From positions 23,303 to 87,302 of the forward strand of contig KV419435.1 in the NCBI GenBank assembly GCA_001630475.1: a stretch of 64,000 nt of DNA, given 5' to 3'. A program made the translations under genes and the position numbers. This document shows, piece after piece, positions 1-64,000 of the stretch. This DNA is from Sistotremastrum niveocremeum HHB9708. Taxonomy: Eukaryota > Basidiomycota > Agaricomycetes > Sistotremastrales > Sistotremastraceae. Within the stretch, counting starts at the first letter, position 1; each line of letters starts with the position of its first letter. The notes beneath the pieces were generated by a model. It was given only the letters and a program-made list of their open reading frames with translations. It did no database searches and was not told where the DNA came from.

Positions 1-66
1 AGCCGCGTCATCCAAGTCCCATCAGCCAGTACTCGCCGACACGAAGAACTGATACGACTCACCGCC

Positions 67-582
67 GACTCCCTCCACCTCATTCCTCCTCCACCGATCC
101 TTTCAACTTCTGTTTCTCGTCGTCGTTCTAGCCCTCCATGAAATTAAGATTGCACGAACAAGGATCATGTCAACCTCGTAAGTGCTCTTTCGTTTCGTTT
201 CGATCTTGTAGCTTACCTCGATTCCTTTCAGATCATGTTCATCGGCGTTGAGGGATGAGATTGGGTGCTGGAGATGGAGATAGGGAGTGTCATCTAGGTC
301 TAAAAAATGTCAGGTGCGTGATTCGTTCAATCGGTCTCGTTATCATTGCTAACTATCTGCTTTACATTCGTTCAGACTTCAACTTCGTCCACCCCTCTCG
401 TTCCTCGAACAACCTCCCATACCGCCCATCTCCTCATCGTCGACATCATCGCCCTCACTCTCGAGTCTCGACCTTGGCCGTCCACGCCTCGCTTCGCTAT
501 CCCTCGCTCGTGCACGCAACGACTCAACACCTCCACCATCTCTCGAAGACCCGAAGTACGGAACCCAGAGCTTGAAGGATAG
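67..582 (+). CDS. Possible small spliced protein (77 aa), unrecognised
   Basis: Splicing 67-177, 298-313 and 376-582 gives an in-frame 77-aa product starting MSTSSKKCQTSTSS and ending in PELEG before TAG. The donors (GTAAGT, GTGCGT) and acceptors (CTAG, TCAG) are normal, and the second intron has a good CTAAC branch site. I recognise no domain; the product is rich in Ser, Thr, Pro and Arg. The first intron would be about 120 nt, longer than most here, and other acceptors inside it give early stops. The transcript could instead be non-coding. Weak call. Confidence 0.25.
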
Positions 583-3500
583 AATTGGAGTTATTTTGAG
601 ATGAGGTGGTACTGATACATGAAAAGTGCGTATGTTCGTTATCTCATGTCTCGACCGATACTTACCATGTATTCTCATTCGTTCGCGTCACCTCCCTCAG
701 TCCTCACATTCCCCCTTCGTCTCGCTGCCGCCTCCTCCGCTCTCGCCTGATACTCTCGCATCGCCGGTATCGTCCACCTCCCTCCAACGTCGACTTTGCC
801 ATAGCCGTCGTCACAACCTCTACCACCACCAGCTTCCTTTCCACCTCTCGCCGCTGCCGCTCTGCAAAGCCACTGCAATACCCAGGTACCCAAATGAAAA
901 CCATCAGCAAAAGGCAGCGTTAAGAAGAAGAGTGTGAACAAGACAAACAAGAAGTCCAGGTGTCTGGCTCTGAGTCCGAGTCGTAGTTTGAGTGAAGTGT
1001 GATCGCACGTACTCGAGTCCTGTCTGGACTCGAGTACGAAGAGTGCGAGTACTTGAGTTCCGCTTGAACTTGAGTATGAAGACTCATTGAGGAGAAGAGT
1101 GTGATAAGTCCGACAGTGTGATAATTCCATGAGTGGACAAGTCTTGCAAGTCGACTCGTCCACTCATGGATGCAAAGACTCGAGTCTTACAAACAGACTC
1201 GAGTGCCCATGAATACAAGTACTCGAGTGTTCTGAAAGCACTCGAGTATGAATACTCGCAAATACTCGTGTGATCTCGAGTACTCGCGAATATACACGCG
1301 AGTACTCGAGTGTTTTGGAAGAAAAAACTCAAAAAAAATTCGGATGCGAGACCTTCGGCCTCGCATCACGAGTACTCACCGACGAGTACTCGAGTATGGC
1401 GAGTATGTATTCGTTGGAAGCCTTATACTAGGCTACGGATATCTGTATATTGGATAGAATATAAACAACATTTTGTTCGAAATCGGTCCGTCCTCTAAGC
1501 TAGTAGCTACTCTTCAAAGCCGCATCAATATATGTATGATTTTTTAAGAGTACTAGTACTAGTCCTAGTGCTCCAGAGTGCAAGAAACGTCAACGTCCTT
1601 GATTAATCGCTACGTGAGAACTGGCGATTTGCTGGATGTGCGTGATGATCATGCGATCGAACTTTGAATTCTATTATCGAAGTGTCAAATGAGGCGATAG
1701 TGGGAATGAGAGGGAGAAAGAATGATGATTTGAGACCTGAGACGCGTACGGCACTTTAATAGCTCAGGATCTTTCGAGGGCTTTCTGTATATTTAGAAGT
1801 TTATCCTCTGACTGGGGAACCGAGAGATAAAGGACGTTCAAACCGGCTCGAGCGCTCCTGAGGTATAGTATCAACTGATTTGAAAATCCCCATATCATTG
1901 TTTTCGACGAAGATCGGGGTCGGTGGTCTCAAGGCTCGTAGCGAGTAGGCGCCATTAAAATAACGGGATATAAACTCCAGATGTTGTAGAAGGACAGCTG
2001 CCGTCGTGATCCTGAGTGACGACCTCTTCTATAGGTCAGCTTATCATTTTCCCACGAGTCGTACGGCTCGATCGAGTCGATTCGGTTTAGATTTAAGCCA
2101 GTCAGCCAGTGTCAGCCTGATCGAGCATCCGAGTCGTCGGAGGTTATCCTTGTCGTCATATAAATTCAGGCGCGGGCGCGGGTCCTAAGGGCGCTAAATT
2201 GGCGATGGCGAATCTCCCTTTTTTACCTCGAATTTAGGTCCTCAGTAAATTGGGATTCACCGCCGCTGAATTTGCCTCGACTCGAGTCAGATACGCTGTG
2301 ACAGATATACATGTAGGAGTGATCGCTCGAGAGGCAGCACGAGGTGACGAGCGAGGACTTGAAGGGACTCCGAGACGATTTCTGAGGATCAGGAGGTATC
2401 AATGAATAGTCCGGTGGATCCATTGAATGTTCAACAGTTCCAGAATAGATTCGAAGAAAAAGGACTGAAATATTCAGGAACTCGGCGGTGGGTCCAAAAC
2501 AGTATTCGGGACGTACGAGTTTACATGATCTTACGATATAGATATGATACCTGAGGTCGAGATCGAGGTTGACTGTGAGCGGTGTGTTGAGGTCTGAATA
2601 TCAATGTCGCAAACAGAGAGGATGGATGACGCTGACTAAGCAGCAAATCGCTCTGCTTTACTGTACTTTAGCTTGGGAGTTCCATGAACATCGTTTCGGT
2701 ATCCCAACAGTGCGCTCTGCCCCATTGCACATCGACAAGAGTGTCCCAAATTCTATTCATAGGGGCACTCTACCGTAATGAATACAGAAGAAGATACAAT
2801 GGTCCGAGTCCTGGGTTCCCTATGTGGCTCGAAATCCCCTTTCTTCTGGCCATGGTCTTCAGTCAGTGAATTCCCTATCCGCGTTCTTTCATGATCAAAT
2901 TCTCACCTCTTCCGCAGTCAAACATGAACACGCCATTTAATTGAGAGGCAGGGGGGCGGGAGCCTGGGGACGTGTTGAATTCGTTACTCCGGATGCGTGG
3001 CACGCAATATTGATGCGGCGGATTGTCCAAAGACCTGTCCTGTCCAATGCTGAATGCGCCCGACCCGAAGCGTGGCGGTGACTAGTCTTGGTTTTTCTGC
3101 TGAGATGGGCCGAACTCAGTCCGCGTTTTTCGTCAGGTCGACCTATTAGGACAGACTGCGGAGGGAGGCCATCTGGGTACGTAATTCTCTGTTTCGTACT
3201 GTTTTAGTATTTAACGTCTCGCTGGCAGTGTCTTAAATAAAGCCTTAATCCCTTCTCCAACCCAAGAAGACCGCCCTCCTCATTTCATCCGCACGCCGAT
3301 AAAAGAGCTATGACGAATAGGGGCATCGCGCGAGACGGACACGTATGTAATCTACTCTTGGAGGACAGTAATTTGTGATGGCGATGAACTGCGTATGTCT
3401 CCTTATCTTTATTTTATTATTCCGGTCTGCTAATCAAGCTCCTCCCAGCCGTCATCCCGCTGATCCCGACCACGCATCCAATCCACTCATGGTTTCTCGG

Positions 3501-6341
3501 GTTTCTCGGGTTTCTGGGGCTCGGCTCCTGGGAATCGTGCGGGCAAGCGTGCGGGATGAAGCTTGGATGAAGTTTGGAGCGCTGACCCACGGAGTCGAGA
3601 GAGTCACTTCTCAGGATTTGACATGCGATGAGAAGATGAGGGGCGAAGCTTATCTATCGAGGTTTGTTATATCCGCTATCATTCGAAGCACTGTGCCTGA
3701 TATGTATCTCGTATCAATAGTCATATCATCAATCCGAAGCAATCTCTTTGGCATATCCTTCGAAACACGGGCTTCCCACAAAGCTCGAGGACTCTCGTTC
3801 TCAACACGCACACCCCTCTGCGTTCGCTGTCGGTTATGATGACCGGTCGTCCAAATATTCTTTGGAGAAATTGGATCGTCGAAAGTTGAATCATAGCACT
3901 CATCGTTTGATGAACTTCGAGCCATACGCTGTCCATTGGATTTTCAATTCGCCGCGCAATGAGCTAGCGTTCACTTTCGTACACATGCATCATCCTGTCG
4001 GAATGCTATGAAAAGACTGGGAGTACGGGTTAAATGCATGTACACTAGTACTCTAGGTCGGTCTTCAGTCGTTTATTCATTCAGGATGTATCTCTGACTG
4101 CTGCGCCAGCTTTTCCTCTCGCTAGATAACGACCAGGCCTCGACGCTCGTTATGGAAGCTAAGATGACCTGCTTTATCATCAACTTCAATTGAAGATTGT
4201 CGATACCCGGTAACTATGATAGTCGCGTTATCACAACACATCCGAAGCTCGCGGATGCGGCTTCCTTTTCTCCTGAACACTCCAATCGATGTCCTGCGGT
4301 AAGCCTCCCTTTGTTCACGACGAGTGCCATGGTTCTCATCTTGTATCGCAGACGCATGGATCATCTCGCGATCTAGGTTTGGGAGACATCGAAGGCCCGC
4401 TTTAGCGCGTTGACTTCCGGCATGCCTGAAGCAAGGGTTGCGGACTTGTCTGTCTATGCCGTCATGTTCGCCTCTAGCTGGATCCATTGTCGGCGATCAG
4501 ACGATCTTACTATAGGCGTCGAAATCCCTTTTGAGCCCCGCGCGGCTTCGCCGAATTTGTTTAAGAACACACTCAGGAGGGCATAGCGACTTATTGGCAG
4601 GCGTGTACGTGTACCGTCATGTTGCCTCCACAGGTCCTGCAGCCAATGCCGCAGCCTTCTAGTGACTGCCCGGATCCTTGCGATGATTCCCTCTCGTGAG
4701 ATTCCAGTCGAAGATGTCGGACCACGACAATCTAGTACACCCGATGAGGGGATCAGTGTGGACTCGCAGTTGCCTGTGCTAGGGATCGCACGTCGCGTTC
4801 TTTGGTACCGCATTCCCATTTTCTCTTCGGGAAGATCCTCCGCTGATACATCATCTAGGTATTCGGATTAAACAGTCCCGCCGTTTGGTTGTTCAATCTT
4901 GATCTTCCAGCTTTTCACGTCCCGTGCCATTGGACCATTATCCCGGAAGGACTATCACGAATTAGCAGAGGTGTGGCAGGTCCTGAATAATATTATTGGA
5001 TGGTACTCATGGATTGGTTTTTAGGTCAGCAAAACTTCCTTCCTTCCTTCCTCCCTTACTTCTTCGAGTTTGACGATGCTTTCCTTGGTGCGCAATGTCT
5101 TCCTCCAACAACAATACGTCCCCTCTAATACCTCCATCTAGCGTTAGCGCTGCGGGAATTCAAAGCTCGGGTTGATATTTATAATGCGGTCTCGTCGTCA
5201 CCAATGCTATCAGAAGGCATGCATGTTCTTCTTCGTGCTTTTGATATCTCCTGCAGCTCTGGCCTCGTTCGGTCTGCTTGTTCGTCTCGTTCATCGGTTT
5301 ACTTTGTCTTTCCGAGCTCCGCTTCCGAGGTTCTTCGTCCACCATGATGAGCTACCGAAAGCAAAATTGTCACCTCTACGATTGCTAATGTGTTGTCGTA
5401 CTGCGCGTTATCTGGTCACGGCTCGATCTTATCCTCTTCAATCATTATGGGATCACGTTCCTATCAAAGGGGTAATGTAAATGAATACGTGTGGTAAGCT
5501 GACTCTGGCTTTCTCATTTCATGTCTAGCTCAACGTAGAACTTTCCCAGGCTTCTCCCGCCGCCTAGCATGAGGAAGGCAAAGGGACGCAACTCGTCTGC
5601 TTCACCCTTCGCCCTTCGCCCCTGGCTTCTGTCGTGTAATCTGCTCGTATTCATTTCCATCCACTGTGCACCAAAATTCACCAAGGAATATCAGAACATA
5701 AAATACCGATCGTCATCCACCCATAGAAGCTCAAACATCTTGAGAATACCGAAAAGAAAGCGAAGATCTCATATCCGACCAGCTGCGGCATGAATTACTC
5801 ACGTCGAAGGCGCGATTCTACTTTCCAGAGTGCGGCTGGGCACAGGTAATTGTCGCTGCTATCATTCCTATCTGCGACTCACTCAAAAAATCCAGCCAGA
5901 CTACAAATCTCGGCTCCTTCGCGCTCAATTACCAACGGTTGAGACCTCAAAATGGAGCAGCTGCGCCCTTGCGCTTTGATTGGGAGGCCATCGCAGTGTG
6001 TCTAATTCCCCCGAATAATCTCTTCCCGACACTAACTCGTAAACCATGAACAGACTGCCATTAGCCATCTCAGGCGATCGCGCTGTCGCCGTCATCCAGC
6101 TGTTGATATTGCGCAGGGATTTCTAACCATTGAGAGACTCCCCAAAGGTCTATACGGTCAAGAGGACGTCCATTATGTGCTCGATTAAGACATTATTTCT
6201 TTATTATTAAGACTTGGATATTGTGATGCGGATACTAAACCTAGCAATACACAGTGCAATGCGAATACAGCGATTGATGAGAGACATAATGACACACGAC
6301 GAAAGCAATACGAAGCAGTACGAGAACCGGAAGAGCTGTAT
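583..6341. other. Long stretch without a recognisable gene
   Basis: Apart from the palindrome cluster at 1012-1394, I see no gene I can defend here. Short open frames occur on both strands, for example a 154-codon frame from 3375 (+) and a 121-codon frame at 4454-4819 (-), but none matches a family I know. An intron-like segment lies near 3393-3446, with a CTAAT branch site followed by AAG. Joining across it gives only a roughly 50-residue hydrophobic product. Decayed genes or unique non-coding RNA are both possible. Confidence 0.5.
1012..1394. repeat. Cluster of ACTCGAGT palindromes
   Basis: The hexamer CTCGAG occurs nine times in about 380 bp, at 1012, 1029, 1179, 1198, 1222, 1241, 1275, 1305 and 1389. 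Most copies sit in ACTCGAGT, often inside larger inverted repeats such as GGACTCGAGTAC. The related non-palindromic words GAGTACT and ACTCGC also recur. A separate hairpin, GATGCGAG paired with CTCGCATC, lies near 1342-1367. Chance would give roughly one CTCGAG per 4 kb. The copies are irregularly spaced, so this is not a simple tandem repeat. Confidence 0.8.
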
Positions 6342-8977
6342 TCACTTTTCAGCACGCTTTCCCGGACCAATCTTGCCCAACAGAGACCACAGCGAAGTTC
6401 CCAACGAGACAGGTCGCGACCTTGGCGATCGAAGTCCGGACGAAACTGACTGCGCCAGCAGTGTAGTACTAGCATGCGCCTCCTGGTTCTCCCCCGATTT
6501 TGTTCTTGACGCTTGATCGGATACAGCACGAGCACCACCGCCAGAAGCTTTCCGTGATCCACCTGACACGCGCCTTGAAGGGAGTCTGGCTCCGAGTGAA
6601 GCTGTGAAATCTTTGAATTTATTCGGCCTTGGAGCGGGCGGTACTTCGGGAATAGAGGAGGCTTTGCCTTGTGCTTCTTGCGTGGGAGTGATATTGTTGA
6701 ACGGAAGCTGAGCCATTAGGGTGCGTGGCGTAATTGCTTCGAGGGGTGCTCTGCGAGTATTTGTCTGCCTCGTCGGCGTGTCGTTGTACAGCACTCTGGA
6801 AGAGATCGGATTGCCATCGGCGACGGGACGAGGGGGAGTGATATCCATGGCTCGAGATTCCGGACTGTGGGTTGATGGGTCTAATACGGAGTCAAGCTGC
6901 ATATCATCCGACAAATTCGGAATAGGGCCTGGAGTATGATCGAGCGACGACGACTGCCCTTCCATAGGGTTAAGGACGAGACCACCGAGGCTGTCTGAAG
7001 ATACCGAAGGAGCGCTCATGACACCGTCGTTACTTGTAGACGCCTCCGGACTCGTTTGACGGACCCGTTTGAAGAAGGCCGGAATCGATGAACCAGGGGA
7101 GAGCTTGAATGACCGCTTTGATGCATTTGAGATCGTACTGGTGGGAGTGCCTGATCGCGGTACATTCGACCCCTCAATTACGTAGCCTAGGACCTCGCGA
7201 TCGATCTCGTTTGCGAAGCTCAAGTCTGGTTCGTCGAGCTTGGGCTCAACGTCAAGCTCGGGTCTGACGTCGTCGGAGGAGCTGGAGGACGGAATAGGTG
7301 CAGATGAGGAGCCAATTGATGGCAATGGATGCCAGGAGCGGCGAGTAATTGCTCTAGATGGCAATGGATGTATCGCTCGGCCGGCTCGGGTGGGAGCTTT
7401 TGGCGTCAGCTCGTTGAGACCGGGATCAGGCTTGTTCAGTAGGAGCCCGTCAATGTCTTTATCATGTGCTCTGGGCAAAGAGAGTGCGGGAGTAGGCTGA
7501 TTAGCGCCGCGTGCAGTATTGGTGGCGGCATCGTCGACTGATGGACGAAGAGAAGAAGTTGTTTGCTTCTGTTTGGTACCTGGCTGGGATCCGCTGGCAG
7601 AGGACTCGCCCGGGCCTGCGTCCACCTGATTCTTGCTGCGAGCGATGTCCCCAACTTCACGATGAGCGCATTGGGAAGCATTCAGATGACGCGTAGGGGG
7701 AATACAGAGGACGCTTTTATAGATCGATTTCAAGAGGGTGGGTCCGGCGAGTTGAAAACCGGCAGCTTTGTCGAATAAGGACATGAAAACGAACATGCGA
7801 CTTCGAAGTGATAAGAAGTTTCGACAGGCCGATCTATCTGCTGCCGTGGCCTAATTTTCTATATCAGGTATTCATTCGAGAGGCTGAAAATATGAGACTC
7901 ACCGAAGGGGGTATGTGCCTCATAATTGATTCGTTGCATTCCGTAGAACCGCAGCCGGCGTGCGTCTCCTTCATCGCCCCAAGCGCTTTCACAATCGCCT
8001 GCGGTACCTCTCCGATAATTGCAGGCAGAAGCTGCAGGATTTCGAGCGAAGCGCGATTTATTGGTTCCACCGAGAGGGATAGTCCCTGTTGCTGCAGGGT
8101 CGAAAACAGAGGCAGCAATCCATTGGTGAAAGACTTTGCGGGAGTGGAGGAGAGGCGGCATTCTCTAACGATCTCCAGAATAAGACAACTGCCGAGATCG
8201 TTGTCGACATCTTTTGCCAGCTGGCAGGCCGTGAGGAGCCCGGGTGCTATATGCGCGATAGGTCGAGCGGGGACGTCGACATTCTCCTGGCTCGTGCTCG
8301 AACCGGGCTGAGGAACTGTAGGAGGCGTTCCATCAAGACCTGCCAGATGGTTCACCAAGCGGAACAAGCAGGCCTTGATCGCCTGTTTTGAGGCGACGAA
8401 GTGGACGGGCTCGCGGAGCCGATGGCACGCTAACCAGGCAATTAAACGCCTGATGACCTTCGGAACAATGTCAACAAATTGAACATTGTTCAATGTGAGA
8501 AGGAAGGGTGTGAGGCTTAAGGGTACGATCAATAAACTGACGGTGACGCAGGAAATCATGAACTCACTTGTTTTCCAGAATGGTCACACCTCCTTTTTCA
8601 AATCCAATATGACATAGACACCCGGGCAAGGAACTGAGCTGATCTCGGGCATCAGCGAGATTGGTGATTCCGTTCTCCTGCAGTCTCCGGAGAATCCGAA
8701 GGGTGGATTTTTCAAGCAACTCTTGAAACTTTGCTGTGCGTTGAACATCCACGCGACGAGATTCGAGCTCTTCGACTACCATTCGTGTGAGCGCTGTCAT
8801 GGTAGCATAGGCCTTGTTGGCCTTGGCCTCAACTCCTGCTTCTTCCTCAACCCATTTGAATAGTGCATCAGCATCGTCTAACGATCCGGAGCGAATGCAG
8901 ACTTGATATAGGGAAGGGGGTGGGTCGAGAATATCCACAGGGAGAGTCGCGTTTCGAGTTTGGCCCGTCGAGGCCAT
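6342..8977 (-). CDS. Unrecognised 843-aa helical protein, long member of a local three-gene family
   Basis: Exons 8977-8568, 8515-7903 and 7850-6342 join in frame to 843 aa. Both introns are 52 nt with GTGAGT donors. Residues 1-340 look alpha-helical and contain a conserved stretch, LLTACQLAKDVDNDLGSCIL, that lines up with LLSTCSALNDELLGSCIL in the gene at 27159 and more loosely with the gene at 31435. The C-terminal 500 residues are a low-complexity Ser/Pro/Thr tail without recognisable domain, ending in a short hydrophobic-basic stretch (SLWSLLGKIGPGKRAEK). Intron 1 is phase 2 after 410 coding nt and intron 2 is phase 0, as in the two paralogues. I do not recognise the family. The long tail suggests a regulated scaffold, but that is inference. 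The ATG at 8977 opens the frame and gives the N-terminal alignment. Confidence 0.8.
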
Positions 8978-11900
8978 GAGACTGAGAGAGTCCTGGGTTA
9001 CAAAAGCGAAGCCTGCAGTGATTCAAACCAGAAGAACTTACACTCAGTCGTTTTTTTTTTCGTTGAAAGAGGCAGCCGAGATTAATTCGAAATAGGACAA
9101 CGGATTGAAATATATATAAAGCGAAGTCGACGAGACTTTGGGCGATGAAATGCAGAATTCAGTGAGCAAAGGAGCTTAGACGATTGTCGAGAACATGAAA
9201 GTAAGACGAAAGAAAGAGGAAGGCGCCTATCGTGGCTGGATTTGGACGATTTCCGGTTCAATATTGTTCCCTATTTGTATAGCGCCTAGATTATCATTAG
9301 GTATACTAACGATAAAAGAAGTACCTTCCGTCAGAGACTTGAATTTTCTCTATGATCGTGGGTCAGATTAGCATAAGAAAATAATATAGACGACTGCAAT
9401 ACCGATTTGAGTAAAAGTTCAGATAAAACTTTAGAATTCGAAGAGCGTCTAACGTAACCAAAATACTGAAAATAGGTCCTGCGTGTAAGTCTCCCTGATC
9501 AGAGGTCAGTTGAATACCGAAAACATAGCAAAGAATGAAGCCGAGCCACTAGTCAGGATATTCCAAGGCCATCGACCAGGAGAGAGTTTTTAGCTCTAGT
9601 AGTAAAACTGCGTCAGCAAGTACCATGGTGCAAAATTTCATCGGGACAAATTGATTTCCCTAATTCGGAGCTGGTCTTTCCTATTATGGCTCGAGATGGC
9701 GTGGCAATCGCCTGATCCCTAATATGTCTGGGACTTCATGGATAAAGAATCAAGAATCTCAACTTCTTTCTCTGAGAAGCAGAAGACATGCCAGTCAAAT
9801 TCTAAACTCGAGTTAAGACCGCAAAGCCCGCCATAGCCATTTGGCATGTCCAACGATTTTTACCCAGAATAAACAGTGAGGATTGGAAAGAGATAGTGAT
9901 TGACCTGAGTTCTTTTCTATAGCACAGTTTTATGAATAAATTAAGAAATTTGTCCCACACTTGAGGTGACGTCTTAAATAAGATTCGGCCTCGGATCCGC
10001 AACATAAAGTCGCAGACAGCTGTCAGCTGAACATCATCAGGCTGAAGTACGACAGGGATCATATCAAGACACAGCACGGCGGTCAGTTATCCGCCCGTGT
10101 CCTGTCGATATCTAGAGTGACCAGGGTTTAGGGTAGGGAGGAACAATGGGATGGATATAAAGTTGCAGCTAGTAACAGTATGTACGTCGTGCTCCTAGCA
10201 TATCCGCGGGCGACGAATATAGTCGTGATCGATTTTATGGCCGACCATATCAGATTTGATTCACGCCGTTCACAACAGCTAGACTGAAAGTGCGTTTAGA
10301 TGGAAGTAAAAATGATGAAAACGCGCGTCACGTCGCCGTGACGAGGCGCGTTGTCACAGAATATTTTCACAGAAATTCGCACGTCTGTCGACTTGGCGAA
10401 TGTCATGCGAAATACTCGAGGTTGGGCAGCTCCAAAGGTAGTGTAGAAGTTGCTGAGCCCCGTCACGCGCACATTGCATGCGCAGAATCCAACTGGAGTT
10501 GATCATCCCAGCGCTGTTTGAATTCATGCCGGTTGTCACTGACATGACCTCCGACATTCATTTGCGCTGATGCTTGAGCTGTATCTTGTAACACCAGAAC
10601 CTCGAAAATCATGACGCATCAAGCAGAACAGTACAGAACACTTAGAAGAGGCCAGGGGCGTTGAGGTTGTGGTCACTGATCGATAAAGTCGTTGCCGGGA
10701 CTGAAGTCAGGAAGCCAAAACCAACAGAAAGCGAAAAGCAGATCAAAAACAGTCCGTGGCGGAATGCGCAGATGAGCGGAGAGGTTGGAGTATCGTTATT
10801 CAAGAGACCAGGTCTGTATACCGCGTGTTATATTTGCAGGGAAAGACCCCCCTATCCGTAAAACAAGGAGTCATCGGGATTGACTGATGGGGATGCAGGA
10901 ACGAGATGTATTGCTCAGCAGACACAATCAGGGGTCCGAGATAGCTGGGACGATAGACTTCAAGACAACAGGGAAGCAGGAGCACGAGAAAACAAGAAGT
11001 CGCCACCCTTAAAGTAAAGGTGAGTCGGATATTGAGCCATGGGGGTCTGGGGGCGTTACGAGGTATGCGCAAATGTCTAGATACTAAGACGATGGTAAGA
11101 CGAGCTTGGCATGATTTGCCGTCCTAAACTTCGTAGTGTCTATTTCAAGGTCGATCGTCTTGCTCCACGTCTAGAACACGTGTCAGCTACAAGCATCCGA
11201 CGGACAAAGGAACGGACCAAAGAGCCAATGCATAAGAAAGGGCGATCCCGAGTTCTTCTCTCATTACGTTCGAATGTCCCGGTTCATCATCGCGGATGAT
11301 CCATTGGGGAGACGGCAATGAGTGATGGATCCCGGCGTCGAAGTAACGCGCGTCATGGGCGGCAGATACGAGACATCACACCATTCGATTGTATAACTTC
11401 AGATATGATTTTAGCAGGTGGTACCAGAGACGCCTTCATAACTTACCATGAACCCCCACCATCGTTGCCATCTTGACTTCTTCCTCATATAGGTAGAGTG
11501 GGCTGTAATGGTGAGGTTATCTCACTGGCTGACGAAGCCATGTCAGATGACGCACGGTAAACTGCCTTAAGACGTCACTCATGGGAGGGAATATCCGGGA
11601 AAGATAAAACAAGCGACTCGACTCGCGAAGAATAGTCGAAGATAGAACGTATGCTCAATGAGGTGCACGCTATAAGACAAAGTGTCACATCGTCAGCGAG
11701 GGCTCTGCAGACAACCAGGAAGACTGCGCACCTCAGAAGGTCGATGCCACGGGCTCTTCCATAATACTTCTTGCAATCGAACGAAATTCTTCTACGGTAC
11801 GACAGCTACTCCCAATTTGAGCCATACGTAATCATCTTGTGACGTATGTCGTGTGGAAGCTTCCAGAGTAGCTATCCGAATGAAATTGACGACGAAGTGA

Positions 11901-14793
11901 ATATATAGACCCGGGCGGTTCAGGATGCACTACCGGGCTGCTGCGTTCGGCGTTCGGTCAATGCGAAGGTGGATAGTGTGATGAACTCCTCGGATAGAAC
12001 GGATCTGGCATCTTCGTGAGCGATCATACTACATGGCAACATATGTGAGAACGGGCCGTTGAAGAAAGACAGCGTATGATTGACTGACCTCGAGTCATCC
12101 GCCCACTGTTTCTACTGATAAAACTTCAACACGAGAACAGGATCTCAACCAGATACTTGCAGTATCATGTTTACGCTGAGAGAGAAACTGATCAATACCG
12201 AAAATGTATCGAGCCTACGATTGGACAAAACGGTAAGTTCTTCCGCGCATCGTGATGGATGCCCCCTACTTACTGCTTTTGATGTTGGCTTCGATAGTGA
12301 GAGTGATATAGATGCATTATCCACTAATTTCTCAGCCTTGAAGATAGGCGAAGCAGTGTCCGCAAGCTGAGAAACGTCGCCGACGTTGGTGATGTTGAGG
12401 AGGATATCCGGACTCCGACCTTCCGTTCGTCGTCTTCAACGATATTCGCGACGTTCAGAAGGGTCTACTCACGTCTCTGTCAATATACAATCACCGAGAG
12501 ATAACCTGGTACGCATAACACTCAATTAGCCTCTATTTGGGAGGCATTTGATCTGAACTTGTTTTTTGCGTCAGTGTTATCCGGCTGACATATGAAGATA
12601 CCATCTCATATCGATACCACGGCACCATATTCTTGGTGGATCTTGGGACAGATATACATTGGATCATGAAGGATATGCTATCCTGAGGAACTGCCATCGT
12701 GACTTAATTTTTTATTTTGGCCAATCGTTATCTGATACGAATATCTGTCTCAGTGTCTCTTGCAGCGCTTCGCCGCCCCATCCTACTGGCTTTCCATTCA
12801 AGACCTTGTGTTGATATACCCGAATTAGTGTCCTCAGTTTCCTCTACATATGCCACCCGAATTGGAAGAGAAAAGGACACAGTTCCCCCTGTATGTCATC
12901 CCGACCTTGTAAAAAGTTACGGACTTTGACATTTCACACATCCAGGAGCGGCCGACCGCACTCCGACAAAAAGAAATGCGATGACCGATACTAATCGTGG
13001 AACGCCGACGCGCTTTTGAAGCTCGAGAGAATCTTCGCTCCTCTGGTCACAGATGTCAGATCTCGAAGCGCAGTCCGAACTTGAGCACCAGTTTCACTTT
13101 GATGCTCCAATGATTCATGCAACATAGGCATGCTCTCTGCAGCTGTATGCGAGTTGAAATATCGGGTATGTTGACTCTGCTGTGAAGAGGTTGTTCGACT
13201 GACAAATGTTCATGGAGCCAGTAAATTGCGGCCCTAGTCACATTCGTCAGGTGCCGTAGCCTCTCGGATTACCCATCTCTGTGAGAAACACCGGAAACCG
13301 CACTGGAGTTGATGGTGGCTCACGTCCAATCGCCGCCAAACGCACGCAACTTAGACTTCATGATAGGTGGACTGTCTTGTTCGAGGCCCAATGCCGATCT
13401 CAGTTGCACCTCCTCTCTGAGAGCAGACTGCGCTCCGCCCGAGATCGTATGGACGGGCATTCGCCACTTTCATGACCGTACAGCTACGACGAAAGACTGT
13501 TCCTGAATTGGTAATTGCCGACTTCTCTGTGGCGTAGCATGTGAAGAAGCTTAGTCGTCGCTAAGTGATCAGCCTCCCTAATCTTACCCCTGGCCATGTT
13601 AAAGTTTCGGACCCCGGTGACCAAGTTGAGCTTTTCCCGGATCGTCGATTTCGCTTGACCCATCTCGGAGTAGAGCCATTTATACATATACGGAGGCCGA
13701 CGACGTATCCCAGCCGTTCAGTGAGAATATATCTCCGGCTCGCCCTCGCTCGCAGCTAGGGAGGCTCAAGAAATCAAATACGGATATCCAGTCATTCGAT
13801 GTGTCAATATCAAATAATGCAAGATCAATTCAATTCGTTCTCTGGCCTTTCTGCGCCGTTGAAGTCCTCGACCGACTCCCTGTCATAGGAGGTGAACGAT
13901 GCTATTCAGCACATTCCCCAGACTTAAAGCATTTATTTGTCCGAATAATCTTCTCAAATAATCCGCCCCAAATGGAAGCAGAGCCGAAATAGGCGCCAAT
14001 GGTTTCCCATGACAATCAGGGGCTTGCTAACTCAACGCTTTCCCACGCTCTCTCTCCTGACACGTTTGCTGTTCGTCAATCGTCGACCAGCCGTGATATG
14101 CCTCATTGGCCTAGATGGACGTCGCCAACACAAAGGTGATTGCGAAAGAACCGTGCCCTCATACCAGTACTGATACGTGCCTGGTCAGTTGATGATGCAA
14201 CTCATCTGACTTTGATTTCGACTGCTTGAAGAATCGAACGACTCATTCAGGGGCACATCCATCGATATACCCAGCTTTAGATTCAGGAATTGTCTTTCTT
14301 CCTCATTCAGGAGAGACGAGGGAGAAGATCATTTTACTGCTTGTTTCAACAATGCCGGCTACGCAAGCTTATTTTGAAGTGCATCCGCTATCCTCAGTCA
14401 TGTTCTGCACGCATGGGCGACGCTTCCTCTCATTGAATCGCAGGATAGGTTTAATGAGTTCTCGACTTGCGCATAGCGACGAACGCGAAGCTAGCTTCTT
14501 CAGCTCGTGCACCCGTACGCTCGTGTTTCATCGCATTCCGTCTCTTGCTGACTATGATGTAACACATTATAGATTCTTGCATTTCTCACGCTGACTAAGA
14601 AAAATGCTAGAGTGACATCGACGTCCAGTATAGCCAGCTATGGGCTGCTTTGGGGTATATTCGACAAGGAACTATATTGACAGCACTGGCACATCGTCTG
14701 TATAAAGCCCATCATTGAAGGCAGACATTCTCCATCGACCAGTCTCACCTGACAAGTCATCCTCGACCACTCCTCCTCCAGACCTCTCAAGCA
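8978..14793. other. Gene desert
   Basis: About 5.8 kb without a gene I can support. The longest frames (for example 9802-10077 minus, 13484-13687 minus, 14226-14594 plus) are short and match nothing I know. An acidic piece at 12290-12370 after a plausible donor at 12230 may be a gene remnant, but its first spliced codon would be a stop. No repeat family from elsewhere in the window was noticed here. Confidence 0.5.
14701..14707 (+). promoter_or_regulatory. TATA-like box of the peroxygenase gene
   Basis: TATAAAG lies 87 bp upstream of the peroxygenase start codon, between two non-coding stretches and followed by a pyrimidine-rich segment. Position and sequence fit a core promoter; the transcription start cannot be seen. 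Confidence 0.45.
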
Positions 14794-16263
14794 ATGTTCG
14801 GAACTCTCAAAGCATTCGCCTTCATCGCCGCTACGCTCTCTGCTAGCACTGTTCTTGGTGCAGCTACCACCGCCGATGGAGGTGTGATCATTACCCTCCC
14901 TCCTCGATCCACCGATGTCGGTATCAAGAAGGTTCCTGGTGCGTCTTTCGATCGACATCAACAGCATGGTTCTCACATAACTCACAGATGCTGCTCACCC
15001 GTACATCGCTCCTGGACCTAATGATCAGCGCGGTCCTTGTCGTAAGCCTCCCAAAGAAGTGTCATGTCATCTAGCGTAATAACAGGACTTTTCAGCTGCC
15101 TTGAATACCCTGGCTAACCATGGATATATTCCCCGCAAGTGAGTGCTTCCTGGATTCCGAATATACTCGAATCAGTACTCACATTCTGCTCGCAGTGGTA
15201 TCGCGTCCTTCGAACAGATCCTCGCTGGTACTCGCGAAGGTTTCAACATGGACCGTGATCTTGCTGGTTTCCTTGCCGGTTTCTCCATGGTACGATCTTG
15301 CAATTCTCCGCCGAATAAATCTAACGCGAGCGACAGATGGCCCGCGGCAATGCTTTCCTTAACAAGCTCTCTATCGGTTCCGTCTCCCCTCAGATCCCAA
15401 CCGTTCCTGGTGCCATCGACGGACCTGCTCCTCCCGGTGGTATCGCCAAGCACGACCGCTTCGAGGGTGATGTCTCGATGACCCGCCAGGACTTCAACGT
15501 CGGAGATGACGTCCACTTCCAAATCGATCTCTTCGACGAGGTACGCGGTTCATTATTTGATGGTTACACCTAATATTTATTGGCCATCTAGTTCCTCTCC
15601 GCTGTTGAACAATTCGGAGATGACAATGCGCTCCACGGTCCCAAGTCCATCGTCAACATGAAGGTCATGCAAGAGTTCAAGTTCCAACGCTTCCAGGAGT
15701 CCCAGGCTGCCGATAAGACCGTGTCTTTCCACTCCAGCCGTATCGCTTCCAGTTATAACGAAGCTGCCTTCATCCTCACGTTCTTTGCTAATGGTGAGCT
15801 TCCCTCCTCCTCTTCATATACCCGTAGACTAAAATGTCATCAGGAACGGACGGTCTCTTGAGCAAGCAAGCTTTGACCTCCATCTTCCAGAACCAGACCT
15901 TCGCTCCCAACTGGTTCCGTCGCTCGTCCCCTGGTACCTTCGACTTCATCGTCGACACCGCCGCTGAGATCCTCGCTCCTCACACTATCCAACCTGGCGC
16001 CAACGTCAACGGAGTCTACGTCCTCGATCCCCCCGACAACAGCGTATGTATTTTCTTTTCCTTTACTAAGTTCCCCACGCTGATATCGATTTCTTCGCCA
16101 GTGCAACGCCGCTTACTCCGACTTCGTCCTCAACAACCTTCCCCATACTCTTAACAACGTCACCCAGCCCACTTTCAAGAAGAACATTCAGACCTTGTTG
16201 AGCATCGTCGCTACTCCCTTCGGATGCCCCGAACTCCTCCCCGCCGGCCCTGTCGGTCAATAA
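14794..16263 (+). CDS. Unspecific peroxygenase (heme-thiolate peroxidase), long type, secreted
   Basis: Eight exons (14794-14938, 14988-15041, 15096-15138, 15196-15289, 15337-15540, 15592-15793, 15844-16043, 16102-16263) give 367 aa. A signal peptide spans about residues 1-22. The proximal heme ligand is Cys66 in RGPCPALN. The EGD motif that helps bind magnesium is residues 155-157. The acid-base pair is Arg230 and Glu237, seven apart as in the Agrocybe aegerita enzyme (Arg189/Glu196), which marks the long rather than the short (His-Glu) type. Cys315 and Cys356 are 41 residues apart, matching that enzyme's C-terminal disulfide. Such enzymes use hydrogen peroxide to oxygenate aromatic and aliphatic substrates outside the cell. 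NGT, NQT and NVT sequons suggest glycosylation. Every intron keeps the frame and no defect is visible. A TATA-like box lies 87 bp upstream. Function beyond the family level, including substrate, is unknown. Confidence 0.95.
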
Positions 16264-16950
16264 AGGATAACTATAATCGTATAATTCCTCGATCGTGGCT
16301 TACACGATTGCAATATTCTGCTTTCGTCTGAGCAGTGGTTTCCCGTATATATTATCCATCAGTCTATTCGTGACATCACGCGATTCAGTCCAATTGCGTG
16401 TTGTGCATTAATGGTGTATATAGTATTCATGTAATAGTTCCTACTTAGCACTAGTAATAGAGATTTTCTCACTTATTATCATTGCGACCTCTCCAATCGC
16501 TCCTCACACACTCCAGTCTACCCCAGCATCTGATCAGTTCAGGAGATCCTGCCTACTTCGAGGATGCAGCATTACTATTAGGCGCCAAATTTCCTTTCCG
16601 CTTCTCGTCGCCTACCAAGAACAAACAAGCAATCCGTCACTCTCAGAAAAATCTCAACGGCCGCCGGAAAGACTCGTCCGCCTCCTGAATTCTCCACGGT
16701 TATTCCGACAGATGATGGGTCTGCTCTCAACAAAATTGAGGGGAGGATTAGGAGGATTGCGTGGGAACGCGTCGCGTCACGCGTTTCGCCCTCATTCTTG
16801 CTCGCTTCTCCGTCGTGGTCCTCAACTCGAGAAGCGGTCCAGGAGGGATACTTCCATCCACGTAGACCGTCGCTTGCCCTCGATTGGGCTGCCGTACAAA
16901 CCGTCACTGAATCTCTCCAAGAAGATTCAATAGGTCAATTCGCTGCCCCA
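16264..16950. other. Spacer between convergent genes, possible coding remnant
   Basis: This spacer separates the peroxygenase and DUF6535 genes, which point at each other. From about 16640 to 16985 a plus-strand frame stays open (reading TAAGKTRPPPEFSTVIPTDD and onward) and overlaps the 3' end of the DUF6535 gene. It has no clear start or upstream exon, and the other two plus frames are also open here, so it may be non-coding or a remnant. Confidence 0.35.
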
Positions 16951-19900
16951 TCAGTCTTGCGTTTGAGCCATTTCCAGACTTGGTGATTGATGAAACACGA
17001 TTTGCGAAGTGGAACCAAGAGCTGGATCTGTTTCGGATGACGAATGAACGGAGGAAGGACGAGTAAGTGTGTCTATTGGGATGTCAGATTCTGGATCAAG
17101 AGATGCAACAGGACCGGCGAAATCAAAATTTGCTGAGCCCGGCGAGGGTGAGACGGCAGTGGATGTCGAGAGACGAGCAATTGGTTGTGAAAGATCCTTG
17201 GGGGGCGGGGTCCGGGTTGTAGAGTGTGATGATGATACTGGATAGATGGGTGTCCATCCAGCAGATGTGATCATGATTGCACCCGTGGGAGAAGAAGAGA
17301 GGCGGCTGAGCTCTGAACGTGCCATCAACAGAATGCAGAGGAAGAAACGAGATCAACTCACCTGCTAACAGATCACGGGCACGGGCACGAAATTCATCAG
17401 TCGTGGGGTGCCGATCGCCGTCCTCGTCGTCGAATGCTGTATCAACGCATTGTTCGAGGAATCGACGGACAGCAAGCAAGTCAGATAATTGTGAGAGGTT
17501 GCAAGAATTGAGATAAGCGAGGAACAAGGGGCTGGTCTTCTTCCAAGTGAAATGGTGCGGATCGCGAGAGAAGTAATCAATGAGTGAAGAGAGATCAACG
17601 TTCATCGGAAGAGGAGAAGCAAGAATGAGAAAGACATCGGAGAGGGAGTAGGGATCAAGTCTGGACTGATCAACGGTTTTCAAAAATTCATTGATCCCGC
17701 GCAGAAGATCGTGTTTGCGACCTTCAACGATAAATTCGACCATAGAATCGTAGAAAACACGTGGGCATTGAACGTAGGATTTTATGAGGTCGAGTCGATC
17801 GACGTGTGAGAGGATCCGCGTCACGTCATCTCTCTTTCCCTCCTGTAACAGGACCCAGCAATGTCTCTCCGCCGAGTGGAAGAGTCTCTGCCGATCGCCC
17901 AGCTTCCCATGGTGGTTATACGAGCACAGAATCCTGGAAACGCATTCCTCAAATGAGAGAAGAGAGAGGGCTCGGAGATCGGCGTTGTCCTTCCAAAAAG
18001 AAGCGGACAAGAACTCCTCCCCAAATTCTAGTGGGTAGCATTGAGATTGGAGGATAGCGCTGACCAGTTCCTTTGTCATGCTTGAACCAAGATCCCTGCC
18101 TTTCCATGCGCCGTAGGGTATAAACTGCTGAGCTCGAGCTTTGAGTGTCTCTCGGACTCGGACTGATGTGTCGGTTGCCATCAGTCGGTTCTCCATCTTC
18201 TCCAGCTGCTCTGCTGTCCCTTCCCCCAGTTCGAACCATTCCACATATGAGAATGAGCTTACCGCCCGTTCCAGCAGCTTTGGATCGCTGGCTTCCGCGA
18301 TCAAGTCCATGAATGCGCCGTGCAGCTTTTCTTTCTCCTCGGTATCAAATTCAACTCTCCACTCCTCAATCAAAAAACACGACAACCACAGAGGGACCGT
18401 TGTCAAGAGTAGCAACGCAACTGTTATCAATGCCCATGGTATCCAACTGATACGTGCCTTGAGCCACCTGTTCAAATTCTCTAGCATGTCCACCCCTGTA
18501 TCAAAGAATTTGCTTAATGACTTAATGATCTTGAGAAGGAGCTTGCTGACAGGTCCGCCAAATGGTGATACTTCGTAGAGCAATGCGTGCATCGTCGCTG
18601 CCACGACTGTGGCAAGAATGCTCAGCGAGAGCACTATACCCAGTCCCCATGTTGCCAGTAATCTCGGTGCGTTTTCTTCGAATGAGACGCCGAGATTCCA
18701 TAGCTGATAGAGCAGTCCAGCTACGAAGAGACCTATTGACCATAGCAAGATGACGTGCAATCCTTCCACGAGGTATTTCAGCCATCGTTTGGCCAGTCTC
18801 TCGCGTTCTAGATGTCGTAGTAGTCGTTCTCTGTACGTGCTTCCTTCGGGCCTGTTGGTGAGTTTGCTCAGCCATTGTCGGCCCAGCACAGAGAGTACTG
18901 CGTCAAGAATCTGAAAGCTGATCAGGAATAATACTCTTTCTCTCATCAAAAACTCCGCACCGATAAGATAAGCGCCAAATAGAATAATACACATATATTC
19001 TGCGCCGATACGTCTGGCACCGGTGGAGGGCTGTTCGAACTTCCAGAATTGCCGCCAGAAGAAGGAGACAGATCTTGGGCGGCCGGGATAAGGAAAGCGG
19101 TGAGAACGGCTGAGAACAGTGCGATCTGTCGTTTATGTGAATACCTTTCTCTCGTTTCTCATACCGCTATGACTTACGAAGACCAACGATACGTCCATTC
19201 TTTTGATCCAATCGTCCACTTCCTCCTTGGTCCTCGTCATCGCCATCTCGAACAATGCCGTGCAAGTGGATTCGTCGTCAATCGCTTTTTGATCGTATGG
19301 TTGATCATCTAGCGCCTGTTAACTGGGCTCAAAAGATGTACTGTGCCGCGTACCTTTCTCAGCGTCTCGTGTTAAGATATCGAATTTCTTGCCATGCGTA
19401 ATCAAGGTCTCCTTAACAGTCTCGACGGTCTTGCTCAATAGCAAGAGGATCTCGTGAATAGAATCTTTCGGAGTCTCCACAGTCGTCTGAAGGCCTGGGT
19501 CTCTGTCTTGTGCGCTTCTGATCTTGGCGTCTACCCGTTCCTCTGAAGGCTTCGCTGCCAAATGGTTTTCAGTACCATCAACAACCTGACTTTCTGGCTT
19601 GATTGTCGAAACGCGAACCACCTCTGTCGACGGCAGCTCATCAAGCAAGAAAGCTGACCGATCATCAGGCCGAGTTACTTCCTCTGGGGCTCTCGGTTTG
19701 GGGAAACCACTATCACAGTTGTCTTCTTGTGTATCTGAGTGGTCATATAAGTCGCTGTGAAATTTGACGTGATATCGTACTGACCGTTCGGAATATTTCG
19801 TGTCGTCGATTTGTTATGTCCTTCTAAAGCCCTCCTCATATCTTTCATGACTTCCATTTGCTCCTCGAGCATTTCCCTCTGCTTCGTCGCTATCATGCTC

Positions 19901-20106
19901 TGCTCTTCCAACGCAATTTTCTGCTCTTTCACAGTGACGTTGAGCTCCTTGATCAAGCCAATTAAGCCATTAAAAAGCGGGGTGTCGAAAGGATCGTTGA
20001 TAGACGCCGACAGCGACGAAGGGGACTTAGCAGTTGAGATTGCTGACTCAGGTAAGGGGCTCGGTGGATCTGGGGGGTCTGGTGGCGTCGACATTGGTCG
20101 AGACAA
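16951..20106 (-). CDS. DUF6535 multi-pass membrane protein with N-terminal coiled coil
   Basis: Exons 20106-19785, 19734-19354, 19308-19178, 19125-18961, 18910-17362 and 17312-16951 splice in frame to 969 aa. The DUF6535 core starts near residue 270 with the typical MDVSLVF-IALFSAVLTAFL hydrophobic stretch, then NICVLFYLALILS-ILDAVLSVLGRQWL, followed by two or three more membrane segments up to about residue 530. The C-terminal 400 residues are probably cytosolic and helical, with a Ser/Pro tail. N-terminal to the domain lie a Pro-rich start, a heptad-like stretch (about residues 45-105, KEQKIALEEQSMIATKQREM) and an acidic linker, which is unusual. The family is expanded in Agaricomycetes and has no established role. 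An alternative start (Met5 of this model, 12 nt downstream) is equally good. Placing a 50-nt intron at 18960-18911 restores the family motif; reading through would change the frame. Confidence 0.85.
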
Positions 20107-20489
20107 TGAGAGGTTGGAGGTGAGGGAAAAGAGGAGGTTGAGATGCGTCCATTAATATGAAGCGATATGAAGTTTATCATTCATGGTATCACTGCCTCAT
20201 GTTCCTGGTTCCTTGACCTGAGCAACAAAATTATGTTTCCTTGAGCGTCTTGCTGACGGGCACAGCCTTCGTGCGAACCGTCCCACAACGAGCATTGAAA
20301 CTTGAGAATATTGAGAGGTATTATTCTAGGGCAGAATGCCTTTTTTCAGTTTGAAACTTACCTTGTTTGTCGATCGTTGTGGGGGAGGTTGGCTTCAAGA
20401 GAATTTGCTTCCGTTCAAGCTTGACTCGGACTCGGAGCGCCTGCGTTTCTCTAAGGTGGGAATAGAGTCTCTATTCTAACCATAGTTTT

Positions 20490-20924
20490 TCGGTCCGGCG
20501 ACCGGGGTTCCCAAATTGAGCTCCCTCGGCAACGCACCTGCTACCGCCAGCCGGGACCTGTGCCCCTGGTACCAGCCACTGAGACAAATAAATATTCCTC
20601 TGGTCTCCTGCTCATGAGAGAACCTTTTGAACAAGTCGCAACCCACCCGAGTCCTTTCATCACAATCAATTTTCGAGATCGAACATATCCGGACCCGGAA
20701 CCCATAAGTAACATCGGAGACGCGATTCAGTCGCGGGCTGGGGAAGTGGTAAAAAAGCGCAGGGTGATTGATCCAGGCGACGGGGCTGCAGACCCTTAGT
20801 TTGGATCACACCTCACTCCGGACAGGAGGTGCGTCACACTTCTCTCTCTCGTGGCTGAAAGCTCCCGTTGCCGGGAGAGAAGGGCCAGGTGGTATCCTCT
20901 GGAGTAACCCAACTCTCTCTTTTG
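20490..20924 (+). repeat. Dispersed repeat, copy A (diverged)
   Basis: Shares with copies B-D an ordered set of blocks: a leading TCGG..CGGNGTTCCC segment, TTTCGAGAT, a GGGCTGGGGAAGTGGTAA segment, CTCCGGACAGGAGGTGCGTC, and a terminal block GGCCAGGTGGTATCCTCTGGAG ending in TTTT. It carries many substitutions, and the terminal stem seen in the younger copies is partly lost. Borders are approximate. Confidence 0.75.
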
Positions 20925-23540
20925 ATTCATTTAGGCATTTTTATCATTTTATTCTGTGAGATCGCACTAGGTGTATTGCAGGTGTAATCTCAGCACTACA
21001 GAGAGATAAGTACCACAATCGATCCTATCGCACAACAGACATTGACGCTGAATATCTTTCTGAGTCGTGGACTCGGAACGCATCAATACCAGCCGCAGAT
21101 ATTCTCTATGTCAAGTTCAGCTGGACAACAATGAACGCACGAGAAAACTTGAAACAGCGGAAGCCGTTGAGATGTTCTCAGAAGTTGTGATCTTACTTGC
21201 GACATTTCAGACATCTGTCGATCCGTCTCAGTCGTCAGTTGGTTCGTGTCCTGGTGATACTGTTTTGCAGACGCATGATCTACGCGATGGGCGATGTGAG
21301 CAAGTGCCACTATAGCGCGCAAATGCGCACGGAGCACTAGGTCGCAAACAGAAAATGACGGTCCCCGGGCTCGTAACATCTTCCAGAGTTCTAGACGTGG
21401 GATATTACTGAAAGCGGATCAGTTCAAACTCTCCCGTCGAACATCAAGATCGCGTACCTCATGACTTCAACCTCTTTCGCATGGTTTCTTCGATTGAATT
21501 TTGCCACGGGTCAACGTTCATGTCTCTCAACACCATTCACCATCGTCTGTGAAAACACAGGAGATGGGCAAACGAAAGCGTAATCCAAGGAGATCGATGC
21601 TCGTTGAGTTGAATTCCATGGTTGTGATTTGTGTCCTGAGATGGTCGCAAATATGATCAGTAAATGACATGGATGGCGAGCCGCACTAATGACTTTGAGT
21701 GTCAAAACACATCTGTCCCTTATTCTTAATTGCTCGTTCGAAATCGATATACGCTTAATCACAGCAGTTCAATGTTGGGACACGATCAGCCCCGGGTGAC
21801 TCCTGGAATTCAGGAGCATTCAGTAGTGTTACGAGATTCGAGTGTGTCAGAGGGTGCGTACCGTGAACGAGATGAATGTAATTTCTCGGGCAAAGTATGT
21901 GGCTTCTCGAACTTCCGAGCTTGCGATGCGATCACTAGCACTTGCGACCCCTAAAGGGGAAACTGAGCCACGGTCCATGCAGAAGGTCTTGAATACGGGC
22001 GCAAAAAATGAAGGTTGGGTGTCGCGTGAACCGCAAGACGGCAGAGGCTCTCTCTCACAACTGAGAATTCTGATTTCCACTTGGTGTTAAAAGGTCTAAG
22101 AATGACATTCTCGAGATCTAGAAATTCATTGAGCAACCTAACTTCGCGCGCAGGATACGACTCGGATGCACATACTAGCGACAGCTGCAGTGCGAGAGCT
22201 TGAGCTCGGCGGATTTTCCTGAATGATGCGCAGATGAATTTTTGAGCCCCAAATTTTTGCGAGCAGATCATATAGGGTCGATCGATGGAGCAAACGGAAA
22301 GGCGTTGGTGGGCGTTGCAGACGATGAGCGGAACGCCGGATATCGGATGCTCCATCGGCTCTTATTTTCCTTCCAGTCAAGTCGATAACAAGACGAATTA
22401 TTCATTGCGAGTAGTCAAGGCCTCGATCTCAACTCATTCATTGAATCGAACCCTTTGGTCCGATGCCTCAGTCTCGGTAAACTAGCCTGAAGGCTGTGCA
22501 GGAGGATCAGACACTGACGAAACCACACCTTGTTGTTTAGCCTGAGGCGTAAACGTGAGTCATGCGTCTGCGTGCTATTCAGACATTGACATCGCGCCAG
22601 CTCTTTGTTAGAACCAGCATTTCTCTACCTGCCCTTAGTCTCCATCTATGGATCCTGTCTGCCAGCGAAAGTGGCGCCGATATGTTTCTGGCAATGAAAC
22701 TACCGTACTTCGAGGATATCTGTCATCTCCGTGCATGAATATGTGTCATATCTCTCCCTTAGGCCTTAGCCCATGCTCCTGTCTTGTGTGCGTCCCAGGC
22801 AATTGTGTTACGACATAGTCGATTGACTTTGTGCTTTTCAGGAGGCCAAACCGTCAAATTCTCCACCCCCAGTGATCATATTTCATTCGCTGGATAACAT
22901 CGCTGGACCCATATCGTCGCGTCAATGGTTAAAGGCACTCCCCTCTCCGATCCATCGCGTGAATCCCGGTTGAAATGAGGGTTCGGTCGCCGACAGGGGT
23001 TGGGTGGTGGGATTTTAGAGTGCTCGAAAGTGGACTGATTGTACTGTGGAGCTGTCAATGTGGTACGTCTCTTTCTTCTGAAATGATATCCATTCGTGAA
23101 TATGCTATAGGTTCCACCTCCGAACAGAAATCCAGCATACCACTGTCATCATATCGCCTCACGCGGGCGTACGGATGACGCTTCATCCTGAAAGCCGTCG
23201 GGACCTCGAAGACCTCCCGTTCGCCTGAGTTTACTGCGATCCATCTGCACTTGTCGTTGAAGTCACTCCCTCGCTTCTTTGTCTTCTCGTTTGCGTTTTC
23301 TCGACGTTTCTCTTGGCCGTCTTCGCCATGTCTTGCTTTCCAAGATCGTCCTCACTGGCGATTTTATTCCTCATCGCAATCTCTCCCCTTGTCCTTGGTG
23401 TGCAGCGGCCGTGCAGAGAGACATAAGAAAACAAAGCGAAGAAATATTCGACTGCGGTGCTCTGAACGATAGGAACGCTTCTCTTCTGAAGACAGCGATG
23501 GCTCGGAGAGATGAAAGGGCATCTATAAAGTCCCAGTGTG

Positions 23541-23960
23541 CTTCGGCTATCGGTGTCCATGGACTCTGCGATTCGGATGCATCGGCTTGAGCACGCCGAA
23601 TTCGGACCCCCTTGTGTTCGCACCGAGACGAATCAAGATTCCTCAGATGCACCGCCGCTGCTAAATCCTCTTGAACTCTTTCCAGACCACCCGAGCTCTT
23701 TCACAATCAAATTTCGAGATGGCCCATACCACGGCCCGGACCCCATATGTAACGGAGATGCGATTCACTCGCGAGCTGGGGAAGTGGTAAGAGGCGCAGG
23801 GTGATGGATTCAAATGATAGGTCTGCAGGCCTGGAGTTTGGGACACACCTAACTCCGGACAGGAGGTGCGTCGCACTACTCAGTCGAACGTGCAGGCTCC
23901 CGTTGAGGGAGAGAGATGGGCCAGGTGGTATCCTCTGGAGCTACCCGTCTCTCCCTTTTG
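23541..23960 (+). repeat. Dispersed repeat, copy B
   Basis: Nearly identical to copies C and D over the central 250 bp. The element has a TGGGGAAGTGG word resembling a pol III A box and, about 29 bp on, GGATTCAAATG resembling a weak B box. It ends in a hairpin (GGGAGAGAGATGGG at 23907-23920 against CCCGTCTCTCCC at 23944-23955) followed at once by TTTT. Downstream sequence (ACTTCTGTG..TATGTAGATAAGCAT) is also partly shared with copy C, so the element may run further than marked. Confidence 0.8.
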
Positions 23961-24667
23961 CTCTGGCTTTATGATTATTATATTCCGTTGACTTCTGTGT
24001 TATGTAGATAAGCATAAATAGCTACGAATATACTACTGTGTTCATGAATGATTGCTCAACACAGGGTGAAGCTGAAAATATTATTTTTATTCGTGAGCGC
24101 GTCGACTTGGAGCTGGGCGCTTGGTTCCGCCAGCTCACCTTCGTGACAACGTTCATCTACTTCCACGGCTTTCAATACTGTGTGCTTTTTCTACTAATTA
24201 AATTCTGCTGCTTTCGTGATCTATGAATCGCTGCGATTAATAGCCGCCAAATCATGCCTCGAATGTCGCTCAATTGATCAAGAACCCTCGCGTGGAAATT
24301 TCGGAAACGGTCTCGTCGGGGCATTTCTGAGGATGAGCGAAGACCTATGGCATCGCCCGACTACCCATAACTGTGCTTCATAGCACCAAATCATTGATCG
24401 ATTCGCTGGCAAGCGTGGGGAATATCGCTCTGAGAATGTCTGCTAGGCATGCGATACGTGTAGTGCGTTCTGCTCTCTCGAAAGCCAGCCTCAACTGGCT
24501 ATGGGAACTCCATGATCAATATGGGGATCTCGAGATAGAAGTGAAGAAGCAACAAAGGAGCCTCGATCGAAGACCTGTCCGCCAATCGTTGATGTTATGG
24601 ACACGCCAGTTTGTCGTCTTTCTCATACCACCCACCTTCTCACTCGATTTCCAGGGATACAGCAGTA

Positions 24668-24935
24668 CTGTGCTCCAACAATCATATGTCCCAGTCACGC
24701 GTCACACTGCCTCAAATTGGGACACTAAAAAGTGTCCCGTCACTTGTCACACGAGAATTTGGGACACTTTCTATATGAAATAAAATATAAAAATTCATTT
24801 TTTCGCCCAGAAATGTGATTTGGGACACATTTTTTCCCTTGGTCACACAGAAATTCTTGGTTTGGGACAGTGGGACACTCGGTTCATTTTGGTCACATGT
24901 CACAGGGGTAGGGACACTAGTTTGTTGGAGCACAG
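24668..24935. mobile_element. MITE with TA target duplication, Tc1/mariner-like
   Basis: A 268-bp element begins CTGTGCTCCAACAA and ends with the exact reverse complement TTGTTGGAGCACAG. It is flanked on both sides by TA (24666-24667 and 24936-24937). The inverted similarity continues imperfectly inward through TGTCCC and GTCAC words. There is no transposase; the inside is AT-rich. TA duplication plus CTGT...ACAG ends fit a non-autonomous Tc1/mariner-type element. The near-perfect ends suggest it is fairly recent. Confidence 0.85.
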
Positions 24936-25772
24936 TACTGTCAAAGGCGGACCTCGAAACGTCTCAGAGTCACCCTTTCAACACTCTTAAAGCCGCAACG
25001 GGGTTATCCCGCTCCCTTCCCCCTTCGCGCTTTGCATGGCAACCCCAATCCTCCTCTCACGATGTTCATGAACCGAACCAGGAAAATAGTGGAGAATCCC
25101 TCTGCGATGCATCTTTGACATGTTCGTTGAGCGTCGCTGGCTTCCACTGCTGGAAGCAGGTCAATCACACCTCCATATTGTTGTGGCACCTAGTATGTAT
25201 TTCCAATTATCCGATCTGTCGTCGAAAATGCTGACAATCTGCTCGTCAGTCCGCCAATGATTCAACAACGTATTCGATAATTTCTCTCTATGGACAGCCG
25301 CCTTGTATTCAAAAATTCAAAACAACGGCTCATCAACATCGGTGGTCGAAATTGGCGGAGGCTGCGAATTTGGGCGGCCCAGTGGAATTAATGCTGCCAC
25401 GCAACAATACAATCTGGATGCCCTGATTCCTCACACTGCATGATTCCTGACCACTTTTACTACGGCTTACGTTGGGCGAGGTTACCAAGTACCAAGTTTA
25501 TCAGAGCCGTGTTTACTGCTTGCCCTTGAGATGTTCGTACATGGGGTTTGGATCTCTATTCACGCAGCACAACGTCATCAGAATGTTCTTCATCGCTGTG
25601 TTGCAATCGGATCCTCTAATGCCTCGCTCTGGGCAATCAAGCACAAATGGCGAACCGGTATGGAGGTTTATCTCCAATGGACTTTGATTGACTCTACATA
25701 GTGACAAGATGTCTTCATGAGCGTGTTCCTCAATTCCCGTCTCATCCCTTTGCCTTGGAGCCTTGCCTCGAG

Positions 25773-26049
25773 ATGGCGATCAACGGTACACAGACCCCCG
25801 TGCATTGTCAATTTACATTGACTCGAGCCGTACGTCCCACATTCAACTCACACCGTTTCCTTTGTTGATGATCTTTCTGCAGTCTGCAGCTTCGATGTCG
25901 CGATCAAGAAGCTGACGGGAACTGCGCCGAGTGGAACAGTTGCCTTCGCTGTTTCCAAACTGCAAAACGAATGCCCCATGAATGCCACGATTATCGCATA
26001 CCCCGGTCCTCGTCACTTGAGCTTCTGCTGCAATTCGACGGCATTTTGA
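25773..26049 (+). CDS. Possible small cysteine-containing protein (59 aa)
   Basis: Exons 25773-25785 and 25883-26049 would join to a 59-aa product, MAINVCSFDVAIKKLTG... ending FCCNSTAF. The second exon is cleanly open with four Cys and normal codon texture. The first exon is only 13 nt and there is no signal peptide, so this may be the last exon of a larger or decayed gene whose upstream part is not visible. I do not recognise it. Confidence 0.2.
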
Positions 26050-26400
26050 AATTCAATGGTCGGTCTGATCTTGGAGTCAGTTCACCCCGAGTTTCCAACT
26101 GATTATCTCTAAAGACATCCATACCTTCTATGAAGATACAACGTCAACCTTTGGGATCATAGTCGTCGAATGCTCCCTTTTCAGCGACCACGAGCGACCA
26201 CGTCACACTCAAGGCGTTCTAGTCAAGCCATTACTGTCATCTTGCGACTTCTTCGCCGTCTCAATTCTGGGTTGCTAAAGACTCGTTGTGTCTTGCTGTC
26301 TCAAAGCAGGCTTCTCCTGTTCTCTTCTTTCACGCCGACTCGCGCGTCTTCCGGTCGCAGAGCTCGACAGAGTTTGCGTCAAAGCTGCCTAAATTTGAAG

Positions 26401-26846
26401 CCGAAGACGCCGAGCGCATCCGGGAGCCGACTGTCTGCTCGGCTATCGGCGTTCCCAGATTCAGCATCCTCGGCAACGCCTCTGCTACCGGACTGTGCTC
26501 TTGAGCCGGCAGCGAGACGAATCAATATTCCTCTGGTGGACTGCTGCCGCAAATCCTCTTGAAATCTTTCGAGACCACCCGAGCTCTTTCACAATCAAAT
26601 TTCGAGATGCAGCATACCACGGCCCGGACCCCATATGTAATGGAGATGCGATTCACTCGCGAGCTGGGGAAGTGGTAAGAGGCGCAGGGTGGTGGATTCA
26701 AATGATAGGTCTGCAGGCCTGGAGTTTGGGAGACACCTAACTCCGGACAGGAGGTGCGTCGCACTACTCACTCAAGGTGATGGCTCCCGTTGGGGGGAGA
26801 GATGGGCCAGGTGGTATCCTCTGGAGCTACCCGTCTCTCCCTTTTG
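26401..26846 (+). repeat. Dispersed repeat, copy C (most complete)
   Basis: This copy shows the longest shared 5' part (from GCCGAGCGCATCCGG, also seen in copy E). The A-box-like TGGGGAAGTGG is at 26665-26675, differing from the consensus TRGCNNAGYGG at one position, and GGATTCAAATG is at 26694-26704. The 3' end is the hairpin GGGGAGAGATGGG / CCCGTCTCTCCC followed by TTTT. It sits about 310 bp upstream of the gene at 27159. Copies C and D are in opposite orientation on either side of that gene. Confidence 0.85.
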
Positions 26847-26901
26847 ATTTCATTTTCATTTTATTTTTTCTTCACTTCTGTGATCTGTATATAAGCATGT
26901 C

Positions 26902-26908
<7 letters not shown>

Positions 26909-26936
<28 letters not shown>
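26909..26936. repeat. (AT)14 microsatellite
   Basis: Fourteen uninterrupted AT units about 60 bp past the end of repeat copy C. Confidence 0.95.
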
Positions 26937-26939
<3 letters not shown>

Positions 26940-27158
26940 CTCATACTTGCTCAAAAAATCTGGAAGCTGAAGATAGTTTTATTCCTGAGAAGCCATAGTT
27001 CCGCACTCGGTCCTATCTCCCGACCATCCGCGACTGTCGGAATCTGGATTTCGAGTTGGCCTTCAACTGCGACCATATACCCCTACGCACTCTACATCTT
27101 AGGAATCGCCATTCTTTTTCTCGTCTCATCAACTTTCTTTTATTTTTGATCCTTCGAC

Positions 27159-28575
27159 ATGTCAGGCAGAGAGAAAACATCGAGCCTCATTGCCGATGAC
27201 ACGGGTGTTCGTGCTTACGCTGGTCGATTGGCCGTGGCCACCTTGAAAGCTGGCGATTATACGGCTTTCTTTGAATCATGGGAGTCTCTAGAGGAGTCGA
27301 CGGATCCCTCGTTGATCCAAGACGCCGCCTGGCCCGCCATGCAGGTTCTTGAGGAGCTCGTTCGCCTGGGTCAAGTTCCCCCGGAATGGCTCGAGAAGTC
27401 GCACACCGTCCTTTTCAACTTCACGCTTCAGACGATCAATTGCCTGGACGAGTTCGGTAGAGGGAATGGAAAACGCGATGCGGACGTAACGTGCAGAGAT
27501 ATTGCGATGGCGCTATGCTTGCTGGAGGAAAACGGCGTGAAGCTGTTCGAAAGATGGTGCGTCTGGATTGGAATTATGCGGGCTAGCTCTATGACTGATG
27601 CGCTGTATTTCAAAAAGTCTTTTACCCCGGCTTCAGTCAATGAGTTTGATAGGCAAACGTCGCGTCATCCAAAAGGTGGTCCGCGCGATTGCCGAAAATT
27701 GGCTCGCGAACGATTTGACCAGCGACACCCGGGAGAGAATATTGCGTGGAATCACCCTCATCATCTCCAATAACTCTTCCTCCACCACATCATCCTCTTC
27801 TGCTTCACAAAGCAGCCTTCTGAGCTATATTCCCACTACCACCCATCTCCTTTCGACGTGCTCCGCCTTGAACGACGAATTGCTGGGATCCTGCATCCTC
27901 GCCGAAGCTCTTCGCGATCCCGAGATCGATTTGAAGACGGATGCAACTGTCTGGTTGATACCTCTCCAACAATCGCTTGCCCGCGACAAATTCAATTTCG
28001 GATTCAAGCCCTTTAACGAATTTTGGGTAGCGCGGGTCCACCATTTTGCCATGGATCTCCCTCCGGTGCCTCAAGTTCTGAAAGGCTTTGAGTTCTATGG
28101 GGATGGGAGTTCTAAAGCGAATAAGACGGTCATTGGGCAGATAAGAGCTCTTGGGGTGAGTCATATATGCGCTCAGATCTTCTTGTCAGAGACTGACTAC
28201 CATCAGGCATCCAATTCTCAGATCAAAAAGGTGAAGAGTTGGCTATGCCGAAGATCGCAAATCCTCATCCTCGCTCGAGCCCTCGAAGCTTTGCCTTCGC
28301 GAATGGCAGCGCTAGGTCCTCGCTTCGAGGTCTTCCGATGCGAACCCTACGAAGTCGACGTCGCTCCCGTCGAAGCTCCCGCGCCCCCTGAGGCCACGCC
28401 GCCGCCATTAGCATCTTCAAGTTCGTTGCCACCTCCATACTCTCCTCCTCCCACCGAATCGCCCGAAGCATCTACCCCACCTCCCTCTAGCAAGCGAAAG
28501 GAGCTCCACGATGCTTCTGAATCCGTGTCGTTCATGGGATGGCTCTCGAAGAGCGTTCGACAGCGACTCTTCTAA
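27159..28575 (+). CDS. Unrecognised 434-aa helical protein, paralogue of the 31435 and 6342 genes
   Basis: Exons 27159-27556, 27618-28155 and 28207-28575 give 434 aa. The second intron could be read through without a stop, but removing it gives the alignment with the paralogue (ASNSQIKKVKSWLCRRSQIL against LSEEALKEVSRWLLLRSHII). The N-terminal 130 residues are helical, a second helical domain (about 133-330) carries LLSTCSALNDELLGSCIL, and a Pro/Ser-rich linker leads to the C-terminal motif MGWLSKSVRQRLF, a likely short amphipathic basic helix. Exon 1 is 398 nt, exactly as in the gene at 31435, and both introns share phase (2, then 0) with both paralogues. There is no signal peptide or membrane segment. 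Function unknown; I do not recognise the family. Confidence 0.85.
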
Positions 28576-31434
28576 GCAGCTTCGTCTCGTCTTCTGTCTA
28601 TCACACCCATCATTATCATCATCATATCATTTGTATTTTGTACTTTCGTTTTGTACCACAGATGTACCCCAAATCATCGTCATTATTAGTCTTACTATGT
28701 ACGGTTCCCTTATCATCGGTGTACTATAGTGAGCTCCCAAATAATCTTCAAATAATCAATGCATGTTCTTTCGGCTGTCAACAGTGATTCTCCAACGATT
28801 TTGTCGAATTCCTGACCATGGGCTTGGTATTGCCAGCGAATGACTCGTGAAAGAGCGAGGAGAAAATGAAAGCAGAGGCCAACCGATTTCCGACTTCATC
28901 GTCTGCAAGTTACGCCCTCTTGGCCTCCTTTCATCCGTGGTCATTGATCTCTCAGGAGTCAGGCTCAATATATAATACTGGGGCTCGTCTGAAAGCAATT
29001 CATACATGAGAAGAACATTGAGCCAATAGTTTTTTCTCCATCGGGAGAATAAAATCAATGGATTGCACAGATGGTATCTTGGTAGTACTGGTACATGGAT
29101 AAGACTTGCGCAATTACAGTATATACAAGTGATCAGGACACAAGAAAATCAACCCTGAATAACTCAAAAGGGAGAGACGGGTAGCTCCAGAGGATACCAC
29201 CTGGCCCATCTCTCCCCCCAACGGGAGCCTTCACCTTGAATGAGTAGTGCGACGCACCTCCTGTCCGGAGTTAGGTGTGTCCCAAACTCCAGGCCTGCAG
29301 ACCTATCATTTGAATCCACCACCCTGCGCCTCTTACCACTTCCCCAGCTCGCGAGTGAATCGCATCTCCGTTACATATGGGGTCCGGGCCGTGGTATGGG
29401 CCATCTCAAAGTTTGATTGTGAAAGAGCTCGGGTGGTCTGCAAAGAGTTCAAGAGGATTTAGCAGCGGCGGTGCATCTGAGGAATCTTGATTCGTCTCGG
29501 TGCGAACACAAGAGGTACCGATTTCGGCCGACGGAAGCCGACGACGTTGTCGAGACACAGTGCAGAAATCCGTTCGTCGAAAGCCAGCGAAAGTCCTGTC
29601 CTCTTCAAACCATTGATCTCGTGATAGCAGAAGGAAACAACATTGATAAAAAGGTCTTAGTCCCATGGTTGATCGCTTCGCTTTTCTTGAATTTTATTTC
29701 ACGACCGCCGATAAAGGATCGAAGACAGAAAGCAAGAGGGCACGTGAAGACGAGAGCACTCGGAAGCCTTTTGTGAAGCAGGAACGACGATGAGAGCGCC
29801 TCAAATCTTGCCGGATAGACTAAGGAGAATACACAGAATCGGCGGCCCAATCTTAATGACAGTCAAAGCGGATATCAGCGCCATCACTAGCAACACTCCA
29901 GGAGCAAGTAGAGCGTTCACGGACCTGACGGTACAGTAGCGGCCTTTATATTCTGCGACGCAAAGCCACGGTCAACCCTCTAAAACTAATCGTTCTGAAT
30001 TCGTAGTTTGTAGCTGTTCAGAGCGGATTTTGGTCACCTTGTCGCCCGAGGCAATATGATATCGAGAGGGAGAATGGTTTGACTAAAGACTGAGATCTTA
30101 GCATGTGAAACCGAGAAAATGAAGCCGAGGGCACGTACCTTCTCTTCCTCATCGGGCCCTTCGACGCGGATTGTGGGGATTGAAGCTGAACGAGATAAGT
30201 CGCACATTCCTGTCGCTCACATGGATCAAAGTTCTTCAAGTGAAGCATCAAGATTAGTCCGCACCAAGACTGATCCGTCCAAAGAACGGCCAATATACTC
30301 TTCAATCGGGATGTGCATGAAGACATGAAAGAAAGCAGCATCAAGTTGCCCGCATGATACGTCCTGGACTGCCAGGACGAATGAATAACGTAGTAAAGGA
30401 AGTGAGATCGTGTGAGATCGAGAAATAGAGGAGACATACCGGTCATTCTCATCCAATAGGACATCCTCTTCGAAGGTCTCGCCTCATACATCAATTGCTG
30501 GACTTTCTCAACACAAGTATGGAGGTTGGTTTTCTTGCATGATCGACGTCCCTGATGCAGTCGTGGCAAGCGAAGGATTGTATGAATTTTCCCGAGGATT
30601 CGAATGGTCGAAAAAGTACTTCATAGGAGGGTTCTCGAAACGAACTCACTTTAACAGGGAATATTATGCTGAAACCCGAAGTCAGACCAGGCGATAATTG
30701 GAAGCAAGATACACGAATGGCGGGCTCACGAGATGAGAAATCCGACTACTCTAGACATATTTCCTGCCCAACCTCCGTCGATATCACGTCAGAGCGATCC
30801 CACGATGGCGTGAACATCCATTGAGGAATGTGAGATTGTTGTCGATGCTGGCAGACGATTTGGGTCTCAGGCTGGGTCTCTAGCAGGGAGGAAAATTTTG
30901 CTCAACATAATTTTGATCACAGTCCACGATTCAAAGGTTTGAAAGGAGGCCGTAGTAATAGGATCAGACAGTTGAATTCGGTATTCCTGTCGAAAGTAGA
31001 CCGGACGCGAGCGAGCGTAGCCTGAAGTTATGGCGACTTGATGAGAAATGTTGGGATCAGCGGCCCATCACAAAATGAGCCGAGTCATAGGATTGAGATA
31101 GCAGTCACAAGAATTGATTATTGGAAGTCATTGAGGCAGATGAATATGGATAAGAAAACTGAAAGAGGCCGGCGGGTGATGATGGGCTGACGAGACAAGT
31201 CAACGCCTCGTCGGGTTGTCACTGGATGCTCTGATGCTCAGGGGAAATATAAAGTGCATGTCGATTGGGACATGATATCAAGACTACCGACATGTGTACA
31301 TGACTAGTGATAAGGATAACTACAAAACGAAATGAATGGGAATAAAGATAGGATAATAAAAAATGGTTCGTATCGTACTGAACTATACCTGCTATAATGA
31401 AATTCGTCGAAACGGTCGTTATGTAGCGTGGGCC
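28576..31434. other. Spacer between convergent paralogues
   Basis: Holds repeat copy D (29164-29546). At 30018-30569 (-) there is a 183-codon frame, and an overlapping frame reads FFHVFMHIPIEEYIGRSLDGSVLVRTNLDASLEEL with possible splice sites near 30443 and 30378. These pieces look like a small or decayed gene, but I could not build a consistent model. Nothing else is supported. Confidence 0.4.
29164..29546 (-). repeat. Dispersed repeat, copy D (inverted)
   Basis: Reverse-complement copy, almost identical to B and C from the CTCTTTCACAATCAAA block to the terminal hairpin, whose T-run reads AAAA on the plus strand at 29166-29169. Its leading segment departs from copy C beyond about 29546. Confidence 0.85.
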
Positions 31435-32891
31435 TTAGTAAGAGAATCGTCTCCTGACACTCCTGAAAGAGTTGTGAACCCATCCCAGAAGCGTTTCTGG
31501 CTCGTCTTCGCGTTCCTTGCGCTTTTTCTGTGAAAGAGTGATCGAGAGTGATTCTTGTTCGTGAGAGGCTGATGAAGACGGCGACGATGGCGGAGGTGTG
31601 AGAACAGAGGATGAAGGAGCAGTAGAAAGGGAAGGGGAAGAGGAAGAACGATGAGAATCACTGTCGGACTCGCTTTCATCGGAAGAGAGGTATGGGGCGA
31701 AGAGTGAATAATGACTGCCGAGGGCTTCTTGCTGAAGTTGAATGTCTTCGAAGCCTTGAGCAAGGGCGATGATGTGACTCCTGAGCAGTAGCCAACGTGA
31801 CACTTCCTTCAGCGCTTCCTCACTCAGCTAGTACTAGTCAGCGACAGTGTACAGTAGTGCGCATACATGACTCACCTCTTGGTTGGCTCTCGACTGCCGG
31901 AGGATCACCCTCCTCGATCTTTTGCTCCCATTTCCAAAGTCATCAATCCCTTCTAGCCCACGTGGAACAGCTCCCAAATCAGCGCAAAAGTCTTGAATCG
32001 CGTGAACGAAGAAGGTCTCGTATGGCTCAGACTCCAAATCGAACTCGGCATCGCGAAGTCTACGAGACAGCGATACGAGAGATGCGGGGGAGTTGAAGTC
32101 CGTAGGGTTGTTTTGAAAATCTTTGGTGATATAGAAGAGAACAAAAAACGCGAAGTTTCTCCAGTTGTAATGTTCTGAAAGAAGGAGGAGCTGTGTCGCA
32201 AAACCAATATCCCTCATTAAAGGAGGAGGATGTCGACCTCGAGGCTTGGGACAAGAACATTCCTTCGGGCATTGCATGAAAATAGGGTTCAGAGCCTCCA
32301 GGATCGCAGCCCGTAACGTCTTGCGAAGGCGTCGGTCATGGTTTGGGTGCCGAATCCAGTTGATGAGCATAGCCTCCATAATGAGTGGGAATAGAACACG
32401 TTGAGGACGTCGAGGTAATCGTTGGATGTAAGGAACAAGCCTTGAGATATTATCAGATGCAAAGACAGAGCCCAGAACATAGACAACACGCACCCTTCGC
32501 GGAGCAGAGACAACCCATTATCTCCACCGACTCGCAAGTATCTGGACACATCTCTGATAGTCTGTTCTTTCGTTCGACAACCGCTTCTCCCGCCTCCATC
32601 GATAAGTCTTAGAGTTTGAACGTTGTGTGCGTGGATGACGGCCTTCGTTTGCTCGACGTGTTCGGGTGGAATCTTGTCCTCCTCCAAGTGATGCCAGAGT
32701 TCTTCAATCGCCGCCCACTCGCCCTCCTGCCACCAGAGCACATCAGACCCAGGGCTACTCTCGTAGGAGTCCCAGAGGTCAAGGAATCGAGCGTATTCGC
32801 CTCTCCGGACCATTAGGAGCGACTGTTCACGGTGGGTCCTGTTCTCCCCTACGCTGGCGAATCGTTTCGGATGGATGAAAGAACCGGACAT
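31435..32891 (-). CDS. Unrecognised 451-aa helical protein, paralogue of the 27159 gene
   Basis: Exons 32891-32494, 32440-31876 and 31827-31435 give 451 aa. The frame after intron 1 reads LVPYIQRLPRRPQRVLFPLI, matching LLPRLQSMSLIGKRRVIQKV in the 27159 gene, and the region FDLESEPYETFFVHAIQDF matches FNFGFKPFNEFWVARVHHF. Residues 115-325 form the helical core. It contains CPKECSCPKPRGRH, a Cys-rich insert the paralogues lack. A long Ser-rich linker follows, and the protein ends LLGWVHNSFRSVRRRFSY, like the paralogue's GWLSKSVRQRLF. Intron 1 (phase 2 after 398 nt) and intron 2 (phase 0) sit where they do in the 27159 gene. The two genes converge across a spacer of 2.9 kb. No known domain; function not assignable. 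Confidence 0.85.
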
Positions 32892-33322
32892 TTGGATTTT
32901 ATGTTTGAACGAATGAAACGAGTGGATGTTTGCCTATGGCGAGGCTATCGTGTAGTAGTACAGTGTTAAAGATTAAGATGAAGCACAAATTTAGGTTCCG
33001 CCAACCGCGCGAGCGCGACATAGGGTACTTAGAAGGCTCAAACTTTCAGATACTATATTTGGGTAACGATTATCTCATTGAGTCTACTTTCATTCCTAAT
33101 ACGAGCATCTAGCCGCTTCCACTTGAATGAGGAACAGCGGTTGGGAAAATGATATCTGTATCCAAATCCTTGTCCGGAATTTTGGGTTCCAGAGCCGAAT
33201 TTATCAGATCGTCGCGGCATAGTAGACCTAAGCAGTGAGCGCAAGTTAAACATTGCAGTGTGTGACTGGATCCATGATCTCCGTTAGCAAAAACTCCTAT
33301 ATATGCGCATAGAATCAGACAG

Positions 33323-34250
33323 TCATTTTCTCGAAAGACGTTGAAAAGCGGAAGCAAACCTACGAGCGCGACCCAATGACGTAGCACGTCCCTGGGACCC
33401 TGCAACCGAATTTTTGATTGTTGAGTCACTCAATGCGGTTGTGTGGTCTGATCCCAGGTAGCCTCGTGATGAGAGGTTTGCGGTCATATCTGAGCTGCGT
33501 CCTGAGACATCAATATTGGTGCAGGGAATGGCTTCGATTGGTGACCTGGGTGTCTGCAAATTGAGAATTAGTCCGCGTGCACTTGATTCAACGAATAAAC
33601 TAACCATTTCATTCGAGAACTTCATGTAATTGCAGCAGAAGACATGGATCACATGTGCCAGCAAGGGGTAGCGTGCGCTATCAGACGCCACGACATATCG
33701 AAAGCCGACCTTGATGAACTTGTCGGTCGTCAAAGATTGGCAAACTGGTCGGAAGATGGAGAGAAAGCAAACAGGAGGGGGTAGTCCTTTCTGACGGCGA
33801 TGGTAAGTGGTGCGGTCGAAGGTGATCCTCCGAAGAGGGGCGCTAGGGCTCGCAGTTGGTTCACTCCATCGCGACGATGCACGGGCGTCTATACGCGGTC
33901 GGCGTCTGCACCACCACCAACAGGCCGGCGGAAGATGACATTGCTGTCTCGAGAGACAAAGTGGTCGACGAGAAGAGCTCGAAGACAAAAAATCTAAATA
34001 ATGGGTTTGGTTAGTTGAAGATGATCTGAGAGGAGCTGGATTTCGTACTTTGCTTCGAGAAGCGTAGACTCCTCAATCGGATCACAGGTGGCCACATTGG
34101 CGAATCGACTGACGAGGTCGGCCCGGCTCAAAGAAAGGAGACCTTGGCTGCTTCGAGAGAACTCATGGTACCAGCAGCCTCCAATATCGGATATCGCGGT
34201 CGGACAATGTAGGAGCTGGTGCGAAGCAATTGTGGGTCCGAGAGGCCGCA
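33323..34250 (-). pseudogene. Unassembled or decayed gene
   Basis: Successive protein-like pieces appear in shifting frames on the minus strand: TIASHQLLHCPTAISDIGGC then SRADLVSRFANVATCDPIEE (about 34235-34065), FVFELFSSTTLSLETAMSSS (about 33985-33930), VNQLRALAPLFGGSPSTAPL then DYPLLFAFSPSSDQ (about 33860-33735), and DKFIKVGFRYVVASDSARYP (about 33720-33660), with a donor-like GTTAGT after NEM at about 33605. One intron (GTACGA...TTTAG) joins the first two pieces in frame. I could not join the later pieces with normal introns, so frameshifts are likely. Family not recognised. Confidence 0.35.
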
Positions 34251-34410
34251 GCGGAAGCAGCTGATATGGGATTATCTCAAGATTCCTCTGAATTGCTGAC
34301 TGTCAACGCTTTCGACGGGAAGAAAACTCGACAGGCGTACCCGAGTTTATGCAGGAGCGGATCAGAAGTTGAAGATATATAACGATATAAGCAAGCACAG
34401 ACACCAAGTG

Positions 34411-34870
34411 GTTGTCCTGAGGAATTGGGTTGTTTAATGAGCGTCGCTTGAGATCGAGAAGAACGGAGGGCAAGATACCTTAAATTCGTAAGCCCCAGAA
34501 TATCTCAAGATTTTCGTGGGCTCTGATATGATCCTCGTTTGGATCCGCTGCATAAAGAATCAGGGACAAAATAGGGAGTTGACGCGGCTGATATTCGACT
34601 ATTCGTCTGATTTATCGAATATCAGCGATTTCGACAAAAAGGAAACCAGGCACGCAGATCCAAGCTTTCGAGCCCACAAGCCAGAATCTAATAACAGCGG
34701 ATGCATTAGAGGCAATCACAAGCGCACAAGCCAAGCATGGCTCACGCGAAATTTGTCCTGAGGGATTGAGTCAAATAATGAGCATTGTTTCAGATCGAGA
34801 AGAACGGAGGGCAACATACCGTAAATCCTGGAGCCCCGGACTATCTTAAAACTTTCTGATTCCGTGGATC
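34411..34870. repeat. Imperfect direct repeat, about 110 bp, offset about 341 bp
   Basis: The stretch from 34411 and the stretch from 34752 share TTGTCCTGAGGGATTG-like starts, an identical AGATCGAGAAGAACGGAGGG core and similar ends (GATACCTTAAAT / CATACCGTAAAT, then GAGCCCCGGAC / AAGCCCCAGAA). This looks like an old local duplication. Confidence 0.6.
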
Positions 34871-35745
34871 GACCCTACGCCTCTCTCAGCTTCATCATAG
34901 AACACATCGGCGCCAACATCGTGGCTCACGAACAAAGAAGTCGAATTTCTTGCCGCAGGTGAATCCTTCCTATAATTCCGGCGAAAGGATTGGGTAATGT
35001 TCTCAAGGCTTCAGTATTGCGAACGGGGAGAAAATAAGATGGATTTGATGGGGAATTTCCTAGGAGTTGAAGTCAGATCGTGGATGGAATGCGAATGTCG
35101 ATCAACGCATGACTCTGACGGATTGCCTACCATGATCTCCTGAGTTCCCTTGAAAGGCTACGGGTCAGCTCTCCTCCGTTTGATTCATTGAGAGTGATCA
35201 TGATATCGCCTGTCCATGACGTGAGAAATCTTGCGAGAAATACGTCTTGTGGCTGTATTCTGCGATGAGCGATCTTCATGACTAGCGTACCGAGGCATTC
35301 GGTGGACTGCCTCAAATATATGGATTAACGTACCAACCATCGGAGATGTCGATATGTCGATGATTGGGTCGACGTCCATGCCAATAGCTGTCCAACGGAA
35401 CCGATCACAATTGGAGGCTCTTGGTGGCAATGGTGGATGCATTGACCAGCAGTACAGAGCACTTGCGGTCCCTCATGGGGTGAAATAAGTCATAGAATTA
35501 AGAGAAATAAGTAAAGACACAGTATTGGACGCCATCGAATCATCTGAGCCTGGATCAGGTTGTCGCAGACAAGCCGACGGATAAGCGCCGAGCAACTTAC
35601 CCAGTGGTCTTGGATGCTTTGGCGAACAAAAACGTACAGGCACTTTGACTCGATGTCTGCTTTAAAATGGCAGGCAGACGATAAAGAATTTACTGGCCTA
35701 TTTCATATTTAGAATCCACCAGGAAAGGGAACAAAATAAAATTAG

Positions 35746-36142
35746 CAAAAGAATGAGGAAAAGTACCACCTACCTGGCCTTTCACTCACCTTTTGGCAGA
35801 AGCTTTCATCTCCGAGCGAGAACATGCAACGCACCTCCATTACAGAGTCAAGGTGGGTCGACCACCGTGCGCTTCGTGCTACTTCTCCAACTCGCGACTC
35901 ATTCGCATCGCCGTTACATACAGGGTACATGAATAGGCATGGGCGAACTCAAATTCCGAGCGTGAAAGGATGCGGGTGGTTGGTCCACAGTTCAACGGAA
36001 TTTTGCAGCAGCAGTTCATCAGAGGAAACTCACTTCGTTTCGGTGCTTGCAGAAGACTTCGGCTTCGGCTGTCGGTAGCAGATGTGGTCGAGTTTGGAAA
36101 CGCCGACAGCCGAAGGTTCTGTCGGGTGCCGGATGCTCAGCC
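35746..36142 (-). repeat. Dispersed repeat, copy E (old)
   Basis: Reverse-complement copy with the same block order as copies A-D but many changes: TTCGGCTGTCGGCGTTTCC, CTGTATGTAACGGCGATGCG, AGTTGGAGAAGTAGC, GGAGGTGCGTTGC and GGCCAGGTAGGTGGTA. At the B-box-like position it reads GGTCGACCC, one base from the consensus GWTCRANNC, which suggests the older sequence had a better B box than copies B-D. Confidence 0.65.
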
Positions 36143-36350
36143 GTCTCTCGTAAACGATCCGATCTTCTTGAAACTCCTCGTCTCATTGAAGGAGAGATAC
36201 CGGATCGAACAATTTCTTTCTTCTATTTTGCTGTCCGTCCCAAAAAGGAAGCGTGTATAACCATCCAGTCGAATGCCCTGACGTAACACAGAACAAGACA
36301 GAACGTATACTAATTTTACAGGCGTAATTACAAGAGATACTCCAGCTATG

Positions 36351-37460
36351 TTACACCGGAAGCAACTTGATCTCAAAGGTCATCATCATGTTCCGCACCT
36401 GCACAATCCCTCCGAACATCTTCTTATTCAGCGTAAAATCGACTCTCTTCACGCCTTTCCTCAAGGCATACTCCCAAGCCGCCTCGTCGGGTATCGAGTA
36501 GCATCTTCGGTAATATGCTTCCTTCACTTGTTCCCTGAAACGAGGACTGAAACTTTCATAAGCCTCGCGCCCGATCCCATGCCGCAGAGCCTGATAAATG
36601 TCACCAAGGAGGGACATGACGGTGATGAAGGGATATCCATGCCGCGCTTTGACATCGATAACCCAGGGGAACAACGCACAGATGACCCTCGCAGAAGACA
36701 ATGGAGGGTCAAAGGCGGAGCAGTGAGGATCGGGAGCTGAAGAAATATAGACCGTATATGGCGGGTGGGAAATATTCCACTGGACGAGATCACCTCGTTT
36801 ATCAAGGCATCGATGAACCGATATCTCTTGATAAAATTCCTCATGCTGTCCAATCTGAGTATTCCTTCCCATGAACCAATCTGCCATTCTCGTGGTCCAA
36901 CTTCGCTCTGGCTCTGGAACACTGTCAATCCAGGCAAATGGATTGATGTCTTCTGGAAATAGGTTGTTCGAGATGTACGGAGATGAACGCGGAGAAGGGA
37001 GCATGACAGTTCCCTGATATGGCGAGGCATCCGTATGATATCCTAGGCCATTATTGTAAGGAATGACCTCTGGATAATAGGAATGGAAGGCGGTTCTCCA
37101 TACTGGGTCAACCGCCGGAAGACCTTGTGGAGCAGCAGCTGGGGAGGGACTAGTCCATGCATAACCTCCATAATTTTGAGCCGGAGGAAGAGGAGCCGCT
37201 GGAGGAGCGGGGGAGTGATAATAGACTGTAGATTGCGGGGCGGTCGGATATTGATAAGTGTAGGTCTGTTGGACGGGAGCGGGGGGAGCAGGGGTAGGCG
37301 CTGGAAGAGGCGCAGGGGTAGGTGCGGGAGGGGTCGTAATGTAGAACTGAGGAGTGTACAAGGCAATAGGGACAGCCTGGATGGGAGAATAATGTATCTT
37401 TCGTAATATCGGTGCGCCAGTCACCGGGTCTCTTTCGTACTCGATCGGGTTAGTGACCAT
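36351..37460 (-). CDS. DUF6699 domain protein
   Basis: Single-exon gene of 369 aa. The N-terminal 200 residues are Pro/Ala/Tyr-rich (PAPTPAPLPAPTPAPPAP and onward) and probably disordered. Residues about 215-345 hold the DUF6699 fold, with FDPPLSSARVICALFPWVID, then YPFITVMSLLGDIYQALRHG, and an Arg/Tyr-rich C-terminal helix. DUF6699 proteins are numerous in basidiomycetes and have no assigned function. The start ATG gives a compact frame with no nearby alternative. Downstream lies repeat copy E. Confidence 0.8.
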   Translation of the reverse strand: MVTNPIEYERDPVTGAPILRKIHYSPIQAVPIALYTPQFYITTPPAPTPAPLPAPTPAPPAPVQQTYTYQYPTAPQSTVYYHSPAPPAAPLPPAQNYGGYAWTSPSPAAAPQGLPAVDPVWRTAFHSYYPEVIPYNNGLGYHTDASPYQGTVMLPSPRSSPYISNNLFPEDINPFAWIDSVPEPERSWTTRMADWFMGRNTQIGQHEEFYQEISVHRCLDKRGDLVQWNISHPPYTVYISSAPDPHCSAFDPPLSSARVICALFPWVIDVKARHGYPFITVMSLLGDIYQALRHGIGREAYESFSPRFREQVKEAYYRRCYSIPDEAAWEYALRKGVKRVDFTLNKKMFGGIVQVRNMMMTFEIKLLPV

Positions 37461-38159
37461 TATCGCAGGGGTAGATGTGGGGAGAGGGAAATTAATGGAT
37501 GATGCTGGATGGAAGTGAAGAAGCGGCGTATAAGGCGTCCAAAGTCAAGGAACTAGTTGTCCTAGTGATTATGCTGAAGTTACGGTCTTGTTAGAAATGA
37601 AGGATAGCGGATACAGTCCTGACTGTGATCACGCTGCTAGATGTCCTTCCAGCAAAGGTAGGGAGAGTACAAGCGAGTCGAAACGAGACGAAGAGACGAG
37701 TGTGATTGACGACGTGAAGAGACTCATAAAGCAGTCAAAGGCGCTCGTCCATCTTTGATCGGCACACTTGCCGCACATTGACACGGCAACAACGGAAGTT
37801 GCCGAAGGTTCCTACTCGTTTGAGCCATGCCGAACGCCCGAATTGCTTCCGGCCGCCTGTTCAGGGTTGCTAAGGGCAGAGATTTACGAGATGCGTCCAA
37901 GAAGTATCATTACTACAAGGATGTGCGTCGTTCGTAGTGAAGAGGTGGCCGTAAAAGCCCTTATACCTTCGGCTCTACTCAGGAACGCGGGCACAGCTTT
38001 CCAGTAGGTTTGTATTGTAGTGATACAGTGAGAGCTACAATCAGGATAACTGTCTAAGATCGAAGCGACATGAGAGTGACAAAGAGAGATCGTTATGCAA
38101 TGTTCATGGGCAACGTCCCCTCGTATGATCTGAGGTCAGATCACGTCGATGGCACCCCT
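37461..38159. other. Intergenic spacer
   Basis: Separates the DUF6699 gene start from the 3' end of the thaumatin-like gene; both are on the minus strand. I see nothing in it beyond short chance frames. Confidence 0.6.
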
Positions 38160-39351
38160 CTACGGGCAGAATGTTATCGTATAGTCCGCGTTTAGGTTAG
38201 CCCCACATGTCCATAGCGCAGTGCCCGACGATTCATCGAAAGCGTAGGCGTAAGCATCTGGACAATTACCTTCTGTTAAAGATAATGTTAATATGAAAGA
38301 TCACGGAATCAGGAGCCGAACTTACTAAAGAATGGATAAAATTGAACCCCGGAAGGCGGGCATGTAGATGCAGAGTTGTGGCTCCCCGTACAACAGTTCG
38401 GCGAGTCGGCTGAAGAAATAAAATCAGGAACTGATTCATTGTAGGGTTAATATTGACAAGGGGGACACGTACATCGATTCCCGTCAAGATTGGCTTCACA
38501 CGCACTCTTACAGCCCACAGGGAAGCCAGTTGAGTCGAACGGTCCCTGCAGTTGCTGAGGGCATATGGGCCCCAGATCAATACCGCATTTGGCAGTCGGG
38601 CAGCCGACGTTGGTGGTTCTGAATAAAATGAGTAGCGTTTTAGGATAGACGGTCTTGTGAAGAGCGGATCATCCTCACATGGCCATTGGAAGGGCATATC
38701 CATCCACCAGACTCACGTCATAAAAATCCTAGCGATGAAATAACTGTCAGCGGGATGAAGATCTGAAAGGTGAAAAACATACTTGATCTCCCGGAGAAGA
38801 TAAAGTAAACTCAGCCACGGTGACCGGCGGCACACCGGTTCCAGTATGCGGGTCACATTCCAAACCTCCATTACACCCTCCTGTCAAACATGACATCGGT
38901 CCAGCGATGGAGCTGAATTCGCAATCGCGTCTGCCCTAACTGGTCGTCGTAGTGCTGTGGTCTGAGGTGTCAGTTCAACGTACCCAAATACGTCCGGCCG
39001 TCCAATTGTTGGGGACAGCGAAGGATATGGAGCTTCCTGCTGGGGCCTCCCATCCTGTCGGTGCATCCGGTACCACTGAACCAGCGTTGAGATCGGTAAA
39101 CATGGCAGGCCTGCGAACGATTTCAGATCTGAGAGCCACATGAGTGAGACCGTGCTAACCAGACCGTGAATGGACAATTATTAGCAACCGTGAATGTTCT
39201 GGTGTCCGTGTTTGAAGAATTCGAACCTGCGAAGGCCAGAGCAAGGAGAGCCGCGGCCGCCTGGACCACATTTGATGTTGAGCTCTGTTCAACACAAGAA
39301 AGCGAAGTATCAGCGAGGCTCAGTAGAGCGATAGTTGATGATGCCCACCAT
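38160..39351 (-). CDS. Thaumatin-like protein, secreted
   Basis: Eight exons (39351-39349, 39284-39160, 39110-38984, 38935-38783, 38728-38679, 38618-38473, 38409-38326, 38272-38160) give 266 aa with every phase consistent. After a signal peptide (VVQAAAALLALAFAG, about residues 6-20) come the family landmarks: NNCPFTVWPAMFTDLN, GRRDCEF, SCLTGGCNGGLEC, DFYDVSLVDGYALPM, CKSACEANL and a CP C-terminus. There are sixteen Cys in thaumatin spacing, enough for eight disulfides. Fungal members are secreted, and some bind or cut beta-1,3-glucan; activity here is not provable. The oddity is the start: the only suitable ATG forms a three-base first exon, followed by a 64-nt intron. An undetected longer 5' exon is the alternative. 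The rest of the model is firm. Confidence 0.9.
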
Positions 39352-40937
39352 ATCGAGCAATATCGAGCTTCTTTATCCAATGTGATCACTATTCAGGAGG
39401 AAAGCTGTGCCGAGGCCACGACTACGAGAACGGGACGTCGCTTGCAGACCCCTGGACAGCACGATGCTGTCGAGGTGCCTCCTCGCTGTCTGAGCCAGGA
39501 CAAATTTAGCGCCGCGTGAGAGTGACGTGAGGCGCGTGAGGACTCGGATGATCGGATTAGGTAAGCGGACTCGGCTATGAAGAGGTCTAGTCTGTTGCCG
39601 GATTGCCGCCCTTTTCTATTTTGAGCTCGACTTTCGATTTTGAGTTGAAGGGTTTGTTTTCATCTCGTAGATTAACACCCAAATATTGAGATACCACTCC
39701 TCTTGAGAATTTTCTTTTCTCTGATCAATTCAAAGACTCACCTCACTAAGGATGGCTCCGCCCCCCTTATTCGAACTGTTTTTCTGGATTCGTCATTCAC
39801 TATATGATAGACAGCAGTGAAGTGCATGTTATAAAGCCTCATGGTTGCCTTAGAACGCCCAATGAGATTGCGAGCAAGTTTCGGCGTCCTCCTTTCATAT
39901 CCATGAGTGAGATGACACGAGGCATCGGGATTTTTTGTACATGGCTTTCATCTCCCAAGTGGCGTCTTGTAACAGTATAGGCCAAGGTAAGCGACATTCC
40001 TGAGATGTATGATGCCGTACGGAGAACCAGTATACGCAAATTTTACCAGCCGATATCGGCTCAAGCTTCGTCGACGAAATTTGTGGACCCAGATAACAGT
40101 TTTTCGGAACAATCGAGTTCTTGGACACAGAGGTAGACAGTGAGCAGAAGCTGGGCAACACATTGAAATGCGAGACAGAACCAATCCGAAAGAGCTCGAT
40201 CTGAGGTTCGAAGCAATGCGATGAGAATGCCAGTGCCAATAGTAAGACGTACGAGGGAGTACAAACAGACACGAAGAATGATACAGACAGCGCCAAATCC
40301 CATTGATATGTTCCAAGATCGGATATTATATAGTATAGCAAGATGAAGAGGACACTTTAGCCAACAGTAATTCTTTGCGGCCTCCTGTGACACAGAACTT
40401 GTGTTCGTGTACGGTAATCTGTGGACCCTCACACGATAACGGAAGTCGAGGAACGACTCAACGAGGGCTCTGAGAAATACGGCAGGGTTGTGCAGGTTGT
40501 GCAGGAGTGTATGACGGTTTCTTGAATTCTAACTTGTTATCGGCATGAGGCTGAAATCCCGTCTTCCTTCAGCACCTCTCGTGCGTGGGCGACGGGCGAT
40601 GAGAACGCATCAAACATTTTTACTATATGATAGGCTCCAGTGAGGGGAATCGAGATGCATCGCCCATCCATGCTCTCTCTCTGGAATTTCGTTCGCGATT
40701 TTTTCTGGCCCAGACGGATGGTGCGGAGGAAAAAATCGGCAAGTTCCGTCAAACTACGTCAGCCAGATCACGTACGATGTGACAGTCACGGACCCTTAGA
40801 GGTTCAAGTTCATGGCGTGGGCGCGGGTGGATTGCTGCAGTCACCACCAAAGCCGTCGATAGTGAGAAGAGCGTCTGAACTACTCTTGGGCAGGTGAGGA
40901 AATTAGTGCATTTTTATCATACTCAATTTGGATCAGA
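39352..40937. other. Intergenic, one hydrophobic frame
   Basis: Between divergent genes. A minus-strand frame at 40061-40432 encodes three hydrophobic stretches (MGFGAVCIILRVCLYSLVRL, TIGTGILIALL, WFCLAFQCVAQLLLTVYLC) and could be part of a fungal 7TM-like gene, but neither its start nor its neighbouring exons are clear. The rest shows nothing. Confidence 0.4.
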
Positions 40938-43900
40938 ATGTCAGAGTTCTCTCGACTGTTACCTCCTGATCATTTCCTGAGCGTATATGAGACGATTACG
41001 GTTCCAAACACGTACGATAACGATGATGCCGGTCAGACTGTGTCTAGAAAGCTAGCTGTCATCACGCGCAATGGGCAAGGCTTACAGGATACCTCTGGGT
41101 GAGTCCATATTGTCCTGGAGGCACTACTTTCTTATTTTGGTACGCGCAGAGTGTTACTTGTCAAAGAAAGGCCGAATACACGAGCGGGAGGGCCACCAGT
41201 TGACTTTGCTGTCCTATCTGTACTGCCTGTCACCTCAAAATTCAGAATCAAGACTAGTCAAAGAGCTATCAAGATGGCCAGCCCATCACCGAACGCAAAG
41301 GCTGCAGATGACGTCATCAAAGGTAATATTGCCAGTAACCTTCGAGATAACGAACTTGACTGTCATATGGCTAGGCTTCTCTATTGAGTTCGAGAATGGA
41401 CCCGAGAAATTCTCCTTTTGGTTGTCGACCTCCGACTTCTCGTACTACAAGCCCATAATTGCCGAGCTACGGAGGTTATCAGACCTTTGCGGTTGGTCAA
41501 TGTATCACTCAATCTGAGAGCAGCTTCTTACAACCCCGTTAGAAACCTTTGATTCTCTTGTAAAATGGTCGTGGCTCACATACTATTCCAGGGGCCAGTA
41601 TCGACTCAGTATGTCAATGCGATGTTTTTCAACTTACAAAATGACTGAGCTTAATGCGACATCCAGTGCCGTTGTTTCACACTCCCCAAGGTAAGCTTAT
41701 CATCACCAGAAATCTTCCGTTTATAACCTCAATTCCAGATTTACGCGTCCTGAACGAAGAGCCGCCGTTATCTCCAATTATTTTAGGGTCTCAAGGAGTG
41801 CCGGACCACGACGTATCGGTGATTCAAGATCATTGGATACAGCAAAGAATGATCGAAAGAAAATCCGAGTATGCGCATCTCAAGGAAGTTAGGTATCCAT
41901 TAGTCATTGATGGAGGCTTTCACATGCTGACCTCAGAGATAGTATACGACTATGTTCGTTTAATGTCAACGGTCGGCCGCCTAACGGCGATCTGGAGGAT
42001 TGGATACTGGGAAAACACGTGCACCGCAAGCCCTCTTCAAGATCGCTCGAACGCTTGGATGTTGAGATTGAGAGTGGTCTAGACCTCTCATCAGAGCCGG
42101 AATCCCCTAACACAGCTTGTGAGGGCGATGACTCTGCGACTCTTAATGGATCGGACGATCCTTATCCCGACATTATTGTCGTCTCCTTCCAAGAGATGGA
42201 TCTGTCAACTGAAGGTCTCCTCTATGCGACTGCCGCATCGGTGTCCAAAGGAGATGCTTGGATCAGTGCGATCAGTGAAGCACTGTCGTTCGCGAACGGT
42301 GTCTCTTACTTGAAGGTATTCTCATCTCATTCTGTTCACTAGGTATCTAGCTTCCCTCATCACTTTCAGATAGCGTCGAAACAGCTGGTCGGACTCTTCA
42401 TGTGCATCTTCATAAAGGAACAGTTCGCGTCCGAGGATATCACCGAAGATATAAGCACTTGTGCGGTAGGAACAGGAATTCTAGGCGTAATGGTAGGCTT
42501 TTCCTCTTGTGAACATACCGCCCCGATGTCTAAACTGCGGTCTCAGGCCAACAAAGGAGCAGTCGGTATCTCGTTGACATTCCCTGGGACATCAACACGT
42601 CTGTCATTCATCAATTCACACCTGGCTGCATTCGACGAAATGCTCGATAAGCGCAATGCTGACTTCCATGAATTGTCAAGAAGACTCCGATTTGTGGATA
42701 AAGGGGGCTCCGACCGCTCCGCATTCGAAAGTCATGTATTATTCTGGATGGTGAGTTATATCTGTATTTGGCGAAATAGATTCTGATATTTCTGAGGTTG
42801 TCAGGGCGGTGAGCTTGTCCGCAACGTCTGCCGCTTTCATGTTCCTCACATATACTTCAGATTTGAATTATCGAATTGAGTTACCACAGGAGGATGTGCG
42901 AGCGCTGATGTCCGATAAATCCGAGCATAGGACAGCCAGTTTCCAAACACTTCAAACATTTGATCAGGTATAACTTGGAGTTTTCTTGATGCGTTGTATA
43001 TCTGAGCTGTCTCCATAGCTTCTTTCTTCGCGGCAGAAAGGGCTTGCTTTCAAGGGCTTTCATGAAGCTCCAATAAATTTTCTCCCGTTCGTAGTCTCAC
43101 TAAATCAGTGCGATTACTATCGAAACTTACGTTGTATCCTGTTTAGAACATACCGCTTCGCTGGCGGATACGGAAGTGATGATTTGGGATACGATCTCAA
43201 GTGACTGCTTTCTCCTCTTCGTAATCTCTGAAGGTGCTGAAATGGAGTCCAGACGCCGGCCGGCGTGGACCGATCGAATATTGTACTTATCGTCTCCCAT
43301 GACGCACGTTATTCAGACATCTTATAACAGTCATCCGGATGTTATGATGAGCGACCATAAGCCCATCTCGGCCGAATTCTCAATCACTGTCTGTCTTCCA
43401 GTCATATGTTTCCTAGCTTTTACTGACATAATCTGCAATAGACCCATAGAATTAATGAAACCAAACAGGCTTCCGTGCTGGCCGACATCCTCTCCAAGAC
43501 TAAAGGGACTCAGATCCCCGAAGCTCGTCAAGCCGAAGACGACGACCGGCGCTCGATACCCCGGTTACGACTCTCACCGTCTACGATTGAAGTCGGTGAC
43601 ATCAGGTATCAGTTCACTTGCCCTCAATACACGTTTCTCTGACAGCCTCTCGTAGATATGATGAACCTAAGGAAGCTGTCTTGACGTTGGAGAATATCGG
43701 CCAGGTACTGTGACGTCATCCGTTCCATGCAACATCCCTGGTAATGATAATCATTCAGACGGCTTGCGCTTGGCGTATCATTCCCAAGTCGATGGAAGGA
43801 GCTGCAGGTACTTGTTGCTAGTGATCTCAAAGCGTGTTTGAGAATCTGATTTTTATCCTCTAGCTCCTGATTGGCTGTCGGTTACGCCGACTTTTGTAGG

Positions 43901-45058
43901 TTCCTTCTCTTTACGACATCAAGCCGCAGCTCAATGACATACTACAGGGAATGGTACCTCCGAACTCTTCATGCAATGTACATGTCAAGATCCATGTAAA
44001 TGCTCAAAATGCGCGGGCGTTGAACGAAGGCGTCTCGATTCTTGATGAGACCGTTATCCTCCACGTAGTTGGGGGTCAAGATCACTTCCTTCAAGTGTGC
44101 GGAAACTACCGTCTGTATATCCGCCATCACCTTGAGCCCTAGCTGAACTATAATACCCAGAGGGTACGTGTTTTGGGAACGACCTCAATTGGCTGGTCCG
44201 CCTCCCTTGTCCTGTAAGAGAATTCGCCAAAGACCGGAATCAATGGAAACTCCTTCCCGAAAATGGAGCACTGAGCTGCCCCAGAGAATTGGGCCGTCTT
44301 CTGGAATGGCTGATGTCCAACGCTGTGACCGTTGTGGGTTTCCTTAATAGCTGGTGAGTAACCGAATTTATTGACCACTTTTACAGGATGATCTTTGTAT
44401 TCAACCGGGTGATCCGCAAGTTGCTCAGCGTATCAGAGAGGTGCGTCTATTGCATCGAATTCATCATTCAATCTCACTCATTGTCTTATAGAGCCTGGAT
44501 ACAGGCGATGAGTTCGATTTCATCCCAGCGGTCGATAAACATACCCTGGCACTAGCGTTTGGCGAGACGTTGATGCAATTCCTCAACTCTTTGTCGGAGC
44601 CATTGATCCCTTGGTCCCTGCACGGGGAATGTGTTAATGCTACGACTCGAGACATGGCGTTCGCAGTATGTGGCTTCAGTCTTGTAAGACACAGTCTCAC
44701 ACTTCACTACTCCAGATCATCCATGAAATGACATCCTACTCCGCTAGCGTAAGCTTCATCGGTTCTTTTCCCATTGTCGGACCACTCATCATGTTACAGA
44801 GCCTGGTATCTATAACTGCGTTCCTTCATTTCCTCAGTCTGCAGTCCTCGAAGGAGACGACAGATCGCATCCAGGATCTAGGTCAGCCCTCAATTCCATA
44901 TTTATTCCGCCCATACTCAACATAATGCCTGACATTCAGTCCTGAAATTTGCTCCGATCTTGCTTCGTGACCCTCCCCAAGACGCGCCGGAGCTTGTTGC
45001 GAGTAGCTTATCTCCGTTACAGAAAAGACGATTCGTAGAGTACTTCTTTGTGACGTAG
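40938..45058 (+). CDS. OCRL/INPP5B-type inositol polyphosphate 5-phosphatase with ASH and RhoGAP-like domains
   Basis: 24 exons give 931 aa: 40938-41098, 41150-41322, 41375-41491, 41667-41690, 41739-41892, 41937-42315, 42370-42492, 42547-42750, 42805-42808, 42861-42967, 43019-43086, 43147-43200, 43253-43388, 43442-43605, 43656-43704, 43759-43807, 43864-43895, 43948-44110, 44161-44333, 44387-44440, 44492-44665, 44716-44748, 44800-44881, 44940-45058. A PH-like N-terminus (1-150) precedes the phosphatase domain (about 205-565) with SFNVNG, VVSFQEMD, NSHLAA, GDLNYR (446-451), PAWTDR (526-531) and SDHKP (556-560), all the catalytic motifs. An ASH domain and a RhoGAP-like domain (WLVRLPCPVREF onward) follow. 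The RhoGAP part has no obvious Arg finger, as in human OCRL. The family removes the 5-phosphate of PI(4,5)P2 at endosomal and Golgi membranes. Exon 9 is 4 nt. The 175-nt intron 41492-41666 is the least certain. Confidence 0.92.
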
Positions 45059-45262
45059 ATTATTCTCTTGGTTTTATACTGTTGCCCAAAGCTGTCAAAT
45101 CACGACAAGGGCTTGATTTTCTCAGGCCTTAACATACGCAAAGTTGATGAGGACGCGATCACGTGGAGGCACGTGACGAAAAGAAACTTCTCGAATGCGG
45201 ATTTGCAATTCACATAAGAGGGCGTCGGCTCCTGCACGCCTGGACCACGATAGCAGATCACC

Positions 45263-46847
45263 ATGGCGGAATCAGCAGGCAGCGCGAACAGACCCATTGG
45301 ATTTTTCGACATAACGATTGGTGACAAGCCAGCTGGACGAATCGCGTTTACTCTTTTTGAGGATCTGCTGCCTCGCACCGTCGAGAATTTTAGTATGTGT
45401 TACTTGGTGTGCGTGTGGCTGCTACTGATGGCTCATGTTCTCCATTTAGAATGTCTTCTCACTGGCGAGAAAGGGATTGGGAAGAGGGGAAAGCCACTGC
45501 ACTTCAAGGGTAGCCCGTTTCATCGTGTGATCAAAGGGTGAGTTCATACTGTGATCACGCATCCTGCCGCAGCTGATCTTGTGATGGCAGCTTCATGTGT
45601 CAGGGTGGTGACTTTACTGAAGGAAACGGTAGCGTCTTTTCAACAGAGTTGCTGCAATGACTGAGGCGCTCACCTGAATCTAGGAACCGGTGGTGAATCC
45701 ATCTATGGCGATAAATTCGAGGATGAAGCATTTCCCGTAAATCATACCAAACCATTCCTGCTCTCTATGGTCTGTTGGCTTTCTGAGTGTTTTGGATATT
45801 ACTTACGGTTCGACAGGCCAATGCAGGGAAAGACACGAACAGCAGTCAGTTCTTCATCACGACGGCGAAGGTGTGTCGTTTTTGTGCTTGCCAACGATGA
45901 TTTAAACAGGCTCATATGCCACCAGACACCCCATCTTGATGGAAAGCACGTTGTCTTTGGAGAAGTTTTTCGTGGGAAGTCTGTCGGTGAGTGCACCTTC
46001 TCTATGCGGCTCTTTCTCCGGTTGATTCATTTCCGTTGCTTTCTACAGTGCGACAGATCGAACGTTTCCCTACTGAGCCCAGCGATCGACCCACCGAACC
46101 TATTGTGATAGCCGATTGCGGAATCTTATCGCCCGACGATCCTTCCCTGACCGAGGCTGTCGAGCTTCCCAAAGATGGAGATAAATACGAAGATTATCCT
46201 GAGGACGAAGACGTGGATTTGGAGACGGATGACGGTGTTCAGAAAGCTGTTGCTATTGCTAAGGATATCAGGGAGATTGGGAACAAACTGTTCAAGGAAG
46301 GAAAATTCGCAGAAGCACGGGCAAAATACGAAAGTACGCCTTCTGTCTTTCTTAAGAACCAATCTGTCTTTCTCATTTCACTCCTTCAGAGTCTCTGCGT
46401 TACCTCGACGTGCATCCAGTTCTCCCAGAGTCAACATCCGAAGAAGTGAAAACTTCCTACTACGCCATTCTGACACCTCTCCTCTTGAACGGCGCTCTGG
46501 CATCCATCAAAATCACTCCATCGACCTCATCAAACTATCGCATTGCCATTTCATACACAACCCGCGCAATAAACACCGGCGTTCTGTCCGATGCCGACAA
46601 AGGCCAGTGATTTCCCTTCGTTTATTGAGAATATTCACTTACCATAATACCAGGCAAGGCACTCTATCGACGAGCTCTCGGCCGCGTCGGTGTCAAAGAG
46701 GACGACGAAGCAGAACGCGATCTACTCGAAGCGAGCAAGTTCGTCAAAGGCGACGCAGCTATTCTCAATGAATTGGAGAAGGTCAAACAGAGGAAGAAGG
46801 AGAAGAGGGAAAAGGATAAGAAGGCTTATAAGGGCCTCTTCTCGTGA
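45263..46847 (+). CDS. CPR6: Cyclophilin-40 (peptidyl-prolyl isomerase D, Hsp90 co-chaperone)
   Basis: Nine exons (45263-45392, 45450-45537, 45591-45628, 45684-45769, 45817-45870, 45926-45986, 46049-46333, 46390-46602, 46654-46847) give 382 aa, the usual Cyp40 size. The cyclophilin domain (about 10-180) has [22 protein letters not shown] and [12 protein letters not shown]. His135 replaces the cyclosporin-contacting Trp of cyclophilin A, as in human Cyp40. The TPR region (about 220-360) starts [20 protein letters not shown], and the tail is Lys/Arg-rich ([20 protein letters not shown]). Members isomerise prolyl bonds and dock on the MEEVD end of Hsp90. The last intron only works with a GC donor (AAAG|GCCAGT), giving [10 protein letters not shown] after splicing. 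The gene follows the 5-phosphatase by 204 bp on the same strand, probably with its own promoter. Confidence 0.93.
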
Positions 46848-49084
46848 TTTTCTGGGTACTTACTGTTGCGCCATGTATCGCTCGCGATCGGACTTTTGAC
46901 GACACGGACATTATGCCTTCGATGTCACTAGATAACGTGCATCTCTCATGCAAAAATGAATCATGGGTGCTCTTCTTGAGCCGGAAAATTCATGCAACTT
47001 AGACTGTTTCGATATCGCCTACTCTATGCTGCGACATAGGTCACTTTTGCAGATTTGGGACTCAACTTGGGAGATCAGCCGAGAGCCAGCGTGACAACGC
47101 GTCCGTCACACAGGAATCCCTCTTTCACTTCAAAATTAGGAAGTAGTACAGCTATTTGACTCTCAGATCTATTACTTCTATCCCAGACTGTTCTTTCTCG
47201 AGTGCCTGATAACAGAAGGTCAATGCATCGGAACTCAAAGTTCGGAATGTTATTTGTGCCAATTTGTACGCCTCCTAGAAATGCAAGAAGATCACTTGTC
47301 TCCCAACCTTGGTGTCAGATTGCCTCGAACTCATTTGGTTTAATATTTGAACCACGCAAAAGCGTGTCGATATAGAATTCATATCACGAGTGATCGACAT
47401 CCGCTGTACTACATATACTTAATATCAATGGTTCGCATCGAGTTCTTTATGCATCCCTAACACGCTGAAGGTATCGATCAGAAAACTGCTTAACATGAGA
47501 CTTAATGTGATCTTCGCATATGTATGGTGTCTGGATGCCGCCTATTTTTTCCGGATTTTCTACTGCCGGTCTTTCTGACGCTGCGCACCACAAGAATTTT
47601 GACTGGAAGAATTGTTCACCGCGCTCTAACAGATGCAACTTCTTCGTGAGGCAATGCGGGCAAACCTTTGGATCGTGAAATGCCTCTCACTGCGCCCACT
47701 TGGCCATGCATCGTCTTGAAAGGCGATTCGGCACGGAAACTCAAGATGCTTCTTGGCACCGCTCGGGCAGAATCCTCAGAGCCCGCAAGCAATCCTAGCG
47801 TCTCCGACCACGCACAGTTTCTAAGAGCCAGTCTATTGATTTGTGGCTGGAGATAGACGACCGAGCGCACTTGATGTCAACACTTAGATGTGTGGTCCAG
47901 CGTGGATTACTCCGGGTCGGCGATCTCGGCTTCAGTATCTGGCGCAAGGGCTTCAGGTCAGGTGAGAAACGCTAAGACTACCTGTGGGTATGCGCACTGA
48001 GGTGAGATACAGACGCCATGCATAAGTTTTACACACCTACCTCGAGGTTCAAGCAAGGAATAAGGATGGCAGAGTTACCCGACGGTTAGCAAGGTCACGT
48101 TCCGACATCGTACCCCTCATCCCGGCTACGAGCCTCGTCAGCTGGTTCGAAACCTCTGTACTCAGGAGTCCAGCTTGGACTATGGAAACCTAATTCGAAA
48201 CCAAAACGACGATAGGGGTTAGGGTCCAGTGAGTTCTCTAGCACAACTTACGGTCTGACCTCCCAAATCCAGTTTTCCACCTGATCAAGATTCGTGACTT
48301 CCTGAAACCCCTCTCCAAAGACAGCGATTCTTCCATGAACCGACGAATTAGACGTCAAGAATTTGTCATCGTTCCGAGGCGCTACTGAACACTTATGGCG
48401 ACATTGACCTGAATAACTGAAACCTGACTGTTACCTGAGAGAGGGCGTTCGACAGCGGCCTCGGCATACTTGTGCCGTGCAACGGTCCTTCTCGCCACCA
48501 AAAAATCGTATCGGGAAAGCAACAGAAGACAAGATATGGCCCAGAATTTTCTGCTGCATTCCGCTCGCTGGATGCGACAAGATTGTGTTTGTTGGGGACG
48601 AAATTACCACGTGCGGCGGAGGCATTCTTGGATTAGCGACGGCATCAATCCGGCTCCGAACTTCTTCATTCTGAGGCGCTGGGCCCTTAGTATCCTTTGC
48701 TTCGTTTCAGTCACAAAGAACGGTCTAAATGCTATTTGAGGCGAACAGATACCAGTAAAGTGCACTCATCCATATTTCCGGAAAGCAACTCCTCAAAGTG
48801 ATAGATGTAGGGATTTTCACGGACCAAGCTCGGAATTCTCTGGTTGATCATTCAGCCCTTCCCCAGACTTGCCCTTGCAGTCAAACGCCCGGACGATCGG
48901 GAAGCATGCGAGCGTTGAAGTTTAATTCAGGTTGCGTTACAAGGACCGGTTCGAAACCGTGTCTGGCAGCTTCCTAGGGGCCCCAGGATGCGATAAGGAT
49001 TTACGTATATCTTCCTATGATAACCTTGCAAGGAGAGCCGCTCTGTCTCGTCTGATGTCCCTCCGCGTGCCCTCAGCATCCATT
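46848..49084. other. Intergenic spacer
   Basis: No gene supported. Two GGTTCGAAACC words (48144 and 48948) look like T-loop or B-box sequences but lack tRNA arms. The short frames at 47.4-48.7 kb match nothing known. Confidence 0.5.
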
Positions 49085-51425
49085 ATGCCTCAGTCTGAGC
49101 CTCTACAAGATCTTGCGCTGCCTTCACTCTCTGTGTCGCTTACGGCCGCTTTCTTTGCTCTAGCATTCCTAGCAGTGCTGCTACTCAGCTCGTCTCGGAG
49201 TGACATTTTCAGGACACATGGTCTACCTTACCCCCCTGGTCCGAAAGGACTTCCATTTCTCGGAAACGTGCATCAGTTGGAAACGACGAGGAGATGGATT
49301 CAGCTTTGTAAATGGGCATTTTACGGTGAGGGAGTTATATGTCGTCTCGCTTCGGTAGAGAGATCTCACGCATTTATGCAGGTTCTACCGTCGGGCTCCG
49401 AGTATTCGGACAGAGGGTCATAGTTCTGAATACCCACGAAGTAGCAAAAGATCTCTTGACAAAAAGAGGGTCGATATACTCCAGTCGGGCAAAACAAACT
49501 TTGGGCACCGTCTAGTACGTCCCGTCTCAAAGTCGTTGAGAAACTCACAAATATATTCTGAATAGCGGAGGTTGGAACTTCGCTCTGACACAATTGCCTT
49601 ACGGCGAAGAATTCCACCTTCAGCGTCGTTTTGTGAATCGCTTTCTCAATGCGAGCGCTATCAAAAAATACCACGAGTTCATGACTGAAAGCGCGCGTAA
49701 CTTCGTAGCGCGCACGTCGCGCACTCCGGACAAGTTTCAGAGATGGCTTCATATGTGGGTATACTCGGACCTCGGGAGTTTTCGCCTCTGACCGACGAAT
49801 TGGGTCTTGTGATAGGTCGACGGGGAGGAACATTATGATGCTCACTTATGGACATGAAGGTACGTCTTATTGTTCGTTCGGCGTCTTTAAGTTGATGCAA
49901 GCGATCTCACCCGCATTCTTAGTACAAAATGAAGAGGATGAATGGATTAAGAGAGCCGATACGGCCATCCAGACGAGGAAGGTTCTAGGGATTCCAGGCA
50001 CACATCCTATTGATCTCTTTCCAATATGTGATCGTGAATCCTATTTTCTACGGCCCGGCTAACTCGTGTAAATAGTGGGCAAGCTGCCCTTTTGGGTATG
50101 GGGAAAACTCTTCCAGAAGGACATGCAGACGATGAAGACGTTCTCATATGGGATCAGTCTCGAGCCCTATAACATTGTTTTGAAACAGATGGTATCCTCC
50201 TTCCCTCCTCGGTCTGTCACAGTCTAACTTATGTGATAGCGAATGGGGACGGCGCTTCCTTCAATGACCTCAGTATTGGCAGAAGAAAATATGCAGGAGG
50301 ACGGAAGCGTGGTACATGACAAGGAAATCTACGGAAGTGCAGGTTCTTTATATTTCGGTCAGTTCTCCATTTCTGTGACATTACATCCCTCTGAAAATTC
50401 GATTATAGCTGGCATGGATACGGTGAGTTTCTCTAGACTTCGAAGACGCTGAAATATTTACGCTGCGCTTACAGAGCGTATCGACTTTACAATCCTTCAT
50501 TTTAGCAATGATGATCCATCCAGATATTCAACGGAAAGCTCAAAACGAACTCGATGCACTCCTTCAAGGAACGCGATTACCGACTTTCGCCGATAGGGCT
50601 TCATTACCTTATTTGCAAGCGACGCTCAAAGAAACTCTGCGGTGAATATTCTACGTATTTCCCTTCGACTAACTGATAATCCATTCATGGGCAGATGGAA
50701 ACCTATTGTGCCGCTTTGTGAACTCTCTTCCTTTTATCATACCGACTGGTTTACTCATGACGCGACCTAGCGCTTCCTCACTATTCCACCGAAGACGACG
50801 AGTATAACGGAATGTCATTCCCCGCCGGATCTCTCCTAGTTCCCAACGTATGGTACGCAACCTTCACACCATTTTCCTTCCTTTAATGAAAATGCTGTTC
50901 GAAGGAAAATGGTATACAACCCAGACGACTATCCTGATCCTCATTCTTTCAACCCGGATCGATTTCTTAATACAAATCCTGAAAATGGGAAAACGGAACT
51001 ACGAAAAGATGTATTGGATCCTGAACAAATAGTCTTTGGCTTCGGAAGAAGGTTCTTCCATATCCATCTTCTCATGCGTTTACTGATGATAATGATTGAT
51101 TTCGGATGATTAGAATTTGCCCAGGCCGTCATCTCGCGACGTCTTCGACGTGGATAACGATGGCTACACTCCTCGCCACATTCGAGATGTCGATCCCTCT
51201 TGACGAACATGGTTCTCCCATTCTTCCAGATCTCGAATTTGGACCTGGATTACTGAGGTACGTACAGTACATCTCCATCTTCAATATTCACACAAGAAAT
51301 TCACTGATGGGTATCATATTAGTCAACCAAAGCCTTTCAAATGCGCGTTCAAACCGCGTGGAAATGTTTTATCGTTGTTAGCCGATTATCCAACCACAGG
51401 GCCTGCTCGGCCGATTGTACTGTAA
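49085..51425 (+). CDS. Cytochrome P450 monooxygenase, microsomal
   Basis: Fourteen exons (49085-49325, 49382-49514, 49566-49754, 49816-49859, 49923-50027, 50076-50191, 50240-50357, 50409-50422, 50475-50641, 50695-50717, 50771-50852, 50905-51051, 51114-51257, 51323-51425) give 541 aa. There is an N-terminal anchor (about 13-33), the Pro-rich hinge YPPGPKGLPFLGN, an I-helix AGMDT (316-320), the ExxR motif KETLR (E373, R376), PDRF (428-431) and the heme loop FGFGRRICPGRHLA with Cys462. The C-terminus (QPKPFKCAFKPR) is typical of basidiomycete P450s annotated as O-methylsterigmatocystin oxidoreductase-like; the true substrate is unknown. All phases agree and no defect is visible. An in-frame ATG at 49055 would add ten residues. 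Exon 8 is only 14 nt and carries the I-helix threonine. Confidence 0.92.
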
Positions 51426-52743
51426 CAAAGTTATAGGACTCGAGTATTGAAGCAGTGGATCTTCGATGCAAGGCTTGTACATTCATACCTCACTGGCATT
51501 TGTATATACATACGCATGTATCTGTATCTTTACTCTGTAGTATCTGTCTGTATGAGTGATGTTTTTCTCAGTTTCAACCAGTCGATGAGGTATCAATGAG
51601 GGATTCGGAGTGATCATGAATCGTGGGTGGGATCGAGTCTTTCCTGCATGGCTTTTATAATAAACGATTCGCATAGTAGTACTGTGTATACACGACCGTA
51701 ACATACGGGCGTAACGCCGTATCGATCTCAGGGACCGCTATTTCGACGTACTGTACTCACAGGTTTCTGAGCATAACGTTTCAAAGATTTCACACACAGT
51801 GAGTCCCGGATAAACATAACATGCATTAGGCTGGCGGAACGTAAGTTAAGTAACGTTACGCCAAAACCGCATACAGACTCTGAAATTTCGACCGTAACGG
51901 TATGTTACGGTCGTGTATGTACAGTAGTACAGAGATATTTCATCAAGGATTAGCCCTTTGGATGCCGCGGGATGGAAATTGAGAAAGGATCCTAGGGTCT
52001 GGAACTTGGGATTGGATGGATTATGAAACTGAAACAATGAAGGCGGGTCGAGGTTTGAGTAAATTTGAGTGCGAAAGGCGGAGTTCATATTTCAACCGTG
52101 ATGACGGCTATTTCGATCGGTCTTCGAGGCCGTATCTCCGATTCTGGACCGGACAAATTTGCCAAAGCATTCTTGATTGGGGGTCATGCAACAGAATAAT
52201 CCCCGGCCAAAACGACCCCAGTTAAACTGAGATGCTCCTCTCATCGTACTGTACACTCTGCTCTTGTCCAGATAGCGTCGGTTAACCGGTTCGGAGAAGG
52301 GAGAGGGCATCCGTGTTCCGATCGTGTTACCCGTTTCGGCGATCGGTATTCCCAAATTCAGCCATATTCGTCTTCAATTTCTTCTGGCTCGTGCACATCA
52401 TCCGCACCAGGAGCACCAGCCACCACCAGAATCTTCGTCACAACCTCTCGGGCTCTCAAAGCTCAATTCCCGGATTTCTCCTATCATAGTGATAATTTGA
52501 GTCAAATTCCGAAGCATTTCGATCTTACCCGGGCAACATCCTCGAGCTCATGATCACTCATTGGTACTGCTACTTCACTCGCGCATACCGAGTGGGGACG
52601 ACAATATCCATAATGAAGATGTGAACGGACTCTCAACCGCCATTTGTTAATATTAATAGTAATATTAATATTCACCTGAATATTACTAGTACGGCAGTAT
52701 TATACTGTAAGAAAAATCAACCCCATTGGCTCTTGCCCCTCAC
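51426..52743. other. Intergenic, with a MITE and a possible repeat fragment
   Basis: Apart from the MITE at 51682-51924, a short segment near 52334-52366 (TTCGGCGATCGG..TTCCCAAATTCAGC) resembles the leading part of the dispersed repeat and may be a fragment of it. AT-rich, partly palindromic DNA lies at 52645-52710. No gene is supported. Confidence 0.45.
51682..51924. mobile_element. Second MITE, TA-flanked, different family
   Basis: A 243-bp element starts CTGTGTATACACGACCG and ends with a near reverse complement CGGTCGTGTATGTACAG; the 25-bp ends differ at about three positions. TA flanks both sides (51680-51681 and 51925-51926). The inside holds more CGTAAC/GTTACG words, including TAACGTTACG. 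There is no coding capacity. Same TA target and CTGT...ACAG termini as the element at 24668, but unrelated inner sequence. Confidence 0.8.
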
Positions 52744-53094
52744 TCACTCCCGGGCCTTCCACAGGGACTTGCACTCAGACGATTGTAAAGGGACAATACC
52801 AGTGGCATCGAGTACAAGCTCGGCGATAGAGCGCGTATCTGATCCCGGAATGGAATCATCATGAGTCTCAGTCTCAATCTCAGGCTCACGTCGCTCAATC
52901 CATCCCCGTGCCTGCCACCCACCTCCTACCTTCGACTCGACTGGATGCTTGTATGACGGGCTAGTACGACTCGATTCCTCCGACAATACATGATTCCTCC
53001 GAACCCTGGTCAGCTTCATCGACCAAGACCGAAGTAAGAGGGAGAGATATATCGATAGACGCTCGAACGTGATCGAGCGGCGGTGAGTTGGCAT
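52744..53094 (-). CDS. Possible small charged protein (116 aa)
   Basis: A single open frame of 116 codons with charged, plausible composition (SEESSRTSPSYKHPVESK, RREPEIETETHDDS, IAELVLDATGIVPLQ). It would be transcribed away from the arrestin gene. No domain recognised. Met26 of this frame is an alternative start. It could be an untranslated region or chance. Confidence 0.35.
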   Translation of the reverse strand: MPTHRRSITFERLSIYLSLLLRSWSMKLTRVRRNHVLSEESSRTSPSYKHPVESKVGGGWQARGWIERREPEIETETHDDSIPGSDTRSIAELVLDATGIVPLQSSECKSLWKARE

Positions 53095-53332
53095 GCTTTA
53101 TGTAGTATAGACTGAGGGACTGATGATGCATATGGCTCAGGGACATTACGATAATGATAATCGATAATGATGGGCTTCGGGCTTCGCTGGCATCTCTTCG
53201 TCTTCCCCTCCTCTCTCGCTTGCTGGCTTCGCCGTCGCTGCAGTCACGACTAGGACTGCCACCATCGTCCGTGAAGCTCCTCGTCTTGGATAGTGTCGCA
53301 ACAACCCCGAACAGTCCAATACTAACCTAATA

Positions 53333-55864
53333 ATGCTTCCCCGGCTCCCCTCCTCATCTCGCAAACCTTCCCCAAAGTCCACTGTCCCAGTCCCAAGTCC
53401 AAGTCTAGCCGCGAAATACGGTCTCTCCCTCTCATTCTCCTCAACACTCAAAACGCCCGCATCAGGCATAACAGGTGTCCTCTCCCTCCACTTGCCCACT
53501 CTTCACCTCATGAACGTGGAGGAGGTCTTTGTGAGGATATGTGGGGAGGCGAAGACGTACGTCCTCCTCCTTCCTTCTTTTCTTTGGGTAGACGATTGAT
53601 GGATGATCGGTAGGGGTATTGCGTCGTATAAATATGAATCGGGGTCAGCTTCGTTCGGAGGTGAAAGAGAAGGAGAAGGAGAGAGATACCTTCGACGGAC
53701 GAATCAAGTCTTTCTCTCTCAATCACAAACAATCTATAAATCCACTTCTCCCATTCCCCCTTCCTCTTCCTCAATCAGAGACGGTGTGGCGAGCGTACCG
53801 TTTACATTTCATCTCCCTTCGAGTCCTTTGGAAGAAGACCTCGAGGACTTTGATCTCGACTCCGAGTTGGCGGGAGGAGATACTGGGAGCGGCAGGAATG
53901 GGAGAGGAAGAGGGAAGACATTACCGCCATCATTCAAATTCTCGAATGAAGAGTGTATGGCTCTTATACGGTACTTCCTTCAAGTGCACGTCGTCTCTTC
54001 TCCGAACGCACCTCCCCCATCATCTTCGACAGCGAACTCGGCTTCCACATCAGGGTCGACACCGATTGCGAGAAGCGCGACACAGGTGCCACCACGCCGG
54101 CGGTCACGAGAGAGGGAAAGGGATATGGACAGGGATAGAGTGGTACCAGGAGTAGGGTCGAGAGGGAAATCAAAAGTCGTGTTGAGCTGTCCTTTCTTGT
54201 TCTTGCCGTTAGACGAGACACCGCCTCCTTCTATAACGACGTACATCCCTCCATGCCTTCCCTCCCGCACATCTCCTTCATCGTCCTCATCATCTTCATC
54301 CACTCACGCCCCTCCGTCCTCATCCTCATCATCCTCGTCATCGTCATCCTCAACTTCCCCATCGAATCCTTCCTCGACGACGTCCCCTACTTCGACCTCC
54401 TCGAATTCACCTCGAACTCAATGGACCAAATCCGTCCCTCTACGAACGTCTCTCATCCCATTCACATCTCACGGAAAAGGAAAAGGCAAAGGAAAAGTAT
54501 CAGTTTCACTTGACTTCCCTGAATTATGGACTATCCCACTGTTTCAAGCTGTTCCTCTTCGGCTTAGGATTCGATGTTTGAGCGAAGTTGTCAGTCTCGC
54601 TACGGCTCCTCCTTGCTCAAGCAGCTCGTTCTCGAATTCACTCCCACCCTTAAGCTCGTTCTCTTCACGAACGCCAACGCTTTCGGATTCACCATCAACT
54701 CCTTCAACATCAACATCGATATCAACATCGTCCTCTCCGTCGCCCGATTCGCCTATCGCGGCGGATTACTTCTCATCATCTCCCCATCATTCCCCACCCC
54801 CAAAATCCTTTCGCTCTCACTCCCACTCTCAATCTCGATCCCTCCCTCGATCCCCACCGCGCTACCCCCGATATCCGAATCCTCCAACATCACCCTCGCA
54901 AATAGAAATAAAATTAATCTGTAACGCCCGTATAAGGGTTGGAAGCACTACGCGCATTGCTCGGATCCCATGTCTTATCGACTCTGGATTCGGACCCTCT
55001 GTGACTCTAAGAAATTCGGTGAAGGAGGAGGGGAAGCGGGCGGTTGATGTCATGATCGGTGAACCGAGATGGCTCGGAGAACCCGACACCGAATCGGACG
55101 ATAAGGACGGCCAAGACGGCAACAATGGGAGCGGAAGTCCAAGGAGAGGAGGGATGGATGTGAAAGGAGGAGGATGGAAAGGAAGATACGGACAAGAAAT
55201 CACCTTCGACTCGAACGTCGTGTTTAGGTGTGCACCTTGTTTGAGGACGCGGTATATTTCTACGAGTGTACGTTCTTCCTTCTCCCCTCCTCTATCCCTT
55301 CTCTTTTGACATTCTCTCGCCTTCCTCTCTTTCATCATCCCTGCTCTCCCTGCTCTCCGTCCTCTCCGTCCTTTCTTCCTCTCGTCACCTATATGCTATA
55401 CGTTCCCTTCATCCTCACTCTCATCTTCATGTTCACTTCCACTTCCACTTCCATCTCACCCCTCCTCTCTCCGCTCATACTCTAATACTCACTATTACGA
55501 GCAGTACGAACTCCACATCCGCATCCCCTTTCGAGGACCAGGGAATGATATCATCCTGCGCGCTGGGCCGTTGAGTGTTAGTAGTGGGATATATCGGGGA
55601 CAGATGATACAGGTTGTTGATGCCGTTCCCGAATCTCATGAGCGGGACGAGTTACCACCGTGAGTGTTTATTGATTCTTGATTCGATTTGGGATTGTATT
55701 GGTGCTAACTGGGTGCGGGTACGGGTTGTAGGGCTTATGAAGATGTTGAAGGTTCGCGCGCAAGTACGACTGGCGTATTTGGAAGGGAGGGAGGTCTATA
55801 TGTCAATGAGTTGCAGGTGATGCAGAGCGAGGGTTCGACTGAGGTTGAAGAGTCCCGAGCTTAA
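53333..55864 (+). CDS. Alpha-arrestin-like trafficking adaptor
   Basis: Exons 53333-53556, 53614-55267, 55505-55659 and 55732-55864 give 721 aa. An arrestin N-lobe begins LSLSFSSTLKTPASGITGVL and LMNVEEVFVRICGEAKTGI, with FTFHLPSSPLEEDLEDF, LPPSFKFSNEECMALIRYFL, then a C-lobe with VSLDFPELWTIPLFQAVPLR and YELHIRIPFRGPGNDIILRA. Two very long Ser-rich inserts split the fold (roughly residues 210-320 and 385-460). Near the C-terminus lies PPAY (677-680), the PPxY form that recruits Rsp5/NEDD4 ubiquitin ligases. Alpha-arrestins link such ligases to membrane transporters for endocytosis; the partner here is unknown. The third intron is about 237 nt, long for this window. An upstream first exon cannot be excluded, since the protein starts close to the first beta strand. 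Confidence 0.8.
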
Positions 55865-55961
55865 GACGGCGAGCAGTAGCAGTAGACAAGCAGGGCGATA
55901 ACTTAGACAGGGATGTAGAGATGGATTCAGATGTGCAATGTTCATAGCGAATGAGATCGTT

Positions 55962-55988
55962 ATTGCTATTGCTATTGCTATTGCTATT
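55962..55988. repeat. (TTGCTA) hexamer microsatellite
   Basis: Four to five TTGCTA units just past the arrestin stop codon, probably in its 3' untranslated region. Confidence 0.8.
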
Positions 55989-56150
55989 GAAGACGCGATG
56001 ATTCGAAAGACGAGCGATAGATGAACGGTAGATGAACGATACATGATGAGATGACGATGAAATGACATGATGAGATGATAGCATGATTCACAAAACGAAA
56101 GAGCATTGCGATTCCTTTCCATTCGAAACTAAAATCCCCTAATCCCAGGA

Positions 56151-56914
56151 TCAATACCTCGAACTCCAAAGTGCCTCAGCTTGACGAGTCTTTTCCGCTC
56201 CTTTACCATATACAATCGTAGCCACTACAACAAAATTAATACTAAATAAACGGAAGGAAAGAAAGACATACCTTGTTTCAAAAGAGAATAAATCTGTACC
56301 CTCGGTGCAAACTCCTTCGTCACAAGCGTAGGATCCGTCAAATGATTAACACCATAAACAATCCCCTCTCCAATCGCCCTAATCCTCTCTTCCACCTCCT
56401 CCTTCCTCCCACTATCCAACTTCTTCGCATTGCTCTTACATACGTCGAATGAATCCTTCAATGCTTCAACCCAAGTACGCATAGCCATCACACCCGCCAT
56501 CCCATCCCATTTGCCCAGCTCAAATACGCAATTCGTTATCCCACCCACTATCACCTCCACCTCCATAGAAGGGACCGTCAAACTCGTCCCCGGAAAATGT
56601 TTAACAATCAACGGCAACAAGAGGGAATACGAAACTCCATCCCCCGCTCCTTGGAATCCGGAGGAAGAAGAGGTGGAGGGAAGAGTTGAGGATGAGAGCC
56701 AGGGCTTTGAGAGGTCGATGAGGGAGTAGATGTCGTTTCGGAGTTCGGGGTGGATTGATTTGGGGGCTGTGGGTGTTGAAGACCAGGGGTCGAATGTGGT
56801 GGTGTCTTTGAAGGCTTGGCCTGGGGGTTTGGATGTGCCGTTGGGGGTGAGCGATGACCAGGGGGAGGGGGAGGAGTTGAGAGAGGAGTAGGATTTTAGG
56901 AGGGATGAGAACAT
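56151..56914 (-). CDS. Unrecognised 238-aa protein
   Basis: Exons 56914-56272 and 56224-56151 give 238 aa; the 47-nt intron has GTATGT and TGTAG ends. The N-terminal 100 residues are Ser/Pro/Thr-rich. The rest is compact and helical (LLLPLIVKHFPGTSLTVPSM, MAMRTWVEALKDSFDVCKSN, KEFAPRVQIYSLLKQVATIV). No signal peptide or clear membrane segment. It converges with the arrestin gene, their stops about 290 bp apart. Family not recognised. The start ATG at 56914 follows a pyrimidine-poor leader, and an upstream exon is possible. Confidence 0.7.
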
Positions 56915-59900
56915 TGTTAGGGTTCTATTAGGAGTAGGACGTTAGTGAGAGTAGTTGGAATAGGACGTTCACTTGCGATTGGACTAATACGACTTGTAAT
57001 ACGACCTGTAGTGGGAGTACTAGGAGGAGGGAGAAGGTGGTGGTGCGATTATGTACTCTTTTGTTCGTGTCAGGGTCTTCGGAATCATCTTCGTGAGTCA
57101 CTATAATTCTCACCACTCGGGGTACTCGGACGCGTGTTCGTCTATTTTCTTATCTTAATCACGATCACAATCAATGATGTCCATGCGTTCATCAGGCTCG
57201 GATGGACGGATCTAATATTAATTGATCCTCGTGCTACTCAATTTCCGCAATTTTATTTGCTTTCGTGTCCGCAGGAAATAGGGAGATAGAGGAAATAGAG
57301 GAAATAGAGGAAATAGGAGGTAGCATGACTTGAATGGGCACACTCATCAAGTTCATCAAAGTTGCGCCAACTCTCTCTTCCACCACTCCCTTTCGACGCA
57401 AACTCGTGCGACGCGCAGTCTCGTCATCCGACCCAACAACGTGAAAGGCTGGAAGCTTATTCGCTTCCGCAATTGCTTCCGCCATCGTTCATTCAAAAAT
57501 TTATCACTCGCTAAATATTACTATTTCATTTGAATGGTCCTGAAGAGAGACATTGTCCAGTCATCCTACCACCGGCAATTTTGTTACGGTACCGTGAAGA
57601 AAGGGATCAAAGACAGAGGAGTTAAGGAGAACATGCGGATCCTGATTAAGGTTTGATCAAGAGACAAGCGCTGAAACAGGCGCTGAAACTTGCAGGTGTT
57701 CGGCACGGAGATGCCGGTTGGCTCACCTCCTCCCATGCCTCTTCCTTAGGCCTCGAAGATCATTCCGAATATTTTGGACATACGCGATTCGATGACCCGT
57801 GGTGGGATAGTAGCGCGATAAGCTCTAGTATGGTATCATTAATCATGATTGGTACAGCAATGAAAGAGGAGCATGCAATACCATTGAACGAATATCACAA
57901 CTGACGGTGCCCATCCTCGTCAATTGTCGATCATTCAATCGAAGCGCCATTGAGATAGGATTTCGGCACTGCATTGCAGATGAGCTTGGTCGGTTGTCGA
58001 GATCCATTGTTCTTGAATGATTTTTTGGAAGCGGAGGGTGTATGAGCTAGCATCGTAGGACATAGGGGAGGGGGGGACAGCTGAGACTCAGCTCTATCAA
58101 TCTCTTGATAACGAGGACGTGATAATAACGTACCGTTCATCTGTACTAGTTTTGCCCAATGTGCTCGTACCGCCCATCTGTGTTGTTCAATATGCTCCGC
58201 AACCCGCCTTCGCGATTTATGATTCCCTTCTCTAAGAAGCTCAAACGAGCCATTTGGCACGGGCAATGCATCGCTGCGACAAGCGCACTGGCAGAATCGG
58301 GGTTCGTCAAAGTCGTGGATGAAGAGAGCTGTGTGGAACGGCAAGGCGAGGCGCGCTACACCTCTGGATCAAGATAATCTGCCTCAATGTTAATCAATGA
58401 GTTGAATCAAAAAGATTCATACGTACCATAGTGTTTGCCTCTGCGATTCAACGCTCTTGGCCAACAACCGACACACAACTCCTAGAGGCGGATAAGCCAA
58501 CAGCCTATCTGGTGTCGATTAAGCTGATCAACTTAGACGATCATTCAGTCGGAGCTTCTCACTGTAGGTGATTCCACAGAATATATGGCAGTCGACCAAT
58601 CGATCGGCTGTTCTGCTTGTTCAGATCATCATCAGATGAGATCAGTGTGCTGTAACACGGAGAGAAAACCTAAGCCTACATGGAGGTGATAAATGACGGG
58701 CGGAATAGAAGACCCAGGAGACATATTCCTTCGTCATGAGCCTTCCCAGAGCGAGATCATGGTTTCTTCTGTGGGGAGGTATGGCGGCAACGATTTCACT
58801 GATGGGCACGCTCAGAAGATATTCGGGCTGGAAAATGAGCCACATACTGTGTTTTGATGAATCATTGATATTGTAATCAGGCGAGGTTATATAACCTAAT
58901 CCATGCCTATAAGGAATTCAGCCAAATATACTCGGCGCGAAAGGAGACCCACCTACTTGAAACTTGTTAACAGCGGCGCCATTACAGAGTACTAGATCCT
59001 CTGACGGAGCACCCATAGTAAATTGCCAGCATAAGGTTCCTTCGTTAAGGGATCTGACCAGTTGGGTACATGGAAGAAAGAGGTCTGACTATAGCCAGCT
59101 AATAAATCGTGAAGGCAACCCAGGAATGAGAGCAGATGAACATCCGATAACCGACCCTCCGCTCATCGTCTTCGACGTCCACCAGTGCTGGCGCGTCCAA
59201 TGATTGTTGAGATCTTTTAAAACATTCTCTGTTATCTCTCAAGGGTCAATACCATCTACATTCAAATTCAGAGCTTGCCGACGCGTACCGAGGTCGGATT
59301 CGCCTTTGTTACCCCGATGCCACCAAGAATGATATGCATAGCTTCAATAAATCTTGATTGGAAGTTTTCAAAACAAAGACTGACCTGGGTACATTGTCAG
59401 AGATCCTTGATGTCTCGAAGGATCCTGCAATTGACGATGGTTTTCAGTACGTGAAAGGCGCGATCCACACTGGCACATCTTTCTGATTCTTCTTTCGCCG
59501 ATGCCTCATCTCAGTTCCCGCGGGGCAGCGTTGAACGGTCTTGCATTCGAGATGGTCCGGTCATATGTGTCATACGAAGTACGTCTTTCTTTATACATGA
59601 CTTAGAGCTACCATTTCGCTCAGTCCCCATCTTATAGACCTCTACTACTCGTCCGCAGAAATCTTCAGCTTGAACCGTACCGTCTCTCACAAGCCTATAT
59701 CTCACAAGAATCGCTTCGACGCCTTCGTCTCAGACGCGGCCCGGATATCCAAGAATAGAATTGAGCAAGGCAATGGGCTTTAACCCGGATGCTGCGCCTT
59801 CTCGAGCTACATCCTCGACTGTCGACTCTCAAACGTAGAGATGCGTGGATCCATCAAACGATCATGCGGTATTAGTTGAATTGCTTTTGATCCCTACTAT

Positions 59901-60068
59901 TCGTGGAGCATGACCGACATATCAACGGCACTTCGCTATAAAATCAGCAATCCGTCAAATGCGGCGCAGGAGCTCTTCCATCCCCTCCTCTCTCTTAGCA
60001 CAGTTTGTTCGTCCCTTCATTGCTGGACCTCTAGATGCGATTGACTCGATCTGACAGTTGGATGTGTC
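56915..60068. other. Intergenic, with coding-like fragments and the start of a tandem duplication
   Basis: A minus frame at 57234-57485 starts MAEAIAEANKLPAFHVVGSD and ends in a GGAAATAGA repeat. Another at 57931-58344 (-) contains RRRVAEHIEQHRWAVRAHWA with a donor-like site after QMNG; neither forms a gene I can name. From 59144 the sequence resembles that following 61802 (CCGATAACCGACC at both), the proximal edge of the duplicated unit. That edge abuts what looks like the 3' end of a lost upstream copy. Confidence 0.45.
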
Positions 60069-61612
60069 ATGGCTGCCGAGTCTAATGTGATCAGGAATTA
60101 CGCCGAGATAATGGGGTCCACCAAGACATGTTTCGTAGCCGCATTTTGTCTTTCGATTTATGACATCTGTAAGCATATCTTCATCTTCAAACCTTCCCAC
60201 CTCCCAATTATACGAACTGCAGTGCAAACATTTCCTGAAGAAATCGAATATTATTGGACAGGACGATGGAACATTCCTCGTGCGTTTTATTTTCTGGTAC
60301 GTAACTTGCATCTACACAAACCTTCGTTTCTGATGTTATGATAGGCTCGATATTTGGCTTTTATTATTGAGATATTGGAGATGCTCAGTGAATTTATCCG
60401 AATTTTGATGGAATCTCTGTTTGCTGACTGGATTTGAGTTGGATTTGCTCCCGTTCCGGATGAAGTAAGTTCTCTGCGAAAAATCTCGACGAGCATAGCT
60501 CACCTGATTCTAAGGCGTAAAATAATTTACCCCGCTCGATGATATAGAGCTCATACATTAATATAAATCCTTTTCAGATGTAAGCATATCTGAGCTACCA
60601 AAATCACTAATCTGAATATATAACCAGGCTTAGCGATAACACTCATGATGTCAATCCTGGGTATTCTTCAACTCCCTCAGTCACACTTGATTACTAATTC
60701 ATCACAGACTGCATCTTCTTAATCATCGTGCAAGCCATTCTGATAATCCGCATCCACGCAGTCTACGCCGATCGCCGTCTTCCATGGGGCTTAGCGCTAC
60801 TTCTTTCGATGGGTGGTACGTGCATATTCGTATTGAGCATTCTTGCAAACTCAGCTTCACCGAGTGAGCCCCAATTCGATTCAAGCAATGCGATGAGCTC
60901 ACAGGATTTCTGTATAAAGTGAGGGACGAACTGATCCCCGGCGTCCGATTTTGCGCATATATTTCTCCAAAATTACTAGGGAAACTGATCTGGGCGAATT
61001 GGTCAGTCTATTCTCCTACACTCATACGTTCTGAACTTTGCTCAACGCTGTTGATGATGATATTAGGGTACCGATACTCATCTTTGATACTGTATTAGCT
61101 TTCCTAGCAGCACTCGTCGCTTATCGTAATCGAGGCCTACATCAAGAACATAGCACACTGTTGAATACTTTATTGAGAGATTCCTTAGCATACTTTCTGA
61201 CGTGAGTCTTCGACCCTACCTGTGGTTTGATAAATTTCTGACCAACTCCTGTAGTATACTCGGGTGCGTTAAATGCGAGTTATTTTGCGCCTACTGACAT
61301 TCGTACATGTAGCGTTGCGATTATCACAATAATAATGGAAAGAGTCGCCCTCGTACGTCTTATACATCCTCCTGGTGCACCAGCACTCATATTTTCCCAC
61401 TATAGATCGACTCACCAGGCTTCGTAGCTCTAAAATATCCCATCTTATCAGCCTGCGCAGTCAGACTGTTATTACATCTCCGGATCAAAGATAAACAGTT
61501 GAGAGAAGGGAGATATACGGGCGAATTGGGACCTGAGAATTATATGTCTAGTATGCACTTTGGAGCTGGTCATGAACCTCTGGAGCTGGTCATGGAGTCA
61601 AGCGAAGGGTAG
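60069..61612 (+). CDS. DUF6533 seven-helix-like membrane protein, copy 1
   Basis: Exons read: 60069-60168, 60223-60296, 60345-60387, 60439-60464, then 60628-60660, 60708-60863, 60920-61001, 61067-61201, 61255-61263 (9 nt), 61313-61352, 61406-61612. The DUF6533 hallmark is CLSIYDILQTFPEEIEYYWT followed by IPRAFYFLARYLAFIIEILE. Later membrane segments include ITLMMSILDCIFLIIVQAIL, LALLLSMGGTCIFVLSIL, VPILIFDTVLAFLAALVAY and LRDSLAYFLTILGVAII. The family is widespread in Agaricomycetes and receptor-like in layout; its ligand and role are unknown. The join between 60464 and 60628 does not keep frame, and the sequence between, homologous to a segment in copy 2, has stops in all three frames. Either I missed the exon or this copy is damaged. 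C-terminus: duplicated GAGCTGGTCATG words near the stop. Confidence 0.75.
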
Positions 61613-62961
61613 GAAATTGTACGGGATATTTCTGGAGGCGTTGTGGTACGGCATGTTCTTCGGGTACGTTCTTGTAAATATGATGGACTTTATACCACAA
61701 TGCATGGTTTCTTGGCAATACATACCGGAAGGGACGACGATTGGGAATGAACCGCGCAATTCGTCCTCGCCTGATTTAGAAATCACAAATGACGGGGAGT
61801 TCCGATAACCGACCTTCCGCCCATCGTCTACAACGTCTACCAGTGCTAACTGCTAACGCGTCTAGTAATTGTTGAAACCTTGATCAAACATCTTCCTGCA
61901 CTCCTAGAGGATTAAGGACTCTCCAAGGTCTAATCAAGAGCTCGTCGACGCGTCTCGAGTCTGAACACCCCTTCGGAGCCACCAAACCACCAGGAATAAT
62001 CATGACATCCAAAGCTTCAGGCTCTCAGAGACCTGAATAATCGCTAGTCACGTCGAATATTCTCATCTACTCTCCTCTTTATTTTCTGAATTTGAAATTC
62101 AGGCACTCCGATTCAAATCTCTATACTCCTAGCCTTTCTTCCCAATATAATCACACGACATTATCATTGCCATGATCTGAGAGGCTGGCCGGAGCTACAT
62201 GATCAGAGGACCGACATTGGGCCTGACGAATCATATCAGACTTCATGGGCTATCGAATCGGCGCTGAACTTCTCAAAGAGCCTCCTACCTTAACACATTG
62301 GGGCGATGTTAATGTGGCTCATGCACCTTGGTTCGTTCCACACATCTTCCTGATCCTTCTTTTGCCCTTAGACCCACCTCAGTTCCCGAAAGCTCGCCTT
62401 CAACCATCCTTGATCATGAGACGGTCCGGGGTAAATCAGCAATACTAGTGCGCGGTACGTTTTTATTCATACACGTACGAGAGTTGCCTTTGACAATTTG
62501 CTCAGTTGTTATATTTCAGAACGAGCCTTCTCACTCTATCAGACACCACCCCGAACAGCAAGGTATCATTCTTTCAAAGCGGGTGATTTTACAATAGCAA
62601 TCGGGAGGTTGTTTGCGGCCCGGATAGCCCAGAATAGATTCGTGCACGAGGATCTTGAAGGCTTTAAACCGGAGACTGCGCCTTCCTGAGCTACCTTCTC
62701 GTCTCGAGCATCGGCATGCGTGGATCCATCAATACATCCAATGTGGTGCGGTATTGGCTCAATCGCTTTTGATGGCTGCCCTTAGTGACATACGACTCGA
62801 ATATATAGGTCATCAATCCATCAAGACTCACGAGCAGCTCGAAGACCCCTTCCATCTCCTCTTCTCTCCTAGATCCTAGCAGACTTGGTTCGTCTCCTTC
62901 CTGGGCCTTTCGGGGCGCGATTCATCCGATCTGACAGCCTGACAGCCGACAGTCGGAATCT
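61613..62961. other. Spacer between tandem DUF6533 genes
   Basis: Mostly the duplicated upstream block of unit 2. A frame near 62498-62689 reads FKAGDFTIAIGRLFAARIAQ then NRFVHEDLEGF; the counterpart in unit 1 (about 59730-59780) is not open in the same way, so a decayed gene common to both units is possible. I cannot name it. Confidence 0.4.
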
Positions 62962-64000
62962 ATGGCTGCCGAAATAAATGCGATAATCAGCTACGCTGCG
63001 ATAACGCGGTCCACAAAGACATGTTTTGTGGCGGGATTTTGTCTTTCCTTCTATGACATCTGTAAGCGCATCAACATCTTCCACCCTTTCTGTCCCTCAA
63101 TCGCAATTCCACAAACGCAGTTCAGACATTTCCGGAAGAAGTCGAATATTATTGGAATGCGCGATGGAACGTTCCTCGCGCATTCTATTTTTTAGTACGT
63201 GCTCTAGATCGTGATATATTGAGATCTTTGGCGCTTATGATATGCAGACTAGATATTCGCCTGTTGTGATTGAGCTCATGGAGATGCTCAGTGAGTTATG
63301 TGGGATTTAATTGAAGAGATGTGCTGAGCGGAATTCAGTCGGTTTCGTCCCCGTTCCCGATACAGTGAGTTCGTTGTGGCATGTCCCGCTGAGACCAGCT
63401 GAATTTATCCCTCAAGGCGTAGGATATCATTCCCCCGCTTGATCATCGCGCGCTCATACGGATATTTGCCTCTATTCCAGATGTCAGTTCAAATATACTT
63501 TAGCTGCTTTATTACCAAAATCATTGATCTGAAGATATGACCAGGCTTACCAATAACACTCCTCCTGGCAATTTTGGGTATGCGTCCCGCTCACTTCACT
63601 GTTTGGCTGACACCCTAATTCATCCCAGACTGTATCTTCCTAATCATCGTCTCCGCCATCCTAATTATCTGCATTCACGCCCTCTACGCCGACCGCCGTA
63701 TTCTATGGGGCTTAATACTCTTGCTCTTCATGGTTGGAACGTGCATATTCGTCCTGAGTATTCTTGGAGTTTCATCTCTACAAAGTGAGCCTTGATTCTA
63801 GCCATGACAGACATGAATTGATATTCTGTGAAAGTGAGAGATGAACTCGTACCCGGCGTCCGATTTTGCGCGTCTATCTCGTCGAAATTACTTGATAAAT
63901 TAAATTGGACGTGTTGGTCAGTCTCACCCACTCTCACGGGGTCGGGGTCGGAAGCCGCTGAATCTGATGATGACATGTAGGATACCGCTACTGAGCTTTG
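62962..64000 (+). CDS. DUF6533 membrane protein, copy 2 (cut by window end)
   Basis: Same exon pattern as copy 1: 62962-63061, 63121-63194, 63248-63290, 63339-63364, then 63545-63577, 63629-63784, 63835-63916 and 63981 onward, with identical lengths (100, 74, 43, 26, 33, 156, 82). It encodes MAAEINAIISYAAITRSTKT, CLSFYDIFQTFPEEVEYYWN, RYSPVVIELMEML, GFVPVPDT, ITLLLAILDCIFLIIVSAIL and MRDELVPGVRFCASISSKLL. The segment between 63364 and 63545 has one open frame (about 63418-63480), but its phases do not fit the flanking exons, so this middle exon is unresolved here too. The 3' part lies outside the window. Confidence 0.75.

What the first reader, a model, noticed from the sequence alone, without database searches (positions are those of the whole stretch)
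6342..32891. A three-member, intron-conserved gene family of unknown function
The genes at 6342-8977 (-), 27159-28575 (+) and 31435-32891 (-) encode helical proteins that align through a shared core (LLTACQLAKDVDNDLGSCIL / LLSTCSALNDELLGSCIL; FNFGFKPFNEFW / FDLESEPYETFF) and end in a hydrophobic-basic C-terminal motif after a low-complexity linker. Each has two introns, phase 2 then phase 0; exon 1 is 410, 398 and 398 nt. The tails differ greatly in length (about 500 residues in the first) and one member has a Cys-rich insert. I recognise no described domain. Conserved intron phases show common descent, while divergent sequence and tails suggest fast evolution, as in conflict or self-recognition genes; that last point is inference.
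Basis: partly seen in the sequence, partly recalled or inferred. Interest (0 to 1): 0.72.

Follow-up and report, generated by a model that had tools for sequence, protein, structure and literature searches.

The report
Large undescribed fungal nuclear-protein gene family
Three odd neighbouring fungal genes turn out to belong to a much larger family with no known domain, helical proteins that may work in the nucleus, most of which carry what looks like a metal-binding clasp that the two smaller window genes lack.

Summary
All three genes splice as described (exon 1 410/398/398 nt; intron phases 2 then 0), with no Pfam domain. B and C are clear paralogues. A is linked only weakly pairwise, but a profile of 14 relatives from elsewhere in the genome recovers A, B and C well above 1,800 shuffles.

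The family is not three-member: 23 loci on 11 contigs plus a distant pair; 21 fall into four clades. Three clades (18 of 18 assessed members) carry C-x2/4-C-[NT] at the end of exon 2 and, 65-73 residues on in the 13 measured by script, a second pair: H-x-H, C-x2-C or H-x5-C. The fourth clade (B, C, two relatives) lacks both. I read this as a metal clasp. Tails carry an NLS-like motif in 13 of 15 tested (0.73 expected). A's "low-complexity" tail is more conserved than its core (42% v 31%), and one close pair has dN/dS 0.33: no support for conflict-driven selection.

Best reading: nuclear helical scaffold with a motif-bearing tail. The role is inferred. Occurrence in other fungi was untestable here.

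The parts
6342..8977 (-). gene A: exons 8977-8568, 8515-7903, 7850-6342; 843 aa; H-x5-C clade
   Evidence: splice model; profile membership
7933..7953 (-). A, putative metal half-site 1 (C-x4-C-N), end of exon 2
7668..7688 (-). A, putative metal half-site 2 (H-x5-C), exon 3
7059..7118 (-). A, bipartite NLS-like motif, conserved in C27a
6741..6779 (-). A, conserved tail motif (TPTRQTNT...)
6573..6620 (-). A, conserved tail motif (KxKDFxAxLGARLPSR)
6345..6395 (-). A, hydrophobic-basic C-terminus
27159..28575 (+). gene B: exons 27159-27556, 27618-28155, 28207-28575; 434 aa; clade without the ligand motifs
28099..28122 (+). B, position aligned with half-site 1, no cysteines (GDGSSKAN)
28492..28572 (+). 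B, basic cluster plus hydrophobic-basic C-terminus
31435..32891 (-). gene C: exons 32891-32494, 32440-31876, 31827-31435; 451 aa; clade without the ligand motifs
32251..32271 (-). C, Cys-rich insert CPKECSC (not at the shared half-site)
31912..31935 (-). C, position aligned with half-site 1, no cysteines (GNGSKRSR)
31438..31527 (-). C, basic cluster plus hydrophobic-basic C-terminus
26551..26850 (+). low-copy repeat upstream of B, inverted partner at 29161-29460; context, not part of the gene
29161..29460 (-). inverted copy of the repeat, 96% complementary, downstream of B

Best explanation
A, B and C belong to an expanded paralogous family of nuclear scaffold or adaptor proteins. A helical-repeat core of about 340-400 residues (exon 1, exon 2, start of exon 3) forms a binding surface. 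In most members its C-terminal end is held together by a metal, probably zinc, bound by two cysteines at the end of exon 2 and a second pair (H-x-H, C-x2-C or H-x5-C) about 65-73 residues later. A long, probably disordered tail follows, with a bipartite nuclear import signal and short conserved motifs that recruit partners. Clades differ in the second ligand pair. The B/C clade has no clasp and a shorter tail, probably by loss (the root of the tree is not known), which suggests a changed partner or role. Shown by computation: family membership, gene structure of the window genes, clades, joint presence or absence of the ligand motifs, tail conservation between A and C27a, purifying selection in one pair. 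Inferred: metal binding, nuclear location, disorder, scaffold function.
For: Membership with shuffle controls. Helices only in the predictions of B exon 1 and B exons 2-3; only generic helical resemblances. Ligand motifs: 18 of 18 assessed members of three clades carry both halves, 4 of 4 of the fourth lack both. Distance from second Cys to next ligand is 65-73 residues in the 13 members that the script measured correctly, 66 in A. The four ligand states are four clades, three changes in all. Bipartite motif in 13 of 15 tails tested v 0.73 expected from shuffles. A v C27a: tail 42% identical (175 of 418) v shuffled mean 26%, maximum 30% of 60; core 31% (125 of 398) v shuffled mean 24%, maximum 34% of 60. 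dN/dS 0.33.
Against: No Pfam family above its cut-off. The exon 2-3 model is poor (pLDDT 54.8, pTM 0.40) and is of B, which lacks the ligands, so the clasp was never seen. Ligand states are inherited by clade, so they are about three events, and a second motif in a single exon-3 head is often likely by chance (shuffle P 0.03 to 0.45 in the 18 that have one); the strength is the repetition at near-constant spacing. No half-site 1 was recognised in the distant C7 pair. The NLS pattern was written after seeing the sequences; B and C miss it (spacer too long), and in C17a it is likely by chance (P 0.20). BLAST bit score is higher for the core than the tail of A v C27a (214 v 127), although identity is lower. 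[ST]P sites are not consistently enriched.
Confidence: 0.48

Rival explanations
1. Conflict or self-recognition family: diversified by selection to distinguish non-self nuclei or parasites.
For: Many divergent paralogues, local clusters, degenerate copies, and a low-copy repeat concentrated near the A- and B-type members.
Against: dN/dS 0.33 in the one measurable pair; tail of A conserved; no NLR, HET or similar domain listed by Pfam. No isolate data.
Confidence: 0.12
2. Chromatin or transcription adaptor: a narrower form of the best explanation, in which the core binds a chromatin or RNA polymerase complex and the basic C-terminus touches nucleic acid.
For: NLS-like motif, basic hydrophobic C-termini; chance-level profile echoes of nuclear helical-repeat proteins, CNOT9 (E 0.4) and SCC3 HEAT with C5_836 alone (E 0.11).
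Against: The echoes are not significant; no DNA-binding domain found.
Confidence: 0.2
3. Protein of a mobile element, spread by transposition and partly domesticated.
For: A 300-nt low-copy repeat brackets gene B as inverted copies and lies near other A- and B-type members.
Against: Introns at shared positions argue against retro-copying; purifying selection in one pair. Linked transposase or reverse transcriptase genes were not searched for systematically; of four flanking reading frames given to Pfam from contigs 3, 12 and 17 none matched.
Confidence: 0.05
4. The clasp is not a metal site: cysteines and histidines are structural, redox-active or coincidental.
For: No structure; few independent changes of state; single motifs are not rare by chance.
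Against: Both halves occur together or not at all in 22 of 22 assessed members, and the second half swaps among usual zinc ligand types.
Confidence: 0.25

Closest known systems
HEAT/ARM-type helical-repeat scaffolds (kind recalled; chance-level echoes CNOT9, SCC3)
   Same: Helical core by prediction; structural look-alikes are mostly helical repeats and bundles
   Different: No significant natural sequence or fold match; putative metal clasp with swapped ligands; long NLS-bearing tail
Unannotated conserved genes of mushroom-forming fungi, for example Snowball (PMC10949477, passages read)
   Same: No domain of known function, disordered regions
   Different: Snowball has DUF6533 and is predicted in the plasma membrane; this family has no Pfam domain, is predicted nuclear and has many copies
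Young, weakly constrained genes of Agaricomycetes (PMC8893723, passages read)
   Same: Divergent, unannotated
   Different: The age of this family is unknown; the one pair measured is under purifying selection

Membership tests
The family described here (shared core) | Profile match to relatives outside the window above shuffles | tested here: met
   A 29.0, B 37.5, C 38.6 bits; best of 1,800 shuffles 5.1
The family described here (shared core) | Two introns, phase 2 then 0, at shared positions | tested here: met
   A, B, C. Outside the window: 7 of 13 loci with a model, of 14 tried, with independent profile and free phases; six others chose other phases and C27c gave no model. C17b, C27a, C27b, C3, C12: intron 1 phase free and 2 in all five, intron 2 phase imposed
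HEAT/ARM helical-repeat superfamily | Profile match above the family cut-off | tested here: not met
   Pfam (A, B, C; six relatives)
HEAT/ARM helical-repeat superfamily | Fold match standing clear of unrelated helical proteins | tested here: inconclusive
Zinc-binding proteins | Four candidate ligands in conserved spacing | tested here: met
   18 of 18 in three clades, window gene A among them; not met by B and C
Zinc-binding proteins | Bound metal | not testable with these tools
   needs purified protein
Nuclear proteins with bipartite NLS | Two basic clusters with a spacer, in the tail | tested here: met
   13 of 15 tails tested, of 21 models, v 0.73 expected; pattern post hoc; A meets it, B and C do not
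Fungal allorecognition / NLR genes | NB-ARC/NACHT, HET or pore-forming domain | tested here: not met
   none listed by Pfam
Fungal allorecognition / NLR genes | Diversifying selection | tested here: inconclusive
   one paralogue pair, dN/dS 0.33; no isolates

The most novel reading that the evidence does not exclude
A family of fungal nuclear scaffolds in which a zinc clasp exists with three different ligand sets among paralogues of one genome and is absent, probably discarded, in a fourth clade, so that the same fold exists in metal-held and metal-free forms with different tails.
Probability: 0.3. Interest if true: 0.65.

Novelty: new variant of a known kind. Interest (0 to 1): 0.45.

Why it matters
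At least 23 loci of a 34.7 Mb fungal genome belong to a protein family in which Pfam recognises nothing. If the clasp is real, the family is a natural series for asking how a metal site changes ligands and disappears while a fold persists. It corrects the picture of a three-gene curiosity under conflict, and shows that a tail dismissed as low-complexity can be the more conserved half of a protein.

Tried and rejected
Pfam on the window proteins and on cores of six relatives: nothing above cut-off. PDB by sequence: exon-2 profiles gave E 0.57 for an unrelated enzyme and, with 20 rows, designed helical repeats at E 5e-5 and CNOT9 at E 0.4. Foldseek on both models: no match at E 0.001 or better. 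VIA-align on the exon 1 model: generic helical look-alikes. Telomere repeat TTAGGG x3: no match in the assembly, so a subtelomeric origin could not be tested. [ST]P enrichment: not consistent. Weak whole-genome hits judged unrelated or not pursued: C1 (reads like a formin, recalled), C11, C20, C2, C48. Distant pair on C7: 37.7 and 37.0 bits v best shuffle 7.3, but the best single stretch of the second scores only 17.8; counted apart, and no C-x2/4-C-N was recognised there. Papers: the family has no name to search for; keyword searches listed no title that seems to describe it; passages of two papers were read, other titles seen as listings only. Other fungal genomes could not be searched.

Rows dropped: the tail test used 15 of 21 protein models, leaving out C27b, C17b, C4, C5_690, C5_804 and C5_617 (tails short, cut or uncertain). 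The tree used 21 of 23; C5_707 and C27c were left out. In alignment A5 the rows for C27a and C27b were read in a wrong frame and the rows for C12 and C3 stop before the second motif; those motifs come from the spliced models. In one search's second table the pattern missed motif 1 in A, C27a and C12b and took a wrong second motif in C27b (distance 41, not used). The phase-free run used a profile that held earlier phase-imposed models of eight of its loci, so I repeated it with a profile holding none of them: the same seven loci chose 2 then 0.

Full report
What is there. The window lies in a 34.7 Mb, 111-contig genome. It looks like a mushroom-forming fungus: the window holds a DUF6535 gene and a DUF6699 gene, which I recall as families of that group; the species was not identified. 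The three genes are open reading frames with the stated exon lengths and phases. For A, intron 1 had a second open acceptor; the one chosen aligns without gaps to B. With these choices all three first introns end in AAG, and exon 2 begins in the same alignment columns as in the relatives that have a model there.

Is the family real and how big? B and C are clear homologues (E 4e-33). A is only marginally similar to B directly (E 4e-4) and not usefully to C. Searches of the whole genome with B, A and then relatives gave 23 loci: contig 42 (A, B, C), 17 (two), 27 (three, one with no open exon 2), 3, 12 (two), 47, 84, 6, 4, 29 and 5 (seven within about 220 kb), plus a distant pair on contig 7. 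The last two searches added none; the tool scores only the best candidates, so the count is a lower bound. A profile from 14 members outside the window recovers A, B and C at E 3e-7 to 4e-10 against 1,800 shuffles whose best was E 6.2. On the other side, the A-group profile alone finds C at noise level and only some of the outside members: A is linked through the family, not directly. Splice choices in the relatives were guided by similarity to the family, but exon 2 is a single open stretch and owes nothing to that.

Gene structure. With a profile that contained none of the tested loci and free phases, 7 of 13 loci that gave a model (of 14 tried) chose 2 then 0; C12b and five members on contig 5 chose something else (one search gave the same seven with a less independent profile). 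Either the contig 5 group differs in intron 1 or my models of it are wrong. For C17b, C27a, C27b, C3 and C12, intron 1 phase was free and came out 2 in all five; intron 2 phase was imposed.

Anatomy. B's exon 1 is predicted as six helices at moderate confidence (pLDDT 72.6); B's exons 2-3 as helices at low confidence (54.8). No significant natural fold or domain match was found. Exon 2 ends in C-x2-C-[NT] or C-x4-C-N. Exon 3 opens with a stretch that usually holds a conserved W, then a second pair: H-x-H in 11 members (on contigs 3, 4, 12 (C12b), 29 and seven on 5), C-x2-C in four (C12, C47, C84, C6), H-x5-C in three (A, C27a, C27b). B, C, C17a and C17b have neither half. C27c and the C7 pair are not in this count. 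In the 21-member tree each state is one clade, with 100/100 support for three and 89/88 for H-x-H, and three changes explain all. The root is unknown and the deepest forks are weak (78/55), so loss in the B/C clade is the likelier but not the proven direction. Because states are inherited this is about three events, not 22. One of the three second-motif types turns up in 3 to 45% of shuffles of a single exon-3 head that has one; what is striking is the near-constant place (65-73 residues in 13 measured, 66 in A) and the joint absence.

Tails. They are rich in S, P, T and A and hold a bipartite basic motif in 13 of 15 tested against 0.73 expected. The pattern was written after looking; B and C miss it because their spacer is longer, though both end in a basic cluster plus a hydrophobic-basic C-terminus. 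A's tail matches that of C27a at 42% (175 of 418 aligned residues) and its core at 31% (125 of 398). The same aligner on shuffled sequence gives a mean of 26% and a maximum of 30% for tails, 24% and 34% for cores, 60 shuffles each, so the tail is the more conserved half by identity; by BLAST score the core still leads (214 v 127 bits). The best blocks include the basic motif, TPTRQTNT and KxKDFxAxLGARLPSR.

Selection. C27a v C27b: dN/dS 0.33, bootstrap 0.25 to 0.45; A v C27a is saturated at silent sites (dS about 2), so its 0.32 is only indicative. This argues against pervasive positive selection; it averages over sites and cannot exclude a few. C27c, the frame change in C17a (which could be an assembly error) and short tails in C27b and C17b fit birth-and-death turnover.

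Surroundings. A 300-nt repeat occurs as inverted copies on both sides of B (26551-26850, 29161-29460). The search found ten places in the genome (a lower bound), eight within about 25 kb of A- or B-type members on contigs 42, 17 and 27. No copy in the window is open throughout in the three frames shown for it. I take it as a non-coding repeat of the same unstable regions; it may have helped local duplication, which is inference.

Mechanism. The most economical reading is a nuclear scaffold: helical surface, metal-held end in most members, and a tail that carries the import signal and partner motifs. The conflict reading rests on divergence alone. Whether the family exists in other fungi, which would decide much between the two, could not be tested.

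Noticed in passing
window 20496-20935, 23582-24015, 26440-26898, 29154-29541 (inverted): Low-copy repeat, ten places found genome-wide, 8 within about 25 kb of A- or B-type family members.
   Followed up: partly
window 17126-19132 (-): DUF6535 gene, Pfam E 4e-12.
   Followed up: no
window 36351-37541 (-): DUF6699 gene, Pfam E 7e-24.
   Followed up: no
window 34412-34515 and 34753-34856: Direct repeat of 104 nt, 80% identical.
   Followed up: no
L065 and L066 (contig 7, 290-296 kb): Two neighbouring genes, 42% identical to each other, distantly related to the family, whose open frame runs through the usual place of intron 1.
   Followed up: partly
L025, first part of the locus (contig 12, about 495-498 kb): A long stretch that reads N lies close to family member C12.
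   Followed up: no
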